NCBI RefSeq assembly: GCF_037038585.1
Contig: NC_092525.1
Span: 86,874-150,873, forward strand
DNA from: Patagioenas fasciata
Lineage: Eukaryota > Chordata > Aves > Columbiformes > Columbidae
Direction of reading: 5' to 3'
DNA: 64,000 nucleotides
In this document: positions 1 through 64,000 of the stretch, piece by piece
How positions within the stretch are numbered: position 1 is the first letter of the stretch
Layout: every line of letters starts with the position of its first letter
The notes under the pieces: generated by a model
Told to the model about the DNA's origin: nothing
Database searches by the model: none
What the model saw: only the letters and a program-made list of their open reading frames with translations
Made by a program: the position numbers and the translations under genes

Positions 1-491
1 GAAGTCACTTGAAGAACTGGAGCGCTCTCCCCCGCTGTCCTCTTGCCTTTCCTCAGTGGGATTTTGGCCTGCTAAAGAGCTCCTCCCTGTCGTCCTCTTG
101 CTGGATTTCTCGGTACCTCTTGACCCACTGGGTCTCTCCTCCTGCCGTCCTTTTGCCTTTCCTTAGTACATTCTTGGTCTGCTGGAGTGCTCCCCCCCAC
201 CATCCTCTTGCTGGATTTCTCGGGACCCCTTGTCCCATATAGGACATTCCCCCCCACCACCATCCTGTTGTGTTTTTTAGGAGAGTCTTGTGATCGACCA
301 GAGCGCTCCCCCCTTGACATCCTCTTCCCCTTTTTCTGGGTGACTTTTGAACCACTGGTGAACTCTCCCCCATCATCCTCTTGCCACATATATTGAGACT
401 TGTTGATCCGCCAGAGCGCTTCCCCCACTGTCCTCTTGCCAGATTTACTGATACCTCTTGTCCTGTCAGAGCGCTCCCTCTCGCAGTCCTC
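1..491. repeat. 56-bp minisatellite block, tail of the left copy
   Basis: About nine head-to-tail ~56-bp monomers. Each carries a recurring core such as GAGCGCTCCCCC followed by CCTCTTGCC. They alternate in two flavours, giving ~111-bp dimers, as in the complete arrays further right. The block stops at the segment containing TTCAGTTTGTAGGG. Confidence 0.85.
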
Positions 492-2255
492 TTTGTTCAG
501 TTTGTAGGGTAGGAGGGGGGATCTCTGATTACAGAAAGGTCCCTTTGTTCTAGGAGACATTCCCTTGCTCCATGCTTCAGGTTGCCCATCTTCCCTCTCA
601 TTTTCAATATGCACGTCCATCACCTTCCTCCTCTTCTTTCTTGATCCCTCGACTCCCGGATGAACTCAAATCCTCTTTCTTGATCACTCTTTCTCGTAAG
701 TTCACAACCTTACTTTCCTTTCTTGCTTTCGCCTTTGTGAGCTGCTCCACCCAAACCGAAATGCCCTGAAGACAGAAATACACCCACCCCAAGCCCGTAC
801 AGTCACATAGGGGGTGAGTCCGCTCGCTGACGCATCCCCACATCCCACAGCAAGCCCACCTTGCCTTGGCCCCGGCCCCCCGCACAGGCCTTCCCACCAA
901 CCCAGCCCCTCCGGAGCAGCACAGTTTCCCAGCATGCACCCCACAAAGACTTTCTTTGCCAGTCACCCCTGGCACTTACAACAACACACCACACCAGCAT
1001 CAAGAGCCCTGGGAGTGGAGAGCTGGCCAGGCCCTCACCCCGGCAGGATCCTCTTCCCCCTCCTTTAGCTGATGGCAGACAGACAAGACACCTCCCAAGA
1101 GGTGTCCAGCCCTCTCTCTCAACCACTCATGAGTACAAAAGCCCAGCCTCTACTCACCCACCCCGCCTCCCAAAACCCCACCAGCAGCCCCTGGTCCCAG
1201 CTGAACAGCAGCCAGTGCTGAAGATCTGGCTCGTGTTGTCGGACACAACCTTCCCATGGATGTCTGGGCCCCTGAGCAGTTTCCAGGGGTGGGAGGGCGC
1301 AGTCCTGATTACAGGGAGGTCCCTGTCCCAAGGGGGACATTTTCTTCCTCCTCACTCCTGACTCGCAGCTCCATCACCTTCCTCCTCTTCTTTCTTGATC
1401 CCTCCTGACTCGCAGCTCTACCACCGTCATCTTCTTTCTTGATCCCTGTTGACTTGCAGATGCACTCCAATCCTCTTTCTTGATCGCTCTTCCTCGTAGG
1501 TTCACCACCTTCCTCTTCCTTCTTGCTTTCGCCTTTGCGAGCTGCTCCACCCGAACAGAGATGCACAGAAAACAAAAATATACCCACCCCAGGCCCGTAC
1601 AGTCACACGAGGGGGCGAGTCCGGTCGCTGACGCATCCCCACACCCCACCACAAGGCCACCTTGCCTTGGCCCCGGCCCCCCGCACAGGCCTTCCCACCA
1701 ACCCAGCCCCTCCGTAGCAGCACAGTTTCCCAGCATGCACCCCACAAAGACTTTCTTTGCCAGTCACCCCTGGCACTTACAGCAACACACCACACCAGCA
1801 TCAAGAGCCCTGGGAGTGGAGAGCTGGCCAGGCCCTCACCCCGGCAGGATCCTCTTCCCCCTCCTTTACCTGCTGGCAGACAGACACCTCCCAAGGGATG
1901 ACCACCCTGCTCCCTTAACTGCTCCCAAGTCCAAGAGCCCAGCCCCTGCTCACCACCCCCACCTCCCAAAACACAGCCAACAGCCCCTGCTCCCATTTTA
2001 CCACTTTACCCCCGAGCACGGTGTCTAGGGGTGGGAGGGGGACGCACTAATCACAGATCGTTCCCTGTGCTTAAGGATACATTCTCCTTCTCGCTGGCTC
2101 AGGCTGCCCATCTTCCTCCTCACTCTTGACTCGTAGCTCCATCACCTTTCTCCTCTTTTGTCCCCTCCTGACTCACAGGTCCACCACTGTCATCTTCTTT
2201 CTTGACTCTGCTTGACTCACAGCTGCGCTCCAATCCTCTTTCGTGATCGCTCTTC

Positions 2256-2612
2256 TGTGTCAGTACACGGAAGACCGGGCACATGAGAAACTGCAAGAGT
2301 CAACAGCATGAGAACAAGCATTAGTGGAAAAATACAAGAACAAAGGACTGTATGCTATGTGATACATCAAGGACAGAGGAGTTGATACAGGATTGATGCA
2401 TCAAGGACAGAGGGAGAGCTTGTGATAGACAAAAAAGGTGTTGATGGCAGTGACTTTGGTGGGAACACAAAACACATCACTTATGTAATGCCTAACTTAG
2501 CTAATCAACAAATGCTTGAGCAAGTATCATAGCGAGTATAAACACAAGCCTGAATTTGTAATAAACATCTCTCATTGCACCTTAAAAGAGAGTCCGTACC
2601 GCATTCGCTACA
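2256..2612 (+). repeat. 5' LTR of the small ERV
   Basis: Begins TGTGTCAG and ends CGCTACA, about 357 bp. It aligns along its length with the 345-bp LTR on the minus strand at 31798-32142, so both belong to one ERV family. Near the 3' end lies TAATAAAC, a possible poly(A) signal. Short internal repeats of ACATCAAGGACAGAGG type occur about 2370-2410. Confidence 0.8.
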
Positions 2613-2614
2613 AA

Positions 2615-2634
2615 TGGCGCCCTGGAACAGGGAC
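2615..2634 (+). other. Lys-type primer-binding site with 2-nt insertion
   Basis: Two bases after the LTR comes TGGCGCCC, then TG, then GAACAGGGAC. Without the extra TG this is the usual site complementary to the 3' end of tRNA-Lys3, the primer of lentiviruses and many betaretrovirus-like ERVs. The insertion is present in all copies of the element. Confidence 0.75.
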
Positions 2635-2756
2635 TTTCAGTGTGCCTATAAAGGCAGTAGCCGCTCTGGTAGCGAAGCCCAATCGAACCAGGAAACAGGA
2701 CCGGGAACCAGGACAGTGCGCGCCCACCACCAACGAAAGGTGAGCGATTGGGAACC

Positions 2757-2849
2757 ATGGGAGGGAAGCTATCCCTTAAGCAAAGACAAACCCTGGATGT
2801 CCTTCAACATGCGCTACAAACGCAAAATCAGGATGTATCAGGGGTCTGA
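2757..2849 (+). pseudogene. gag start remnant of the small ERV
   Basis: An ATG in good context opens a 30-codon frame beginning MGGKLSLKQRQTLD. Gly at position 2 is the usual myristoylation site of betaretroviral matrix proteins. The frame stops at 2847-2849. Matrix-like sequence continues with further stops to about 3018, where it meets the 3' LTR fragment. The equivalent start in the larger Lys-type ERV (minus strand, near 31645) has decayed to ATA. Confidence 0.6.
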
Positions 2850-3018
2850 TTGGTGAGTTTATTACAATGGATTGCTAATCATGTGCTAGACTTTCCTACA
2901 ACTGGTACATTTCAGTTGGAGACATGGCACAAAGATGAATGAGAATTATATGAATAGGTAACGACTGGAGATAAAGCTGCTTGCAAATATTCATCTACTT
3001 GGGGAAAAATTATGACTA

Positions 3019-3235
3019 CTAAGATACAGGATACAGGACTGATACATCAGGGACAGAGGGACAGCTTACTATAGAAAAAAATGCGTATATGGCAGTTACT
3101 TCACTCATGTAATGTCTAACTTAGCTAAAGAGCAAATGCTTGAGCAAGCATCATAGCGAGTATAAATGCAAACCTGAGTTTGTAATAAATGTCTCTCATG
3201 GCACCTTACCGTGAGTCCACGCCAGATTCGCTACA
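3019..3235 (+). repeat. 3' LTR fragment of the small ERV
   Basis: Similar to the 3' two-thirds of the LTR at 2256-2612 (shared GAGCAAGCATCATAGCGAG and AATAAATGTCTCTC segments) but noticeably diverged from it. The U3 start is missing, so the internal deletion removed gag-to-env plus the beginning of this LTR. The left breakpoint is uncertain by about 10 bases. Confidence 0.65.
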
Positions 3236-4067
3236 CTCTTCCTCATAGGTTCACCACCTTCCTCTCCTTCCTTGCTTTTCCTTTGCACGCTGCTCCACCT
3301 GAAGAGAAACACACAGAGGACTGAGCTACACCAGCCCAAGGGCACTACAATCAGACAGGGGCTGAGTCTGGGGGCTGACACCTCCCCACACCCCACAACG
3401 AGCCCACCTTGCCTTGGCCCCGGCCCCTCGCACATGCCTTAGAGATATCATAGCTCGGTACAAATCCCCACAGTCCTCACCTGCTGTTGGGTGCTTGCGG
3501 AGGGTCACACTCCCTGTGCCCCAGGGCACTGGCCCTACACGGCCAAGCTCGGCAGCGGGACTGTCTGGAGCTGCCGCTGGCTGGTTCTCCAGCTTTAGGG
3601 TCACCTGCAGAAGCCCGCTCTCCTCAGCTCTGCACACCCATCCAGTTGCGCCGCCCAGGCAAAGTCAGCTTCACCCTCTGCTCTACACCTCACCTGCAAA
3701 CAACCAACTCTTCAACTGACAACTGTCCAAAACCCACCGACAAACTCTCCACACCTCAGCCTTTCGTTTGCAACTGCTGCCTCTAGTGCATCTCACAGAC
3801 AAGCCTTCAAAATCCCCTCATCCTGCAATAACACTCCAGCACTGATCACCTGCGGGAACAACTACCACAATACCATGCAAACACCAACCAGTTCTGGCAC
3901 GGAAATATCACTTTCTCCTCAAGATTCCACCCTACACCAACTGCTGACAAACACACGCTGTCCTCACCAAAGCCAAACGCTGCAACAACCAGCGACAACT
4001 CAAATTTGCGTGGGCGGTGCAAAATTGCAGGGGTGAGCTAACGCAGAGCTGGGCTTGAAAGCTGCAG

Positions 4068-4370
4068 AATGTACACCCTGTTGTTTAACGTGGCGAGTCA
4101 CTCCCATTCTGCCTTCTCCCTGGGAGAAGCGCATGAGCAGAGGTTACTTCATGGCACGATGAGAACGGTTCGGTTCTCCGGGTCTCGGAGGGCGAGAGCG
4201 ATAAATGTGATCTGTGTCGTGGCGCAGGAACTTCCCATCCACTTGCTTCTCCATTCAGTCTGGTGCTGCAAGAGAAGGAGAGAAAGAAAAAGTTAGGACC
4301 GAGTTAACAACCTCATCATCCCTGACCCCTAATCTGCAGGAATCCTAGGAGGCCTGATATAATTTTGCTC
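4068..4370 (+). other. Diverged edge of the left unit, GC-rich
   Basis: Corresponds to 40447-40740 of the main array, but identity drops abruptly from nearly 100% before 4068 to roughly 85-90% by eye, then fades near 4370. It holds the GAACGGTT, CTCCGGGTCTC and AGAGCGATAAATGTGATCTGTG segments shared with the array. In the array this stretch lies just upstream of two exon-like segments, so it may derive from a promoter or 5' exon. The exons themselves are absent here. Confidence 0.6.
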
Positions 4371-4435
4371 ATCTCCCTGTCTTTGCTGGAATAGTTTACT
4401 GTAGAAATTTCTGTCATCAACATTCTCTTAACCGA

Positions 4436-5130
4436 TCTGATGTGTTCATAGTTCCTAGCCCAGCATCCTTTCCTCAAAGTACCTCAGCATTTCCCTTTGA
4501 AACCACACCTTAGTGCCATCCCGTCCCAGAGCTACCTCAGCATTTCCCACTGCAGCCTCTGCGATGCCATCTCCTCCCTGAGGTACCTCAGCCTTTACCA
4601 CCAAAACCTGTCTCCCTTCCGTCCTCTCCTTTAAGTCCCTCACCCTTTCCCGCCAAAGCCTCCCCCGATGTCATCCCCTCCCTGAGGTACCTCAGCCTTT
4701 CCTGTCAAAGCCTCCCCCGATATCATCCCCTCCCCGAGGTACCTCAGCCTTTCCTGTCAAAGCCTCCCCCGATATCATCCCCTCCCTGAGGTACCTCAGC
4801 CTTTCCCATCAAAGCCTCCCCCGATATCATCCCCTCCCCGAGGTACCTCAGCCTTTCCTGTCAAAGCCTCCCCCGATATCATCCCCTCCCCGAGGTACCT
4901 CAGCCTTTCCCGTCAAAGCCTCCCCCGATATCATCCCCTCCCCGAGGTACCTCAGCCTTTCCTGTCAAAGCCTCCCCCGATATCATCCCCTCCCTGAGGT
5001 ACCTCAGCCTTTCCTGTCAAAGCCTCCCCCGATATCATCCCCTCCCCGAGGTACCTCAGCCTTTCCTGTCAAAGCCTCCCCCGATATCATCCCCTCCCCG
5101 AGGTACCTCAGCTTTTCCCGCCTAAGCTCC
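4436..5130. repeat. 52-bp minisatellite, about 13 copies
   Basis: Period is exactly 52 bp, with copy starts at 4488, 4540, 4592, 4644, 4696, 4748 and so on to 5112. The unit contains CCTTTCCTGTCAAAGCCTCC and CCGATATCATCCCC. Copies from 4696 on are nearly identical, while those before 4644 are progressively diverged. Read on the minus strand the monomer aligns with the 56-bp macrosatellite monomer, so it is probably a relative. Confidence 0.9.
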
Positions 5131-5900
5131 TCCCGCGCCGTCCCGCCCTCAGGTTCCTCCGCCGCTCCCTCCGTTCCCGGCCCCCCCCGCCCCTCGCGCC
5201 CCCCCTTGGCGCTCCCGACCCGCCGCTGCCCCCTCCCGCTCGCTTTCCTCCCTCTGTCCTGTGTCACTACGGGGGCTCCCCCTCCGCCCCACGGCCCCGC
5301 CCGAGCCCCGCGCAGCGCTCAGCGCGGGGCTCCCTTCCCTCACAGCCGCCCGCGTGTTTCCCCCTCGCCCCGGCCTGGGGCCGCGCTGTTGCGGCTGGCT
5401 GCCCCTCGCCTTCCTCCTTCCGAAACCAGCCCGTCTGTCACCCTCCAGCCTCGCCCCTCAGCCGGTCCCGGGCCGCCCCGTCCAGTCTCCCCGCTGTCCG
5501 CCCGCCCCTCGCTCACCGCCGGCCCCGCCGTTCCTCGCGCGCTGCTCCAGCCGCCGCACCTCCGGCACGCGCTCCGCGGCCCGCGCACTTACGCAGCGTG
5601 TCCCCGCCCATCCCGCGCAGGAGCCAATCCCGTCCGCGTCCGCCACCGGGCTGCGCCCCCCCCCCCCCCCGCCTCCGCGCCCGGCACTGGCCCCCCCTGC
5701 CCCTCGCCTCCCGTCCCGGAGCCACCGGCGGCCGCAGAGCGGCGCTGTCCGCCCGCAGGGCGGGGCCGGGTGCTTTCAGGCTGCGTCTGCCCGGGACCGA
5801 GGGCTCTGCCGCCTGCCCGGGACAGCCCGGGACCGAGGGCTCCGCCGCTGCAGCCCGTTTCGTGCCGCTTGCGCCCCCCAGGTTACACGGCTGCAGCCTT
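5131..5900. promoter_or_regulatory. CpG island
   Basis: A very GC-rich stretch dense in CpG with a 15-C run at 5656-5670. Long frames are open on both strands here, as expected from composition, and none looks like a protein. The island directly follows the 52-bp minisatellite. Direction of any promoter cannot be told, because no convincing first exon is seen on either side. Confidence 0.7.
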
Positions 5901-7250
5901 CCTGCTGGTTTAGCTCACACACCTTTCTTCTTTCTAACTGCACAGCAGTTCACACTCACAAAAGTTCGTGCTGGTTGGCATAAGAGTATCTGCATAAGAA
6001 TTTACAAACATTACAAAGATATACCACAGACCACAGCTTTCTAAGCTTTCAAGTTAAAGTTCCATGTTTAAATAAAACAGACAATACCAGTAGAGCTGTG
6101 TACCTCTGTCGTCTTTGTTCAGAAAGAAGTGACAACACCAGAAAACACATTGACAGCCAGTGCTTTGAACAGTGAAGGTGGGATCTACAAAAGTCTGATT
6201 AAACTAAACAGCCTCAGGTCTTTATCAAGCTGCAGATCTGCCAGGAATGCTGAAATGCAAGAGTTTACTCCTGCAATATTCCACGATGGAACAGCCACTT
6301 CATATCAAATATAATCTCAAAGTTCCAAACCAGTACATTAAAAAGCTACCAGTAAGTATTAGAAGACCACTGCAAGATCTTATTGCTTTTTGAGTTAAAT
6401 AATAATTTTTCAATAAACCAAAACCCAAACAGGTTCTCAAATCTGTTGCTTATCATCCTGTTCATTCATTAGCACTGCAGCAATCAGTTTTTATACAATG
6501 TGTCAACAGAGGCGTCTAAAAAACCCCAAACAAAACTTATTCAAGTCCACGGACACCCCCGCCCTCCTTGCCCCCCCTCACCCTGAGCCCCATGATCACC
6601 ACTTGGTGCGGGAGAGGAGCACAACTCGACAGACAGAACCAGAAATCCGACTGCGGTAAGAAGGAAACATCGAGGTAGTTACAGCTTCCTTAAACATTCA
6701 AAATCTGATGTCTTCCAAAACAAAGCACATCATCCTCATCATTTAAAAAGCAAAGTTGCTTTGTACGTCTCTGATCCTCACACCAGCTGAGTGGTTCTCA
6801 AGTCCGCTGAGCTCCACTGTGCAGCCACCCCCACGTCTGTGTCGCCTTGTCTGGAGTCCCCAGTCGCGGGACAGTGAGTGGGGTTGGACTCCAGTGATAA
6901 AGAAAAACACAAAGAGTCAAATTGGAAAAGTAATTAAAACAGAAGATCTGAAAGCCAGTTTAATTTTAATAACTTATTTGTACACTGCTATAAGCATATG
7001 AAGTATGGGGGTCACGAACTCTTGCTACCACATATGTGCCTTATTACAATAAGCACAGGAAACAAGGAAGTAGCATTCCTTCTATTTTTGATGTAATTAT
7101 GAGCTAATACATCTCCTGAGATGGCTTCCAGACCTGATTTAGTATCTACACTGTGTTGTACTGCAGATAAATACCTCAGGTCAGCATTAATTGAAGACAA
7201 TGTGCAGAATGAGCAATATGCAGGTAAGCACAAGATCCTGGATTCCTTAC
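5901..7250. other. Unique sequence without recognised gene
   Basis: AT-richer sequence of ordinary complexity. Frames of about 60-80 codons at 6129-6314 and 6756-7001 have no recognisable domain. No tRNA, LTR or tandem repeat was seen. Confidence 0.5.
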
Positions 7251-7353
7251 AAGAGTCTACTTCTAAAATTGTCTGAAAATGCTGCAGAAATTGTAGCAGA
7301 TAAACAACAGTAGCCACATTTTGTCCTATGGCATTTACATAATGTTGATCCAC
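7251..7353 (-). other. Candidate exon, minus strand
   Basis: Read on the minus strand, a segment of 103 bases is bounded by an AATACAG acceptor and a GTAAGG donor. One frame is open throughout and hydrophobic-helical in character (segment QNVATVVYLLQFLQ). The upstream pyrimidine tract is weak. I do not recognise the protein. Confidence 0.3.
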
Positions 7354-7695
7354 CTGTATTAACTTGTGCCCTTTCGGAACAGAGCTGTAAACTCAGAGTG
7401 TCCAAAGACTTCTTTCTTTTGAATAGAATACGCTTAAACTGGCTGTCTTGAACAGACTGGCTGTGCAGACTTGCAGCAGTTGAATGGAGGATGTGATTCC
7501 AGTGAATGGAGACAGAAAGAAGATCAGCACAAAAGCAGCAATGACAGACCAGAGACACCCACCTAAAGCCTACGGAGACCAAAAAAAGTCGTCGCGTGGG
7601 CTTAGCAGTTGGGGAACCAGACCAAACAGCCTGGTTATTCTCCACCAGGAGGGTCTTTATCTGGCCATGATCATGTCATCAATGGAGAAACTCAC

Positions 7696-7817
7696 CATCA
7701 TCAGACAGAGTGCAGCCGTGGGCAATGAGAGCAGCAAATCCAGCACCGACACGGTGTCAGAGTTTGTACAGACAATGAACACGCTCACGGGTCTTGTTCA
7801 ATACTTTACACACTATT
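7696..7817 (-). other. Candidate exon, minus strand (noncoding or decayed)
   Basis: Bounded on the minus strand by a strong acceptor (TGTCTCTTTTCAG) and a strong donor (GTGAGT), giving 122 bases. All three frames contain a stop, so it is either a noncoding exon or a decayed coding exon. The downstream half is open in one frame with a membrane-helix-like run (VLDLLLSLPTAALCLMM). Confidence 0.3.
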
Positions 7818-10189
7818 CTGAAAAGAGACACTGATTTAACTGTTGCACAGCACATACTGTCACTTTACACAACTTGGAGAAACAAAGCAAGCTCATAAAG
7901 TTCATACTCCATACATCAGGATAGGAGGTTACTCATAAAATGCAATCATCTCTGCCAGATACAGGCAAATGCACATATTTATTTGAAGCAAATTCCAAGT
8001 TTATACCGTCATCTCAGGTCAAATTCTGCTATCAGACACAGGACACACAGCTCAAATGCCAACAGCTCATAAGAAAGCTTCACAAGAGAATGAACTAAAC
8101 ATACAGCTATGGAATCAAGTGTGTTTTATCAATACGTCAAATGCAACTCTAATTCCCCTAGGCCCTCACGTTAATAGAAACCCCACAGAGTTTCTAGAAA
8201 GAATGTCCATAAAATTGACATGCGACATTACCCTCAGTGAGTCTCCTGAACCAGACGGCAGAGCAACCGACCCGCAGCAAGGACAACACAGAACAGACAG
8301 TTCTGCTGGAAACGCAAGGAACGGACTAAAAGTAACCATTCTGCATTACAGAATTAATGCATTGTGTCACTTTGTGTAGATAATTCACCCATAAAAATCA
8401 GTAAATATGAAGGCCACCCTTACTGATAAATGCCTATATGTTTGTAGTCATGTTTAATAAAACACACTTTGTGAGGGTTTTTTGGCTCAAGAAGGACACT
8501 GGATCAGTGTGCTTTGGGTTATTTCTGTAAGGAGCCATAACTCAACAGAAAGATAGCTTTAAGAAAGCGTGCAATTAGCTATTAATTGGACAAAATAAGT
8601 GTAGTTAGCACATAATAAATAGTTTTAAATGGTCTCACAAGTAGTTCATGTGATACATTTCCCTCAGGGTCTCCTGATATCTCCCATTCATTTCTATTAA
8701 ACCTGCTGAAATGAAGCTGTGTGTGTTTCATTTCAGTGATCTACAGGGAATTCAAACCAACAATAACAACTTGCCGTATTATCAGAAACAGTTTCTAAAG
8801 AGTAAACACAACAATATAGGAGGGGGGAGTGGAAGAAACACCACCTGGATTCATTTTCCCATATCAATTCTTATGAAAATACCCACAATAGGATGCACTT
8901 ATCAGCAAGGTATACAACTGCACATCTACACACAACATAACTGCATGTAATCGCACATTTTTGACCATATTAACTACAAATTGGGCAGCTATAAAATACG
9001 TCAGTTATACCTTCATTTACTTCCAGAAATCTCCACTGAAATTATTTTGTTGCTTAAATTACTGTATAATGTGCACTTTATTGATGTGTTATACATTAAG
9101 TATACAAACATGTTATGAAAAAACAAATCTAGTCCCAATACCTTTGTGAGTTTTAAAGGACGCCGGTGGGTAACGGTGAACAATCAACAGTCATCCGGGT
9201 AAAACACCCATGGGCAGAGCTGAAACTTGTTTTCATTGGTAGGTTGTGTTTTTCTGCAAGTTGTGTTATCATACCTACATACAGCAAATAAAGATTTGAC
9301 CCAAATTACATACCTTTATGTGCATACACACACGCACATGTTTGTGTTGTACAAAGATGCACACTGTTACTGAGATGTATAGGCATTGAATGTGTCAGGT
9401 AAGTAACATGACAAGAGGCTTGAGAGGTGGGTCTGCAGGGAATTCTCTAAGTAACATATTAATGCAACAAATCTGGTGGCATAAAGCTACGGGGGAAAAA
9501 AATCCAGCGGAGAATCAGATAAATTCACGTGTTCTTTAAAGACAGCTCATGCATTCAACCAACTCCCAGGTGGGCCTGGCTGTGGAAAGGAAAGTTTGCT
9601 TGAGCACTTAGCGCCAGTGTCTGATGAGCAGACAAAACACCAACTGCAGACCGGGGACCCCCAGTTCTCAACCAGTTCATGGCTCTGAGCATCTTCTTTC
9701 CACACACTGCGGGTAACGCTTTACATCTGCAATCCCCTCCCTAAACCCATCTTGTTCCTGGCTGAGAAGATACCAGATGTGGGAACTATTGCATGATAGA
9801 AGAATTTGTGCTGTTAAATCACAGGATTCTGAGCACTGCAGATGATCACAGTGCGGTGCTGCCCTGAGAAGAAAGGACGAGTGACTCTTGGTGTTCCCTG
9901 CTGCTCACTGCCCTGATCCTGCCCACCCTCATGTTCCAGCCACTCAGACCCCGGCCAGAATGACTGAGACAGGAGGGTCTCTTAAGGATGTTTTGTTTTG
10001 TCCAGATACCTTTAATTTGCTTATATACACAGATTTCATAAGAGGAAGCACTTGATTTCACCGATGACACGATTTCTCCAGTAACGCATCTCACCAAGAT
10101 TGCCAATTGACAGTCCCCTTAGGATGAGAGAACGTTCATGTTGAACAAACCATGAACACTTGTAGTGATTGAAACTGGGGGTTTTTCAG
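7818..10189. other. Unique sequence without recognised gene
   Basis: AT-rich unique DNA. Frames at 8056-8379 and 8711-8950 lack domains and splice context. A short GT/CA-rich run lies near 9320-9350. Nothing else stands out. Confidence 0.5.
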
Positions 10190-10344
10190 ACAAGCACCAT
10201 CTGCCTCCTGCGCCAGAGACTCAACAGAATTATGTCTCAGACATTATGGCAACAACAGCTCATCCCGCAGCGATGGGTCACTCAGAGCGAAAACAATCCC
10301 GTATGGACACCGTGTCCAGCAGCAGATGGGGCACTCAGGAGAAG
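10190..10344 (+). other. Candidate exon, plus strand
   Basis: A GGGGGTTTTTCAG acceptor is followed by 155 bases open in two frames and then GAAG with a GTGAAT donor. No family is recognised. A longer frame (10165-10404) runs through both splice-like sites, so the segment could also be a chance open frame. Confidence 0.25.
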
Positions 10345-13300
10345 GTGAATCGCGATTTACATCCCAACACCAGCCGAGGCCCGCAGACAAAGGCCGCGGG
10401 CTGACATGGGAGGGGACGGGCCTTTCGTTCTCCTTCTTTGCTTCTCTTTTCCTTTCCTACACCCTTATTTCATCTCCTCTCCCTCTATGAGCAGTATAAC
10501 CTAAGGCTTAGAGCCACAAAACTCCTTTGTGTAAACCCTTTGGCTGTTAAACTGTTCACCAATTTGGCTTAAGTAGCGTAAATCTTCCTGCTAATTGGGC
10601 CAAGCTGCAAAATAAAAGGTGTTGGGGTTTTTTTGTTTATGGTCCTTGAGTACCCCATATACTCTTTTCTAACTAAGGGGACCTGAATCGGAGTCACCTC
10701 CCCACACACGGACAGCTGGGGACGTTCTGCAATGAAAACTTGTATGGAGAGGGGAACACACTGAATAGGTCAATCCAGCATTTAATAAAAGCAATGGAGT
10801 TAGCTCTTGAATTAACATTGATAACATGCTCTGCTATATTGTGGCCAGTTGCGATTGGAAACAGCGCAGTTACAAGTTCGGTGTGCATGGTCCTCTGTAT
10901 ACACGAAGACATCCAGCCAGCTTTAGTCACGCACCTGATCTTTCCTTCGTGTTACAGATCTCTGCAATGAAAGCTGGGAGCAACAAACATTCAGCTTTCT
11001 GATGTGTCATTAAAGAGATTTTTCTGCATTTACTACAACCTTGACCGAGCCTGTACCTGATTGCTTTAACTGGCATTAGATAAGTCATTGAGGAAGCAGT
11101 CAAGTCAGCCCGCGAGAAGACACGGAGAGGTGACAAAGTTGTAAGTCCCTAGGATGCTGGCACACCAGCACGAACACAGGCAAGCAGAAGCCTCCAACGC
11201 ATTGGCAGAAATATCCTACTCAGGTACAGCAGGCAAATGCAACTTATAATGGAACGGTTACAATATGCTTGGTAGAAAAAAGCTGAGGTTCCGCTGCCTC
11301 AGGCGCACAGCGGTTACTGCTGTGTCTGGTCTAACCCAGATCCAGTAGTGAGCTACACGTGTTTATCTTGGTTTGATATTTGTAGTGCACGTGTTAACGT
11401 ACAGATCAATATACAAGACAAGGTCTGATGAACAAAATCTCTCTCTGAAAGATCCTGAAGTGATCACTGGAGTGATTTTCAAGGCAAAGATTCTGTCTGT
11501 CTCCAGCTCCCAGAAGACTTCAGAGGTGAAATTCTCTATAAATCCTGAGGGGGAAAGAGGGGGTTGTAAGGAACATGAACCTGAAGAACATTCAGTAGCT
11601 CTCCCGGGCGCTCTGTGACGGAGCCTCCCCTGTTCACCAGCTCCTGAGGCTCCAGGGGCTGCAACACGGGGCACAACGCGCTCACAGACTGAACCTGCGC
11701 TGAGGGAGAAAATGCCTTCCTGATGAAGCTTTAACATCAACACACCAACTATTGCTTGTCCTTCAAGGAAACTATCTTGTTATAAGCATTTATAGCTCTA
11801 TTGTCTATTTATGCTTTTAGCAATAAGCGCTTTTATCCACATTTCATTTTGGTGCACCTGGTAAGACATGTGATTGAAGGTGACAGATAAGAGCAGGGCA
11901 CTCTTTTAATCCCTAAGACAGGACCCTGGGAAAACTTCACAGGAATCAGTTCTTCACTACATTGCTGCTCCTTGCATTCACAGCCCAGCAGAAAAGCACG
12001 GGCCGAGGTGAGAACCGCCCGCAGAAGGGGCTGCCAGACACTGTTCTGGCTGATGCTCTGCCAGGACGTGCTTCGTTTTCTGTCCGGTGCTGTGCGGGGG
12101 GAACACGGAACATCTGCACGAAAAACCTGCGCTTGGCTCGTGCAGCGTCTGTGTCACGGGAACCAACAGCCACGTCCCATCGCTGACCTCGCGTGTTCAC
12201 ACAGCTGACTCAGTGATCGATACAGGTTTATCTGCATTACAAGCACAGCCGAGCCAGGTCAAGAGTGCTTCTTAAGAACCATTTTCAAAATGATCTTTCT
12301 AGACAATAGAGACTGATTTATCTTAATTTGTCTTACCTAAAAGCTAAGAAAGTATTTAATTTCTAGTAAGAAAGATGCCTAATTTTCTTTTGGCTATTAA
12401 AAATTGTATTAACCTCCAAAAATAAGAGAGTAAATGTCTGTTAACACTTTTTCCTTTTATGCTGATGTGAAGAAAATTCCTCTCTCATCCCGGTACTGTC
12501 AAACAGGATGAACATTTACAGAGAATGAGAGTGGGGAGTGATGAAAAAGTCAACAGCTTTTGCAGTCAGTTTGTATAAATTAAGATAAACGTGATATTGA
12601 AGCAAACCCAAATGTTTCTAACGTTCTCCTATAGAATCTCCTGCTGCTGTACAATAAGATACACTCTCAGACTATGACAACATTAGTCCGTGTCTTTGTA
12701 AGGCGCAGTCTTTTTCCTACCATATCATGCATAGGTGCCACACTTCTATATAGCCAGGTAACTGCTCATCTAAGGTGCATTTTGAAACATACCTTATCCT
12801 GCTTTGGAACCTGTGCCGAAATGGAAAGCAGTTGCTCTGTATCCAGGAATTTTGAGATAACTGTAAAACAAAAGTAAACAGATCAGAAATTGAATGGAAA
12901 TCATAACAAAATCTATTTTTTTTTTTTATGAACTTTTGTTAATCTTTTTCTTCCATTCTATCTTCACAAATTATTTACCAGGGAAAAAACAGGTTAAAAA
13001 TTGCTGCTATCTAAATTATGTTGTCATAACTACACAGACTGTACCGAAGCATGTAGCGATTATTTTACAGGTGGACATATATCAATTTGGTAATATTCTT
13101 TTAGTGTGATTGAATCACACGTCTCTTGTGATAAAGATCAAGATGACACGATCCAGCTCCAGGTGCACTGACTCATACTCTGCTGTTGTGTTCTGTTTAG
13201 TTTGTCTGGACCACTATGAAGCAACAGGAAAAAACACCCATACACAACAACAGAACATCAGTGATGCCTTTATTTGTTTTTAATGTATACATTATGTACA

Positions 13301-14149
13301 CCTGAATACTTCCAACTAGTCACAGAGGTAGAGACAAACTCACATTCTTTGAAAAAGGTATTGGCTGACTTCTACCCATTTAATCTGAGAAATTCGCTTT
13401 TCTTAGCAAAATCCTTGACAAAAACATCACTATCATAATAAAGATTATTTCCACTACGTGTCACCTGGCAAATAATTACAATTCAAACATATTGAGTCAC
13501 GTTGCATACTTTCACAGATTAGAAAGAAAGTGTTTTAACATAAATTGAATATGATGCATTAAAAATAAACTACTACTTAGTTGAATACACTCAGAAAACC
13601 AAAGACGGTAAATGTCAAATGAGGGTTCCAGGTAAGAGTACCCTACAGATTTGAAGCGCGCTTTGGGGACACCCAGCGCCTCCTGTTCACTGTACATTAT
13701 GTGAACTGCAGCAGCTGAGACCCTGGGATGTGTGACCTGCAAAAACCATGAACATTAAAGTAACGTTTATAAATCACAAACATGTTATTTGGCTTCTTTA
13801 TGGACTGAAAGTGACAGGAGTGAAGCATCTAAACGTGATCTGTCCCACATTCATTCTTCACCACCCTGCAGCGGTTCTAGCAGGAGCTTCACACGTTTTC
13901 CCCCATTTAAGAGTTTAGATGCCAAAATATCCCAATAAGAACCATAATGCTTGTTTACATCTAGAATTGTCTTAAATATACGTCCTCCTATGCATGTTAC
14001 AGAACACTGTAACCCTGCTTTGTATATTAACATGTAAAACATGCCACTAAAACCGTATCAATTAACTGACTAGACAAAGTTTTCCTCTGGAATTTAACAC
14101 GTGCATTAAAACTCCTCCAAACCGAAGCCCAGCTCTACTAGGCCGTCCC
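10345..14149. other. Unique sequence, mostly without features
   Basis: No firm gene. A frame at about 11420-11550 (plus) reads with little bias and no confirmed domain. A possible minus-strand exon begins at 13742 after TTTTTGCAG, but its donor is unclear. A short poly-T run lies near 12920. A stretch at 10410-10690 has LTR-like composition with AATAAA but no matching ends. Confidence 0.45.
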
Positions 14150-14680
14150 ACAAGCGCAGGGCTTGAGCTCTGGTTTGAGCCCGATGCCGCACTCCCCGCG
14201 CCGGGCTGCAGTACCGCGCTGTGGCCACCGGGCGGCAGCACCAGCGACACCCGGCGGGCGGTGCACCGCGGGAGCACCGGGGCGCCACCGCGCATGCGCG
14301 GAACCGGGGCTGAACGTCCGCGTGCGTGCGGGGGTGACCTGCACCGGGGTGACCACCCGGGATCACCCACAGCAAACGAGTCACCCGGGACAACGCGGAA
14401 CAGAGAATCCGCTCTAGAGAACCACCCCACCCAGAGAACCCTCCTCGGCGGAACCTCCCGGCGGCCCGTTCGAGCTCTCTAGTGCCCTATTTGCGTAGCC
14501 ACGCCTCTGATTTGCATTTCTCCGCCCCATCCTCGCCCCGCCTGTCGTTCCCACGCGCCCCGCCCCTCCTCTTATCTCTCGCAATCTGATTTGCAGGCTT
14601 CGAATCTCAATTTGCATTCTCCCCGCCTACTCACCTCCCTGCCCAAGCCCCGAGGAGATTTGCATATCCGGCACGACGCT
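14150..14680. promoter_or_regulatory. CpG island with octamer cluster
   Basis: GC-rich, CpG-dense sequence whose right half (14480-14670) carries repeated octamer elements. Immediately right comes a pyrimidine-rich run, then at 15110 an ATG-containing segment with a GTAAGG donor. The island could serve a plus-strand transcript, a minus-strand transcript, or both. Confidence 0.6.
14489..14665 (+). promoter_or_regulatory. Five octamer (ATTTGCAT) elements
   Basis: Exact ATTTGCAT at 14510-14517, 14610-14617 and 14658-14665. One-mismatch forms ATTTGCGT at 14489-14496 and ATTTGCAG at 14589-14596. ATTTGCAT is the known binding site of POU-family factors such as Oct-1. The first four lie as two pairs with equal 21-bp internal spacing and exactly 100 bp between pairs, pointing to a duplicated regulatory block. 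Confidence 0.6.
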
Positions 14681-14919
14681 CTGCTCTGTTCTGTTTCTAT
14701 TCGACCCCATCTATTTCTATTATTTCTACTTCTATTAATTCTCGTTCTATTTCTTTTCCTGTTTTCTGTTTCTTTCCCTGCGAAGTACAAACCACACCTG
14801 ATCTCAGAGATGTCCAGTGTAACCTGCAGCTGCTTTTGGTAAATATGAGCAGAACTTTACAGCACACGGTTTTCCCAGCAACATGAAGCAGAGAGCGTAT
14901 TCAAAAAAAAAAAAAAAAA
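14681..14919. repeat. TTCTATT-type pyrimidine run and poly-A
   Basis: 14690-14775 is an imperfect pyrimidine simple repeat built on TTCTATT and TTCTGTT. 14903-14919 is 17 consecutive A, followed by ACACAAAC-type bases. The A run could be the tail of a retroposed copy, but no source element is recognised. Confidence 0.6.
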
Positions 14920-15109
14920 CACACAAACACAAAGACGACACACAGCCTTGTAAGTCGGGTGATTAATTCTATTCAGTACGCTTTTACTTAAGTTAGATTA
15001 CAAGAAAACTAAATTGGGCTCGCCCAGTGCCCTGTGAGTAGTAAAAACCACCACCACACAGTCAGTCATTCAGCAGAGAGCTCGCAGCAGCTCCCCGGCT
15101 GCCGCAGTT

Positions 15110-15245
15110 ATGGAACGAAGCGTCTGGCTCGCACACAGAGCCCCCCAGCCCCTGCTCCCACCGCTGAGCAGGTGCGGGTGCCGTTCTGCTCCCTGGGGGC
15201 AGCTCAGGCCTTTCCCTCAAGTGCACCCGCCAGAGACATTTCCGG
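15110..15245 (+). other. Candidate first coding exon, plus strand
   Basis: An ATG at 15110 opens a frame to 15245, where CCGG is followed by a good GTAAGG donor. It lies about 450 bp right of the octamer cluster, fitting a short plus-strand transcript. The frame is Pro/Arg-rich and unrecognised, so this is a weak call. Confidence 0.2.
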
Positions 15246-16066
15246 GTAAGGATGAGTTTTTTAATCCTTTCTATAAACAGAATTTCTTTGCATTTTAAAA
15301 ACCTTGTACATCACTGACATTGACTCCTATGTCTCTTTTTACACATACGTATGTATTTAGGGAATATATTTGATTCATATATATCATCTATTTCCACTGT
15401 AATATATATCTACTTAGACATCTACACACTTGCGTATGCATTTACATGTATATATCTGCTTAAACTTATACAGAATATCTGTTTATGCTTATATATATCA
15501 CCACTTATTATCTAGAATATCCATTTATACTTACGCACCTGTTTAGCCTTCTCTTTGGACACAAATATCTTTCTAGACTTGCAGATGTTGGCATATTGTT
15601 ACAATCATATTATTACATTTATGTATATTTAGACAGAGCTATCGATTCACACTTGGCGTGTGGCACGATGAGCAGTGACACGTGGCCAGCTGCACGGCTC
15701 AAGCACGAGGGACACCCCGACCTGCCAGGGAAAAGCGCCACTGAGAGCCAGACAGAAACAAAGTACGTCAGAGCACGCTGTCAAATATTGGGGAAACACT
15801 CATAGCATCCAGTTGCCTCTCTTTTTCAGTTTTTAGAACAAATACCCATCTGCTTAAGTACACCTAATAAATTATATGCTGCACCTACTCAACAATTACT
15901 CTTAACTATGGAAGTCAACATGTAAATTAGACCATTTTATTTGCTTTAAGTTTCATTGATAGGAAAATCAGTGAGATAGAAGACATGGGTTTACTTTAAA
16001 AAATAAATAAATATCCCCATTCCTGCAGTGCAGCATAAGGCTACGAAAAAGGAGCGTCAGACTCAC
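15246..16066. repeat. AT-rich stretch, no gene
   Basis: 15300-15640 is AT-rich with recurring TATATATC and TTTATGCTTATA-like words, a degenerate simple repeat. The remainder to 16066 is ordinary unique sequence. A minus-strand acceptor-like site near 15760 was noted without a clear donor. Confidence 0.45.
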
Positions 16067-16195
16067 GAACACTTTTGGCTGCACTGCAGCACACAGGGGA
16101 ACACGTTTCTGTGACCGTGACAGCTCGACTGTCGCAACCGGGAACCCAAAGCCCAGCGGTGCCACCAACCTTTGCCAGGCCTGCTGTGCTGGGCT
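16067..16195 (-). other. Candidate exon, minus strand, 129 bp
   Basis: Minus-strand acceptor (ATTTCCTTCCGCAG) and a consensus GTGAGT donor enclose 129 bases, a multiple of three. All three frames are open, so the coding frame is not decided. No domain is recognised. This is among the better splice-site pairs in the unique region. Confidence 0.35.
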
Positions 16196-16932
16196 CTGCG
16201 GAAGGAAATGGACTTTGGTTGGTTGTTTCAAAGAAAATGAACAGTCCTGTTGTTGATGAGGCCACTGCCCACTACATCACCTGGGAAGATCCACTCGGAG
16301 GGCAGGTTCATAAAATGCAGCTTCTTGGAATGAGGAATGCTGCCGTTTTGGAAGATTTCTTACCAACTGAAGTCAGAACTACACACTGTAGGTTAAGAGA
16401 AAAAAGTCACTATTGAAACAATAACTCATCCAAACCACACATGGACTCACCGCCACCAGTTACGAGGCTGAAAGTGCTTCTTGGGATCACCTGGCAAACA
16501 CGCAGAACAAAACCGATTTGCCCAGGTGCCTGTATCTCTGTCAGCTTTTTGAGTACTATTCTAAGATATTTTAAAAACCTATTGAGTGAAAAAGAACAAA
16601 GCATTTGTCATTGAATCAGGTTGTTTCTTCTGGACATCTGAACTCTTACAAACACCTCCTTTCCTCTTTTAGTACAAAATCATTTCCATAGTATCATTCA
16701 ATAGTAAGCCCACAGAAACAGAAGATTACGCTTTCAGGAAGAGAAAATAACCAGAGGGAGGTGAGCTCTGCACAGGTGTACCGTGCTCCAGAACAGACCT
16801 TATTTTTAGTACTCCTGGTAAAATATTTCGTATTAAAAATATAGAAGGAGAGTCGGTGCATTCTTAATGTTAACTTTAAAGTCCACTCTACAAGTACCTG
16901 AGGAAAAGTGCAGACACGCGTCCTAGCCGTAC

Positions 16933-17031
16933 CTTGTACGGGCAGACCGCTCTGGATTCCTTCTGTCTGTCTGGTACTTCTGTAGCAGAAGACGGGGCAA
17001 CCGCGGTGAAACGGTGGCAGCAGACATCCAG
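16933..17031 (-). other. Candidate exon, minus strand, 99 bp
   Basis: Minus-strand acceptor with a strong pyrimidine tract (GGCTTTTCCTCTTTCAG) and an AAG/GTACGG donor enclose 99 bases, a multiple of three, open in all frames. It lies between two other candidates at 16067 and 17274. No protein family is recognised, so a noncoding RNA exon is possible. Confidence 0.35.
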
Positions 17032-17273
17032 CTGAAAGAGGAAAAGCCCTTCAGAACAAAGCTGGAGAGGAACCTGACACTTCCTTTTTTCTTGTGAAGG
17101 CTACAGTTGAGTGGAGAAAAAAGTATTTTGCACCATCTTCAGTACAGCTGTTGATACGGCCACTGGAGCGTTTGCGTTTTTTGGATAACCAGGCCATTTT
17201 TGACTCATTGGCAGTCTGAGTTCCCTAGAACACATTTTCCCAGATACACACAGAACACAGACACAGATATCAC

Positions 17274-17358
17274 CCAAGTATAGCCAAGATTTCCTTCCTC
17301 GCCCTGGATGCTGTCATTGAAGAGCCCAGCAGCCCATCCGTCCTCGTGAACCGCCCCA
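17274..17358 (-). other. Candidate exon, minus strand, 85 bp
   Basis: Minus-strand acceptor GTTTTTTTCCAG is followed by 85 bases open in two frames (one reads GAVHEDGWAAGLFNDS). The donor GTGATA is only fair. It is the nearest candidate exon to the CpG island at 18340-19310, consistent with a minus-strand transcript starting there. Confidence 0.3.
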
Positions 17359-17460
17359 CTGGAAAAAAACAAAAATTATCTTTTCCAGGCTGTTTCTTCA
17401 AAGGGTAAAGATATTTTAAATTGCAGTTATCTTTTCCAACAAAGTGATTTTGTGATTCCT

Positions 17461-18260
17461 TTGAAAAGGAGGGTAAGCTTGCCAGAGAAAGATAGCGACA
17501 GGGAGCAAGACAAGGTGACACAGAGAGAGGGGCAAAAGGGCCAGGGAGCAGGGCAAAGGGAAGAAGAGGCCAAAATGAGAGACAAGGAGCAGGAGACAGA
17601 GACGGTGGGAAAAATCCTAGAATGGGCAGTGGGAGAGACAGACAAAGGAGAAGTGGGCGCCGGGCTGCGGGACAGAGACAGGAAGGAGGAAACGCAGTGA
17701 CAGGGAGCAGGGCAGAGCGACAGAGAAACAAAAACAAAGAGGGAAGAGGACAGAGAAACCAGGAGTAAGACAAGGAGAAGGGCAGAGAAACAGGAACCGG
17801 GCTGGGTAGGGAGCAGGACCAAGAGATGGGGCGAGGATGGAGATGGAGGAAGAAACCTGGGATGGCCAACAGGACAGGGAAGAATATAACTGTGGGTAGG
17901 GAGCAGGACACAGGGATACAGCGAGAAACAATGGGACAGGGAGCAGCATTAAAGGTCAGAAAGAATAAGAGATGAACAGGAAGGAGGAATGGAATGCCGA
18001 GATGCTGAACAAAAAACGCCAGCAACAGTGAGCGAGACAAACGAATAGAGAGAGAAGGGCAAGGCAGGAAGAAGAGAGATAGGAAGGTGGGAGATAAGAG
18101 CTGCACGTACAGGTACTGAGAAGAAAAGAACAGCAGGGAACAGGCCAGAGAAACTGTGGGGAAAAAAAGAGACTATGCAGATCAAGACAAAGATATGGAA
18201 AAGGGAAAAACAGCTATAGAAGATGGAGCAGGACACAAAAATAGAGAGAAAAGGAGAGGT
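17461..18260 (+). repeat. Purine-rich degenerate tandem repeat
   Basis: About 800 bp, almost all A and G on the plus strand. The word GGGAGCAG or a close form recurs about every 40 bp or multiples (near 17500, 17544, 17586, 17704, 17810, 17899, 17939). The long minus-strand frames here are caused by the lack of purine-poor stop codons on that strand. Confidence 0.6.
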
Positions 18261-18339
18261 ATAGGGAAGCAAAATTTTAAAATAATAATAATAAACCAAA
18301 ACCACCACCAAGGAGGGGCAGGGAGGCACTAGGACGTGC

Positions 18340-19310
18340 AAGTGGGGGACGAGGCCCCGAGGGCCAGGGACTCACAGCGGCTCTCGCTTTCGGTGGCTGC
18401 CAGGAGGCTTCTAACAGCTCAGACGCTCCCGTCTCCTTCTCTCCTCCCTTCCTCTCCGGTAACTCGGGGCGCTCGGCCGTCCTCAGCCTAGGAGAACACG
18501 GTGGGGTGTCAGGGCTCCTACGAGACGAGGCTTCGGGGACATGGAGCCTCGCTGGCTCGCTCGCCAGGCAGCCGTCCCGCTCGAGGATACGCGCACGGAC
18601 CCTGCCGCGCACGTTGGCCCCCGGCCCGCCGCACGCCGCGCAGAGGGAGCCTTCGCCACCCGGAGAGAGGGGCTCGCTCTCTCGCCCGCCGCAGGAAGCG
18701 GACGTAGGGCCGACGGCCCCGCATTTCTTCCTCTTAACCTCTCCCCAACCTCTCTGCCTCCAGCAGCAGCAGCCCCCGTCCACGCACGGGACGTGCTCCC
18801 CTGTCCCTTCTCCCGCCACGCTGCCAGACGAGCCTCGCCAGCCCGAGGCGGGCGCAGCCAACAGCATCCCCCGGGCTGGGAGCGAATGGCCACATCCTCA
18901 GCGCGGCCTCTGGGAGAGGGAGAGAAGAAGCAGCGGCCGTTAGCACCGTAGCTCATCCCTGCCCCAGCCTGCTCCTTCCGCAGGGGCCACCGGAGAGGTG
19001 CCGAGGGCCGGCTTGCTGCCTTCACGACGGGGCTAGGGAGCGGCCCAGGAACACGGGACGGGCTCGCAGGAGCTGCCGGAGCTGGGGGCGGCTGCACGGG
19101 GCGAGCGGGGCTGCGGGAGGAGGCTCGGGGGGAGCTCTGGCGAGCTGGGGACGCACCCGGCATCTGCCCCCGGCCGGCTGTTGCCTCCTGCTCCTCTCCC
19201 GCACGCTGGGGACGGAGGACGGCGCCGCGTCTCCCACCCGGGCGCTGCTCCCCAGGTTCCATTCCCCGCCTGGGCTGGGGGGTCTGCTGAGCATCGGGCG
19301 TTCACAGCTC
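18340..19310. promoter_or_regulatory. CpG island
   Basis: About 970 bp of GC-rich, CpG-dense sequence. Several overlapping frames on both strands are Arg/Pro/Gly/Ala-rich and look like composition artefacts. Candidate minus-strand exons lie to its left (16067-17358), so a leftward promoter is the simplest reading. No TATA element is obvious. Confidence 0.6.
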
Positions 19311-20710
19311 CCCCTCAGAAACACAGAAATTCCAAATTAGAGTTCAGCCTCTGAAAAAAATAGAGCAGGAGAAAGCAGAGGAATTAGTCAGAAGAAGGGA
19401 CAGGAGAGCAGCTGAGCTAACGGAGGATTCGAGGGAAACGGGCCACCTCAAAACACAAGGCATCCTCAAAAAACCAGAGCAACTGCAGCAACGCCAGACA
19501 GCATTAAGACAAACTGACACCGTTTAGGACACGCTCAGCATAAAAGCAAACACATCCAGCGGTGCAGGAAAGCATCTCGCCCCTTCCCCACAGCACCGCC
19601 ACAGGACACAGCCCTGTGAGGCCACGGGATGGGCTCGTACTGAAACGGAGAAATAAGCTTGACAGCAGAGTCAATTACACCGTTAAGCAGGCAATGTTCC
19701 TTTCATCTGCACTGGGGAGCTCTGGGGGTCGTCCTCTGTAAGTGCGCCCACGACTGGATACTCTTGCATTGCTTATAGTCACACAGCTGCTACACATTAA
19801 TTACAATTGTTTTAAATTTTAAACATACAATATATCTAGCCTAAGAAATAATTGATGAAGTTAGTTATAAATGTTTAGTTTCTCACTGACAACACATCTA
19901 TTAGTTAAATATAAACTAAGCTCTCAGCTTCTAAACAATGTGTTATTAAATCTTCTGTCTCCCTCTTGTCGTGCAGAAGGATCTAAAAGGTGAAAAACAT
20001 CCCCTCATCGTGCAGGCGGTCAGAAAGCATTTACCTCACGTGAACCGGTTAATGAAGGGTACATCTTCTATAACTTCATCGCAGTATACATTAACTTGGT
20101 AGCTTCTCTTGAATTCCCCCCTTTTCAATATACTTGCAAACTCTTTGGCAGTATAAATCTACGAAATATTATCATCTCGTGTTGTGGTACAGCACAATTA
20201 TTTGTTACCCACTAGCGGTACCAAACAGAACACTGTAGCGTAATGTAAGTAAAAACGACTAGCATCAAAATCAGAGTCCTAAGATCAATGCTGACAGAAC
20301 TGCGAAGACGCAGCTCCTGCCGGTTCTGACGTTGGTTTCTGGCACTTCTGACCGCTTCGGGTCAAACGGCGCCTCTTCCCCCGGCCGTGCGCTGCAGTAC
20401 CCGAGTTTCGCCACAGGGCGGCAGCACTGAGACCGCCGCGGCAGCCCCGGGCGAGCGGTCGTGCCGCGTTTCGCGGGAACCTCGCAAAATAAACCCCAGA
20501 ACGCTTAGAGATAATGGGCTAGCAGACTTGATTTAATCTTTATTTACCATTGTAAAAATAAAGCTTTCCCCCTTTAATTTTTGTCATGTATTGTAATTCA
20601 TAGAGATATTGGAGCCCGTCCTACCTGAACTGTAGAAAAGACAGCAGCCATGTCTATTTTTAAATAAAGTCTAAATCAATTTGGGAAACAGGTAAAGGGG
20701 TGTAGCAAAT
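19311..20710. other. Unique sequence left of the young ERV
   Basis: No gene seen. A small GC-rich patch at 20341-20480 contains a 38-bp segment (20391-20428) similar to 14205-14242 (shared CTGCAGTACC and GGGCGGCAGCAC). The last ~150 bases before 20711 may continue the minus-strand Ser-type ERV interrupted by the young ERV, but the family match is too weak to fix an end. Confidence 0.45.
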
Positions 20711-21160
20711 TGTGGAGAGTCTCTGGCTGTGTGCTGTGAACAAGCCAGGGCTTGATGCGGCTGTGCTACACGGAAGGATTTCCCTGAGACACCAGAGACA
20801 AAAGGAAAGTAAACAGAAGCCGCTCTGCCCTCGACCCAGGCTGCAGGAGGGGCGTTGCCGCTGCGCATGAACAGTCTGTGAACAGTGCCCTGCAGCCAAT
20901 CACCATAGTGGGGGGGATGAGTGACTGTGAGTGTAACCAATTGTAGCCTGCGCTTGCCGCATGGCCTTTTGGTATAGAGTATATAAGGCTTGGAAAAACG
21001 TGGTCTCGGGGACATTGATATTCAGTGTTGTTTAAGAGTTCATTAAAGAGTACGGATGGTAAATTCACATTGAATTAGACTCCTTACTCTCGCCCGGCCC
21101 GCCCGTTCGATCAAAGAGCTTATGCCGGCGTCTGGATTCGTCGAATTTGCTACCGCCACA
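20711..21160 (+). repeat. 5' LTR of the young ERV
   Basis: 450 bp, starting TGTGGAGAGT and ending CCGCCACA, with perfect 5-bp inverted ends. TATATAAG at 20980-20987 is the TATA box, and ATTAAA at 21042-21047 is the likely poly(A) signal, placing the start of R shortly after 21000. Confidence 0.93.
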
Positions 21161-21162
21161 TT

Positions 21163-21180
21163 TGGTAGCAGAGGATGGTT
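21163..21180 (+). other. Primer-binding site, initiator tRNA-Met type
   Basis: TGGTAGCAGAGGATGGTT begins 2 bases after the LTR and is complementary to the 3' 18 bases of vertebrate initiator tRNA-Met as I know it (CCA end included). Initiator Met is the classical primer of Ty1/copia-type elements and is unusual for a betaretrovirus-like ERV, where tRNA-Lys is common. Confidence 0.75.
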
Positions 21181-21264
21181 CGTTAGCAGAGCATAACGCT
21201 TCGGATCTACATATGGTAGCAGAAGGATGGATCGTTAGCAAAGCATAACGCTCCGGATCGAAAT
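21163..21264 (+). repeat. 51-bp tandem duplication including the primer site
   Basis: 21163-21213 and 21214-21264 are diverged direct copies. Both start TGGTAGCAGA and share CGTTAGCA and AGCATAACGCT. The second copy carries an extra A in the primer-site portion (AGAAGGATGGATCG), so only the first is a perfect match to the tRNA. Confidence 0.8.
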
Positions 21265-21398
21265 TACTGCGGTAAGCAGCGTTCATAAAAACGGAGCCAA
21301 GCCGGGGTGTGGGATAGTGTGCTTAGTCCGGTATCAAAAGACGGGCACCAGTCGAGCTGGCCACTCGCATCCTACGTTAAGACCGCGCTGATAAGATA

Positions 21399-22562
21399 AT
21401 GGATATTGAAACAGCCGCGGCACTGCTGACGACTATTCTCTCTAAGAGAGGTATTGAATCGTCACAGGAAAAGCTAATCACATTGATTTTTTTAGCTCAG
21501 AAGTGGGGACACTTTGGAGAAGTTCCACTTTTGTTTTCCCCAACAGAATGGAGATCAGTGGGGGACACTATGTGGGACAAAACTATCAGAGGGGAAGAAG
21601 AGAAAGAAATTAAAGCTGTGAGAGAATTGTGGAAAACCGTATTAGAATCATTAGAAATTATGAAATCGGAACAACGTGCCGCCCTAAGAGCCGCGGAGGC
21701 GCTTGTCCAAGAACAAACCTGGACTGATAAAACTTGTCCAAAAGAAAAGAGGGGCCTGTGGGCTACTCTGTGGGGTCTGCCTGCCGTTCGGGGTGGTCGC
21801 GGGGTCCCGGCTCAGCCAATACTTTCACAATCCGATCTGCAACGCGGATTAGAAACTGCGCGGCTCGTAAACAAAGGACCGGAAGTTTCCCCCTCCGAGT
21901 CTCTGGGACAATGTGCCAAGAAGGCGGAAGTGCAACTAGTCGACTGTCCGGATGTGGGAGGCCCTGAGTGCCGCCCTCCTCCTACCGCTCCGCCTCTGCC
22001 CTGCCCCGAGCCGGACGCCCCCCCTCCCTCTGAGAAAAGCGTGGAGGCCGGGCCGGCGCCGGCGCCGGGGCCGGGGCCGCCTCAAACTTTGCCTCCGCAA
22101 GCACCCGCGGAAGTTTTTTGTGAGCCTCCTCCTACATCATTGGGCTCACCCCAAGCAGTAGAGCAGTTACTGCAAGTCATTACCAACAAGCTTGAACAAC
22201 TTAACTTAAGAGTGTCAAATGTAGAGAAAAATAAGGAACAAATTGAGTTTCAAAAACCAGCTTGCCCTTCACAAACAATGCAATCAAAGGTGCCTATAGA
22301 CTCTACTGACCAGCCGCAGCCCCGACGTAGCAGATGGTCAGGGGTCATCAAAGATGCCATTCTAGAAGGTGATTGGTCTCCAGCAAAATTAGCCCTACCG
22401 GTAATTCAAAATATGAACACTCAGACAGCGGTATGGGAACCACACGATTGGAAAATTTTGCAGCAAGCAAAACAAACAATCATGAACTATGGTATACGTT
22501 CAGCAGCTACCAGACACAAAGAACATCTCCGAACCTGTATCACAATCAGCGACCAACTGTGA
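21399..22562 (+). CDS. gag: gag, C-terminally truncated (matrix to N-terminal capsid)
   Basis: A 387-codon frame. Residues 1-110 look like a helical matrix domain (Trp/Lys-rich, beginning MDIETAAALLTTILSKRG). Residues 130-270 are Pro-rich, encoded by a GC-rich stretch with a CCGGCG run near 22053. From about residue 315 there is a capsid N-terminal segment (LPVIQNMN, then WEPHDWKILQQAKQTIMNYG). The capsid then ends abruptly. The major homology region and the zinc knuckles of nucleocapsid are absent, and the frame runs out-of-register over the dUTPase start. This gag would give a shortened structural protein. The start is the first ATG after the leader and begins the conserved part. Confidence 0.8.
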   Translation: MDIETAAALLTTILSKRGIESSQEKLITLIFLAQKWGHFGEVPLLFSPTEWRSVGDTMWDKTIRGEEEKEIKAVRELWKTVLESLEIMKSEQRAALRAAEALVQEQTWTDKTCPKEKRGLWATLWGLPAVRGGRGVPAQPILSQSDLQRGLETARLVNKGPEVSPSESLGQCAKKAEVQLVDCPDVGGPECRPPPTAPPLPCPEPDAPPPSEKSVEAGPAPAPGPGPPQTLPPQAPAEVFCEPPPTSLGSPQAVEQLLQVITNKLEQLNLRVSNVEKNKEQIEFQKPACPSQTMQSKVPIDSTDQPQPRRSRWSGVIKDAILEGDWSPAKLALPVIQNMNTQTAVWEPHDWKILQQAKQTIMNYGIRSAATRHKEHLRTCITISDQL

Positions 22563-23331
22563 ACCAGGCTTCTTTCACCTCAACAAGCCAAGCACCGCAG
22601 GAAGCCTCGGAGTTGATGTGGAGACAGCAGTAGATATAACATTGACCAATACTGCAATTCACAGAATACCAACGAATGCTAAAGGACCTTTATTTAGACA
22701 AGATAGTCTCATTGGAGGCCTATTGATTGGCCGTTCTTCTGCTAGTATCAAAGGTCTTATAGTAATACCAGGTATAATTGATGCAGATTTCACAGGAACT
22801 GTTCAAATCCTGGCCTACACTCTGCATCCGCCAATTTTTATTCCTTCTGGGAGTAGAATAGCTCAGGTAGTAGCACTGGAAAACTGCCTACCGATGCTTC
22901 CAGGAGTCCCTCCAGCATCCTCAACAGAAAGGCGTGATAAAGGATTTGGATCGACAGGTCCTGCAGTTTGCTTCACCTCATCAATGACTCAGCGTCCCAT
23001 GTTACGTGTGCAACTATTTCAATCTGATTCTACTGTTGTTGTAGAGGTAAATGCAATGCTTGATACTGGAGCTGATGTCTCCATCATTAGTCAATTCAAA
23101 TGGCCACGAAATTGGAAACTTCAAAAATCAATCTCTTCCACTGTAGCTGGAGTAGGTGGTCAAACTACTCCAAATATAAGTGTTGATCCCATTTCGATTA
23201 GTTTCCCTGAAGGTCAATGTGTTACCCTTAGGGTGTATGTAATGGAATTGCCAAGCAGCCTTGAGGCGCTTATTGGCCGTGACGTCTTGGGGCAACTTGG
23301 TGCCATGTTAACTACTTCACCTTTTCCTTAG
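22489..23331 (+). CDS. pro: dUTPase-protease (pro) of the young ERV
   Basis: A 280-codon frame, in a different frame from gag and pol. A dUTPase domain lies at about residues 35-155, with the central motif PGIIDADFTG, an IPSGSRIAQVV segment and a C-terminal GFGSTG glycine motif. dUTPase lowers dUTP to keep uracil out of viral DNA. The aspartic protease has its catalytic DTGAD at 23062-23076 and the terminal GRDVLGQLGA motif. The first ~30 codons overlap gag and follow the gag deletion, so the true translation start or frameshift point is uncertain. The stop is TAG at 23329-23331. All key catalytic motifs are visible and undamaged. Confidence 0.88.
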   Translation: MVYVQQLPDTKNISEPVSQSATNCEPGFFHLNKPSTAGSLGVDVETAVDITLTNTAIHRIPTNAKGPLFRQDSLIGGLLIGRSSASIKGLIVIPGIIDADFTGTVQILAYTLHPPIFIPSGSRIAQVVALENCLPMLPGVPPASSTERRDKGFGSTGPAVCFTSSMTQRPMLRVQLFQSDSTVVVEVNAMLDTGADVSIISQFKWPRNWKLQKSISSTVAGVGGQTTPNISVDPISISFPEGQCVTLRVYVMELPSSLEALIGRDVLGQLGAMLTTSPFP

Positions 23332-26021
23332 TGGTCACTGGAAAGCAGTTTCCCAACCCTCCATTGACCTGGTTAACAGATAGCCCAGTTTGGGTTGACC
23401 AGTGGCCATTAACAGAAGAGCAACTGCAAAAGGCACGTGAATTAGTAGAAGAGCAATTAGTTGCAGGCCATATCAAGCCTTCTACTAGTCCATGGAATAC
23501 CCCAACTTTTGTAATACCAAAAAAGAGTGGAAAGTGGCGATTATTACATGACTTGCGAAAGGTAAATGATCAAATGCAAGCCATGGGTGCTTTACAGCCT
23601 GGATTACCATCACCTGTAATGTTACCAGAATATTGGCATATTCTAATTATAGATTTAAAGGATTGTTTCTTTACCATTCCTTTACATGAACAAGATACAC
23701 AGCGTTTTGCATTTACACTGCCTTCAGTAAACAAAGCGGAACCAGCTAAAAGGTATGAGTGGGTAGTGCTACCGCAAGGTATGAAAAATTCTCCTACACT
23801 GTGCCAAATGTATGTTGCATGGGCACTTCAACCTATTCATGCATCATGGAAACAAACAATTATTTATCATTATATGGATGATATTCTGTTCTGTCAACAA
23901 GCTGAGTTCACAGAAAGTTCCATAGTCCAAATTACGATCAAACTCAAAGAAAAGGGGTTGGTCATAGCTCCAGAGAAAGTTCAAAAGTCTGCACCTTGGA
24001 AATACCTTGGTTGGTCCATTTGTGATGCACAGATTCGTCCACAAAAAATTGAATTACATACTGATTTACAAACTTTAAATGATGTCCAAAAATTGTTAGG
24101 GGACATACAATGGATTAGAAATTGCGTAGGCATTACTAACAATGATATAGCACCTCTTACTTCACTTCTAAAAGGAGGTGATCCAGCTAAGAAAATAAGC
24201 TTAGAGTCCGTGCATCTCAAATGTCTTTCTGATATTATACAAAAAGTACAGACAAATTGGTCTAGCCGAAGACTTTCCGATCGACCAATTTCCCTCCTTA
24301 TTAGCAATCTAGAACATCCGTGTGCAATCATCTGCCAGTGGCAAAACAAAAACGGGGAATTCCCCATAGATGTTGCTACAGATTCTTCCTTTTGTGCCAC
24401 TGTCAGATTGAAAACAGAAAATGATTTACGATTATTAGAGTGGATTTTTCTCAGTGTCCAACCAAAATTCAGTATTCAAACGAGACCAGAAGCAATTGGA
24501 GAATTGATTCGAAAAGGAAGATCTCGAATATTAGAAATTAGCGGTCAGGAACCAGATGACATCAGTATTCCGATAAATGGAGCCGATTTAGAATGGTGGC
24601 TGAGACATTCGATGCCTATACAGAATGCATTATTAGGATTTATAGGCAAGGTACATTCACGACAACCAAAAGGTAAACTATGGCAATTCCTTAGAACAAA
24701 TCAGTGGTTAGAGAGAAGCAAAGTAAAAGCAAAACCTGTTGAAGGCCTTACAGTATATACAGATGCAGGAAAACGAAGACACCAGGCAGCATGTGTCTGG
24801 CAAGAGAATAGTCAATGGAAACAGCATTTAATTGAAGGTTCAAAAGAGGATTCATTGCAGACTTTAGAGCTCACGGCAGTAATATGGGCCTTAAATAATT
24901 GGCTGAAATCTGCTTTAAATGTTGTCACAGATTCTTTGTATGTAGCAGGTGTAATACCCAGAATGGAAAACGCCCTGTTAAGACAATCGAATAATCCTCG
25001 ATTAGGAAAATTGTTTGTACAATTGAGAGCTATTTTAAATCAAAGAAAAGAACCCTGTTGTGTGATTCACATCCGCAGTCATCAATGGAATCTTGGTCTA
25101 GGTGAAGGAAATCAAATTGCAGATAGTTTAGTAAGTTCAGTACAGCACATGCCTCCAACAGATAAATTCCAACAAGCGAGACAAAGTCATGAGAGCTTTC
25201 ATCAGAATGCCAGAGGTCTCCAAAGACAATTCGATTTAACTTTAAATGAAGCAAGAAGTATTGTACAGGCATGTCCTCAGTGTGGAAGCCAGATGTTAGG
25301 TATAGGAATTGGTGTCAATCCTCGAGGTTTAAAAGCCTTAGAAGTATGGCAAATGGATGTGACACATGTGCCAGAATTTGGAAGACTTAAATATGTGCAT
25401 GTTACAATTGATACTTTTTCAAAAATGATATGGGCTACTGCTTTACCAGGGGAAAAAGCACTACATGTATGTAAACATCTTACAGCTTGTTTTGCTGTAA
25501 TGGGTGTCCCAGAAAAGATTAAGACAGACAATGGCCCTGCCTATGTTAGCCAGAAAGTTAGAACTTTTCTAATGAAATGGGGAGTGAAACACGTTACAGG
25601 TATACCTCATTCCCCAACAGGCCAAGGAATCATCGAGAGAGCACATCAAATGATTAAAGGGTATTTGAGCAAACAGAAGCAGGAAGAGTTAGATTGTCAA
25701 CAGCGTTTAGCAAAGGTGTTGTTTACCTTGAATTATTTATGTCTAACTGGAGATCATGAGGAGCCTCCTGTGATCATTCATCATTATCAGATCAGACTAG
25801 GAAGGAAAAACACTTTACCGGAATTCATGGTGAGATATCGTGATCCCACCACTGGATTGTGGAAGGGACCAGTACCTGTTATTTTTAATGGTAGAGGGTA
25901 TATGTGTCTCTCCACAGATCAAGGTCCATTGTGGGTTCCAAGCCGAGCAGTAAAGCCGGAGTTGAAACAAACTCAACCAAGTCAACTCCCTGCAGCAGAA
26001 CCCTCGGAGGTCACAGAGTGA
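23283..26021 (+). CDS. pol: pol: reverse transcriptase, RNase H, integrase, open frame
   Basis: Open from 23283 (after a stop at 23280-23282) to 26021. It overlaps pro by about 49 bases in the -1 frame, so expression by -1 frameshift is expected, although no canonical slippery heptamer is evident. RT has LPQGMKNSPTLCQ and YMDD at 23871-23882. RNase H has its first Asp codon at 24762 (TVYTDAG), then LELTAV, VVTDSLY and the C-terminal IADSL Asp. Integrase has the HHCC finger (His 25188 and 25200, Cys 25272 and 25281), a D,D-35-E core (25356, 25527, 25635) and a C-terminal segment with PLWVPSR. No stop or frameshift is seen. The GTG at 23331 is not a likely natural start. Confidence 0.92.
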   Translation, partial: RLGATWCHVNYFTFSLVVTGKQFPNPPLTWLTDSPVWVDQWPLTEEQLQKARELVEEQLVAGHIKPSTSPWNTPTFVIPKKSGKWRLLHDLRKVNDQMQAMGALQPGLPSPVMLPEYWHILIIDLKDCFFTIPLHEQDTQRFAFTLPSVNKAEPAKRYEWVVLPQGMKNSPTLCQMYVAWALQPIHASWKQTIIYHYMDDILFCQQAEFTESSIVQITIKLKEKGLVIAPEKVQKSAPWKYLGWSICDAQIRPQKIELHTDLQTLNDVQKLLGDIQWIRNCVGITNNDIAPLTSLLKGGDPAKKISLESVHLKCLSDIIQKVQTNWSSRRLSDRPISLLISNLEHPCAIICQWQNKNGEFPIDVATDSSFCATVRLKTENDLRLLEWIFLSVQPKFSIQTRPEAIGELIRKGRSRILEISGQEPDDISIPINGADLEWWLRHSMPIQNALLGFIGKVHSRQPKGKLWQFLRTNQWLERSKVKAKPVEGLTVYTDAGKRRHQAACVWQENSQWKQHLIEGSKEDSLQTLELTAVIWALNNWLKSALNVVTDSLYVAGVIPRMENALLRQSNNPRLGKLFVQLRAILNQRKEPCCVIHIRSHQWNLGLGEGNQIADSLVSSVQHMPPTDKFQQARQSHESFHQNARGLQRQFDLTLNEARSIVQACPQCGSQMLGIGIGVNPRGLKALEVWQMDVTHVPEFGRLKYVHVTIDTFSKMIWATALPGEKALHVCKHLTACFAVMGVPEKIKTDNGPAYVSQKVRTFLMKWGVKHVTGIPHSPTGQGIIERAHQMIKGYLSKQKQEELDCQQRLAKVLFTLNYLCLTGDHEEPPVIIHHYQIRLGRKNTLPEFMVRYRDPTTGLWKGPVPVIFNGRGYMCLSTDQGPLWVPSRAVKPELKQTQPSQLPAAEPSEVTE

Positions 26022-26340
26022 GGTGTAACCTTTGCATTGATTTAGCTGTGACATGTATGCGTACTATAGTTATATAAGTAGATCTTTAAACACCACTACC
26101 TCTTGAGTAAGTTTATCAACACCCAGCACATCGTTTGTTATAAGTTGAGTATCTTTAAACCAAAGTTCTTGGAATTTGTTTAATCAATCCATTGCGATAT
26201 TTAAATGGCAATGGAATACCTCAGGTTTATTGCAAAGTGCACTGTTTACGTTGATTGTTGTTGTTATTTATATGTTATGTATAAGTTGTTTTTTATCACA
26301 TATCAAAAAAGGATTAGAACACACAGCTGATCAATCCTGG
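26022..26340 (+). pseudogene. env: env remnant (transmembrane end)
   Basis: Between pol and the polypurine tract only ~320 bases remain where a ~1.5-2-kb env would be expected. A frame at 26176-26340 includes WQWNTSGLLQ followed by a ~22-residue hydrophobic run and LSHIKK, resembling the membrane anchor and short tail of a betaretroviral transmembrane protein. No surface subunit or fusion peptide is present, so the element cannot make an envelope. Confidence 0.55.
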
Positions 26341-26347
26341 CTTGTCC

Positions 26348-26378
26348 AAAAAGAAAAAAAAAAAAAAAAAAAGGAGGA
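26348..26378 (+). other. Polypurine tract
   Basis: An uninterrupted A/G run ending AAGGAGGA, two bases before the 3' LTR. This is the expected primer for plus-strand DNA synthesis. The A-run is unusually long. Confidence 0.85.
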
Positions 26379-26380
26379 AT

Positions 26381-26830
26381 TGTGGAGAGTCTCTGGCTGT
26401 GTGCTGTGAACAAGCCAGGGCTTGATGCGGCTGTGCTACACGGAAGGATTTCCCTGAGACACCAGAGACAAAAGGAAAGTAAACAGAAGCCGCTCTGCCC
26501 TCGACCCAGGCTGCAGGAGGGGCGTTGCCGCTGCGCATGAACAGTCTGTGAACAGTGCCCTGCAGCCAATCACCATAGTGGGGGGGATGAGTGACTGTGA
26601 GTGTAACCAATTGTAGCCTGCGCTTGCCGCATGGCCTTTTGGTATAGAGTATATAAGGCTTGGAAAAACGTGGTCTCGGGGACATTGATATTCAGTGTTG
26701 TTTAAGAGTTCATTAAAGAGTACGGATGGTAAATTCACATTGAATTAGACTCCTTACTCTCGCCCGGCCCGCCCGTTTGATCAAAGAGCTTATGCCGGCG
26801 TCTGGATTCGTCGAATTTGCTACCGCCACA
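26381..26830 (+). repeat. 3' LTR of the young ERV
   Basis: 450 bp, identical by eye to the 5' LTR except T at 26778 for C at 21108. It is followed at once by the target duplication GCAAAT. Confidence 0.93.
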
Positions 26831-27247
26831 GCAAATGAGGCACAGACGATCCTGTTTTATCTCAGAAGGCTTTGGCGTATTTACAGCTTTAGGCACAGCG
26901 TGTCCAATCCCGTATAAAATGCACTGTCCATACCAATTCAGCCTGTCCCCCGATATAAGGACATCAGGATGCCACCCTGCATTCACCAAGGGACAATCCT
27001 GATCTAATGTTCTCTGTGTATTCTACACCAATATCTGTTCGTCAACAAACCTTTTACTGGTTTCAATTTCTTTCCCTGATTGTCCTTTTTCAAATACAAT
27101 GCGTATGTAACATTTTGTATTGTGTAATATGCATTATATAATAGACAATATATGATTTAAAACATATATCTTACTATATATTACATGTAGTGCATTGCTA
27201 TACTACACATCTCAAGGTATACCCACCCAGACCTGTGCAGCATATTA

Positions 27248-27404
27248 ATATTCTTTACAGTGGCCACCATTAATTACAATATTCAATCAGATTCCCCCTG
27301 GTAGCTTTCCCCAGGGAGTCAAACGATCCTTTTCCAATGTCACAAAATACAGCCGGGGGGGACTTCTTTCGAATCCCTCCTGTCCCTTGTCCACTACCTA
27401 TTTC
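27248..27404 (-). pseudogene. gag matrix-like remnant of the Ser-primed ERV
   Basis: A minus-strand frame contains LIEYCN, a stop, then WWPL, a pattern I associate with matrix domains of class I ERV gag proteins. The in-frame stop shows decay. A second gag-like open stretch lies at 26831-26989, broken off by the young ERV. Confidence 0.4.
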
Positions 27405-27848
27405 ACAATCACAATAACAAACAATTGGTTAACCGTAAGTATTGGACTATAAAATCACCCAAGACACAAGTAACAACAAATCACTAAAGACACAAACAAT
27501 TATACAATTGCTAAGGCACAAACAGCAAAATCACTAAAGGTACCTTTATCAAATTACTGTTCCCTTGTTTTTCTCTTTTATTTATTGTTTTCTCATTTTC
27601 CTCTTTAGTTTTTTATTTCTTTTTAATTTACCCAATTTACCAAAATGCGCAGACCCAATGCGCTGGTGTCGCCCACGTCTCGCGCAGGCAGCCTGCAAAC
27701 AAACCAGACTATGAAAGTGCCTTACCTCATTGATGGGGTTTTAACCACGTCTCGAGCTGGCCCGAGGATCCGTGATCCCTTCCGGGAATTCCCCGGTGCC
27801 GGCACAAGGTCCCAGAGATCCTGGGGTCCACGGGAGGTCAGGCAGATT

Positions 27849-27866
27849 ATCCCATCCTCGTCGCCA
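27849..27866 (-). other. Primer-binding site, tRNA-Ser(GCT) type
   Basis: On the minus strand TGGCGACGAGGATGGGAT is an exact complement of the 3' end of vertebrate tRNA-Ser(GCT) as I know it (…ATCCCATCCTCGTCGCCA). It directly follows the LTR end, which here lacks the usual terminal CA. Confidence 0.7.
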
Positions 27867-28003
27867 GAAAACGATACCGAAAAGTCGGCAAACAGACTCT
27901 CTAACACTGTTTTGAAAGTGTTAAAAAGCAGGCACTTTTATTACGGCGCGCTGGGCACTCGGGGGATCGCTCCTCTAATCCAGCGTGCGTTCCGCTTTCC
28001 TCT
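27867..28003 (-). repeat. LTR 3' fragment (R-U5) of the Ser-primed ERV
   Basis: About 137 bp upstream of the primer site. AATAAA on the minus strand (27937-27942) is the poly(A) signal. Downstream is a short hairpin formed by AACACT and AGTGTT (27903-27922). The upstream LTR part is absent, replaced by integrase sequence of the neighbouring ERV. Confidence 0.6.
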
Positions 28004-28354
28004 GGTTTTACATATCCTGGAACTCCTGAAACAGCAAAACACGCCAACCACTGTTTACAGACGTCCCGTGCTCTTTCACCAGTGCGTGCAGCCGCAACGA
28101 GAAATCTGGAATGAGCGTCTACAGAAACACTTACGTATTTACCCACTTCAGAACAACGCGTTACATCAGCTGGCCGTACTTGTCAGTAATCCCTCCTGGA
28201 TTAACACCCTCTTTGGATGGCACGGGTGCCGACTGTTGGCAATCAGGGCAGGACATAAGAACGCTCCTGGCCTGATCCGTTGTAATTTGAAATTGTCGTT
28301 TTAACGACTTTGCATTCTGGTGAAAGAGTTTACGTGATAATTTAGCTTGCTCCA
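28004..28354 (-). pseudogene. Integrase fragment of the Lys-type ERV
   Basis: The HHCC finger (LFHQNAKSLKRQF ... CPDC) and the start of the catalytic core (KYVSVSVDAHSRFLVA) are readable with one break. The core ends before the second catalytic Asp, where the Ser-type LTR fragment begins. Confidence 0.75.
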
Positions 28355-28799
28355 AGGCTTTAGGCACAGTAAGCGGCACAGCTCGTGCATCGGCCCTCCT
28401 ATTGCCTTCCGCAAGAGGTCCTGGAAGGGCAGCGCGAGAGCGGATGTGCGCTGCATAAAAACCATGACGTCTATGATTTATTAGGAACCATAGCATTCTC
28501 AATTCAGCCATCAAAAGAGGATTATCCTCTTCCTTCAGAAAAGAAGCTTCCAGGCGGTTAAGTATGCCAGCTGCATAATATGAGTCAGTTACAACATTCA
28601 AAGGCTCATTACAGAACACTCAAAAGCGATCCTAACAGCTGTCAGCTCAAGAACTTGTTTGACCCTTGGTCTCCTTTTTCTACCTTGTGTTTGGAACACT
28701 GGGTATCTGAGTTTAGCCACATAATTACAACTTTACGTGAGCGACCAAAGGCATCAGTAAATACAGTCTTGTCACTTACTGGTCGTTGCTGACAGCAGC
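28355..28799 (-). pseudogene. RNase H remnant of the Lys-type ERV
   Basis: Minus-strand segments TVFTDAFG (near 28760), FLELTAV (near 28645), VVTDSYYAAG (near 28580) and LAEGNRRADA (near 28400) give the RNase H active-site blocks in order, with frame breaks between them. Confidence 0.7.
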
Positions 28800-29795
28800 A
28801 TTTGCCCTACAACGGTAAATTACCAATTTCAGCCCACAGTTTATGTTGGGGGTAATAAACTGATATGTTCCCTGCATATGTTGCCAATGCAATCTGGAAA
28901 TTCACATCTTCAGTTAATTACCATTGCAAATTCTCCTTTGTTGTAGGAATAAATATACATTCAAAGTCTGTCCCATACATAGCACATAAACATTCTCTGC
29001 CTTTAATTATTGGGTTTGCATACATTTCTTTTATTATCCAAACTGTTTTCATTGGTGTGTGAGCTAGAAAAACCCATTCCAACTCTTAAAGAATCACTTA
29101 ATGACTTGTCCCATTGAAACGGTACTGCAAACGGTTGGACGGTATTGGCTATGAGTGCCAGCCAAACTGGCAGCTGCAAATTGCGTCCCCATCCCTATTT
29201 TTGTTCAACAGCATCGAATACTTTCTATATGGCCTGCTGAGCTTTGTCATCCAATACCTGAGTAGACAATAAATTCAGGTCTCCTTTCAAAAGTGTAAAA
29301 AGTAGACACAGTTCCTCTGTGGCAATGCCCAAAATAGGTCGGAGCCAATTTATGGCTCCTAGCAATTTTGTAAGTCATTTAAGGTCATGATATTATGGAA
29401 TTTAAGAGTTACTGGCTAAGGAATGATTTCTTGTTCTGTTATTTGCCACCCCAAATATTTCCATGGAGCAGTTTTCTGAATTTTTTCTTGTGCAATTTGT
29501 AATCTAGCCTTTTGTATAGCGTTACATAGGACTTGCATTACTTGTTGTAGTTCCTGCTCTTATAACATGACAAGCAAGATATCATCCATATAACGACAGA
29601 TACAAGCTGCGGGGTACAGCTTCCTCACAGGTTGTACAGCTGCTGCAACTACTGTCTTGCAAATGGTTGGACTATTTCTCATCCCTTGTGGTGATACCAC
29701 CCAATGCTATCTCTTCATAGGCTCCTCTTGATTAAGTGAAGGAACACAAAATGCAAATCTGGGGGCATCCTCAGGATGTAGCAAGGTGGCACAGG
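28800..29795 (-). pseudogene. Reverse transcriptase remnant of the Lys-type ERV
   Basis: Broken RT on the minus strand: SPQGMRNSPTICK (near 29690), YMDD at 29581-29592, and WKYLGWQI (near 29450). Several in-frame stops follow. The connection domain to about 28800 is poorly preserved. Confidence 0.75.
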
Positions 29796-29799
29796 TGTC

Positions 29800-30010
29800 C
29801 ATGCCATAATTTTGATTTCACCTTGATAATCAGAGTCAATTACTCCAGGTAAAACAAACAAACCCAATTTGGTAGTAGATGATCAACCTATTAACAAAGC
29901 ATGCACACTAGGCACTAAAGGCCCCCACACTCCTCTGGGAATAAGCAATACCACAGCAGTAATTAATTATCATCACTGACGGGCTGGCAGCCAAGTCCAG
30001 CCCTGCACTT
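29800..30010 (-). pseudogene. dUTPase remnant of the Lys-type ERV
   Basis: The minus strand shows the dUTPase motifs SAGLDLAA (near 29995) and PGVIDSDYQGEI (near 29835), separated by stops. The sequence passes almost directly into RT, so the aspartic protease and the RT N-terminus are deleted. Confidence 0.65.
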
Positions 30011-30059
30011 CCAGCTGTTCCAGGGAAGAGATCTCGGGTCATGAGTTTAGACTTGAATT

Positions 30060-31645
30060 TATTTGATGGGGGCGGGGGAAGTCCTGTCCCCCACCTCCTG
30101 GGAAGGGTTAATTGGCTCCCCCTTTACATTAATCCTTGAATGATGTTCACTCACACAGTGCTTGCCCTTTCCCCATTTTGGACGACCTCTAGGAGGTACA
30201 GCCTTCGAAGTCTGGCGTGCATACTTTGTGTAATCTTTCTTTACACGACCCAGTGTCCCACAACAAAAACAATTCGATTTCAGTTCTGTTCCCAATACTT
30301 GTAACTGTGCTGCTAAAGCAGCAGCTAGAGAGCTGGTATAATGTTCAGTTGACTTATGTTTTGACACACTCTCATATCTGCTATAGTACACCTTTCCCTA
30401 TTCCCCAAATCCTGCAACACACGCTGACAATCAGCATTAGCATTCTCAAAAGCCAATTATTTTAGTAACAACTCATGCGCTGTGTCATTATCAATTTGTC
30501 TCTCCAAAGCAGTTTGCAAGCGGTCTAAAAACAGCGCATAAGGTTCCTGTGATCCTTGCAAGATTTTTGAAAAGGACGTATTGGCATCTCTCCCAACCTC
30601 CAGTAACTTCCGAACCACTTTCATTGCTAGTTTTGCTATTACACCACATATATATCTCTCTGGGTTACGCAACTTGATTATCTGGCAAAGCGTGGGCACA
30701 TTCCCCAGCTAAAGGACTGCAATCAATCCATCTCATCCGATATGCATTATCAACGGTCTCTGTAGTACAGTTCTCCCAAAAATCAGATAACTACTAGTCA
30801 ATATACTGTACGGTTAAGATCATTTTCAACAAAGAACGCCAGTCATGTGGAGTAAGTTCGTAAGAGGAGCTTAATGCTTCAAAAATGTATAACAAATGAT
30901 AAAGTAACCCCATTTTCTTTAGCTAATGTTGGTAATTCCTTTACAACATCATACGGTAGCTGCTGAAAGCCTGGAGATTGCTGTTCACAACAGATCACTG
31001 GCCATGCCGTAACCACTTTCGAGTCTCCTGTTTTCAAAGCCTCTTCTCTACCTTTATCCCACATGGTTTAATTAGTGTGCACTTTCGGTTGCAAAGTAAC
31101 ATCCGGGGGGAATAAATCAGGCTCTTACTCTGGGTCCGTCGGGCCAGGATCAAGGGGCTTGTCAGGCGACTCCCACAAACCATCATTTGCCAAAAGTGTT
31201 CACTGTAGTGTACATGCAGGGGCTTTGTTATCAGCCAATCCTTTATCCACTACTACATCTGTGGTCAGTGCATTTTTGCCTAATCTATCTACAGGATCCC
31301 CCTCCTTCCCTGGCAAGGGAGGAGCAGAAGGTTCACAATTAGTTGCAACCCGCGCAACTACTTCCTTCTGAGTCGCTATTAAAGCAGACATAATTTTTGC
31401 CCAAGTAGATAAATATTCACAAGCAGCTTTATCTCCAGTTGCTGCCTGTTCATATAATTCTCGTTCAACTTTCTGCCATGCCTCCAACTAAAATGTACCA
31501 GTTGTAGGAAAGTCCAGCACATGATCAGCAAGCCTTTCTTATAAAGTCATTAATCGGACTACTGGTACATTGTGATTTTGCTTTCTTAATAAAAGTTGAA
31601 GGACATCTAGGGTTTGTTTGGTTCAAGGGATAACTTCCCTCCTAT
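30060..31645 (-). pseudogene. gag: gag of the Lys-type ERV, broken
   Basis: The start codon position near 31645 reads ATA instead of ATG. A matrix-like stretch (31200-31487), capsid N-terminal segment with LPYDVVKELPTLAKENG (30879-31064), and a capsid C-terminal part with the major homology region QGSQEPYALFLDRLQ (30457-30699) follow in separate frames. A degenerate zinc knuckle (CFCCG, with the His and last Cys lost) lies near 30270. Stops and frameshifts separate the parts. Confidence 0.75.
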
Positions 31646-31777
31646 GGTTCCAAATTGCTCATCTTTTCTTGCTGATGGGCGCACGCTGTGGTTTCTGTTT
31701 CCTGGCTCTGTTTCCCTGTCCTTGTTCAATTGGGCTTTGCCACCAGAACGGCTGCTGCCTTTACAGCCGCACTCAAA

Positions 31778-31795
31778 GTCCCTGTTCGGGTGCCA
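31778..31795 (-). other. Primer-binding site, tRNA-Lys3 type
   Basis: TGGCACCCGAACAGGGAC on the minus strand, one mismatch from the Lys3 site, two bases after the LTR. Unlike the small ERVs it lacks the TG insertion. Confidence 0.8.
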
Positions 31796-31797
31796 TT

Positions 31798-32142
31798 TGT
31801 AGCGAATGTGGCACCGACTCTCTTTTAAGGTGAGACAAGAGACATTTGTTACAAACTCAGGTTTGCATTTATACTCGCTATGATGCTTGCTCAAGCATTT
31901 GCTGATTTGGTAAGTTCGTCATAACATAAGTGATATATTGTTACTGCCATAAAAGCACCGTTGTCTATACCACAAGCTACCCCCGTCATCCCCCTTGATG
32001 TATCATTCCTGTACCAATCCCTCTGTCCTCGATGTATCACGTAGCATACAGTACTTGCTTCTTGTGTTATTCCACTAATGATTGTTCTCACGCTGTCAAC
32101 TCCCACAGTTTCTCATAGGCCCAATGTCAGAATACTGCCACA
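31798..32142 (-). repeat. 5' LTR of the Lys-type ERV
   Basis: 345 bp, TGTGGCAG...CGCTACA on the minus strand, alignable along its length with the LTR at 2256-2612. It abuts macrosatellite sequence at 32143. Confidence 0.8.
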
Positions 32143-32769
32143 ATCACCTTTCTCCTTCCTTGAGCTCTCCTGACCTGCGGTTCCACCACCGTTGTCTTCT
32201 TTCTTGATCCCTCTTGACTCACAGGTGCCCTCCAATCCTCTTTCTCGATCACTCTTCCTCACAGGTTCGCCTCCTTCCTTGCTTTTCCTTTGCACGCTGC
32301 TCCACCTGAAGAGAAACACACAGAGGACTGAGCTACATCAGCCCCAAGGCACTACAGTCAGACGGGGGCTGAATCTGGGGGCTGACACCTCCCCACACCC
32401 CACAGCGTGCCCGCCTTGCCTTGGCCCCGGCCCCTCACACAGCCCTTCCCCTCAGCTCTGCCCCTCCGCTGCAGCACAGCTTCCGCACATGCCCTGCTCA
32501 GGCTGGACCCCAGTTTCATGGGTTAGAGATATCATAGCTCAGTACAAATCCCCACGGTCCTCACCTGCTGTTTGGTGCTTGCGGAGGGTCACACTCACTG
32601 TGCCCCAGGACACTGGCCCTGCCCGGCCCTGCGGGAGTGTCTGGAGCTGCCAGCTGGTTCTCCAGCTTTAGCGTCACCAGCAGAAGCCCGCTCTCCTCAG
32701 CTCTGCACACCCATCCAGTTGCGCCGCCCAGGCAAAGTCAGCTTCACCCTCTGCTCTACACCTCACCTG
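32143..32769 (+). repeat. Divergent edge copy of the macrosatellite, ERV-free
   Basis: Aligns with the C sub-repeat (2110-2255 joined to 3236-3690) at lower identity than the other copies share. At 32252-32257 CTCTTC is present once and uninterrupted, where other copies hold the small ERV, so this is an empty site. It also retains about 85 bp (32445-32523) missing from the other copies, and then jumps at about 32769 to the unit start, skipping ~1.3 kb. Confidence 0.8.
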
Positions 32770-33019
32770 CTTCAGTCACTCAGCAGATCAAAAATGCGGA
32801 TCATTTCTCACCTGCCCACCTCCCAAACCCCAGCCTATGTCCCCTGCTTCCAGCTTACCAGAGCCCAGATTAAAGGAGGATTTCAGAGGCCATGCCAAGT
32901 TCTGCTGCTCCTCGTTCGGGTTGCCAGTCTTCCTCCTCGCTCTGGAATTGCAGGTCAACCGCCTTCCTGTTCTTCTTTGATTGACGCTGAGCTGCCGCGT
33001 TACCCGCTGCCGTCTGAGC

Positions 33020-36000
33020 GGATCTCGGGGAGCCTCTGGAACCGCCAGAGCGCTCCCCCCACCAACATTCTCTTGCCTTGTTTTCGGGGTTCCTCTTCAC
33101 CAGCTGAGGCGCCCTCCCACCCCCCGCCGCCCTCTTACCTTTTTCTAGAGGTCTCTTGAGCCACCAGCAAGCTCCCCCGCACCTTCCCTCAGCGATCTTG
33201 GCCCGCCAGAGGCCTGCCCCTCGTCAGCCTCCTCCCCTTTTCCTGGGTGCTGCTTGAACCACTGGTGGGCTCCCCTCCACCATCCTCTCGTCCTTTGTAG
33301 GGGAGTCTTGTGACTCACCAGAGCGCTCTCCGCCGTTGCCTTGCTGGGGTTATTGACACCGCTTGACTTGCCAGAGCGCTCCCCCTCGCAGTTCTCTTGT
33401 TGGATTTCTTGGGACCTTTTGAACCATTGGAACAACGGGAATGCTCCCCCCCACTGTGACCTTGCCTTTCTTCAGTGCCATCTTGACGTGCTGGAGCACT
33501 TCCCCGCGCCGTCCTCTTGCCTTTTACTGGGGAGTCTCTTGAATATCCACAGCACTCCCCCCTGCCATCCTTTACCAGATTTTTTGACACTTCTTGACAT
33601 CTCGGAGTGCTCTCACTCACCCTTGTCTTGCCTATTTTCAGGGCGCTCCTGTCCCGCTGGATGCTCCTCCCTGCTGTCCTATTGCCAGATTGAGAATTCT
33701 CGACCTGTCCCAGCGCTACCCCACCGTCCTTCTGCCTTCTACCTGGGAAGTCACTTGAAGAACTGGAGCACTCCCCCCTGCTGTCCTCTTGCCTTTCTTC
33801 ACTGAGATTTTGGCCTGCCAGAGCACTCCTCCCTGTTGTCCTCTTACTGGATTTCTTGGGACCTCTTGACCCACTGGGTTTCTCCTCCTGCTGTCCTTTT
33901 GCCTTTCTTTAGTACAATCTCAGCCTGCTGGAGCGCTCCCCCTCGCCGTCCTCCTGCTGGATTTCTTGGAACCTCTTGACCCCTTAGGGCGTTCCCCCTG
34001 CCACCCTCTTGTGGTTTTTGGGGGAGTCTTGTGATCAACCAGGCCGTTTCCCCCCACCATCCTCTTCCCCTTTTCCTGGGTGCTTCTTGATCCACCAGAG
34101 TGCTCTCAAAGCTGCCTGTTACCATCCTCTAACCATTCTCTTGCCTTTTTTGGTGGAGTCTTGTGACTCACCGGAGCGTTCTCCACCATTGTCTTGCTGG
34201 ATTTGTTGACATCGCTTGACCTGCCGGAGCGCTCCCCCTCACAGTTCTCTTCCTGGATATCTTGGGACATTTTGAACCACTGGGGGGCTCCCACCCGCCA
34301 TCCTCTTACCGCATTTATTGAGACGTCCTGATCTGCCAGAGCGTTCCCCCTCGCCGTCCTTTTGCTGGATTTCTTGGGATGCCTTAAACAACTGTGGGGC
34401 TCCCACCCACCATCCTCTAACCGCATTTATCGAGATTTCCTGATCTGCTGGAGCGCTCCCCCTTGCCGTCCTCTTGCTGGATTTCTTGGGATCTCTTGGA
34501 CCACTGGGGGGGCTCCCACCCGCCATCCTCTTACCGCATTTATTGAGACTTCCTGATCTGCTGGATTGCTCTCCCCCTGGCCTTCCTCTTGGGCTTTTTT
34601 GGGGGAGTCTTCTTCACACATCCGAGCGCTCTCCCTCACCCTTGTCTTGCCTCTAGTCAGGGCGCTCTTCTCCCGCTGGAACGCTCCTCCCCGCCATCCT
34701 ATTGCCAGACCGAGAATTCTTGACCTGCCGCAGTCCTGCCCCGCCATGCTCCTGCCTTCTGCCTGGGAAGTCACTTGAAGAACTGGAGCGCTCTCCCCCG
34801 CTGTCCTCTTGCCTTTCCTCAGTGGGATTTTGGCCTGCTAAAGAGCTCCTCCCTGTCGTCCTCTTGCTGGATTTCTTGGGACTTCTTGACCCATTAGGGC
34901 GTTCCCCCTGCCACCCTCTTGTGGTTTTTGGGGGAGTCTTGTGACCAACCAGGCCGTTTCCCCCCACCATCCTCTTCCCCTTTTCCTGGGTGCTTCTTGA
35001 TCCACCAGAGTGCTCCCCTGCACCATTCTTTTGCCTTTTTTGGGAGAGTCTTGTGACTCGCCGGAGAGTTCTCCACCATTGTCTTGCTGGATTTCTTGAC
35101 ATCGCTTGACCTGCCGGAGCGCTCCCCCTCGCAGTTCTCTTGCTGGATTTCTTGGGACGTCTTAAACAACTGAGGGGCTCACACCCACCATCCTCTAACT
35201 GCATTTATCGAGATTTCCTGATCTGCCGGAGCGCTCGCCCCTGCTGTCCTCTTGCTGGGTTTCTTGGGACCTCTTGACCCACACGAGCTCTCCTCCCCAC
35301 CGTCTTCTTGCCGGACTTATTGAGACTTCTTGACCCGCCAGAGTGTTCCCCCTCATCATCCTCCTGCCTTTTTCTGGGGATTCTCTTCAACAACTGAAGA
35401 GCTCCCCCGCACTGTCCTCTTCCCTTTTTTCTGGGTGATTCGTGAATCACCGGTGAGCTTCTCCTTACCACCCTCTTGGGCTTTTTTCAGAGCAACCTTG
35501 ACCCATCAGAGCACCCCCTCACCGTCCTCTTGCCAGATGTACTGAGGGTTCTTCATCTGCCACAGCGCTCCCCCACGCCGTCCTCTTGCTGGATTTCCTG
35601 GAACCTTGTGAACCACTGGGGGGCTCCCACCCACCATGCTTTTACCGCATTTATTGAGACGTCCTGATCTGCCAGAGCGCTCCCCCTCGCCGTCCTCTTG
35701 CTGGATTTCTTGGGATCTCTTGGACCACTGGGGGGGCTCCCACCAGCCATCCTCTTACCGCATTTATCGAGACTTCCTGATCTGCTGGAGCGCTCCCCCT
35801 CGCCGTCCTCTTGCTGGATTTCTTGGGTCCTCTTGACCCATTAGGGCGTTCCCCCTGCCACCCTCTTGTGTTTTCTGGGGGAGTCTTGTGACCAACCAGA
35901 GTGCTCCCCCCCACCATCTTCTTCCCCTTTTCCTGGGTGCTTCTTGATCCACCAGAGTGCTCCCCTGCACCATTCTCTTGCCTTTTTTTGGGGGAATCTT

Positions 36001-36870
36001 GTGACTCACCGGAGCGTTTTCCACCATTGTCTTGCTGGATTTCTTGACACCGCTTGACCTGTTGGAGCGCTCTCCCTCACAGTTCTCTTGCTGGATATCT
36101 TGGGACCTCTTGAACCACTGGGGAGCTCCCACCTGCCACCTTCTTACCGCATTTATTGAGACTTCCTGATCTGCTGGATTGCTCTCCCCACCGGCCTTCC
36201 TCTTGCACTTTTTGGGGGAGTCTTCCTGACACGTCCGAGTGCTCTCCCTCACCCTTGTCTTGCCTCTAGTCAGGGGGCTCTTCTCCCGCTGGAACGCTCC
36301 TCCCCGCCATCCTATTGCCAGACTGAGAATTCTTGACCTGCCGCAGTCCTGCCCCGCCATGCTCCTGCCTTCTGCCTGGGAAGTCACTTGAAGAACTGGA
36401 GCGCTCTCCCCCGCTGTCCTCTTGCCTTTCCTCAGTGGGATTTTGGCCTGCTAAAGAGCTCCTCCCTGTCGTCCTCTTGCTGGATTTCTCGGTACCTCTT
36501 GACCCACTGGGTCTCTCCTCCTGCCGTCCTTTTGCCTTTCCTTAGTACATTCTTGGTCTGCTGGAGTGCTCCCCCCCACCATCCTCTTGCTGGATTTCTC
36601 GGGACCCCTTGTCCCATATAGGACATTCCCCCCCACCACCATCCTGTTGTGTTTTTTAGGAGAGTCTTGTGATCGACCAGAGCGCTCCCCCCTTGACATC
36701 CTCTTCCCCTTTTTCTGGGTGACTTTTGAACCACTGGTGAACTCTCCCCCATCATCCTCTTGCCACATATATTGAGACTTGTTGATCCGCCAGAGCGCTT
36801 CCCCCACTGTCCTCTTGCCAGATTTACTGATACCTCTTGTCCTGTCAGAGCGCTCCCTCTCGCAGTCCTC
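33020..36870. repeat. 56-bp monomer array of unit 1
   Basis: About 69 monomers in ~3.85 kb. Two alternating types, one with GCTGGATTTCTTGGGACC and one with ACCGCATTTATTGAGAC, form ~111-bp dimers. Common core: GAGCGCTCCCCCTCGCCGTC. The minus strand is nearly stop-free in all frames by composition. 56 is not a multiple of three, so no frame repeats monomer by monomer. Confidence 0.9.
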
Positions 36871-36938
36871 TTTGTTCAGTTTGTAGGGTAGGAGGGGGGA
36901 TCTCTGATTACAGAAAGGTCCCTTTGTTCTAGGAGACA

Positions 36939-38634
36939 TTCCCTTGCTCCATGCTTCAGGTTGCCCATCTTCCCTCTCATTTTCAATATGCACGTCCATC
37001 ACCTTCCTCCTCTTCTTTCTTGATCCCTCGACTCCCGGATGAACTCAAATCCTCTTTCTTGATCACTCTTTCTCGTAAGTTCACAACCTTACTTTCCTTT
37101 CTTGCTTTCGCCTTTGTGAGCTGCTCCACCCAAACCGAAATGCCCTGAAGACAGAAATACACCCACCCCAAGCCCGTACAGTCACATAGGGGGTGAGTCC
37201 GCTCGCTGACGCATCCCCACATCCCACAGCAAGCCCACCTTGCCTTGGCCCCGGCCCCCCGCACAGGCCTTCCCACCAACCCAGCCCCTCCGTAGCAGCA
37301 CAGTTTCCCAGCATGCACCCCACAAAGACTTTCTTTGCCAGTCACCCCTGGCACTTACAGCAACACACCACATCAGCATCAAGAGCCCTGGGAGTGGAGA
37401 GCTGGCCAGGCCCTCACCCCGGCAGGATCCTCTTCCCCCTCCTTTAGCTGATGGCAGACAGACAAGACACCTCCCAAGAGGTGTCCAGCCCTCTCTCTCA
37501 ACCACTCATGAGTACAAAAGCCCAGCCTCTACTCACCCACCCCGCCTCCCAAAACCCCACCAGCAGCCCCTGGTCCCAGCTGAACAGCAGCCAGTGCTGA
37601 AGATCTGGCTCGTGTTGTCGGACACAACCTTCCCATGGATGTCTGGGCCCCTGAGCAGTTTCCAGGGGTGGGAGGGCGCAGTCCTGATTACAGGGAGGTC
37701 CCTGTCCCAAGGGGGACATTTTCTTCCTCCTCACTCCTGACTCGCAGCTCCATCACCTTCCTCCTCTTCTTTCTTGATCCCTCCTGACTCGCAGGTCTAC
37801 CACCGTCATCTTCTTTCTTGATCCCTGTTGACTTGCAGATGCACTCCAATCCTCTTTCTTGATCGCTCTTCCTCGTAGGTTCACCACCTTCCTCTTCTTT
37901 CTTGCTTTCGCCTTTGCGAGCTGCTCCACCCGAACAGAGATGCACAGAAAACAAAAATATACCCACCCCAGGCCCGTACAGTCACACGACGGGGCGAGTC
38001 CGGTCGCTGACGCATCCCCACACCCCACCACAAGGCCACCTTGCCTTGGCCCCGGCCCCCCGCACAGGCCTTCCCACCAACCCAGCCCCTCCGTAGCAGC
38101 ACAGTTTCCCAGCATGCACCCCACAAAGACTTTCTTTGCCAGTCACCCCTGGCACTTACAGCAACACACCACACCAGCATCAAGAGCCCTGGGAGTGGAG
38201 AGCTGGCCAGGCCCTCACCCCGGCAGGATCCTCTTCCCCCTCCTTTACCTGCTGGCAGACAGACACCTCCCAAGGGATGACCACCCTGCTCCCTTAACTG
38301 CTCCCAAGTCCAAGAGCCCAGCCCCTGCTCACCACCCCCACCTCCCAAAACACAGCCAACAGCCCCTGCTCCCATTTTACCACTTTACCCCCGAGCACGG
38401 TTTCTAGGGGTGGGAGGGGGACGCACTAATCACAGATCGTTCCCTGTGCTTAAGGATACATTATCCTTCTCGCTGGCTCAGCCTGCCCATCTTCCTCCTC
38501 ACTCTTGACTCGTAGCTCCATCACCTTTCTCCTCTTTTGTCCCCTCCTGACTCACAGGTCCACCACTGTCATCTTCTTTCTTGACTCTGCTTGACTCACA
38601 GGTGCGCTCCAATCCTCTTCCGTGATCGCTCTTC
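36939..38634. repeat. 0.8-kb sub-repeats of unit 1
   Basis: Equivalent of 560-2255 with few base changes. Continues after the ERV at 39615-40080. Confidence 0.8.
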
Positions 38635-39614
38635 TGTGTCAGTACACGGAAGACCGGGCACATGAGAAACTGCAAGAGTCAACAGCATGAGAACAAGCAT
38701 TAGTGGAAAAATACAAGAACAAAGGACTGTATGCTATGTGATACATCAAGGACAGAGGAGTTGATACAGGATTGATGCATCAAGGACAGAGGGACAGCTT
38801 GTGATAGACAAAAAAGGTGTTGATGGCAGTGACTTTGGTGGGAACACAAAACACATCACTTATGTAATGACTAACTTAGCTAATCAACAAATGCTTGAGC
38901 AAGCATCATAGCGAGTATAAACGCAAGCCTGAATTTGTAATAAACATCTCTCATTGCACCTTAAAAGAGAGTCCGTACCGCATTCGCTACAAATGGCGCC
39001 CTGGAACAGGGACTTTCAGCGTGCCTATAAAGGCAGTAGCCGCTCTGGTAGCGAAGCCCAATCGAACCAGGAAACAGGACCGGGAACCAGGACAGTGCGC
39101 GCCCACCACCAACGAAAGGTGAGCGATTGGGAACCATGGGAGGGAAGTTATCCCTTAAGCAAAGACAAACCCTGGATGTCCTTCAACATGCGCTACAAAC
39201 GCAAAATCAGGATGTATCAGGGGTCTGATTGGTGAGTTTATTAGAATGGATGGCTAATCATGTGCTAGACTTTCCTACAACTGGTACATTTCAGTTGGAG
39301 ACATGGCACAAAGATGAATGAGAATTATATGAACAGGTAACGACTGGAGATAAAGCTGCTTGCAAATATTCATCTACTTGGGGAAAAATTATGACTACTA
39401 AGATACAGGATACAGGACTGATACATCAGGGACAGAGGGACAGCTTACTATAGAAAAAAATGCGTATATGGCAGTTACATCGCTCATGTAATGTCTAACT
39501 TAGCTAAAGAGCAAATGCTTGAGCAAGCATCATAGCGAGTATAAATGCAAACCTGAGTTTGTAATAAATGTCTCTCATGGCACCTTACCGTGAGTCCACG
39601 CCAGATTCGCTACA
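38635..39614 (+). mobile_element. Small Lys-type ERV, unit 1 copy
   Basis: Same element and same CTCTTC target duplication as 2256-3235, so it was duplicated together with the unit and not inserted again. Confidence 0.85.
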
Positions 39615-40855
39615 CTCTTCCTCATAGGTTCACCACCTTCCTCTCCTTCCTTGCTTTTCCTTTGCACGCTGCTCCACCTGAAGAGAAACACACAGAGGAC
39701 TGAGCTACACCAGCCCAAGGGCACTACAATCAGACAGGGGCTGAGTCCGGGGGCTGACACCTCCCCACACCCCACAACGAGCCCACCTTGCCTTGGCCCC
39801 GGCCCCTCGCACATGCCTTAGAGATATCATAGCTCAGTACAAATCCCCACAGTCCTCACCTGCTGTTTGGTGCTTGCGGAGGGTCACACTCCCTGTGCCC
39901 CAGGGCACTGGCCCTACACGGCCAAGCTCGGCAGCGGGACTGTCTGGAGCTGCCGCTGGCTGGTTCTCCAGCTTTAGGGTCACCCGCAGAAGCCCGCTCT
40001 CCTCAGCTCTGCACACCCATCCAGTTGCGCCGCCCAGGCAAAGTCAGCTTCACCCTCTGCTCTACACCTCACCTGCAAACAACCAACTCTTCAACTGACA
40101 ACTGTCCAAAACCCACCGACAAACTCTCCACACCTCAGCCTTTCGTTTGCAACTGCTGCCTCTAGTGCATCTCACAGACAAGCCTTCAAAATCCCCTCAT
40201 CCTGCAATAACACTCCAGCACTGATCACCTGCGGGAACAACTACCACAATACCATGCAAACACCAACCAGTTCTGGCACGGAAATATCACTTTCTCCTCA
40301 AGATTCCACCCTACACCAACTGCTGACAAACACACGCTGTCCTCACCAAAGCCAAACGCTGCAACAACCAGCGACAACTCAAATTTGCGTGGGCGGTGCA
40401 AAATTGCAGGGGTGAGCTAACGCAGAGCTGGGCTTGAAAGCTGCAGAGTGTGCACCCTGTGGTATAACGTGGCGAGCTACTGCCATTCTGCCTTCTCCCT
40501 GGGAGAAGCGCGTGAGCAGAGGCTGCTTCAAGGCACGATGGGAACGGTTTGGTTCTCCGGGTCTCTCAGGGCGAGAGCGATAAATGTGATCTGTGGCGTG
40601 GCGCAGGAACTTCCCGTACACTTGCTCCTCCATTCGGTCTCGGGTGCTGCAAGAGAGGGAGCGAGAGATTCAGGGCAAGATTGACAACCTCGGCGTCCCC
40701 GTCCCAGCCACGGGTCACCCAAACCTGCAGACATCCCGGGAGGCCCCCTAAGATTTACACTCCCCTATGCCCCACCCTTGAAGCCTGGACATCGCCAGAA
40801 CCATAGAGCAAGTATTTCTTGAGGAGGCACCCAAAGGCTCCGTGTTCTCTTTCAG

Positions 40856-41116
40856 GCAGATGCTAGCGCAAGATTGCAAATCATCTCACAGCTACCAGGA
40901 AGGTAAAAAATAACGTCTTGAAATGGGAAAGGAACAGGTATTGTTTCTCTTCATCACCTCCCTCATTGCCACGTTATCAAGGTCTCCCGCAATGTTCCAC
41001 AGGAAACTTGAAGCTTGGAATTCCTGGTATTCTGAACCTGGGCAAGAAAGGAAGAAAAGCATGAGACTGATCATAAAGAGGGTGGCTGCTCGTAACATGG
41101 AAAGAGCAGTAACAAG
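40856..41116 (+). other. Pair of phase-matched exon-like segments, unit 1
   Basis: 40856-40902 (47 bp) follows TTCTCTTTCAG and ends before GTAAAA. 41003-41116 (114 bp) follows GTTCCACAG and ends AACAAG before GTAAAA. The first ends in phase 2 and the second begins with the one base needed, giving a continuous frame that contains LEAWNSWYSEPGQ and then a Lys/Arg-rich helix (KRVAARNMERAV). The 100-bp intron is avian in size. No family is recognised and no further exons are found, so this is probably a captured gene piece. Confidence 0.4.
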
Positions 41117-41665
41117 GTAAAAAGATATCACTTTTCCTTAGAGAGCTCTCAAAGCTGCCTGTTAAGGACAAGAAAAACAAACTTGTGACGGACCATTACT
41201 TAAAATCCAAGGCCCAGGAACCGATCTAATGTACATTGAAACGCGGGCCACGAGACAGTGGAAGTGCCACAAGCTGAGACTGAAGGGACAGAGGATGAAT
41301 TTCCAAAGAAGTTTAGGTTTCGATGTCAAAACGGAAAATTCTACGTCATTAAAATATAATGCAAAAGTCAGTGTAAAATCAAGTAAGGCAACGACTCCAA
41401 ATGAACTCCCAGGCGCTTCAGTCACTCAGCAGATCAAAAATGCGGATCATTTCTCACCTGCCCACCTCCCAAACCCCAGCCTATGTCCCCTGCTTCCAGC
41501 TTACCTGAGCCCAGATTAAAGGAGGATTTCAGAGGCCATGCCAAGTTCTGCTGCTCCTCGTTCGGGTTGCCAGTCTTCCTCCTCGCTCTGGAATTGCAGG
41601 TCAACCGCCTTCCTGTTCTTCTTTGATGGACGCTGAGCTGCCGCGTTACCCGCTGCCGTCTGAGC

Positions 41666-44600
41666 GGATCTCGGGGAGCCTCTGGAACCGCCAGAGCGCT
41701 CCCCCCACCAACATTCTCTTGCCTTGTTTTCGGGGTTCCTCTTCACCAGCTGAGGCGCCCTCCCACCCCCCGCCGCCCTCTTACCTTTTTCTAGAGGTCT
41801 CTTGAGCCACCAGCAAGCTCCCCCGCACCTTCCCTCAGCGATCTTGGCCCGCCAGAGGCCTGCCCCTCGTCAGCCTCCTCCCCTTTTCCTGGGTGCTGCT
41901 TGAACCACTGGTGGGCTCCCCTCCACCATCCTCTCGTCCTTTGTAGGGGAGTCTCGTGACTCACCAGAGCGCTCTCCGCCGTTGCCTTGCTGGGGTTATT
42001 GACACCGCTTGACTTGCCAGAGCGCTCCCCCTCGCAGTTCTCTTGTTGGATTTCTTGGGACCTTTTGAACCATTGGAACAACGGGAATGCTCCCCCCCAC
42101 TGTGACCTTGCCTTTCTTCAGTGCCATCTTGACGTGCTGGAGCACTTCCCCGCGCCGTCCTCTTGCCTTTTACTGGGGAGTCTCTTGAATATCCACAGCA
42201 CTCCCCCCTGCCATCCTTTACCAGATTTTTTGACACTTCTTGACATCTCGGAGTGCTCTCACTCACCCTTGTCTTGCCTATTTTCAGGGCGCTCCTGTCC
42301 CGCTGGATGCTCCTCCCTGCTGTCCTATTGCCAGATTGAGAATTCTCGACCTGTCCCAGCGCTACCCCACTGTCCTTCTGCCTTCTACCTGGGAAGTCAC
42401 TTGAAGAACTGGAGCACTCCCCCCTGCTGTCCTCTTGCCTTTCTTCACTGAGATTTTGGCCTGCCAGAGCACTCCTCCCTGTTGTCCTCTCACTGGATTT
42501 CTTGGGACCTCTTGACCCACTGGGTTTCTCCTCCTGCTGTCCTTTTGCCTTTCTTTAGTACAATCTCAGCCTGCTGGAGCGCTCCCCCTCGCCGTCCTCC
42601 TGCTGGATTTCTTGGAACCTCTTGACCCCTTAGGGCGTTCCCCCTGCCACCCTCTTGTGGTTTTTGGGGGATTCTTGTGATCAACCAGGCCGTTTCCCCC
42701 CACCATCCTCTTCCCCTTTTCCTGGGTGCTTCTTGATCCACCAGAGTGCTCTCAAAGCTGCCTGTTACCATCCTCTAACCATTCTCTTGCCTTTTTTGGT
42801 GGAGTCTTGTGACTCACCGGAGCGTTCTCCACCATTGTCTTGCTGGATTTGTTGACATCGCTTGACCTGCCGGAGCGCTCCCCCTCACAGTTCTCTTCCT
42901 GGATATCTTGGGACATTTTGAACCACTGCGGGGGCTCCCACCCGCCATCCTCTTACCGCATTTATTGAGACGTCCTGATCTGCCAGAGCGTTCCCCCTCG
43001 CCGTCCTTTTGCTGGATTTCTTGGGATGCCTTAAACAACTGTGGGGCTCCCACCCACCATCCTCTAACCGCATTTATCGAGATTTCCTGATCTGCTGGTG
43101 CGCTCCCCCTTGCCGTCCTCTTGCTGGATTTCTTGGGATCTCTTGGACCACTGGGGGGGCTCCCACCCGCCATCCTCTTACCGCATTTATTGAGACTTCC
43201 TGATCTGCTGGATTGCTCTCCCCCTGGCCTTCCTCTTGCACTTTTTTGGGGGAGTCTTCTTCACACATCCGAGCGCTCTCCCTCACCCTTGTCTTGCCTC
43301 TAGTCAGGGCGCTCTTCTCCCGCTGGAACGCTCCTCCCCGCCATCCTATTGCCAGACTGAGAATTCTTGACCTGCCGCAGTCCTGCCCCGCCATGCTCCT
43401 GCCTTCTGCCTGGGAAGTCACTTGAAGAACTGGAGCGCTCTCCCCCGCTGTCCTCTCGCCTTTCCTCAGTGGGATTTTGGCCTGCTAAAGAGCTCCTCCC
43501 TGTCGTCCTCTTGCTGGATTTCTTGGGACTTCTTGACCCATTAGGGCGTTCCCCCTGCCACCCTCTTGTGGTTTTTGGGGGAGTCTTGTGACTCACCGGA
43601 GCGTTCTCCACCATTGTCTTGCTGGATTTCTTGACATCGCTTGACCTGCCGGAGCGCTCCCCCTCGCAGTTCTCTTGCTGGATTTCTTGGGACGTCTTAA
43701 ACAACTGAGGGGCTCACACCCACCATCCTCTAACTGCATTTATCGAGATTTCCTGATCTGCCGGAGCGCTCGCCCCTGCTGTCCTCTTGCTGGGTTTCTT
43801 GGGACCTCTTGACCCACACGAGCTCTCCTCCCCACCGTCTTCTTGCCGGACTTATTGAGACTTCTTGACCCGCCAGAGTGTTCCCCCTCATCATCCTCCT
43901 GCCTTTTTCTGGGGATTCTCTTCAACAACTGAAGAGCTCCCCCGCACTGTCCTCTTCCCTTTTTTCTGGGTGATTCGTGAATCACCGGTGAGCTTCTCCT
44001 TACCACCCTCTTGGGCTTTTTTCAGAGCAACCTTGACCCATCAGAGCACCCCTTCACCGTCCTCTTGCCAGATGTACTGAGGGTTCTTCATCTGCCACAG
44101 CGCTCCCCCACGCCGTCCTCTTGCTGGATTTCCTGGAACCTTGTGAACCACTGGGGGGCTCCCACCCACCATCCTTTTACCGCATTTATTGAGACGTCCT
44201 GATCTGCCAGAGCGCTCCCCCTCGCCGCCCTCTTGCTGGATTTCTTGGGACCTCTTGGACCACTGGGGGGGCTCCCACCCGCCATGCTCTTACCGCATTT
44301 ATCGAGATTTCCTGATCTGCTGGAGCGCTCCCCCTCGCCGTCCTCTTGCTGGATTTCTTGGGTCCTCTTGACCCATTAGGGCGTTCCCCCTGCCACCCTC
44401 TTGTGTTTTCTGGGGGAGTCTTGTGACCAACCAGAGTGCTCCCCCCCACCATCTTCTTCCCCTTTTCCTGGGTGCTTCTTGATCCACCAGAGTGCTCCCC
44501 TGCACCATTCTCTTGCCTTTTTTTGGGGGAATCTTGTGACTCACCGGAGCGTTTTCCACCATTGTCTTGCTGGATTTCTTGACACCGCTTGACCTGTTGG

Positions 44601-45405
44601 AGCGCTCTCCCTCACAGTTCTCTTGCTGGATATCTTGGGACCTCTTGAACCACTGGGGAGCTCCCACCTGCCACCTTCTTACCGCATTTATTGAGACTTC
44701 CTGATCTGCTGGATTGCTCTCCCCACCGGCCTTCCTCTTGCACTTTTTGGGGGAGTCTTCCTGACACGTCCGAGTGCTCTCCCTCACCCTTGTCTTGCCT
44801 CTAGTCAGGGGGCTCTTCTCCCGCTGGAACGCTCCTCCCCGCCATCCTATTGCCAGACTGAGAATTCTTGACCTGCCGCAGTCCTGCCCCGCCATGCTCC
44901 TGCCTTCTGCCTGGGAAGTCACTTGAAGAACTGGAGCGCTCTCCCCCGCTGTCCTCTTGCCTTTCCTCAGTGGGATTTTGGCCTGCTAAAGAGCTCCTCC
45001 CTGTCGTCCTCTTGCTGGATTTCTCGGTACCTCTTGACCCACTGGGTCTCTCCTCCTGCCGTCCTTTTGCCTTTCCTTAGTACATTCTTGGTCTGCTGGA
45101 GTGCTCCCCCCCACCATCCTCTTGCTGGATTTCTCGGGACCCCTTGTCCCATATAGGACATTCCCCCCCACCACCATCCTGTTGTGTTTTTTAGGAGAGT
45201 CTTGTGATCGACCAGAGCGCTCCCCCCTTGACATCCTCTTCCCCTTTTTCTGGGTGACTTTTGAACCACTGGTGAACTCTCCCCCATCATCCTCTTGCCA
45301 CATATATTGAGACTTGTTGATCCGCCAGAGCGCTTCCCCCACTGTCCTCTTGCCAGATTTACTGATACCTCTTGTCCTGTCAGAGCGCTCCCTCTCGCAG
45401 TCCTC
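41666..45405. repeat. 56-bp monomer array of unit 2
   Basis: Same order of monomer variants as in unit 1, with one 111-bp dimer deleted near 43580. Confidence 0.9.
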
Positions 45406-47169
45406 TTTGTTCAGTTTGTAGGGTAGGAGGGGGGATCTCTGATTACAGAAAGGTCCCTTTGTTCTAGGAGACATTCCCTTGCTCCATGCTTCAGGTTGCC
45501 CATCTTCCCTCTCATTTTCAATATGCACGTCCATCACCTTCCTCCTCTTCTTTCTTGATCCCTCGACTCCCGCATGAACTCAAATCCTCTTTCTTGATCA
45601 CTCTTTCTCGTAAGTTCACAACCTTACTTTCCTTTCTTGCTTTCGCCTTTGTGAGCTGCTCCACCCAAACCGAAATGCCCTGAAGACAGAAATACACCCA
45701 CCCCAAGCCCGTACAGTCACATAGGGGGTGAGTCCGCTCGCTGACGCATCCCCACATCCCACAGCAAGCCCACCTTGCCTTGGCCCCGGCCCCCCGCACA
45801 GGCCTTCCCACCAACCCAGCCCCTCCGTAGCAGCACAGTTTCCCAGCATGCACCCCACAAAGACTTTCTTTGCCAGTCACCCCTGGCACTTACAGCAACA
45901 CACCACATCAGCATCAAGAGCCCTGGGAGTGGAGAGCTGGCCAGGCCCTCACCCCGGCAGGATCCTCTTCCCCCTCCTTTAGCTGATGGCAGACAGACAA
46001 GACACCTCCCAAGAGGTGTCCAGCCCTCTCTCTCAACCACTCATGAGTACAAAAGCCCAGCCTCTACTCACCCACCCCGCCTCCCAAAACCCCACCAGCA
46101 GCCCCTGGTCCCAGCTGAACAGCAGCCAGTGCTGAAGATCTGGCTCGTGTTGTCGGACACAACCTTCCCATGGATGTCTGGGCCCCTGAGCAGTTTCCAG
46201 GGGTGGGAGGGCGCAGTCCTGATTACAGGGAGGTCCCTGTCCCAAGGGGGACATTTTCTTCCTCCTCACTCCTGACTCGCAGCTCCATCACCTTCCTCCT
46301 CTTCTTTCTTGATCCCTCCTGACTCACAGGTCTACCACCGTCATCTTCTTTCTTGATCCCTGTTGACTTGCAGATGCACTCCAATCCTCTTTCTTGATCG
46401 CTCTTCCTCGTAGGTTCACCACCTTCCTCTTCTTTCTTGCTTTCGCCTTTGCGAGCTGCTCCACCCGAACAGAGATGCACAGAAAACAAAAATATACCCA
46501 CCCCAGGCCCGTACAGTCACACGACGGGGCGAGTCCGGTCGCTGACGCATCCCCACACCCCACCACAAGGCCACCTTGCCTTGGCCCCGGCCCCCCGCAC
46601 AGGCCTTCCCACCAACCCAGCCCCTCCGTAGCAGCACAGTTTCCCAGCATGCACCCCACAAAGACTTTCTTTGCCAGTCACCCCTGGCACTTACAGCAAC
46701 ACACCACACCAGCATCAAGAGCCCTGGGAGTGGAGAGCTGGCCAGGCCCTCACCCCGGCAGGATCCTCTTCCCCCTCCTTTACCTGCTGGCAGACAGACA
46801 CCTCCCAAGGGATGACCACCCTGCTCCCTTAACTGCTCCCAAGTCCAAGAGCCCAGCCCCTGCTCACCACCCCCACCTCCCAAAACACAGCCAACAGCCC
46901 CTGCTCCCATTTTACCACTTTACCCCCGAGCACGGTTTCTAGGGGTGGGAGGGGGACGCACTAATCACAGATCGTTCCCTGTGCTTAAGGATACATTCTC
47001 CTTCTCGCTGGCTCAGCCTGCCCATCTTCCTCCTCACTCTTGACTCGTAGCTCCATCACCTTTCTCCTCTTTTGTCCCCTCCTGACTCACAGGTCCACCA
47101 CTGTCATCTTCTTTCTTGACTCTGCTTGACTCACAGGTGCGCTCCAATCCTCTTTCGTGATCGCTCTTC

Positions 47170-48149
47170 TGTGTCAGTACACGGAAGACCGGGCACGTGA
47201 GAAACTGCAAGAGTCAACAGCATGAGAACAAGCATTAGTGGAAAAATACAAGAACAAAGGACTGTATGCTATGTGATACATCAAGGACAGAGGAGTTGAT
47301 ACAGGATTGATGCATCAAGGACAGAGGGACAGCTTGTGATAGACAAAAAAGGTGTTGATGGCAGTGACTTTGGTGGGAACACAAAACACATCACTTATGT
47401 AATGACTAACTTAGCTAATCAACAAATGCTTGAGCAAGCATCATAGCGAGTATAAACGCAAGCCTGAATTTGTAATAAACATCTCTCATTGCACCTTAAA
47501 AGAGAGTCCGTACCGCATTCGCTACAAATGGCGCCCTGGAACAGGGACTTTCAGCGTGCCTATAAAGGCAGTAGCCGCTCTGGTAGCGAAGCCCAATCGA
47601 ACCAGGAAACAGGACCGGGAACCAGGACAGTGCGCGCCCACCACCACCGAAAGGTGAGCGATTGGGAACCATGGGAGGGAAGTTATCCCTTAAGCAAAGA
47701 CAAACCCTGGATGTCCTTCAACATGCGCTACAAACGCAAAATCAGGATGTATCAGGGGTCTGATTGGTGAGTTTATTACAATGGATTGCTAATCATGTGC
47801 TAGACTTTCCTACAACTGGTACATTTCAGTTGGAGACATGGCACAAAGATGAATGAGAATTATATGAACAGGTAACGACTGGAGATAAAGCTGCTTGCAA
47901 ATATTCATCTACTTGGGGAAAAATTATGACTACTAAGATACAGGATACAGGACTGATACATCAGGGACAGAGGGACAGCTTACTATAGAAAAAAATGCGT
48001 ATATGGCAGTTACATCGCTCATGTAATGTCTAACTTAGCTAAAGAGCAAATGCTTGAGCAAGCATCATAGCGAGTATAAATGCAAACCTGAGTTTGTAAT
48101 AAATGTCTCTCATGGCACCTTACCGTGAGTCCACGCCAGATTCGCTACA
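47170..48149 (+). mobile_element. Small Lys-type ERV, unit 2 copy
   Basis: 980 bp, nearly identical to the unit 1 copy, with identical flanks. Confidence 0.85.
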
Positions 48150-49390
48150 CTCTTCCTCATAGGTTCACCACCTTCCTCTCCTTCCTTGCTTTTCCTTTGC
48201 ACGCTGCTCCACCTGAAGAGAAACACACAGAGGACTGAGCTACACCAGCCCAAGGGCACTACAATCAGACAGGGGCTGAGTCCGGGGGCTGACACCTCCC
48301 CACACCCCACAACGAGCCCACCTTGCCTTGGCCCCGGCCCCTCGCACATGCCTTAGAGATATCATAGCTCAGTACAAATCCCCACAGTCCTCACCTGCTG
48401 TTTGGTGCTTGCGGAGGGTCACACTCCCTGTGCCCCAGGGCACTGGCCCTACACGGCCAAGCTCGGCAGCGGGACTGTCTGGAGCTGCCGCTGGCTGGTT
48501 CTCCAGCTTTAGGGTCACCCGCAGAAGCCCGCTCTCCTCAGCTCTGCACACCCATCCAGTTGCGCCGCCCAGGCAAAGTCAGCTTCACCCTCTGCTCTAC
48601 ACCTCACCTGCAAACAACCAACTCTTCAACTGACAACTGTCCAAAACCCACCGACAAACTCTCCACACCTCAGCCTTTCGTTTGCAACTGCTGCCTCTAG
48701 TGCATCTCACAGACAAGCCTTCAAAATCCCCTCATCCTGCAATAACACTCCAGCACTGATCACCTGCGGGAACAACTACCACAATACCATGCAAACACCA
48801 ACCAGTTCTGGCACGGAAATATCACTTTCTCCTCAAGATTCCACCCTACACCAACTGCTGACAAACACACGCTGTCCTCACCAAAGCCAAACGCTGCAAC
48901 AACCAGCGACAACTCAAATTTGCGTGGGCGGTGCAAAATTGCAGGGGTGAGCTAACGCAGAGCTGGGCTTGAAAGCTGCAGAGTGTGCACCCTGTGGTAT
49001 AACGTGGCGAGCTACTGCCATTCTGCCTTCTCCCTGGGAGAAGCGCGTGAGCAGAGGCTGCTTCAAGGCACGATGGGAACGGTTTGGTTCTCCGGGTCTC
49101 TCAGGGCGAGAGCGATAAATGTGATCTGTGGCGTGGCGCAGGAACTTCCCGTACACTTGCTCCTCCATTCGGTCTCGGGTGCTGCAAGAGAGGGAGCGAG
49201 AGATTCAGGGCAAGATTGACAACCTCGGCGTCCCCGTCCCAGCCACGGGTCACCCAAACCTGCAGACATCCCGGGAGGCCCCCTAAGATTTACACTCCCC
49301 TATGCCCCACCCTTGAAGCCTGGACATCGCCAGAACCATAGAGCAAGTATTTCTTGAGGAGGCACCCAAAGGCTCCGTGTTCTCTTTCAG

Positions 49391-49651
49391 GCAGATGCTA
49401 GCGCAAGATTGCAAATCATCTCACAGCTACCAGGAAGGTAAAAAATAACGTCTTGAAATGGGAAAGGAACAGGTATTGTTTCTCTTCATCACCTCCCTCA
49501 TTGCCACGTTATCAAGGTCTCCCGCAATGTTCCACAGGAAACTTGAAGCTTGGAATTCCTGGTATTCTGAACCTGGGCAAGAAAGGAAGAAAAGCATGAG
49601 ACTGATCATAAAGAGGGTGGCTGCTCGTAACATGGAAAGAGCAGTAACAAG
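49391..49651 (+). other. Exon-like pair, unit 2
   Basis: Segments 49391-49437 and 49538-49651, with the same splice-like sites and open frame as in unit 1. Confidence 0.4.
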
Positions 49652-50200
49652 GTAAAAAGATATCACTTTTCCTTAGAGAGCTCTCAAAGCTGCCTGTTAA
49701 GGACAAGAAAAACAAACTTGTGACGGACCATTACTTAAAATCCAAGGCCCAGGAAGCGATCTAATGTACATTGAAACGCGGGCCACGAGACAGTGGAAGT
49801 GCCACGAGCTCAGACTGAAGGGACAGAGGATGAATTTCCAAAGAAGTTTAGGTTTCGATGTCAAAACGGAAAATTCTACGTCATTAAAATATAATGCAAA
49901 AGTCAGTGTAAAATCAAGTAAGGCAACGACTCCAAATGAACTCTCAGGCGCTTCAGTCACTCAGCAGATCAAAAATGCGGATCATTTCTCACCTGCCCAC
50001 CTCCCAAACCCCAGCCTATGTCCCCTGCTTCCAGCTTACCTGAGCCCAGATTAAAGGAGGATTTCAGAGGCCATGCCAAGTTCTGCTGCTCCTCGTTCGG
50101 GTTGCCAGTCTTCCTCCTCGCTCTGGAATTGCAGGTCAACCGCCTTCCTGTTCTTCTTTGATTGACGCTGAGCTGCCGCGTTACCCGCTGCCGTCTGAGC

Positions 50201-53200
50201 GGATCTCGGGGAGCCTCTGGAACCGCCAGAGCGCTCCCCCCACCAACATTCTCTTGCCTTGTTTTCGGGGTTCCTCTTCACCAGCTGAGGCGCCCTCCCA
50301 CCCCCCGCCGCCCTCTTACCTTTTTCTAGAGGTCTCTTGAGCCACCAGCAAGCTCCCCCGCACCTTCCCTCAGCGATCTTGGCCCGCCAGAGGCCTGCCC
50401 CTCGTCAGCCTCCTCCCCTTTTCCTGGGTGCTGCTTGAACCACTGGTGGGCTCCCCTCCACCATCCTCTCGTCCTTTGTAGGGGAGTCTCGTGACTCACC
50501 AGAGCGCTCTCCGCCGTTGCCTTGCTGGGGTTATTGACACCGCTTGACTTGCCAGAGCGCTCCCCCTCGCAGTTCTCTTGTTGGATTTCTTGGGACCTTT
50601 TGAACCAGTGGAACAACGGGAATGCTCCCCCCCACTGTGACCTTGCCTTTCTTCAGTGCGATCTTGACGTGCTGGAGCACTTCCCCGCGCCGTCCTCTTG
50701 CCTTTTACTGGGGAGTCTCTTGAATATCCACAGCACTCCCCCCTGCCATCCTTTACCAGATTTTTTGACACTTCTTGACATCTCGGAGTGCTCTCACTCA
50801 CCCTTGTCTTGCCTATTTTCAGGGCGCTCCTGTCCCGCTGGATGCTCCTCCCTGCTGTCCTATTGCCAGATTGAGAATTCTCGACCTGTCCCAGCGCTAC
50901 CCCACCGTCTTTCTGCCTTCTACCTGGGAAGTCACTTGAAGAACTGGAGCACTCCCCCCTGCTGTCCTCTTGCCTTTCTTCACTGAGATTTTGGCCTGCC
51001 AGAGCACTCCTCCCTGTTGTCCTCTTACTGGATTTCTTGGGACCTCTTGACCCACTGGGTTTCTCCTCCTGCTGTCCTTTTGCCTTTCTTTAGTACAATC
51101 TCAGCCTGCTGGAGCGCTCCCCCTCGCCGTCCTCCTGCTGGATTTCTTGGAACCTCTTGACCCCTTAGGGCGTTCCCCCTGCCACCCTCTTGTGGTTTTT
51201 GGGGGAGTCTTGTGATCAACCAGGCCGTTTCCCCCCACCATCCTCTTCCCCTTTTCCTGGGTGCTTCTTGATCCACCAGAGTGCTCTCAAAGCTGCCTGT
51301 TACCATCCTCTAACCATTCTCTTGCCTTTTTTGGTGGAGTCTTGTGACTCACCGGAGCGTTCTCCACCATTGTCTTGCTGGATTTGTTGACATCGCTTGA
51401 CCTGCCGGAGCGCTCCCCCTCACAGTTCTCTTCCTGGATATCTTGGGACATTTTGAACCACTGGGGGGCTCCCACCCGCCATCCTCTTACCGCATTTATT
51501 GAGACGTCCTGATCTGCCAGAGCGTTCCCCCTCGCTGTCCTTTTGCTGGATTTCTTGGGATGCCTTAAACAACTGTGGGGCTCCCACCCACCATCCTCTA
51601 ACCGCATTTATCGAGATTTCCTGATCTGCTGGAGCGCTCCCCCTTGCCGTCCTCTTGCACTTTTTTGGGGGAGTCTTCTTCACACATCCGAGCGCTCTCC
51701 CTCACCCTTGTCTTGCCTCTAGTCAGGGCGCTCTTCTCCCGCTGGAACGCACCTCCCCGCCATCCTATTGCCAGACTGAGAATTCTTGACCTGCCGCAGT
51801 CCTGCCCCACCATGCTCCTGCCTTCTGCCTGGGAAGTCACTTGAAGAACTGGAGCGCTCTCCCCCGCTGTCCTCTTGCCTTTCCTCAGTGGGATTTTGGC
51901 CTGCTAAAGAGCTCCTCCCTGTCGTCCTCTTGCTGGATTTCTTGGGACTTCTTGACCCATTAGGGCGTTCCCCCTGCCACCCTCTTGTGGTTTTTGGGGG
52001 AGTCTTGTGACCAACCAGGCCGTTTCCCCCCACCATCCTCTTCCCCTTTTCCTGGGTGCTTCTTGATCCACCAGAGTGCTCCCCTGCACCATTCTTTTGC
52101 CTTTTTTGGGAGAGTCTTGTGACTCGCCGGAGAGTTCTCCACCATTGTCTTGCTGGATTTCTTGACATCGCTTGACCTGCCGGAGCGCTCCCCCTCGCAG
52201 TTCTCTTGCTGGATTTCTTGGGACGTCTTAAACAACTGAGGGGCTCACACCCACCATCCTCTAACTGCATTTATCGAGATTTCCTGATCTGCCGGAGCGC
52301 TCGCCCCTGCTGTCCTCTTGCTGGGTTTCTTGGGACCTCTTGACCCACACGAGCTCTCCTCCCCACCGTCTTCTTGCCGGACTTATTGAGACTTCTTGAC
52401 CCGCCAGAGTGTTCCCCCTCATCATCCTCCTGCCTTTTTCTGGGGATTCTCTTCAACAACTGAAGAGCTCCCCCGCACTGTCCTCTTCCCTTTTTTCTGG
52501 GTGATTCGTGAATCACCGGTGAGCTTCTCCTTACCACCCTCTTGGGCTTTTTTCAGAGCAACCTTGACCCATCAGAGCACCCCCTCACCGTCCTCTTGCC
52601 AGATGTACTGAGGGTTCTTCATCTGCCACAGCGCTCCCCCACGCCGTCCTCTTGCTGGATTTCCTGGAACCTTGTGAACCACTGGGGGGCTCCCACCCAC
52701 CATCCTTTTACCGCATTTATTGAGACGTCCTGATCTGCCAGAGCGCTCCCCCTCGCCGCCCTCTTGCTGGATTTCTTGGGACCTCTTGAACCACTGGGGG
52801 CCTCCCACCCACCATACTCTTACCGCATTTATCGAGACTTCCTGATCTGCCGGAGCGCTCCCCCTCACCGTCCTCTTGCTGGATTTCTTGGGTCCTCTTG
52901 ACCCATTAGGGCGTTCCCCCTGCCACCCTCTTGTGTTTTCTGGGGGAGTCTTGTGACCAACCAGAGTGCTCCCCCCCACCATCTTCTTCCCCTTTTCCTG
53001 GGTGCTTCTTGATCCACCAGAGTGCTCCCCTGCACCATTCTCTTGCCTTTTTTTGGGGGAATCTTGTGACTCACCGGAGCGTTTTCCACCATTGTCTTGC
53101 TGGATTTCTTGACACCGCTTGACCTGTTGGAGCGCTCTCCCTCACAGTTCTCTTGCTGGATATCTTGGGACCTCTTGAACCACTGGGGAGCTCCCACCTG

Positions 53201-53826
53201 CCACCTTCTTACCGCATTTATTGAGACTTCCTGATCTGCTGGATTGCTCTCCCCACCGGCCTTCCTCTTGCACTTTTTTGGGGGAGTCTTCTTGACACGT
53301 CCGAGTGCTCTCCCTCACCCTTGTCTTGCCTCTAGTCAGGGCGCTCATCTCCCGCTGGAACGCTCCTCCCCGCCATCCTATTGCCAGACTGAGAATTCTT
53401 GACCTGCCGCAGTCCTGCCCCGCCATGCTCCTGCCTTCTGCCTGGGAAGTCACTTGAAGAACTGGAGCGCTCTCCCCCGCTGTCCTCTTGCCTTTCCTCA
53501 GTGGGATTTTGGCCTGCTAAAGAGCTCCTCCCTGTCGTCCTCTTGCTGGATTTCTCGGGACCCCTTGTCCCATATAGGACATTCCCCCCCACCACCATCC
53601 TGTTGTGTTTTTTAGGAGAGTCTTGTGATCGACCAGAGCGCTCCCCCCTTGACATCCTCTTCCCCTTTTTCTGGGTGACTTTTGAACCACTGGTGAACTC
53701 TCCCCCTTCATCCTCTTGCCACATATATTGAGACTTGTTGATCCGCCAGAGCGCTTCCCCCACTGTCCTCTTGCCAGATTTACTGATACCTCTTGTCCTG
53801 TCAGAGCGCTCCCTCTCGCAGTCCTC
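50201..53826. repeat. 56-bp monomer array of unit 3
   Basis: Same order, with dimers deleted near 51657 and 53558. Confidence 0.9.
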
Positions 53827-55590
53827 TTTGTTCAGTTTGTAGGGTAGGAGGGGGGATCTCTGATTACAGAAAGGTCCCTTTGTTCTAGGAGACATTCCCT
53901 TGCTCCATGCTTCAGGTTGCCCATCTTCCCTCTCATTTTCAATATGCACGTCCATCACCTTCCTCCTCTTCTTTCTTGATCCCTCGACTCCCGCATGAAC
54001 TCAAATCCTCTTTCTTGATCACTCTTTCTCGTAAGTTCACAACCTTACTTTCCTTTCTTGCTTTCGCCTTTGTGAGCTGCTCCACCCAAACCGAAATGCC
54101 CTGAAGACAGAAATACACCCACCCCAAGCCCGTACAGTCACATAGGGGGTGAGTCCGGTCGCTGACGCATCCCCACATCCCACAGCAAGCCCACCTTGCC
54201 TTGGCCCCAGCCCCCCGCACAGGCCTTCCCACCAACCCAGCCCCTCCGTAGCAGCACAGTTTCCCAGCATGCACCCCACAAAGACTTTCTTTGCCAGTCA
54301 CCCCTGGCACTTACAGCAACACACCACATCAGCATCAAGAGCCCTGGGAGTGGAGAGCTGGCCAGGCCCTCACCCCGGCAGGATCCTCTTCCCCCTCCTT
54401 TAGCTGATGGCAGACAGACAAGACACCTCCCAAGAGGTGTCCAGCCCTCTCTCTCAACCACTCATGAGTACAAAAGCCCAGCCTCTACTCACCCACCCCG
54501 CCTCCCAAAACCCCACCAGCAGCCCCTGGTCCCAGCTGAACAGCAGCCAGTGCTGAAGATCTGGCTCGTGTTGTCGGACACAACCTTCCCATGGATGTCT
54601 GGGCCCCTGAGCAGTTTCCAGGGGTGGGAGGGCGCAGTCCTGATTACAGGGAGGTCCCTGTCCCAAGGGGGACATTTTCTTCCTCCTCACTCCTGACTCG
54701 CAGCTCCATCACCTTCCTCCTCTTCTTTCTTGATCCCTCCTGACTCGCAGCTCTACCACCGTCATCTTCTTTCTTGATCCCTGTTGACTTGCAGATGCAC
54801 TCCAATCCTCTTTCTTGATCGCTCTTCCTCGTAGGTTCACCACCTTCCTCTTCTTTCTTGCTTTCACCTTTGCGAGCTGCTCCACCCGAACAGAGATGCA
54901 CAGAAAACAAAAATATACCCACCCCAGGCCCGTACAGTCACACGAGGGGGCGAGTCCGGTCGCTGACGCATCCCCACACCCCACCACAAGGCCACCTTGC
55001 CTTGGCCCCGGCCCCCCGCACAGGCCTTCCCACCAACCCAGCCCCTCCGTAGCAGCACAGTTTCCCAGCATGCACACCACAAAGACTTTCTTTGCCAGTC
55101 ACCCCTGGCACTTACAGCAACACACCACACCAGCATCAAGAGCCCTGGGAGTGGAGAGCTGGCCAGGCCCTCACCCCGGCAGGATCCTCTTCCCCCTCCT
55201 TTACCTGCTGGCAGACAGACACCTCCCAAGGGATGACCACCCTGCTCCCTTAACTGCTCCCAAGTCCAAGAGCCCAGCCCCTGCTCACCACCCCCACCTC
55301 CCAAAACACAGCCAACAGCCCCTGCTCCCATTTTACCACTTTACCCCCGAGCACGGTTTCTAGGGGTGGGAGGGGGACGCACTAATCACAGATCGTTCCC
55401 TGTGCTTAAGGATACATTCTCCTTCTCGCTGGCTCAGCCTGCCCATCTTCCTCCTCACTCTTGACTCGTAGCTCCATCACCTTTCTCCTCTTTTGTCCCC
55501 TCCTCACTCACAGGTCCACCACTGTCATCTTCTTTCTTGACTCTGCTTGACTCACAGGTGCGCTCCAATCCTCTTTCGTGATCGCTCTTC

Positions 55591-56571
55591 TGTGTCAGTA
55601 CACGGAAGACCGGGCACGTGAGAAACTGCAAGAGTCAACAGCATGAGAACAAGCATTAGTGGAAAAATACAAGAACAAAGGACTGTATGCTATGTGATAC
55701 ATCAAGGACAGAGGAGTTGATACAGGATTGATGCATCAAGGACAGAGGGACAGCTTGTGATAGACAAAAAAGGTGTTTATGGCAGTGACTTTGGTGGGAA
55801 CACAAAACACATCACTTATGTAATGCCTAACTTAGCTAATCAACAAATGCTTGAGCAAGTATCATAGCGAGTATAAACACAAGCCTGAATTTGTAATAAA
55901 CATCTCTCATTGCACCTTAAAAGAGAGTCCGTACCGCATTCGCTACAAATGGCGCCCTGGAACAGGGACTTTCAGCGTGCCTATAAAGGCAGTAGCCGCT
56001 CTGGTAGCGAAGCCCAATCGAACCAGGAAACAGGACCGGGAACCAGGACAGTGCGCGCCCACCACCAACGAAAGGTGAGCGATTGGGAACCATGGGAGGG
56101 AAGTTATCCCTTAAGCAAAGACAAACCCTGGATGTCCTTCAACATGCGCTACAAACGCAAAATCAGGAGGTATCAGGGGTCTGATTGGTGAGTTTATTAC
56201 AATGGATTGCTAATCATGTGCTAGACTTTCCTACAACTAGTACATTTCAATTGGAGACATGGCACAAAGATGAATGAGAATTATATGAACAGGTAACGAC
56301 TGGAGATAAAGCTGCTTGCAAAATATTCATCTACTTGGGGAAAAATTATGACTACTAAGATACAGGATAAAGGACTGATACATCAGGGACAGAGGGACAG
56401 CTTACTATAGAAAAAAATGCGTATATGGCAGTTACATCGCTCGTGTAATGTCTAACTTAGCTAAAGAGCAAATGCTTGAGCAAGCATCATAGCGAGTATA
56501 AATGCAAACCTGAGTTTATAATAAATGTCTCTCATGGCACCTTACCGTGAGTCCACGCCAGATTCGCTACA
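55591..56571 (+). mobile_element. Small Lys-type ERV, unit 3 copy
   Basis: 981 bp, one extra A near 56321. Shares variants with the left copy at 2256-3235 (for example GCCTAAC and GTATCATAG) rather than with units 1 and 2. Confidence 0.85.
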
Positions 56572-57812
56572 CTCTTCCTCATAGGTTCACCACCTTCCTC
56601 TCCTTCCTTGCTTTTCCTTTGCACGCTGCTCCACCTGAAGAGAAACACACAGAGGACTGAGCTACACCAGCCCAAGGGCACTACAATCAGACAGGGGCTG
56701 AGTCCGGGGGCTGACACCTCCCCACACCCCACAACGAGCCCACCTTGCCTTGGCCCCGGCCCCTCGCACATGCCTTAGAGATATCATAGCTCAGTACAAA
56801 TCCCCACAGTCCTCACCTGCTGTTTGGTGCTTGCGGAGGGTCACACTCCCTGTGCCCCAGGGCACTGGCCCTACACAGCCAAGCTCGGCAGCGGGACTGT
56901 CTGGAGCTGCCGCTGGCTGGTTCTCCAGCTTTAGGGTCACCCGCAGAAGCCCGCTCTCCTCAGCTCTGCACACCCATCCAGTTGCGCCGCCCAGGCAAAG
57001 TCAGCTTCACCCTCTGCTCTACACCTCACCTGCAAACAACCAACTCTTCAACTGACAACTGTCCAAAACCCACCGACAAACTCTCCACACCTCAGCCTTT
57101 CGTTTGCAACTGCTGCCTCTAGTGCATCTCACAGACAAGCCTTCAAAATCCCCTCATCCTGCAATAACACTCCAGCACTGATCACCTGCGGGAACAACTA
57201 CCACAATACCATGCAAACACCAACCAGTTCTGGCACGGAAATATCACTTTCTCCTCAAGATTCCACCCTACACCAACTGCTGACAAACACACGCTGTCCT
57301 CACCAAAGCCAAACGCTGCAACAACCAGCGACAACTCAAATTTGCGTGGGCGGTGCAAAATTGCAGGGGTGAGCTAACGCAGAGCTGGGCTTGAAAGCTG
57401 CAGAGTGTGCACCCTGTGGTATAACGTGGCGAGCTACTGCCATTCTGCCTTCTCCCTGGGAGAAGCGCGTGAGCAGAGGCTGCTTCAAGGCACGATGGGA
57501 ACGGTTTGGTTCTCCGGGTCTCTCAGGGCGAGAGCGATAAATGTGATCTGTGTCGTGGCGCAGGAACTTCCCGTACACTTGCTCCTCCATTCGGTCTCGG
57601 GTGCTGCAAGAGAGGGAGCGAGAGATTCAGGGCAAGATTGACAACCTCGGCGTCCCCGTCCCAGCCACGGGTCACCCAAACCTGCAGACATCCCGGGAGG
57701 CCCCCTAAGATTTACACTCCCCTATGCCCCACCCTTGAAGCCTGGACATCGCCAGAACCATAGAGCAAGTATTTCTTGAGGAGGCACCCAAAGGGTCCGT
57801 GTTCTCTTTCAG

Positions 57813-58073
57813 GCAGATGCTAGCGCAAGATTGCAAATCATCTCACAGCTACCAGGAAGGTAAAAAATAACGTCTTGAAATGGGAAAGGAACAGGTATTG
57901 TTTCTCTTCATCACCTCCCTCATTGCCACGTTATCAAGGTCTCCCGCAATGTTCCACAGGAAACTTGAAGCTTGGAATTCCTGGTATTCTGAACCTGGGC
58001 AAGAAAGGAAGAAAAGCATGAGACTGATCATAAAGAGGGTGGCTGCTCGTAACATGGAAAGAGCAGTAACAAG
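57813..58073 (+). other. Exon-like pair, unit 3
   Basis: Segments 57813-57859 and 57960-58073, the same as in units 1 and 2. Confidence 0.4.
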
Positions 58074-58372
58074 GTAAAAAGATATCACTTTTCCTTAGAG
58101 AGCTCTCAAAGCTGCCTGTTAAGGACAAGAAAAACAAACTTGTGACGGACCATTACTTAAAATCCAAGGCCCAGGAAGCGATCTAATGTACATTGAAACG
58201 CGGGCCACGAGACAGTGGAAGTGCCACGAGCTCAGACTGAAGGGACAGAGGATGAATTTGCAAAGAAGTTTAGGTTTCGATGTCAAAACGGAAAATTCTA
58301 CGTCATTAAAATATAATGCAAAAGTCAGTGTAAAATCAAGTAAGGCAACGACTCCAAATGAACTCTCAGGCG

Positions 58373-61300
58373 CTTCAGTCACTCAGGAGATCAAAAATGC
58401 GGATCATTTCTCACCTGCCCACCTCCCAAACCCCAGCCTATGTCCCCTGCTTCCAGCTTACCTGAGCCCAGATTAAAGGAGGATTTCAGAGGCCATGCCA
58501 AGTTCTGCTGCTCCTCGTTCGGGTTGCCAGTCTTCCTCCTCGCTCTGGAATTGCAGGTCAACCGCCTTCCTGTTCTTCTTTGATTGACGCTGAGCTGCCG
58601 CGTTACCCGCTGCCGTCTGAGCGGATCTCGGGGAGCCTCTGGAACCGCCAGAGCGCTCCCCCCACCAACATTCTCTTGCCTTGTTTTCGGGGTTCCTCTT
58701 CACCAGCTGAGGCGCCCTCCCACCCCCCGCCGCCCTCTTACCTTTTTCTAGAGGTCTCTTGAGCCACCAGCAAGCTCCCCCGCACCTTCCCTCAGCGATC
58801 TTGGCCCGCCAGAGGCCTGCCCCTCGTCAGCCTCCTCCCCTTTTCCTGGGTGCTGCTTGAACCACTGGTGGGCTCCCCTCCACCATCCTCTCGTCCTTTG
58901 TAGGGGAGTCTCGTGACTCACCAGAGCGCTCTCCGCCGTTGCCTTGCTGGGGTTATTGACACCGCTTGACTTGCCAGAGCGCTCCCCCTCGCAGTTCTCT
59001 TGTTGGATTTCTTGGGACCTTTTGAACCAGTGGAACAACGGGAATGCTCCCCCCCACTGTGACCTTGCCTTTCTTCAGTGCGATCTTGACGTGCTGGAGC
59101 ACTTCCCCGCGCCGTCCTCTTGCCTTTTACTGGGGAGTCTCTTGAATATCCACAGCACTCCCCCCTGCCATCCTTTACCAGATTTTTTGACACTTCTTGA
59201 CATCTCGGAGTGCTCTCACTCACCCTTGTCTTGCCTATTTTCAGGGCGCTCCTGTCCCGCTGGATGCTCCTCCCTGCTGTCCTATTGCCAGATTGAGAAT
59301 TCTCGACCTGTCCCAGCGCTACCCCACCGTCTTTCTGCCTTCTACCTGGGAAGTCACTTGAAGAACTGGAGCACTCCCCCCTGCTGTCCTCTTGCCTTTC
59401 TTCACTGAGATTTTGGCCTGCCAGAGCACTCCTCCCTGTTGTCCTCTTACTGGATTTCTTGGGACCTCTTGACCCACTGGGTTTCTCCTCCTGCTGTCCT
59501 TTTGCCTTTCTTTAGTACAATCTCAGCCTGCTGGAGCGCTCCCCCTCGCCGTCCTCCTGCTGGATTTCTTGGAACCTCTTGACCCCTTAGGGCGTTCCCC
59601 CTGCCACCCTCTTGTGGTTTTTGGGGGAGTCTTGTGATCAACCAGGCCGTTTCCCCCCACCATCCTCTTCCCCTTTTCCTGGGTGCTTCTTGATCCACCA
59701 GAGTGCTCTCAAAGCTGCCTGTTACCATCCTCTAACCATTCTCTTGCCTTTTTTGGTGGAGTCTTGTGACTCACCGGAGCGTTCTCCACCATAGTCTTGC
59801 TGGATTTGTTGACATCGCTTGACCTGCCGGAGCGCTCCCCCTCACAGTTCTCTTCCTGGATATCTTGGGACATTTTGAACCACTGGGGGGCTCCCACCCG
59901 CCATCCTCTTACCGCATTTATTGAGACGTCCTGATCTGCCAGAGCGTTCCCCCTCGCCGTCCTTTTGCTGGATTTCTTGGGATGCCTTAAACAACTGTGG
60001 GGCTCCCACCCACCATCCTCTAACCGCATTTATCGAGATTTCCTGATCTGCTGGAGCGCTCCCCCTTGCCGTCCTCTTGCTGGATTTCTTGGGATCTCTT
60101 GGACCACTGGGGGGGCTCCCACCCGCCATCCTCTTACCGCATTTATTGAGACTTCCTGATCTGCTGGATTGCTCTCCCCCTGGCCTTCCTCTTGCACTTT
60201 TTTGGGGGAGTCTTCTTCACACATCCGAGCGCTCTCCCTCACCCTTGTCTTGCCTCTAGTCAGGGCGCTCTTCTCCCGCTGGAACGCTCCTCCCCGCCAT
60301 CCTATTGCCAGACTGAGAATTCTTGACCTGCCGCAGTCCTGCCCCACCATGCTCCTGCCTTCTGCCTGGGAAGTCACTTGAAGAACTGGAGCGCTCTCCC
60401 CCGCTGTCCTCTTGCCTTTCCTCAGTGGGATTTTGGCCTGCTAAAGAGCTCCTCCCTGTCGTCCTCTTGCTGGATTTCTTGGGACTTCTTGACCCATTAG
60501 GGCGTTCCCCCTGCCACCCTCTTGTGTTTTCTGGGGAGTCTTGTGACCAACCAGGCCGTTTCCCCCCACCATCCTCTTCCCCTTTTCCTGGGTGCTTCTT
60601 GATCCACCAGAGTGCTCCCCTGCACCATTCTTTTGCCTTTTTTGGGAGAGTCTTGTGACTCGCCGGAGAGTTCTCCACCATTGTCTTGCTGGATTTCTTG
60701 ACATCGCTTGACCTGCCGGAGCGCTCCCCCTCGCAGTTCTCTTGCTGGATTTCTTGGGACGTCTTAAACAACTGAGGGGCTCACACCCACCATCCTCTAA
60801 CTGCATTTATCGAGATTTCCTGATCTGCCGGAGCGCTCGCCCCTGCTGTCCTCTTGCTGGGTTTCTTGGGACCTCTTGACCCACACGAGCTCTCCTCCCC
60901 ACCGTCTTCTTGCCGGACTTATTGAGACTTCTTGACCCGCCAGAGTGTTCCCCCTCATCATCCTCCTGCCTTTTTCTGGGGATTCTCTTCAACAACTGAA
61001 GAGCTCCCCCGCACTGTCCTCTTCCCTTTTTTCTGGGTGATTCGTGAATCACCGGTGAGCTTCTCCTTACCACCCTCTTGGGCTTTTTTCAGAGCAACCT
61101 TGACCCATCAGAGCACCCCCTCACCGTCCTCTTGCCAGATGTACTGAGGGTTCTTCATCTGCCACAGCGCTCCCCCACGCCGTCCTCTTGCTGGATTTCC
61201 TGGAACCTTGTGAACCACTGGGGGGCTCCCACCCACCATCCTTTTACCGCATTTATTGAGACGTCCTGATCTGCCAGAGCGCTCCCCCTCGCCGCCCTCT

Positions 61301-64000
61301 TGCTGGATTTCTTGGGACCTCTTGAACCACTGGGGGCCTCCCACCCACCATACTCTTACCGCATTTATCGAGACTTCCTGATCTGCCGGAGCGCTCCCCC
61401 TCACCGTCCTCTTGCTGGATTTCTTGGGTCCTCTTGACCCATTAGGGCGTTCCCCCTGCCACCCTCTTGTGTTTTCTGGGGGAGTCTTGTGACCAACCAG
61501 AGTGCTCCCCCCCACCATCTTCTTCCCCTTTTCCTGGGTGCTTCTTGATCCACCAGAGTGCTCCCCTGCACCATTCTCTTGCCTTTTTTTGGGGGAATCT
61601 TGTGACTCACCGGAGCGTTTTCCACCATTGTCTTGCTGGATTTCTTGACACCGCTTGACCTGTTGGAGCGCTCTCCCTCACAGTTCTCTTGCTGGATATC
61701 TTGGGACCTCTTGAACCACTGGGGAGCTCCCACCTGCCACCTTCTTACCGCATTTATTGAGACTTCCTGATCTGCTGGATTGCTCTCCCCACCGGCCTTC
61801 CTCTTGCACTTTTTTGGGGGAGTCTTCTTGACACGTCCGAGTGCTCTCCCTCACCCTTGTCTTGCCTCTAGTCAGGGCGCTCATCTCCCGCTGGAACGCT
61901 CCTCCCCGCCATCCTATTGCCAGACTGAGAATTCTTGACCTGCCGCAGTCCTGCCCCGCCATGCTCCTGCCTTCTGCCTGGGAAGTCACTTGAAGAACTG
62001 GAGCGCTCTCCCCCGCTGTCCTCTTGCCTTTCCTCAGTGGGATTTTGGCCTGCTAAAGAGCTCCTCCCTGTCGTCCTCTTGCTGGATTTCTCGGTACCTC
62101 TTGACCCACTGGGTCTCTCCTCCTGCCGTCCTTTTGCCTTTCCTTAGTACATTCTTGGTCTGCTGGAGTGCTCCCCCCCACCATCCTCTTGCTGGATTTC
62201 TCGGGACCCCTTGTCCCATATAGGACATTCCCCCCCCCCACCATCCTGTTGTGTTTTTTAGGAGAGTCTTGTGATCGACCAGAGCGCTCCCCCCTTGACA
62301 TCCTCTTCCCCTTTTTCTGGGTGACTTTTGAACCACTGGTGAACTCTCCCCCATCATCCTCTTGCCACATATATTGAGACTTGTTGATCCGCCAGAGCGC
62401 TTCCCCCACTGTCCTCTTGCCAGATTTACTGATACCTCTTGTCCTGTCAGAGCGCTCCCTCTCGCAGTCCTCTTTGTTCAGTTTGTAGGGTAGGAGGGGG
62501 GATCTCTGATTACAGAAAGGTCCCTTTGTTCTAGGAGACATTCCCTTGCTCCATGCTTCAGGTTGCCCATCTTCCCTCTCATTTTCAATATGCACGTCCA
62601 TCACCTTCCTCCTCTTCTTTCTTGATCCCTCGACTCCCGGATGAACTCAAATCCTCTTTCTTGATCACTCTTTCTCGTAAGTTCACAACCTTACTTTCCT
62701 TTCTTGCTTTCGCCTTTGTGAGCTGCTCCACCCAAACCGAAATGCCCTGAAGACAGAAATACACCCACCCCAAGCCCGTACAGTCACATAGGGGGTGAGT
62801 CCGCTCGCTGACGCATCCCCACATCCCACAGCAAGCCCACCTTGCCTTGGCCCCGGCCCCCCGCACAGGCCTTCCCACCAACCCAGCCCCTCCGTAGCAG
62901 CACAGTTTCCCAGCATGCACCCCACAAAGACTTTCTTTGCCAGTCACCCCTGGCACTTACAGCAACACACCACATCAGCATCAAGAGCCCTGGGAGTGGA
63001 GAGCTGGCCAGGCCCTCACCCCGGCAGGATCCTCTTCCCCCTCCTTTAGCTGATGGCAGACAGACAAGACACCTCCCAAGAGGTGTCCAGCCCTCTCTCT
63101 CAACCACTCATGAGTACAAAAGCCCAGCCTCTACTCACCCACCCCGCCTCCCAAAACCCCACCAGCAGCCCCTGGTCCCAGCTGAACAGCAGCCAGTGCT
63201 GAAGATCTGGCTCGTGTTGTCGGACACAACCTTCCCATGGATGTCTGGGCCCCTGAGCAGTTTCCAGGGGTGGGAGGGCGCAGTCCTGATTACAGGGAGG
63301 TCCCTGTCCCAAGGGGGACATTTTCTTCCTCCTCACTCCTGACTCGCAGCTCCATCACCTTCCTCCTCTTCTTTCTTGATCCCTCCTGACTCGCAGCTCT
63401 ACCACCGTCATCTTCTTTCTTGATCCCTGTTGACTTGCAGATGCACTCCAATCCTCTTTCTTGATCGCTCTTCCTCGTAGGTTCACCACCTTCCTCTTCT
63501 TTCTTGCTTTCACCTTTGCGAGCTGCTCCACCCGAACAGAGATGCACAGAAAACAAAAATATACCCACCCCAGGCCCGTACAGTCACACGAGGGGGCCAG
63601 TCCGGTCGCTGACGCATCCCCACACCCCACCACAAGGCCACCTTGCCTTGGCCCCGGCCCCCCGCACAGGCCTTCCCACCAACCCAGCCCCTCCGTAGCA
63701 GCACAGTTTCCCAGCATGCACACCACAAAGACTTTCTTTGCCAGTCACCCCTGGCACTTACAGCAACACACCACACCAGCATCAAGAGCCCTGGGAGTGG
63801 AGAGCTGGCCAGGCCCTCACCCCGGCAGGATCCTCTTCCCCCTCCTTTACCTGCTGGCAGACAGACACCTCCCAAGGGATGACCACCCTGCTCCCTTAAC
63901 TGCTCCCAAGTCCAAGAGCCCAGCCCCTGCTCACCACCCCCACCTCCCAAAACACAGCCAACAGCCCCTGCTCCCATTTTACCACTTTACCCCCGAGCAC
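58373..64000 (+). repeat. Macrosatellite unit 4, cut by the window end
   Basis: 5628 bp present. Its 56-bp array is full length (58623-62472), apart from one single-monomer variant near 60526. The window ends within sub-repeat B, just before the expected ERV. Confidence 0.92.
58623..62472. repeat. 56-bp monomer array of unit 4
   Basis: Full complement of monomers as in unit 1. A C-run length change lies at about 62231. Confidence 0.9.

What the first reader, a model, noticed from the sequence alone, without database searches (positions are those of the whole stretch)
32770..64000. Layered macrosatellite: 56-bp monomers in 111-bp dimers in 8.5-kb units
At least four tandem units of 8646, 8535, 8422 and >5600 bp are nearly identical. 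Each contains an internal satellite, triplicated 0.8-kb blocks, an ERV and exon-like pieces. I know of no described avian macrosatellite with this composition, but I could not search.
Basis: seen in the sequence. Interest (0 to 1): 0.75.

Follow-up and report, generated by a model that had tools for sequence, protein, structure and literature searches.

The report
Bird chromosome-end macrosatellite with spacers
In what looks like a bird genome, an 8.5-kilobase repeat joined to a roughly 28-kilobase spacer sits near the ends of many chromosomes, facing the same way at 14 of them, and has grown to about 7.5 million bases at one other end, on a plan like the satellite caps of chimpanzee and gorilla chromosomes.

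Summary
The tandem array is real: units 32769-41414 (8646 bp), 41415-49949 (8535), 49950-58371 (8422) and a fourth cut by the window end.

Each unit is a 56-bp satellite of varying length plus a 4.54-kb core. Satellite lengths differ by near-whole numbers of 55.7-bp monomers. The unit holds an ERV remnant and no Pfam match over cut-off.

In the window's own genome (1.45 Gb, probably a bird) a unit tag occurs 533 times and the array-spacer junction 100 times. Of those 100, 74 lie in the first 7.5 Mb of contig C6, 5 on small contigs, and 21 within 460 kb of 14 ends of 11 other large contigs. All 21 have one orientation to the end; six of the 14 ends show telomere repeats.

So this is a subtelomeric module, macrosatellite plus CpG-island spacer, spread between chromosome ends and hugely expanded at one. 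The closest known plan is the African-ape subterminal cap; sequences were not compared. Methylation, expression, species and long-read support were not testable.

The parts
1..4287 (+). U0: partial unit (497 bp of satellite end plus 3790 bp of core), ending inside the INS segment at the array edge
4464..5169 (.). 52-bp minisatellite (about 12 copies) at the start of the spacer
5140..5990 (.). CpG island of the spacer: GC 0.75, CpG observed/expected 0.93; 105 first-look candidates in the genome, of which 40 were scored, all 40 at 99-100% over full length
4288..32768 (.). spacer of the module (28.5 kb here, including a 6.1-kb young provirus)
20708..26830 (+). young provirus, absent from the one other spacer copy read at this site: 453-bp LTRs 99.78% identical, GCAAAT direct repeats outside; dUTPase, protease, reverse transcriptase and integrase matches; 356 bp between the pol frame and the 3' LTR
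27600..32142 (-). older provirus pieces in the spacer (integrase zinc domain over cut-off; RNase H and gag zinc finger below cut-off; LTR-gag end about 79% identical to the unit's remnant); left limit approximate
32143..32768 (+). EDGE: diverged unit fragment (88-91% identical in its block-C parts) at the entry of the array
32769..41414 (+). U1, 8646 bp: satellite part 32769-36876, core 36877-41414
41415..49949 (+). U2, 8535 bp: satellite part 41415-45411, core 45412-49949
49950..58371 (+). U3, 8422 bp: satellite part 49950-53832, core 53833-58371
58372..64000 (+). U4, cut by the window end (satellite part 58372-62478)
33180..36876 (.). 56-bp satellite of U1, monomers about 63% alike, locally dimeric
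36877..38634 (.). blocks A and B of the core (the stretch 36877-38649 is 1773 bp in 16 of 17 copies measured, 972 bp in one)
38635..39614 (+). ERV remnant (LTR, gag start, partial LTR), CTCTTC at 38629-38634 and 39615-39620
40078..41414 (.). INS segment, 1337 bp, absent at the window's array entry (32768/32769) but present at the entry of another module (C6, about 77.8-79.1 kb)

Best explanation
It is a subtelomeric segmental-duplication module, probably of a bird: a homogenised macrosatellite array (8.4-8.6-kb units here) joined in fixed order and orientation to a spacer of about 28 kb that begins with a CpG island. Shown: the units, their near-identity, length change in the satellite, module junctions at 14 other chromosome ends in one orientation to the end (six of them with telomere repeats), a multi-megabase expansion in alternating orientation blocks at the left end of C6, and a young provirus inserted after the spacer was duplicated. 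Inferred: (1) unequal crossover and gene conversion, registered on the 56-bp monomers, change unit length and keep units alike; (2) ectopic exchange between chromosome ends spreads the module, which preserves its orientation to the telomere; (3) at C6 tandem and inverted duplication of whole modules built a heterochromatic cap; (4) the CpG island of each spacer stays unmethylated inside methylated satellite, as the spacers of ape caps do.
For: Junction 32-mer: 100 places, reversed control 0, all 100 listed. 74 are on C6, 5 on small contigs (C95 three, C114, C273), 21 on 14 ends of 11 large contigs. All 10 left-end places are + and all 11 right-end places are - (sign test over 14 ends P=0.00012); all lie within 460 kb of a contig end. 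Telomere repeats were seen at six of those 14 ends: C1, C5 and C10 left, C2, C3 and C12 right.
Unit tag: 533 copies, reversed control 0 (100 places listed).
Cap: of 16 readable samples between 2.25 and 7.46 Mb of C6, 15 were unit DNA (one of them over 1162 of 1500 bases) and 1 was spacer; 0 of 7 samples from 7.50 to 9.0 Mb were unit DNA.
Ten satellite parts measured (2271-4109 bp): distances from 4108 bp equal 0, 2, 4, 12, 17, 18.9 and 33 monomers of 55.7 bp; block A/B stretch 1773 bp in 16 of 17 copies.
17 core copies differ by 0.32% on average, the nearest relative often being megabases away or on another contig.
CpG-type changes: array 45 of 1686 CpG positions, island 1 of 193.
Uninterrupted site of the young provirus in another spacer copy.
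Against: The cap's order rests on one assembly. A run of 203 N was seen in one C6 sample outside the cap and three cap samples read N, so scaffolding joins and orientation errors inside the repeats are possible. No reads, Hi-C or FISH were available. The 14 other ends have only one to three junctions each, so a cap is shown at one end only. Telomere repeats were not seen in the terminal 120 bases of four other module ends (C3 left; C5, C11 and C48 right), and four more could not be read. The island signal rests on one pair of copies (Fisher one-sided P=0.041). Spacer (island included) and array show similar CpG decay (ratio 4.0 and 5.1), so any unmethylated pocket would be the island, not the whole spacer. 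Core copies came from the window and from the 40 best hits, which favours similarity.
Confidence: 0.8

Rival explanations
1. Assembly artefact: haplotypes or repeat copies wrongly strung together in tandem.
For: Near-identical units, a large repeat block at a contig end, and a run of 203 N in one C6 sample.
Against: Neighbouring units differ by scattered substitutions and by satellite indels of about two monomers. The same junction is found at 14 ends of 11 other contigs. Pieces of two other spacer copies differ from the window's by 1-2%, and one of them lacks the provirus.
Confidence: 0.06
2. A gene amplicon (like HINT1W on the chicken W or the testis-gene arrays of chicken dot chromosomes): the unit carries a multi-exon gene and copies are kept for dosage.
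For: Open frames of up to 228 codons in the unit and splice-like motifs on the minus strand; GC 54%, close to the 53.6% given for the HINT1W array.
Against: No Pfam match over its cut-off in six frames of the unit outside the ERV remnant (weak sub-cut-off hits only). No HINT1 match (best E 1.0). Frames break in two of four related pieces and block A/B changes are even over codon positions. No relative of the one unit frame searched.
Confidence: 0.08
3. Sex-chromosome or pericentromeric satellite: C6 would be the W, or the block a centromere.
For: Large satellite blocks on the chicken W and in acrocentric pericentromeric heterochromatin (PMC9974502, passages).
Against: C6 carries two DM-domain genes that I read as DMRTA2 and DMRTB1 (names recalled), and three DM hits read as the DMRT1 cluster are on C48. 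Junctions sit at both ends of C2, C3 and C5.
Confidence: 0.04

Closest known systems
Subterminal heterochromatic caps of gorilla, chimpanzee and bonobo (pCht satellite with spacer duplications of modal length 32-34 kb; PMC12058530, section on subterminal heterochromatin read, other passages)
   Same: Satellite tracts near telomeres of many chromosomes, interrupted by duplicated spacers of about 30 kb; megabase size; exchange between chromosome ends proposed
   Different: Probably a bird; the tract is an 8.5-kb composite macrosatellite with a 56-bp period, not a 32-bp AT-rich satellite (sequences not compared); junctions on C6 are a median 66 kb apart rather than tracts of 335-536 kb; a multi-megabase block seen at one end only; methylation not measured
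D4Z4 at gorilla 4qter (short D4Z4 arrays, 4q35.2 sequences and about 35 kb of LINE repeats repeated at least twice; PMC1852401, abstract seen)
   Same: Subtelomeric kilobase-unit array joined to a block of about 35 kb that is itself repeated
   Different: D4Z4 units carry the DUX4 retrogene (abstract in the listing); no gene found here
crowSat1, a 14-kb satellite of the hooded crow (PMC6115840, passages; original paper not held)
   Same: Avian, kilobase-scale tandem repeat
HINT1W array of the chicken W (5,648-bp unit, 52 copies; PMC9974502, passages)
   Same: Avian kilobase-unit tandem array with similar GC
   Different: Gene-bearing and W-linked; no HINT1 match here
PO41 subtelomeric repeat of chicken and quail (PMC4301066, abstract seen)
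   Same: Avian subtelomeric tandem repeat
   Different: 41-bp repeat, not a composite kilobase unit

Membership tests
Macrosatellite | Kilobase-scale unit in head-to-tail tandem array | tested here: met
Macrosatellite | Tens to hundreds of near-identical copies | tested here: met
   533 tag matches with at most 2 mismatches; 0.32% mean divergence in 17 copies, a sample biased to similarity; 98.1-99.9% best match in 15 blind samples
Macrosatellite | Copy number varies between individuals | not testable with these tools
   one assembly only
Ape-type subterminal cap (architecture) | Satellite tracts close to telomeres on many chromosomes | tested here: met
   junctions at 14 ends of 11 other large contigs plus C6; telomere repeats seen at six of the 14
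Ape-type subterminal cap (architecture) | Recurrent spacer of about 30 kb made of duplicated DNA | tested here: met
   28.5 kb in the window; 100 junctions; 237 first-look candidates for one spacer piece, 40 scored at 99-100%; full spacer length not measured at other ends
Ape-type subterminal cap (architecture) | Spacer hypomethylated between hypermethylated satellites | tested here: inconclusive
   only by CpG decay: island 1 of 193 against array 45 of 1686, P=0.041, one island pair; spacer as a whole (30 of 1298) close to the array
Ape-type subterminal cap (architecture) | Same satellite sequence (pCht or alpha satellite) | not tested
   no sequence comparison made; period about 56 bp in 8.5-kb units here against 32 or 171 bp there; membership of that sequence family is not claimed
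Ape-type subterminal cap (architecture) | Multi-megabase blocks at many capped ends, late replication | tested here: inconclusive
   one block of about 7.5 Mb (C6), one to three junctions at each of the other 14 ends; replication not testable
HINT1W-type avian amplicon | HINT1 exons in the unit | tested here: not met
   tblastn with a typed HINT1 protein: best E 1.0 in the window
PO41 / CNM 41-bp avian repeats | 41-bp period | tested here: not met
   best lags 56 and 112 in all four arrays of the window
crowSat1 | Sequence identity to crowSat1 | not testable with these tools
   sequence not held; paper not held

The most novel reading that the evidence does not exclude
Birds have independently evolved subterminal caps on the plan found in African apes and siamang: hypermethylated satellite tracts punctuated by a spacer of about 30 kb carrying an unmethylated CpG island, with the pocket serving as the site of exchange between non-homologous chromosome ends. 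The fixed orientation at all 14 other ends would be the footprint of that exchange, and C6 an end caught in runaway expansion.
Probability: 0.35. Interest if true: 0.85.

Novelty: new variant of a known kind. Interest (0 to 1): 0.66.

Why it matters
If confirmed, the 'satellite plus 30-kb spacer' chromosome cap arose outside primates from different building blocks. That would argue for a shared mechanical or epigenetic cause rather than primate accident, and would make the idea that the spacer is an exchange site testable in a second lineage. It also gives a case where one chromosome end grew to megabases while 14 others show one to three junctions of the same kind, which suits studies of why arrays run away.

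Tried and rejected
Gene amplicon reading: Pfam over six frames of the unit and of the spacer from 4288 to about 20,700 (best a sub-cut-off ATP-grasp hit); the spacer from 26,831 on was tested only as two frames. HINT1 tblastn, PDB sequence search of a hypothetical spliced peptide (0 matches at E<=1), protein database search of one unit frame (277 candidates, none at E<=0.01), codon-position test. A weak MMTV_SAg hit in the satellite (E 0.00018, 22.2 bits under a cut-off of 25) is most likely composition. CTCF-like motif (consensus recalled): 18 one-mismatch sites against 6 expected, but made of two satellite words repeated, no exact site; not pursued. CR1 3'-end pattern (recalled): 1 match at 3 mismatches, chance level. 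Rfam: 0; tRNA: 0. IMG/VR scans for a satellite word and a reverse-transcriptase piece: 0. W or Z location: judged unlikely. PF12830, meant as a W/Z marker test, did not complete. A reading held for a while, that one spacer on C6 was 70 kb long with a 45-kb insert, was dropped: one search shows a second junction in between.
Full report
What is in the window. A further partial copy, 1-4287, is collinear with 36380-40668 at 98.8%. Between them lies 4288-32768, which is not unit sequence apart from diverged pieces in its last 1.4 kb. Each unit is a satellite part (4108, 3997, 3883, 4107 bp in U1-U4) followed by a core (4538, 4538, 4539 bp in U1-U3). Among U1-U4 cores differ by 0.26-0.68% and satellites by 0.21-0.70%; U0's core differs from U1-U3 by 1.3-1.4%.

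The satellite. The period is about 56 bp (highest autocorrelation at 56, then 112, in all four arrays). Monomers are about 63% alike. Dimer structure is weak overall and shows in stretches that TRF reports with period 112. Ten satellite parts were measured, four in the window and six in other loci of the same genome: nine values from 2271 to 4109 bp. Their distances from 4108 bp are 0, 2, 4, 12, 17, 18.9 and 33 monomers of 55.7 bp, while the block A/B stretch is 1773 bp in 16 of 17 copies and 972 bp in one. Unequal exchange in monomer register is the simplest cause (inference).

The core. Blocks A and B are 76% alike, and block C is a partial relative. The remnant 38635-39614 is an LTR, the start of gag and part of a second LTR, with CTCTTC on both sides (read); the two LTR parts are 76% alike. 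It is present in U0-U3 and in the other units read across that place, so it predates the amplification. A 1337-bp segment (INS) follows block C. No Pfam family passes its cut-off outside the remnant in six frames. The reading frame is not kept between related pieces.

The spacer. It starts with a 52-bp minisatellite and a CpG island at about 5140-5990 (GC 0.75, CpG observed/expected 0.93). It holds old provirus pieces on the minus strand and a young provirus at 20708-26830 with 453-bp LTRs 99.78% identical and GCAAAT on both sides. A spacer copy at C6 about 71.8 kb has the uninterrupted site, beside about 3 kb of other DNA. The order of events is then: old ERV into the unit, unit amplification, module duplication, young provirus insertion (inference from these placements). 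From 4288 to about 20,700 no Pfam match passes its cut-off.

The genome. The window is C6:86874-150873 of an assembly of 1,453,922,657 bases in 359 contigs. A 32-base tag of the core has 533 matches with at most 2 mismatches, reversed control 0; only the first 100 places are listed. A 32-base tag of the array-spacer junction has 100, all listed, reversed control 0: 74 on C6, three on C95, one each on C114 and C273, and 21 on large contigs: C1, C2, C3, C4, C5, C10 (3), C13, C47 at the left (10, all +) and C2, C3 (2), C5 (3), C11 (3), C12, C48 at the right (11, all -). Contig lengths put all 21 within 460 kb of an end. That is 14 ends of 11 contigs. Outside C6 and the small contigs no junction lies in a chromosome interior, and none is on C7-C9 or C14-C46. 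The same cannot be said of the unit tag, whose list was cut.

Telomeres. Telomere repeats were seen at six of the 14 ends with junctions (C1, C5 and C10 left; C2, C3 and C12 right) and also at C1 right and C48 left. They were not seen in the first 120 bases of C3 nor in the last 120 of C5, C11 and C48, where the contig may stop short; the remaining four could not be read. C6 begins inside satellite, so its outer end is not reached, and its last 120 bases hold no telomere repeat.

The C6 block. Junctions run from 7 kb to 7.489 Mb in five orientation blocks: 14 +, 39 -, 6 +, 4 -, 11 +. Of 16 readable samples between 2.25 and 7.46 Mb, 15 are unit DNA (one over 1162 of 1500 bases) and 1 is spacer; 0 of 7 between 7.50 and 9.0 Mb are unit DNA, one of them with two short 78-80% matches to the spacer; three further samples read N. 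Successive junctions on one strand beyond 1.4 Mb are a median 66 kb apart (9 to 526 kb), and a spacing of exactly 34,416 bp occurs three times. C6 also carries two DM-domain genes at 7.855 and 21.8 Mb, and C48 three DM hits at 72.1-72.2 Mb. I read these as DMRTA2, DMRTB1 and the DMRT1-3 cluster from the translations and from memory, which would make C48 the Z and C6 an autosome related to chicken chromosome 8 (recalled synteny). The species is not known; clusters of the feather/avian keratin family support a bird.

Homogenisation. 17 copies of 4.0 kb of core, from both orientations and from C95, differ by 0.32% on average (0 to 0.83%). U1 is closer to a copy on C95 (0.025%) than to its neighbour U2 (0.2%), and two copies 234 kb apart are identical. 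These copies came from the window and from the 40 best hits and are biased to similarity; the 15 blind unit samples match the window's best unit at 98.1-99.9%. Next to the spacer, copies decay: in the last 229 columns the edge copies of two modules carry 11 shared and 12 plus 4 private differences from U1, against 7, 19 and 9 in the preceding 3560.

CpG decay. Among 68 variable core sites 23 are CpG-type transitions although CpG positions are about 6% of the sequence. Pairwise, CpG positions change at 45 of 1686 in 16 array pieces, 30 of 1298 in spacer pieces (island included) and 1 of 193 in the island (island against array, Fisher one-sided P=0.041). This fits germline methylation of array and spacer interior and protection of the island, but the island figure is one pair of copies.

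Comparison. In gorilla, chimpanzee and bonobo, satellite tracts of 335-536 kb are interrupted by spacer duplications of modal length 32-34 kb that are pockets of hypomethylation (PMC12058530, section read), and exchange between ends is proposed there (passage). The module here has the same plan with a different period and unit; sequences were not compared. A D4Z4 block with about 35 kb of LINE repeats at gorilla 4qter is a second parallel (PMC1852401, abstract). A survey of 117 vertebrates reports that subtelomeric duplications of birds are biased to interchromosomal events (PMC13431229, passages), in line with the spread proposed here. In the listings of ten searches of the held library I saw no report of an avian cap of this kind; only the last two aimed at subtelomeres, the listings were cut to the best rows, and that library lacks most subscription papers. 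No repeat library was searched. This is weak evidence of novelty.

Limits. One assembly, no reads, no methylation data, no FISH. One sample of C6 holds a run of 203 N, so the large-scale order and orientation blocks may partly be scaffolding. Counts with 32-base tags miss degraded copies and stretches that read N.

Noticed in passing
window 20708-26830: A young provirus with 453-bp LTRs 99.78% identical and dUTPase, protease, reverse transcriptase and integrase matches; only 356 bp separate the pol frame from the 3' LTR, which leaves little room for env (inference). Described only.
   Followed up: partly
window 4464-5169: 52-bp minisatellite of about 12 copies directly between the array edge and the CpG island.
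   Followed up: no
window 14001-14500 and 18501-19000: Two further GC-rich stretches in the spacer with CpG observed/expected 0.98 and 0.83 and open frames on both strands; no Pfam match over cut-off.
   Followed up: partly
L009 (C6 about 81 kb): A shortened unit: satellite part 2271 bp and block A/B stretch 972 bp, apparently through a deletion between blocks A and B.
   Followed up: partly
C6 near 1.48-1.62 Mb: Junctions recur at exactly 34,416 bp, suggesting very recent tandem copies of a module.
   Followed up: no
C47 (70.5 Mb): A chromosome-scale contig with one junction near its left end, numbered next to the Z-like contig C48; whether it is the W was not settled because the marker search did not complete.
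   Followed up: partly
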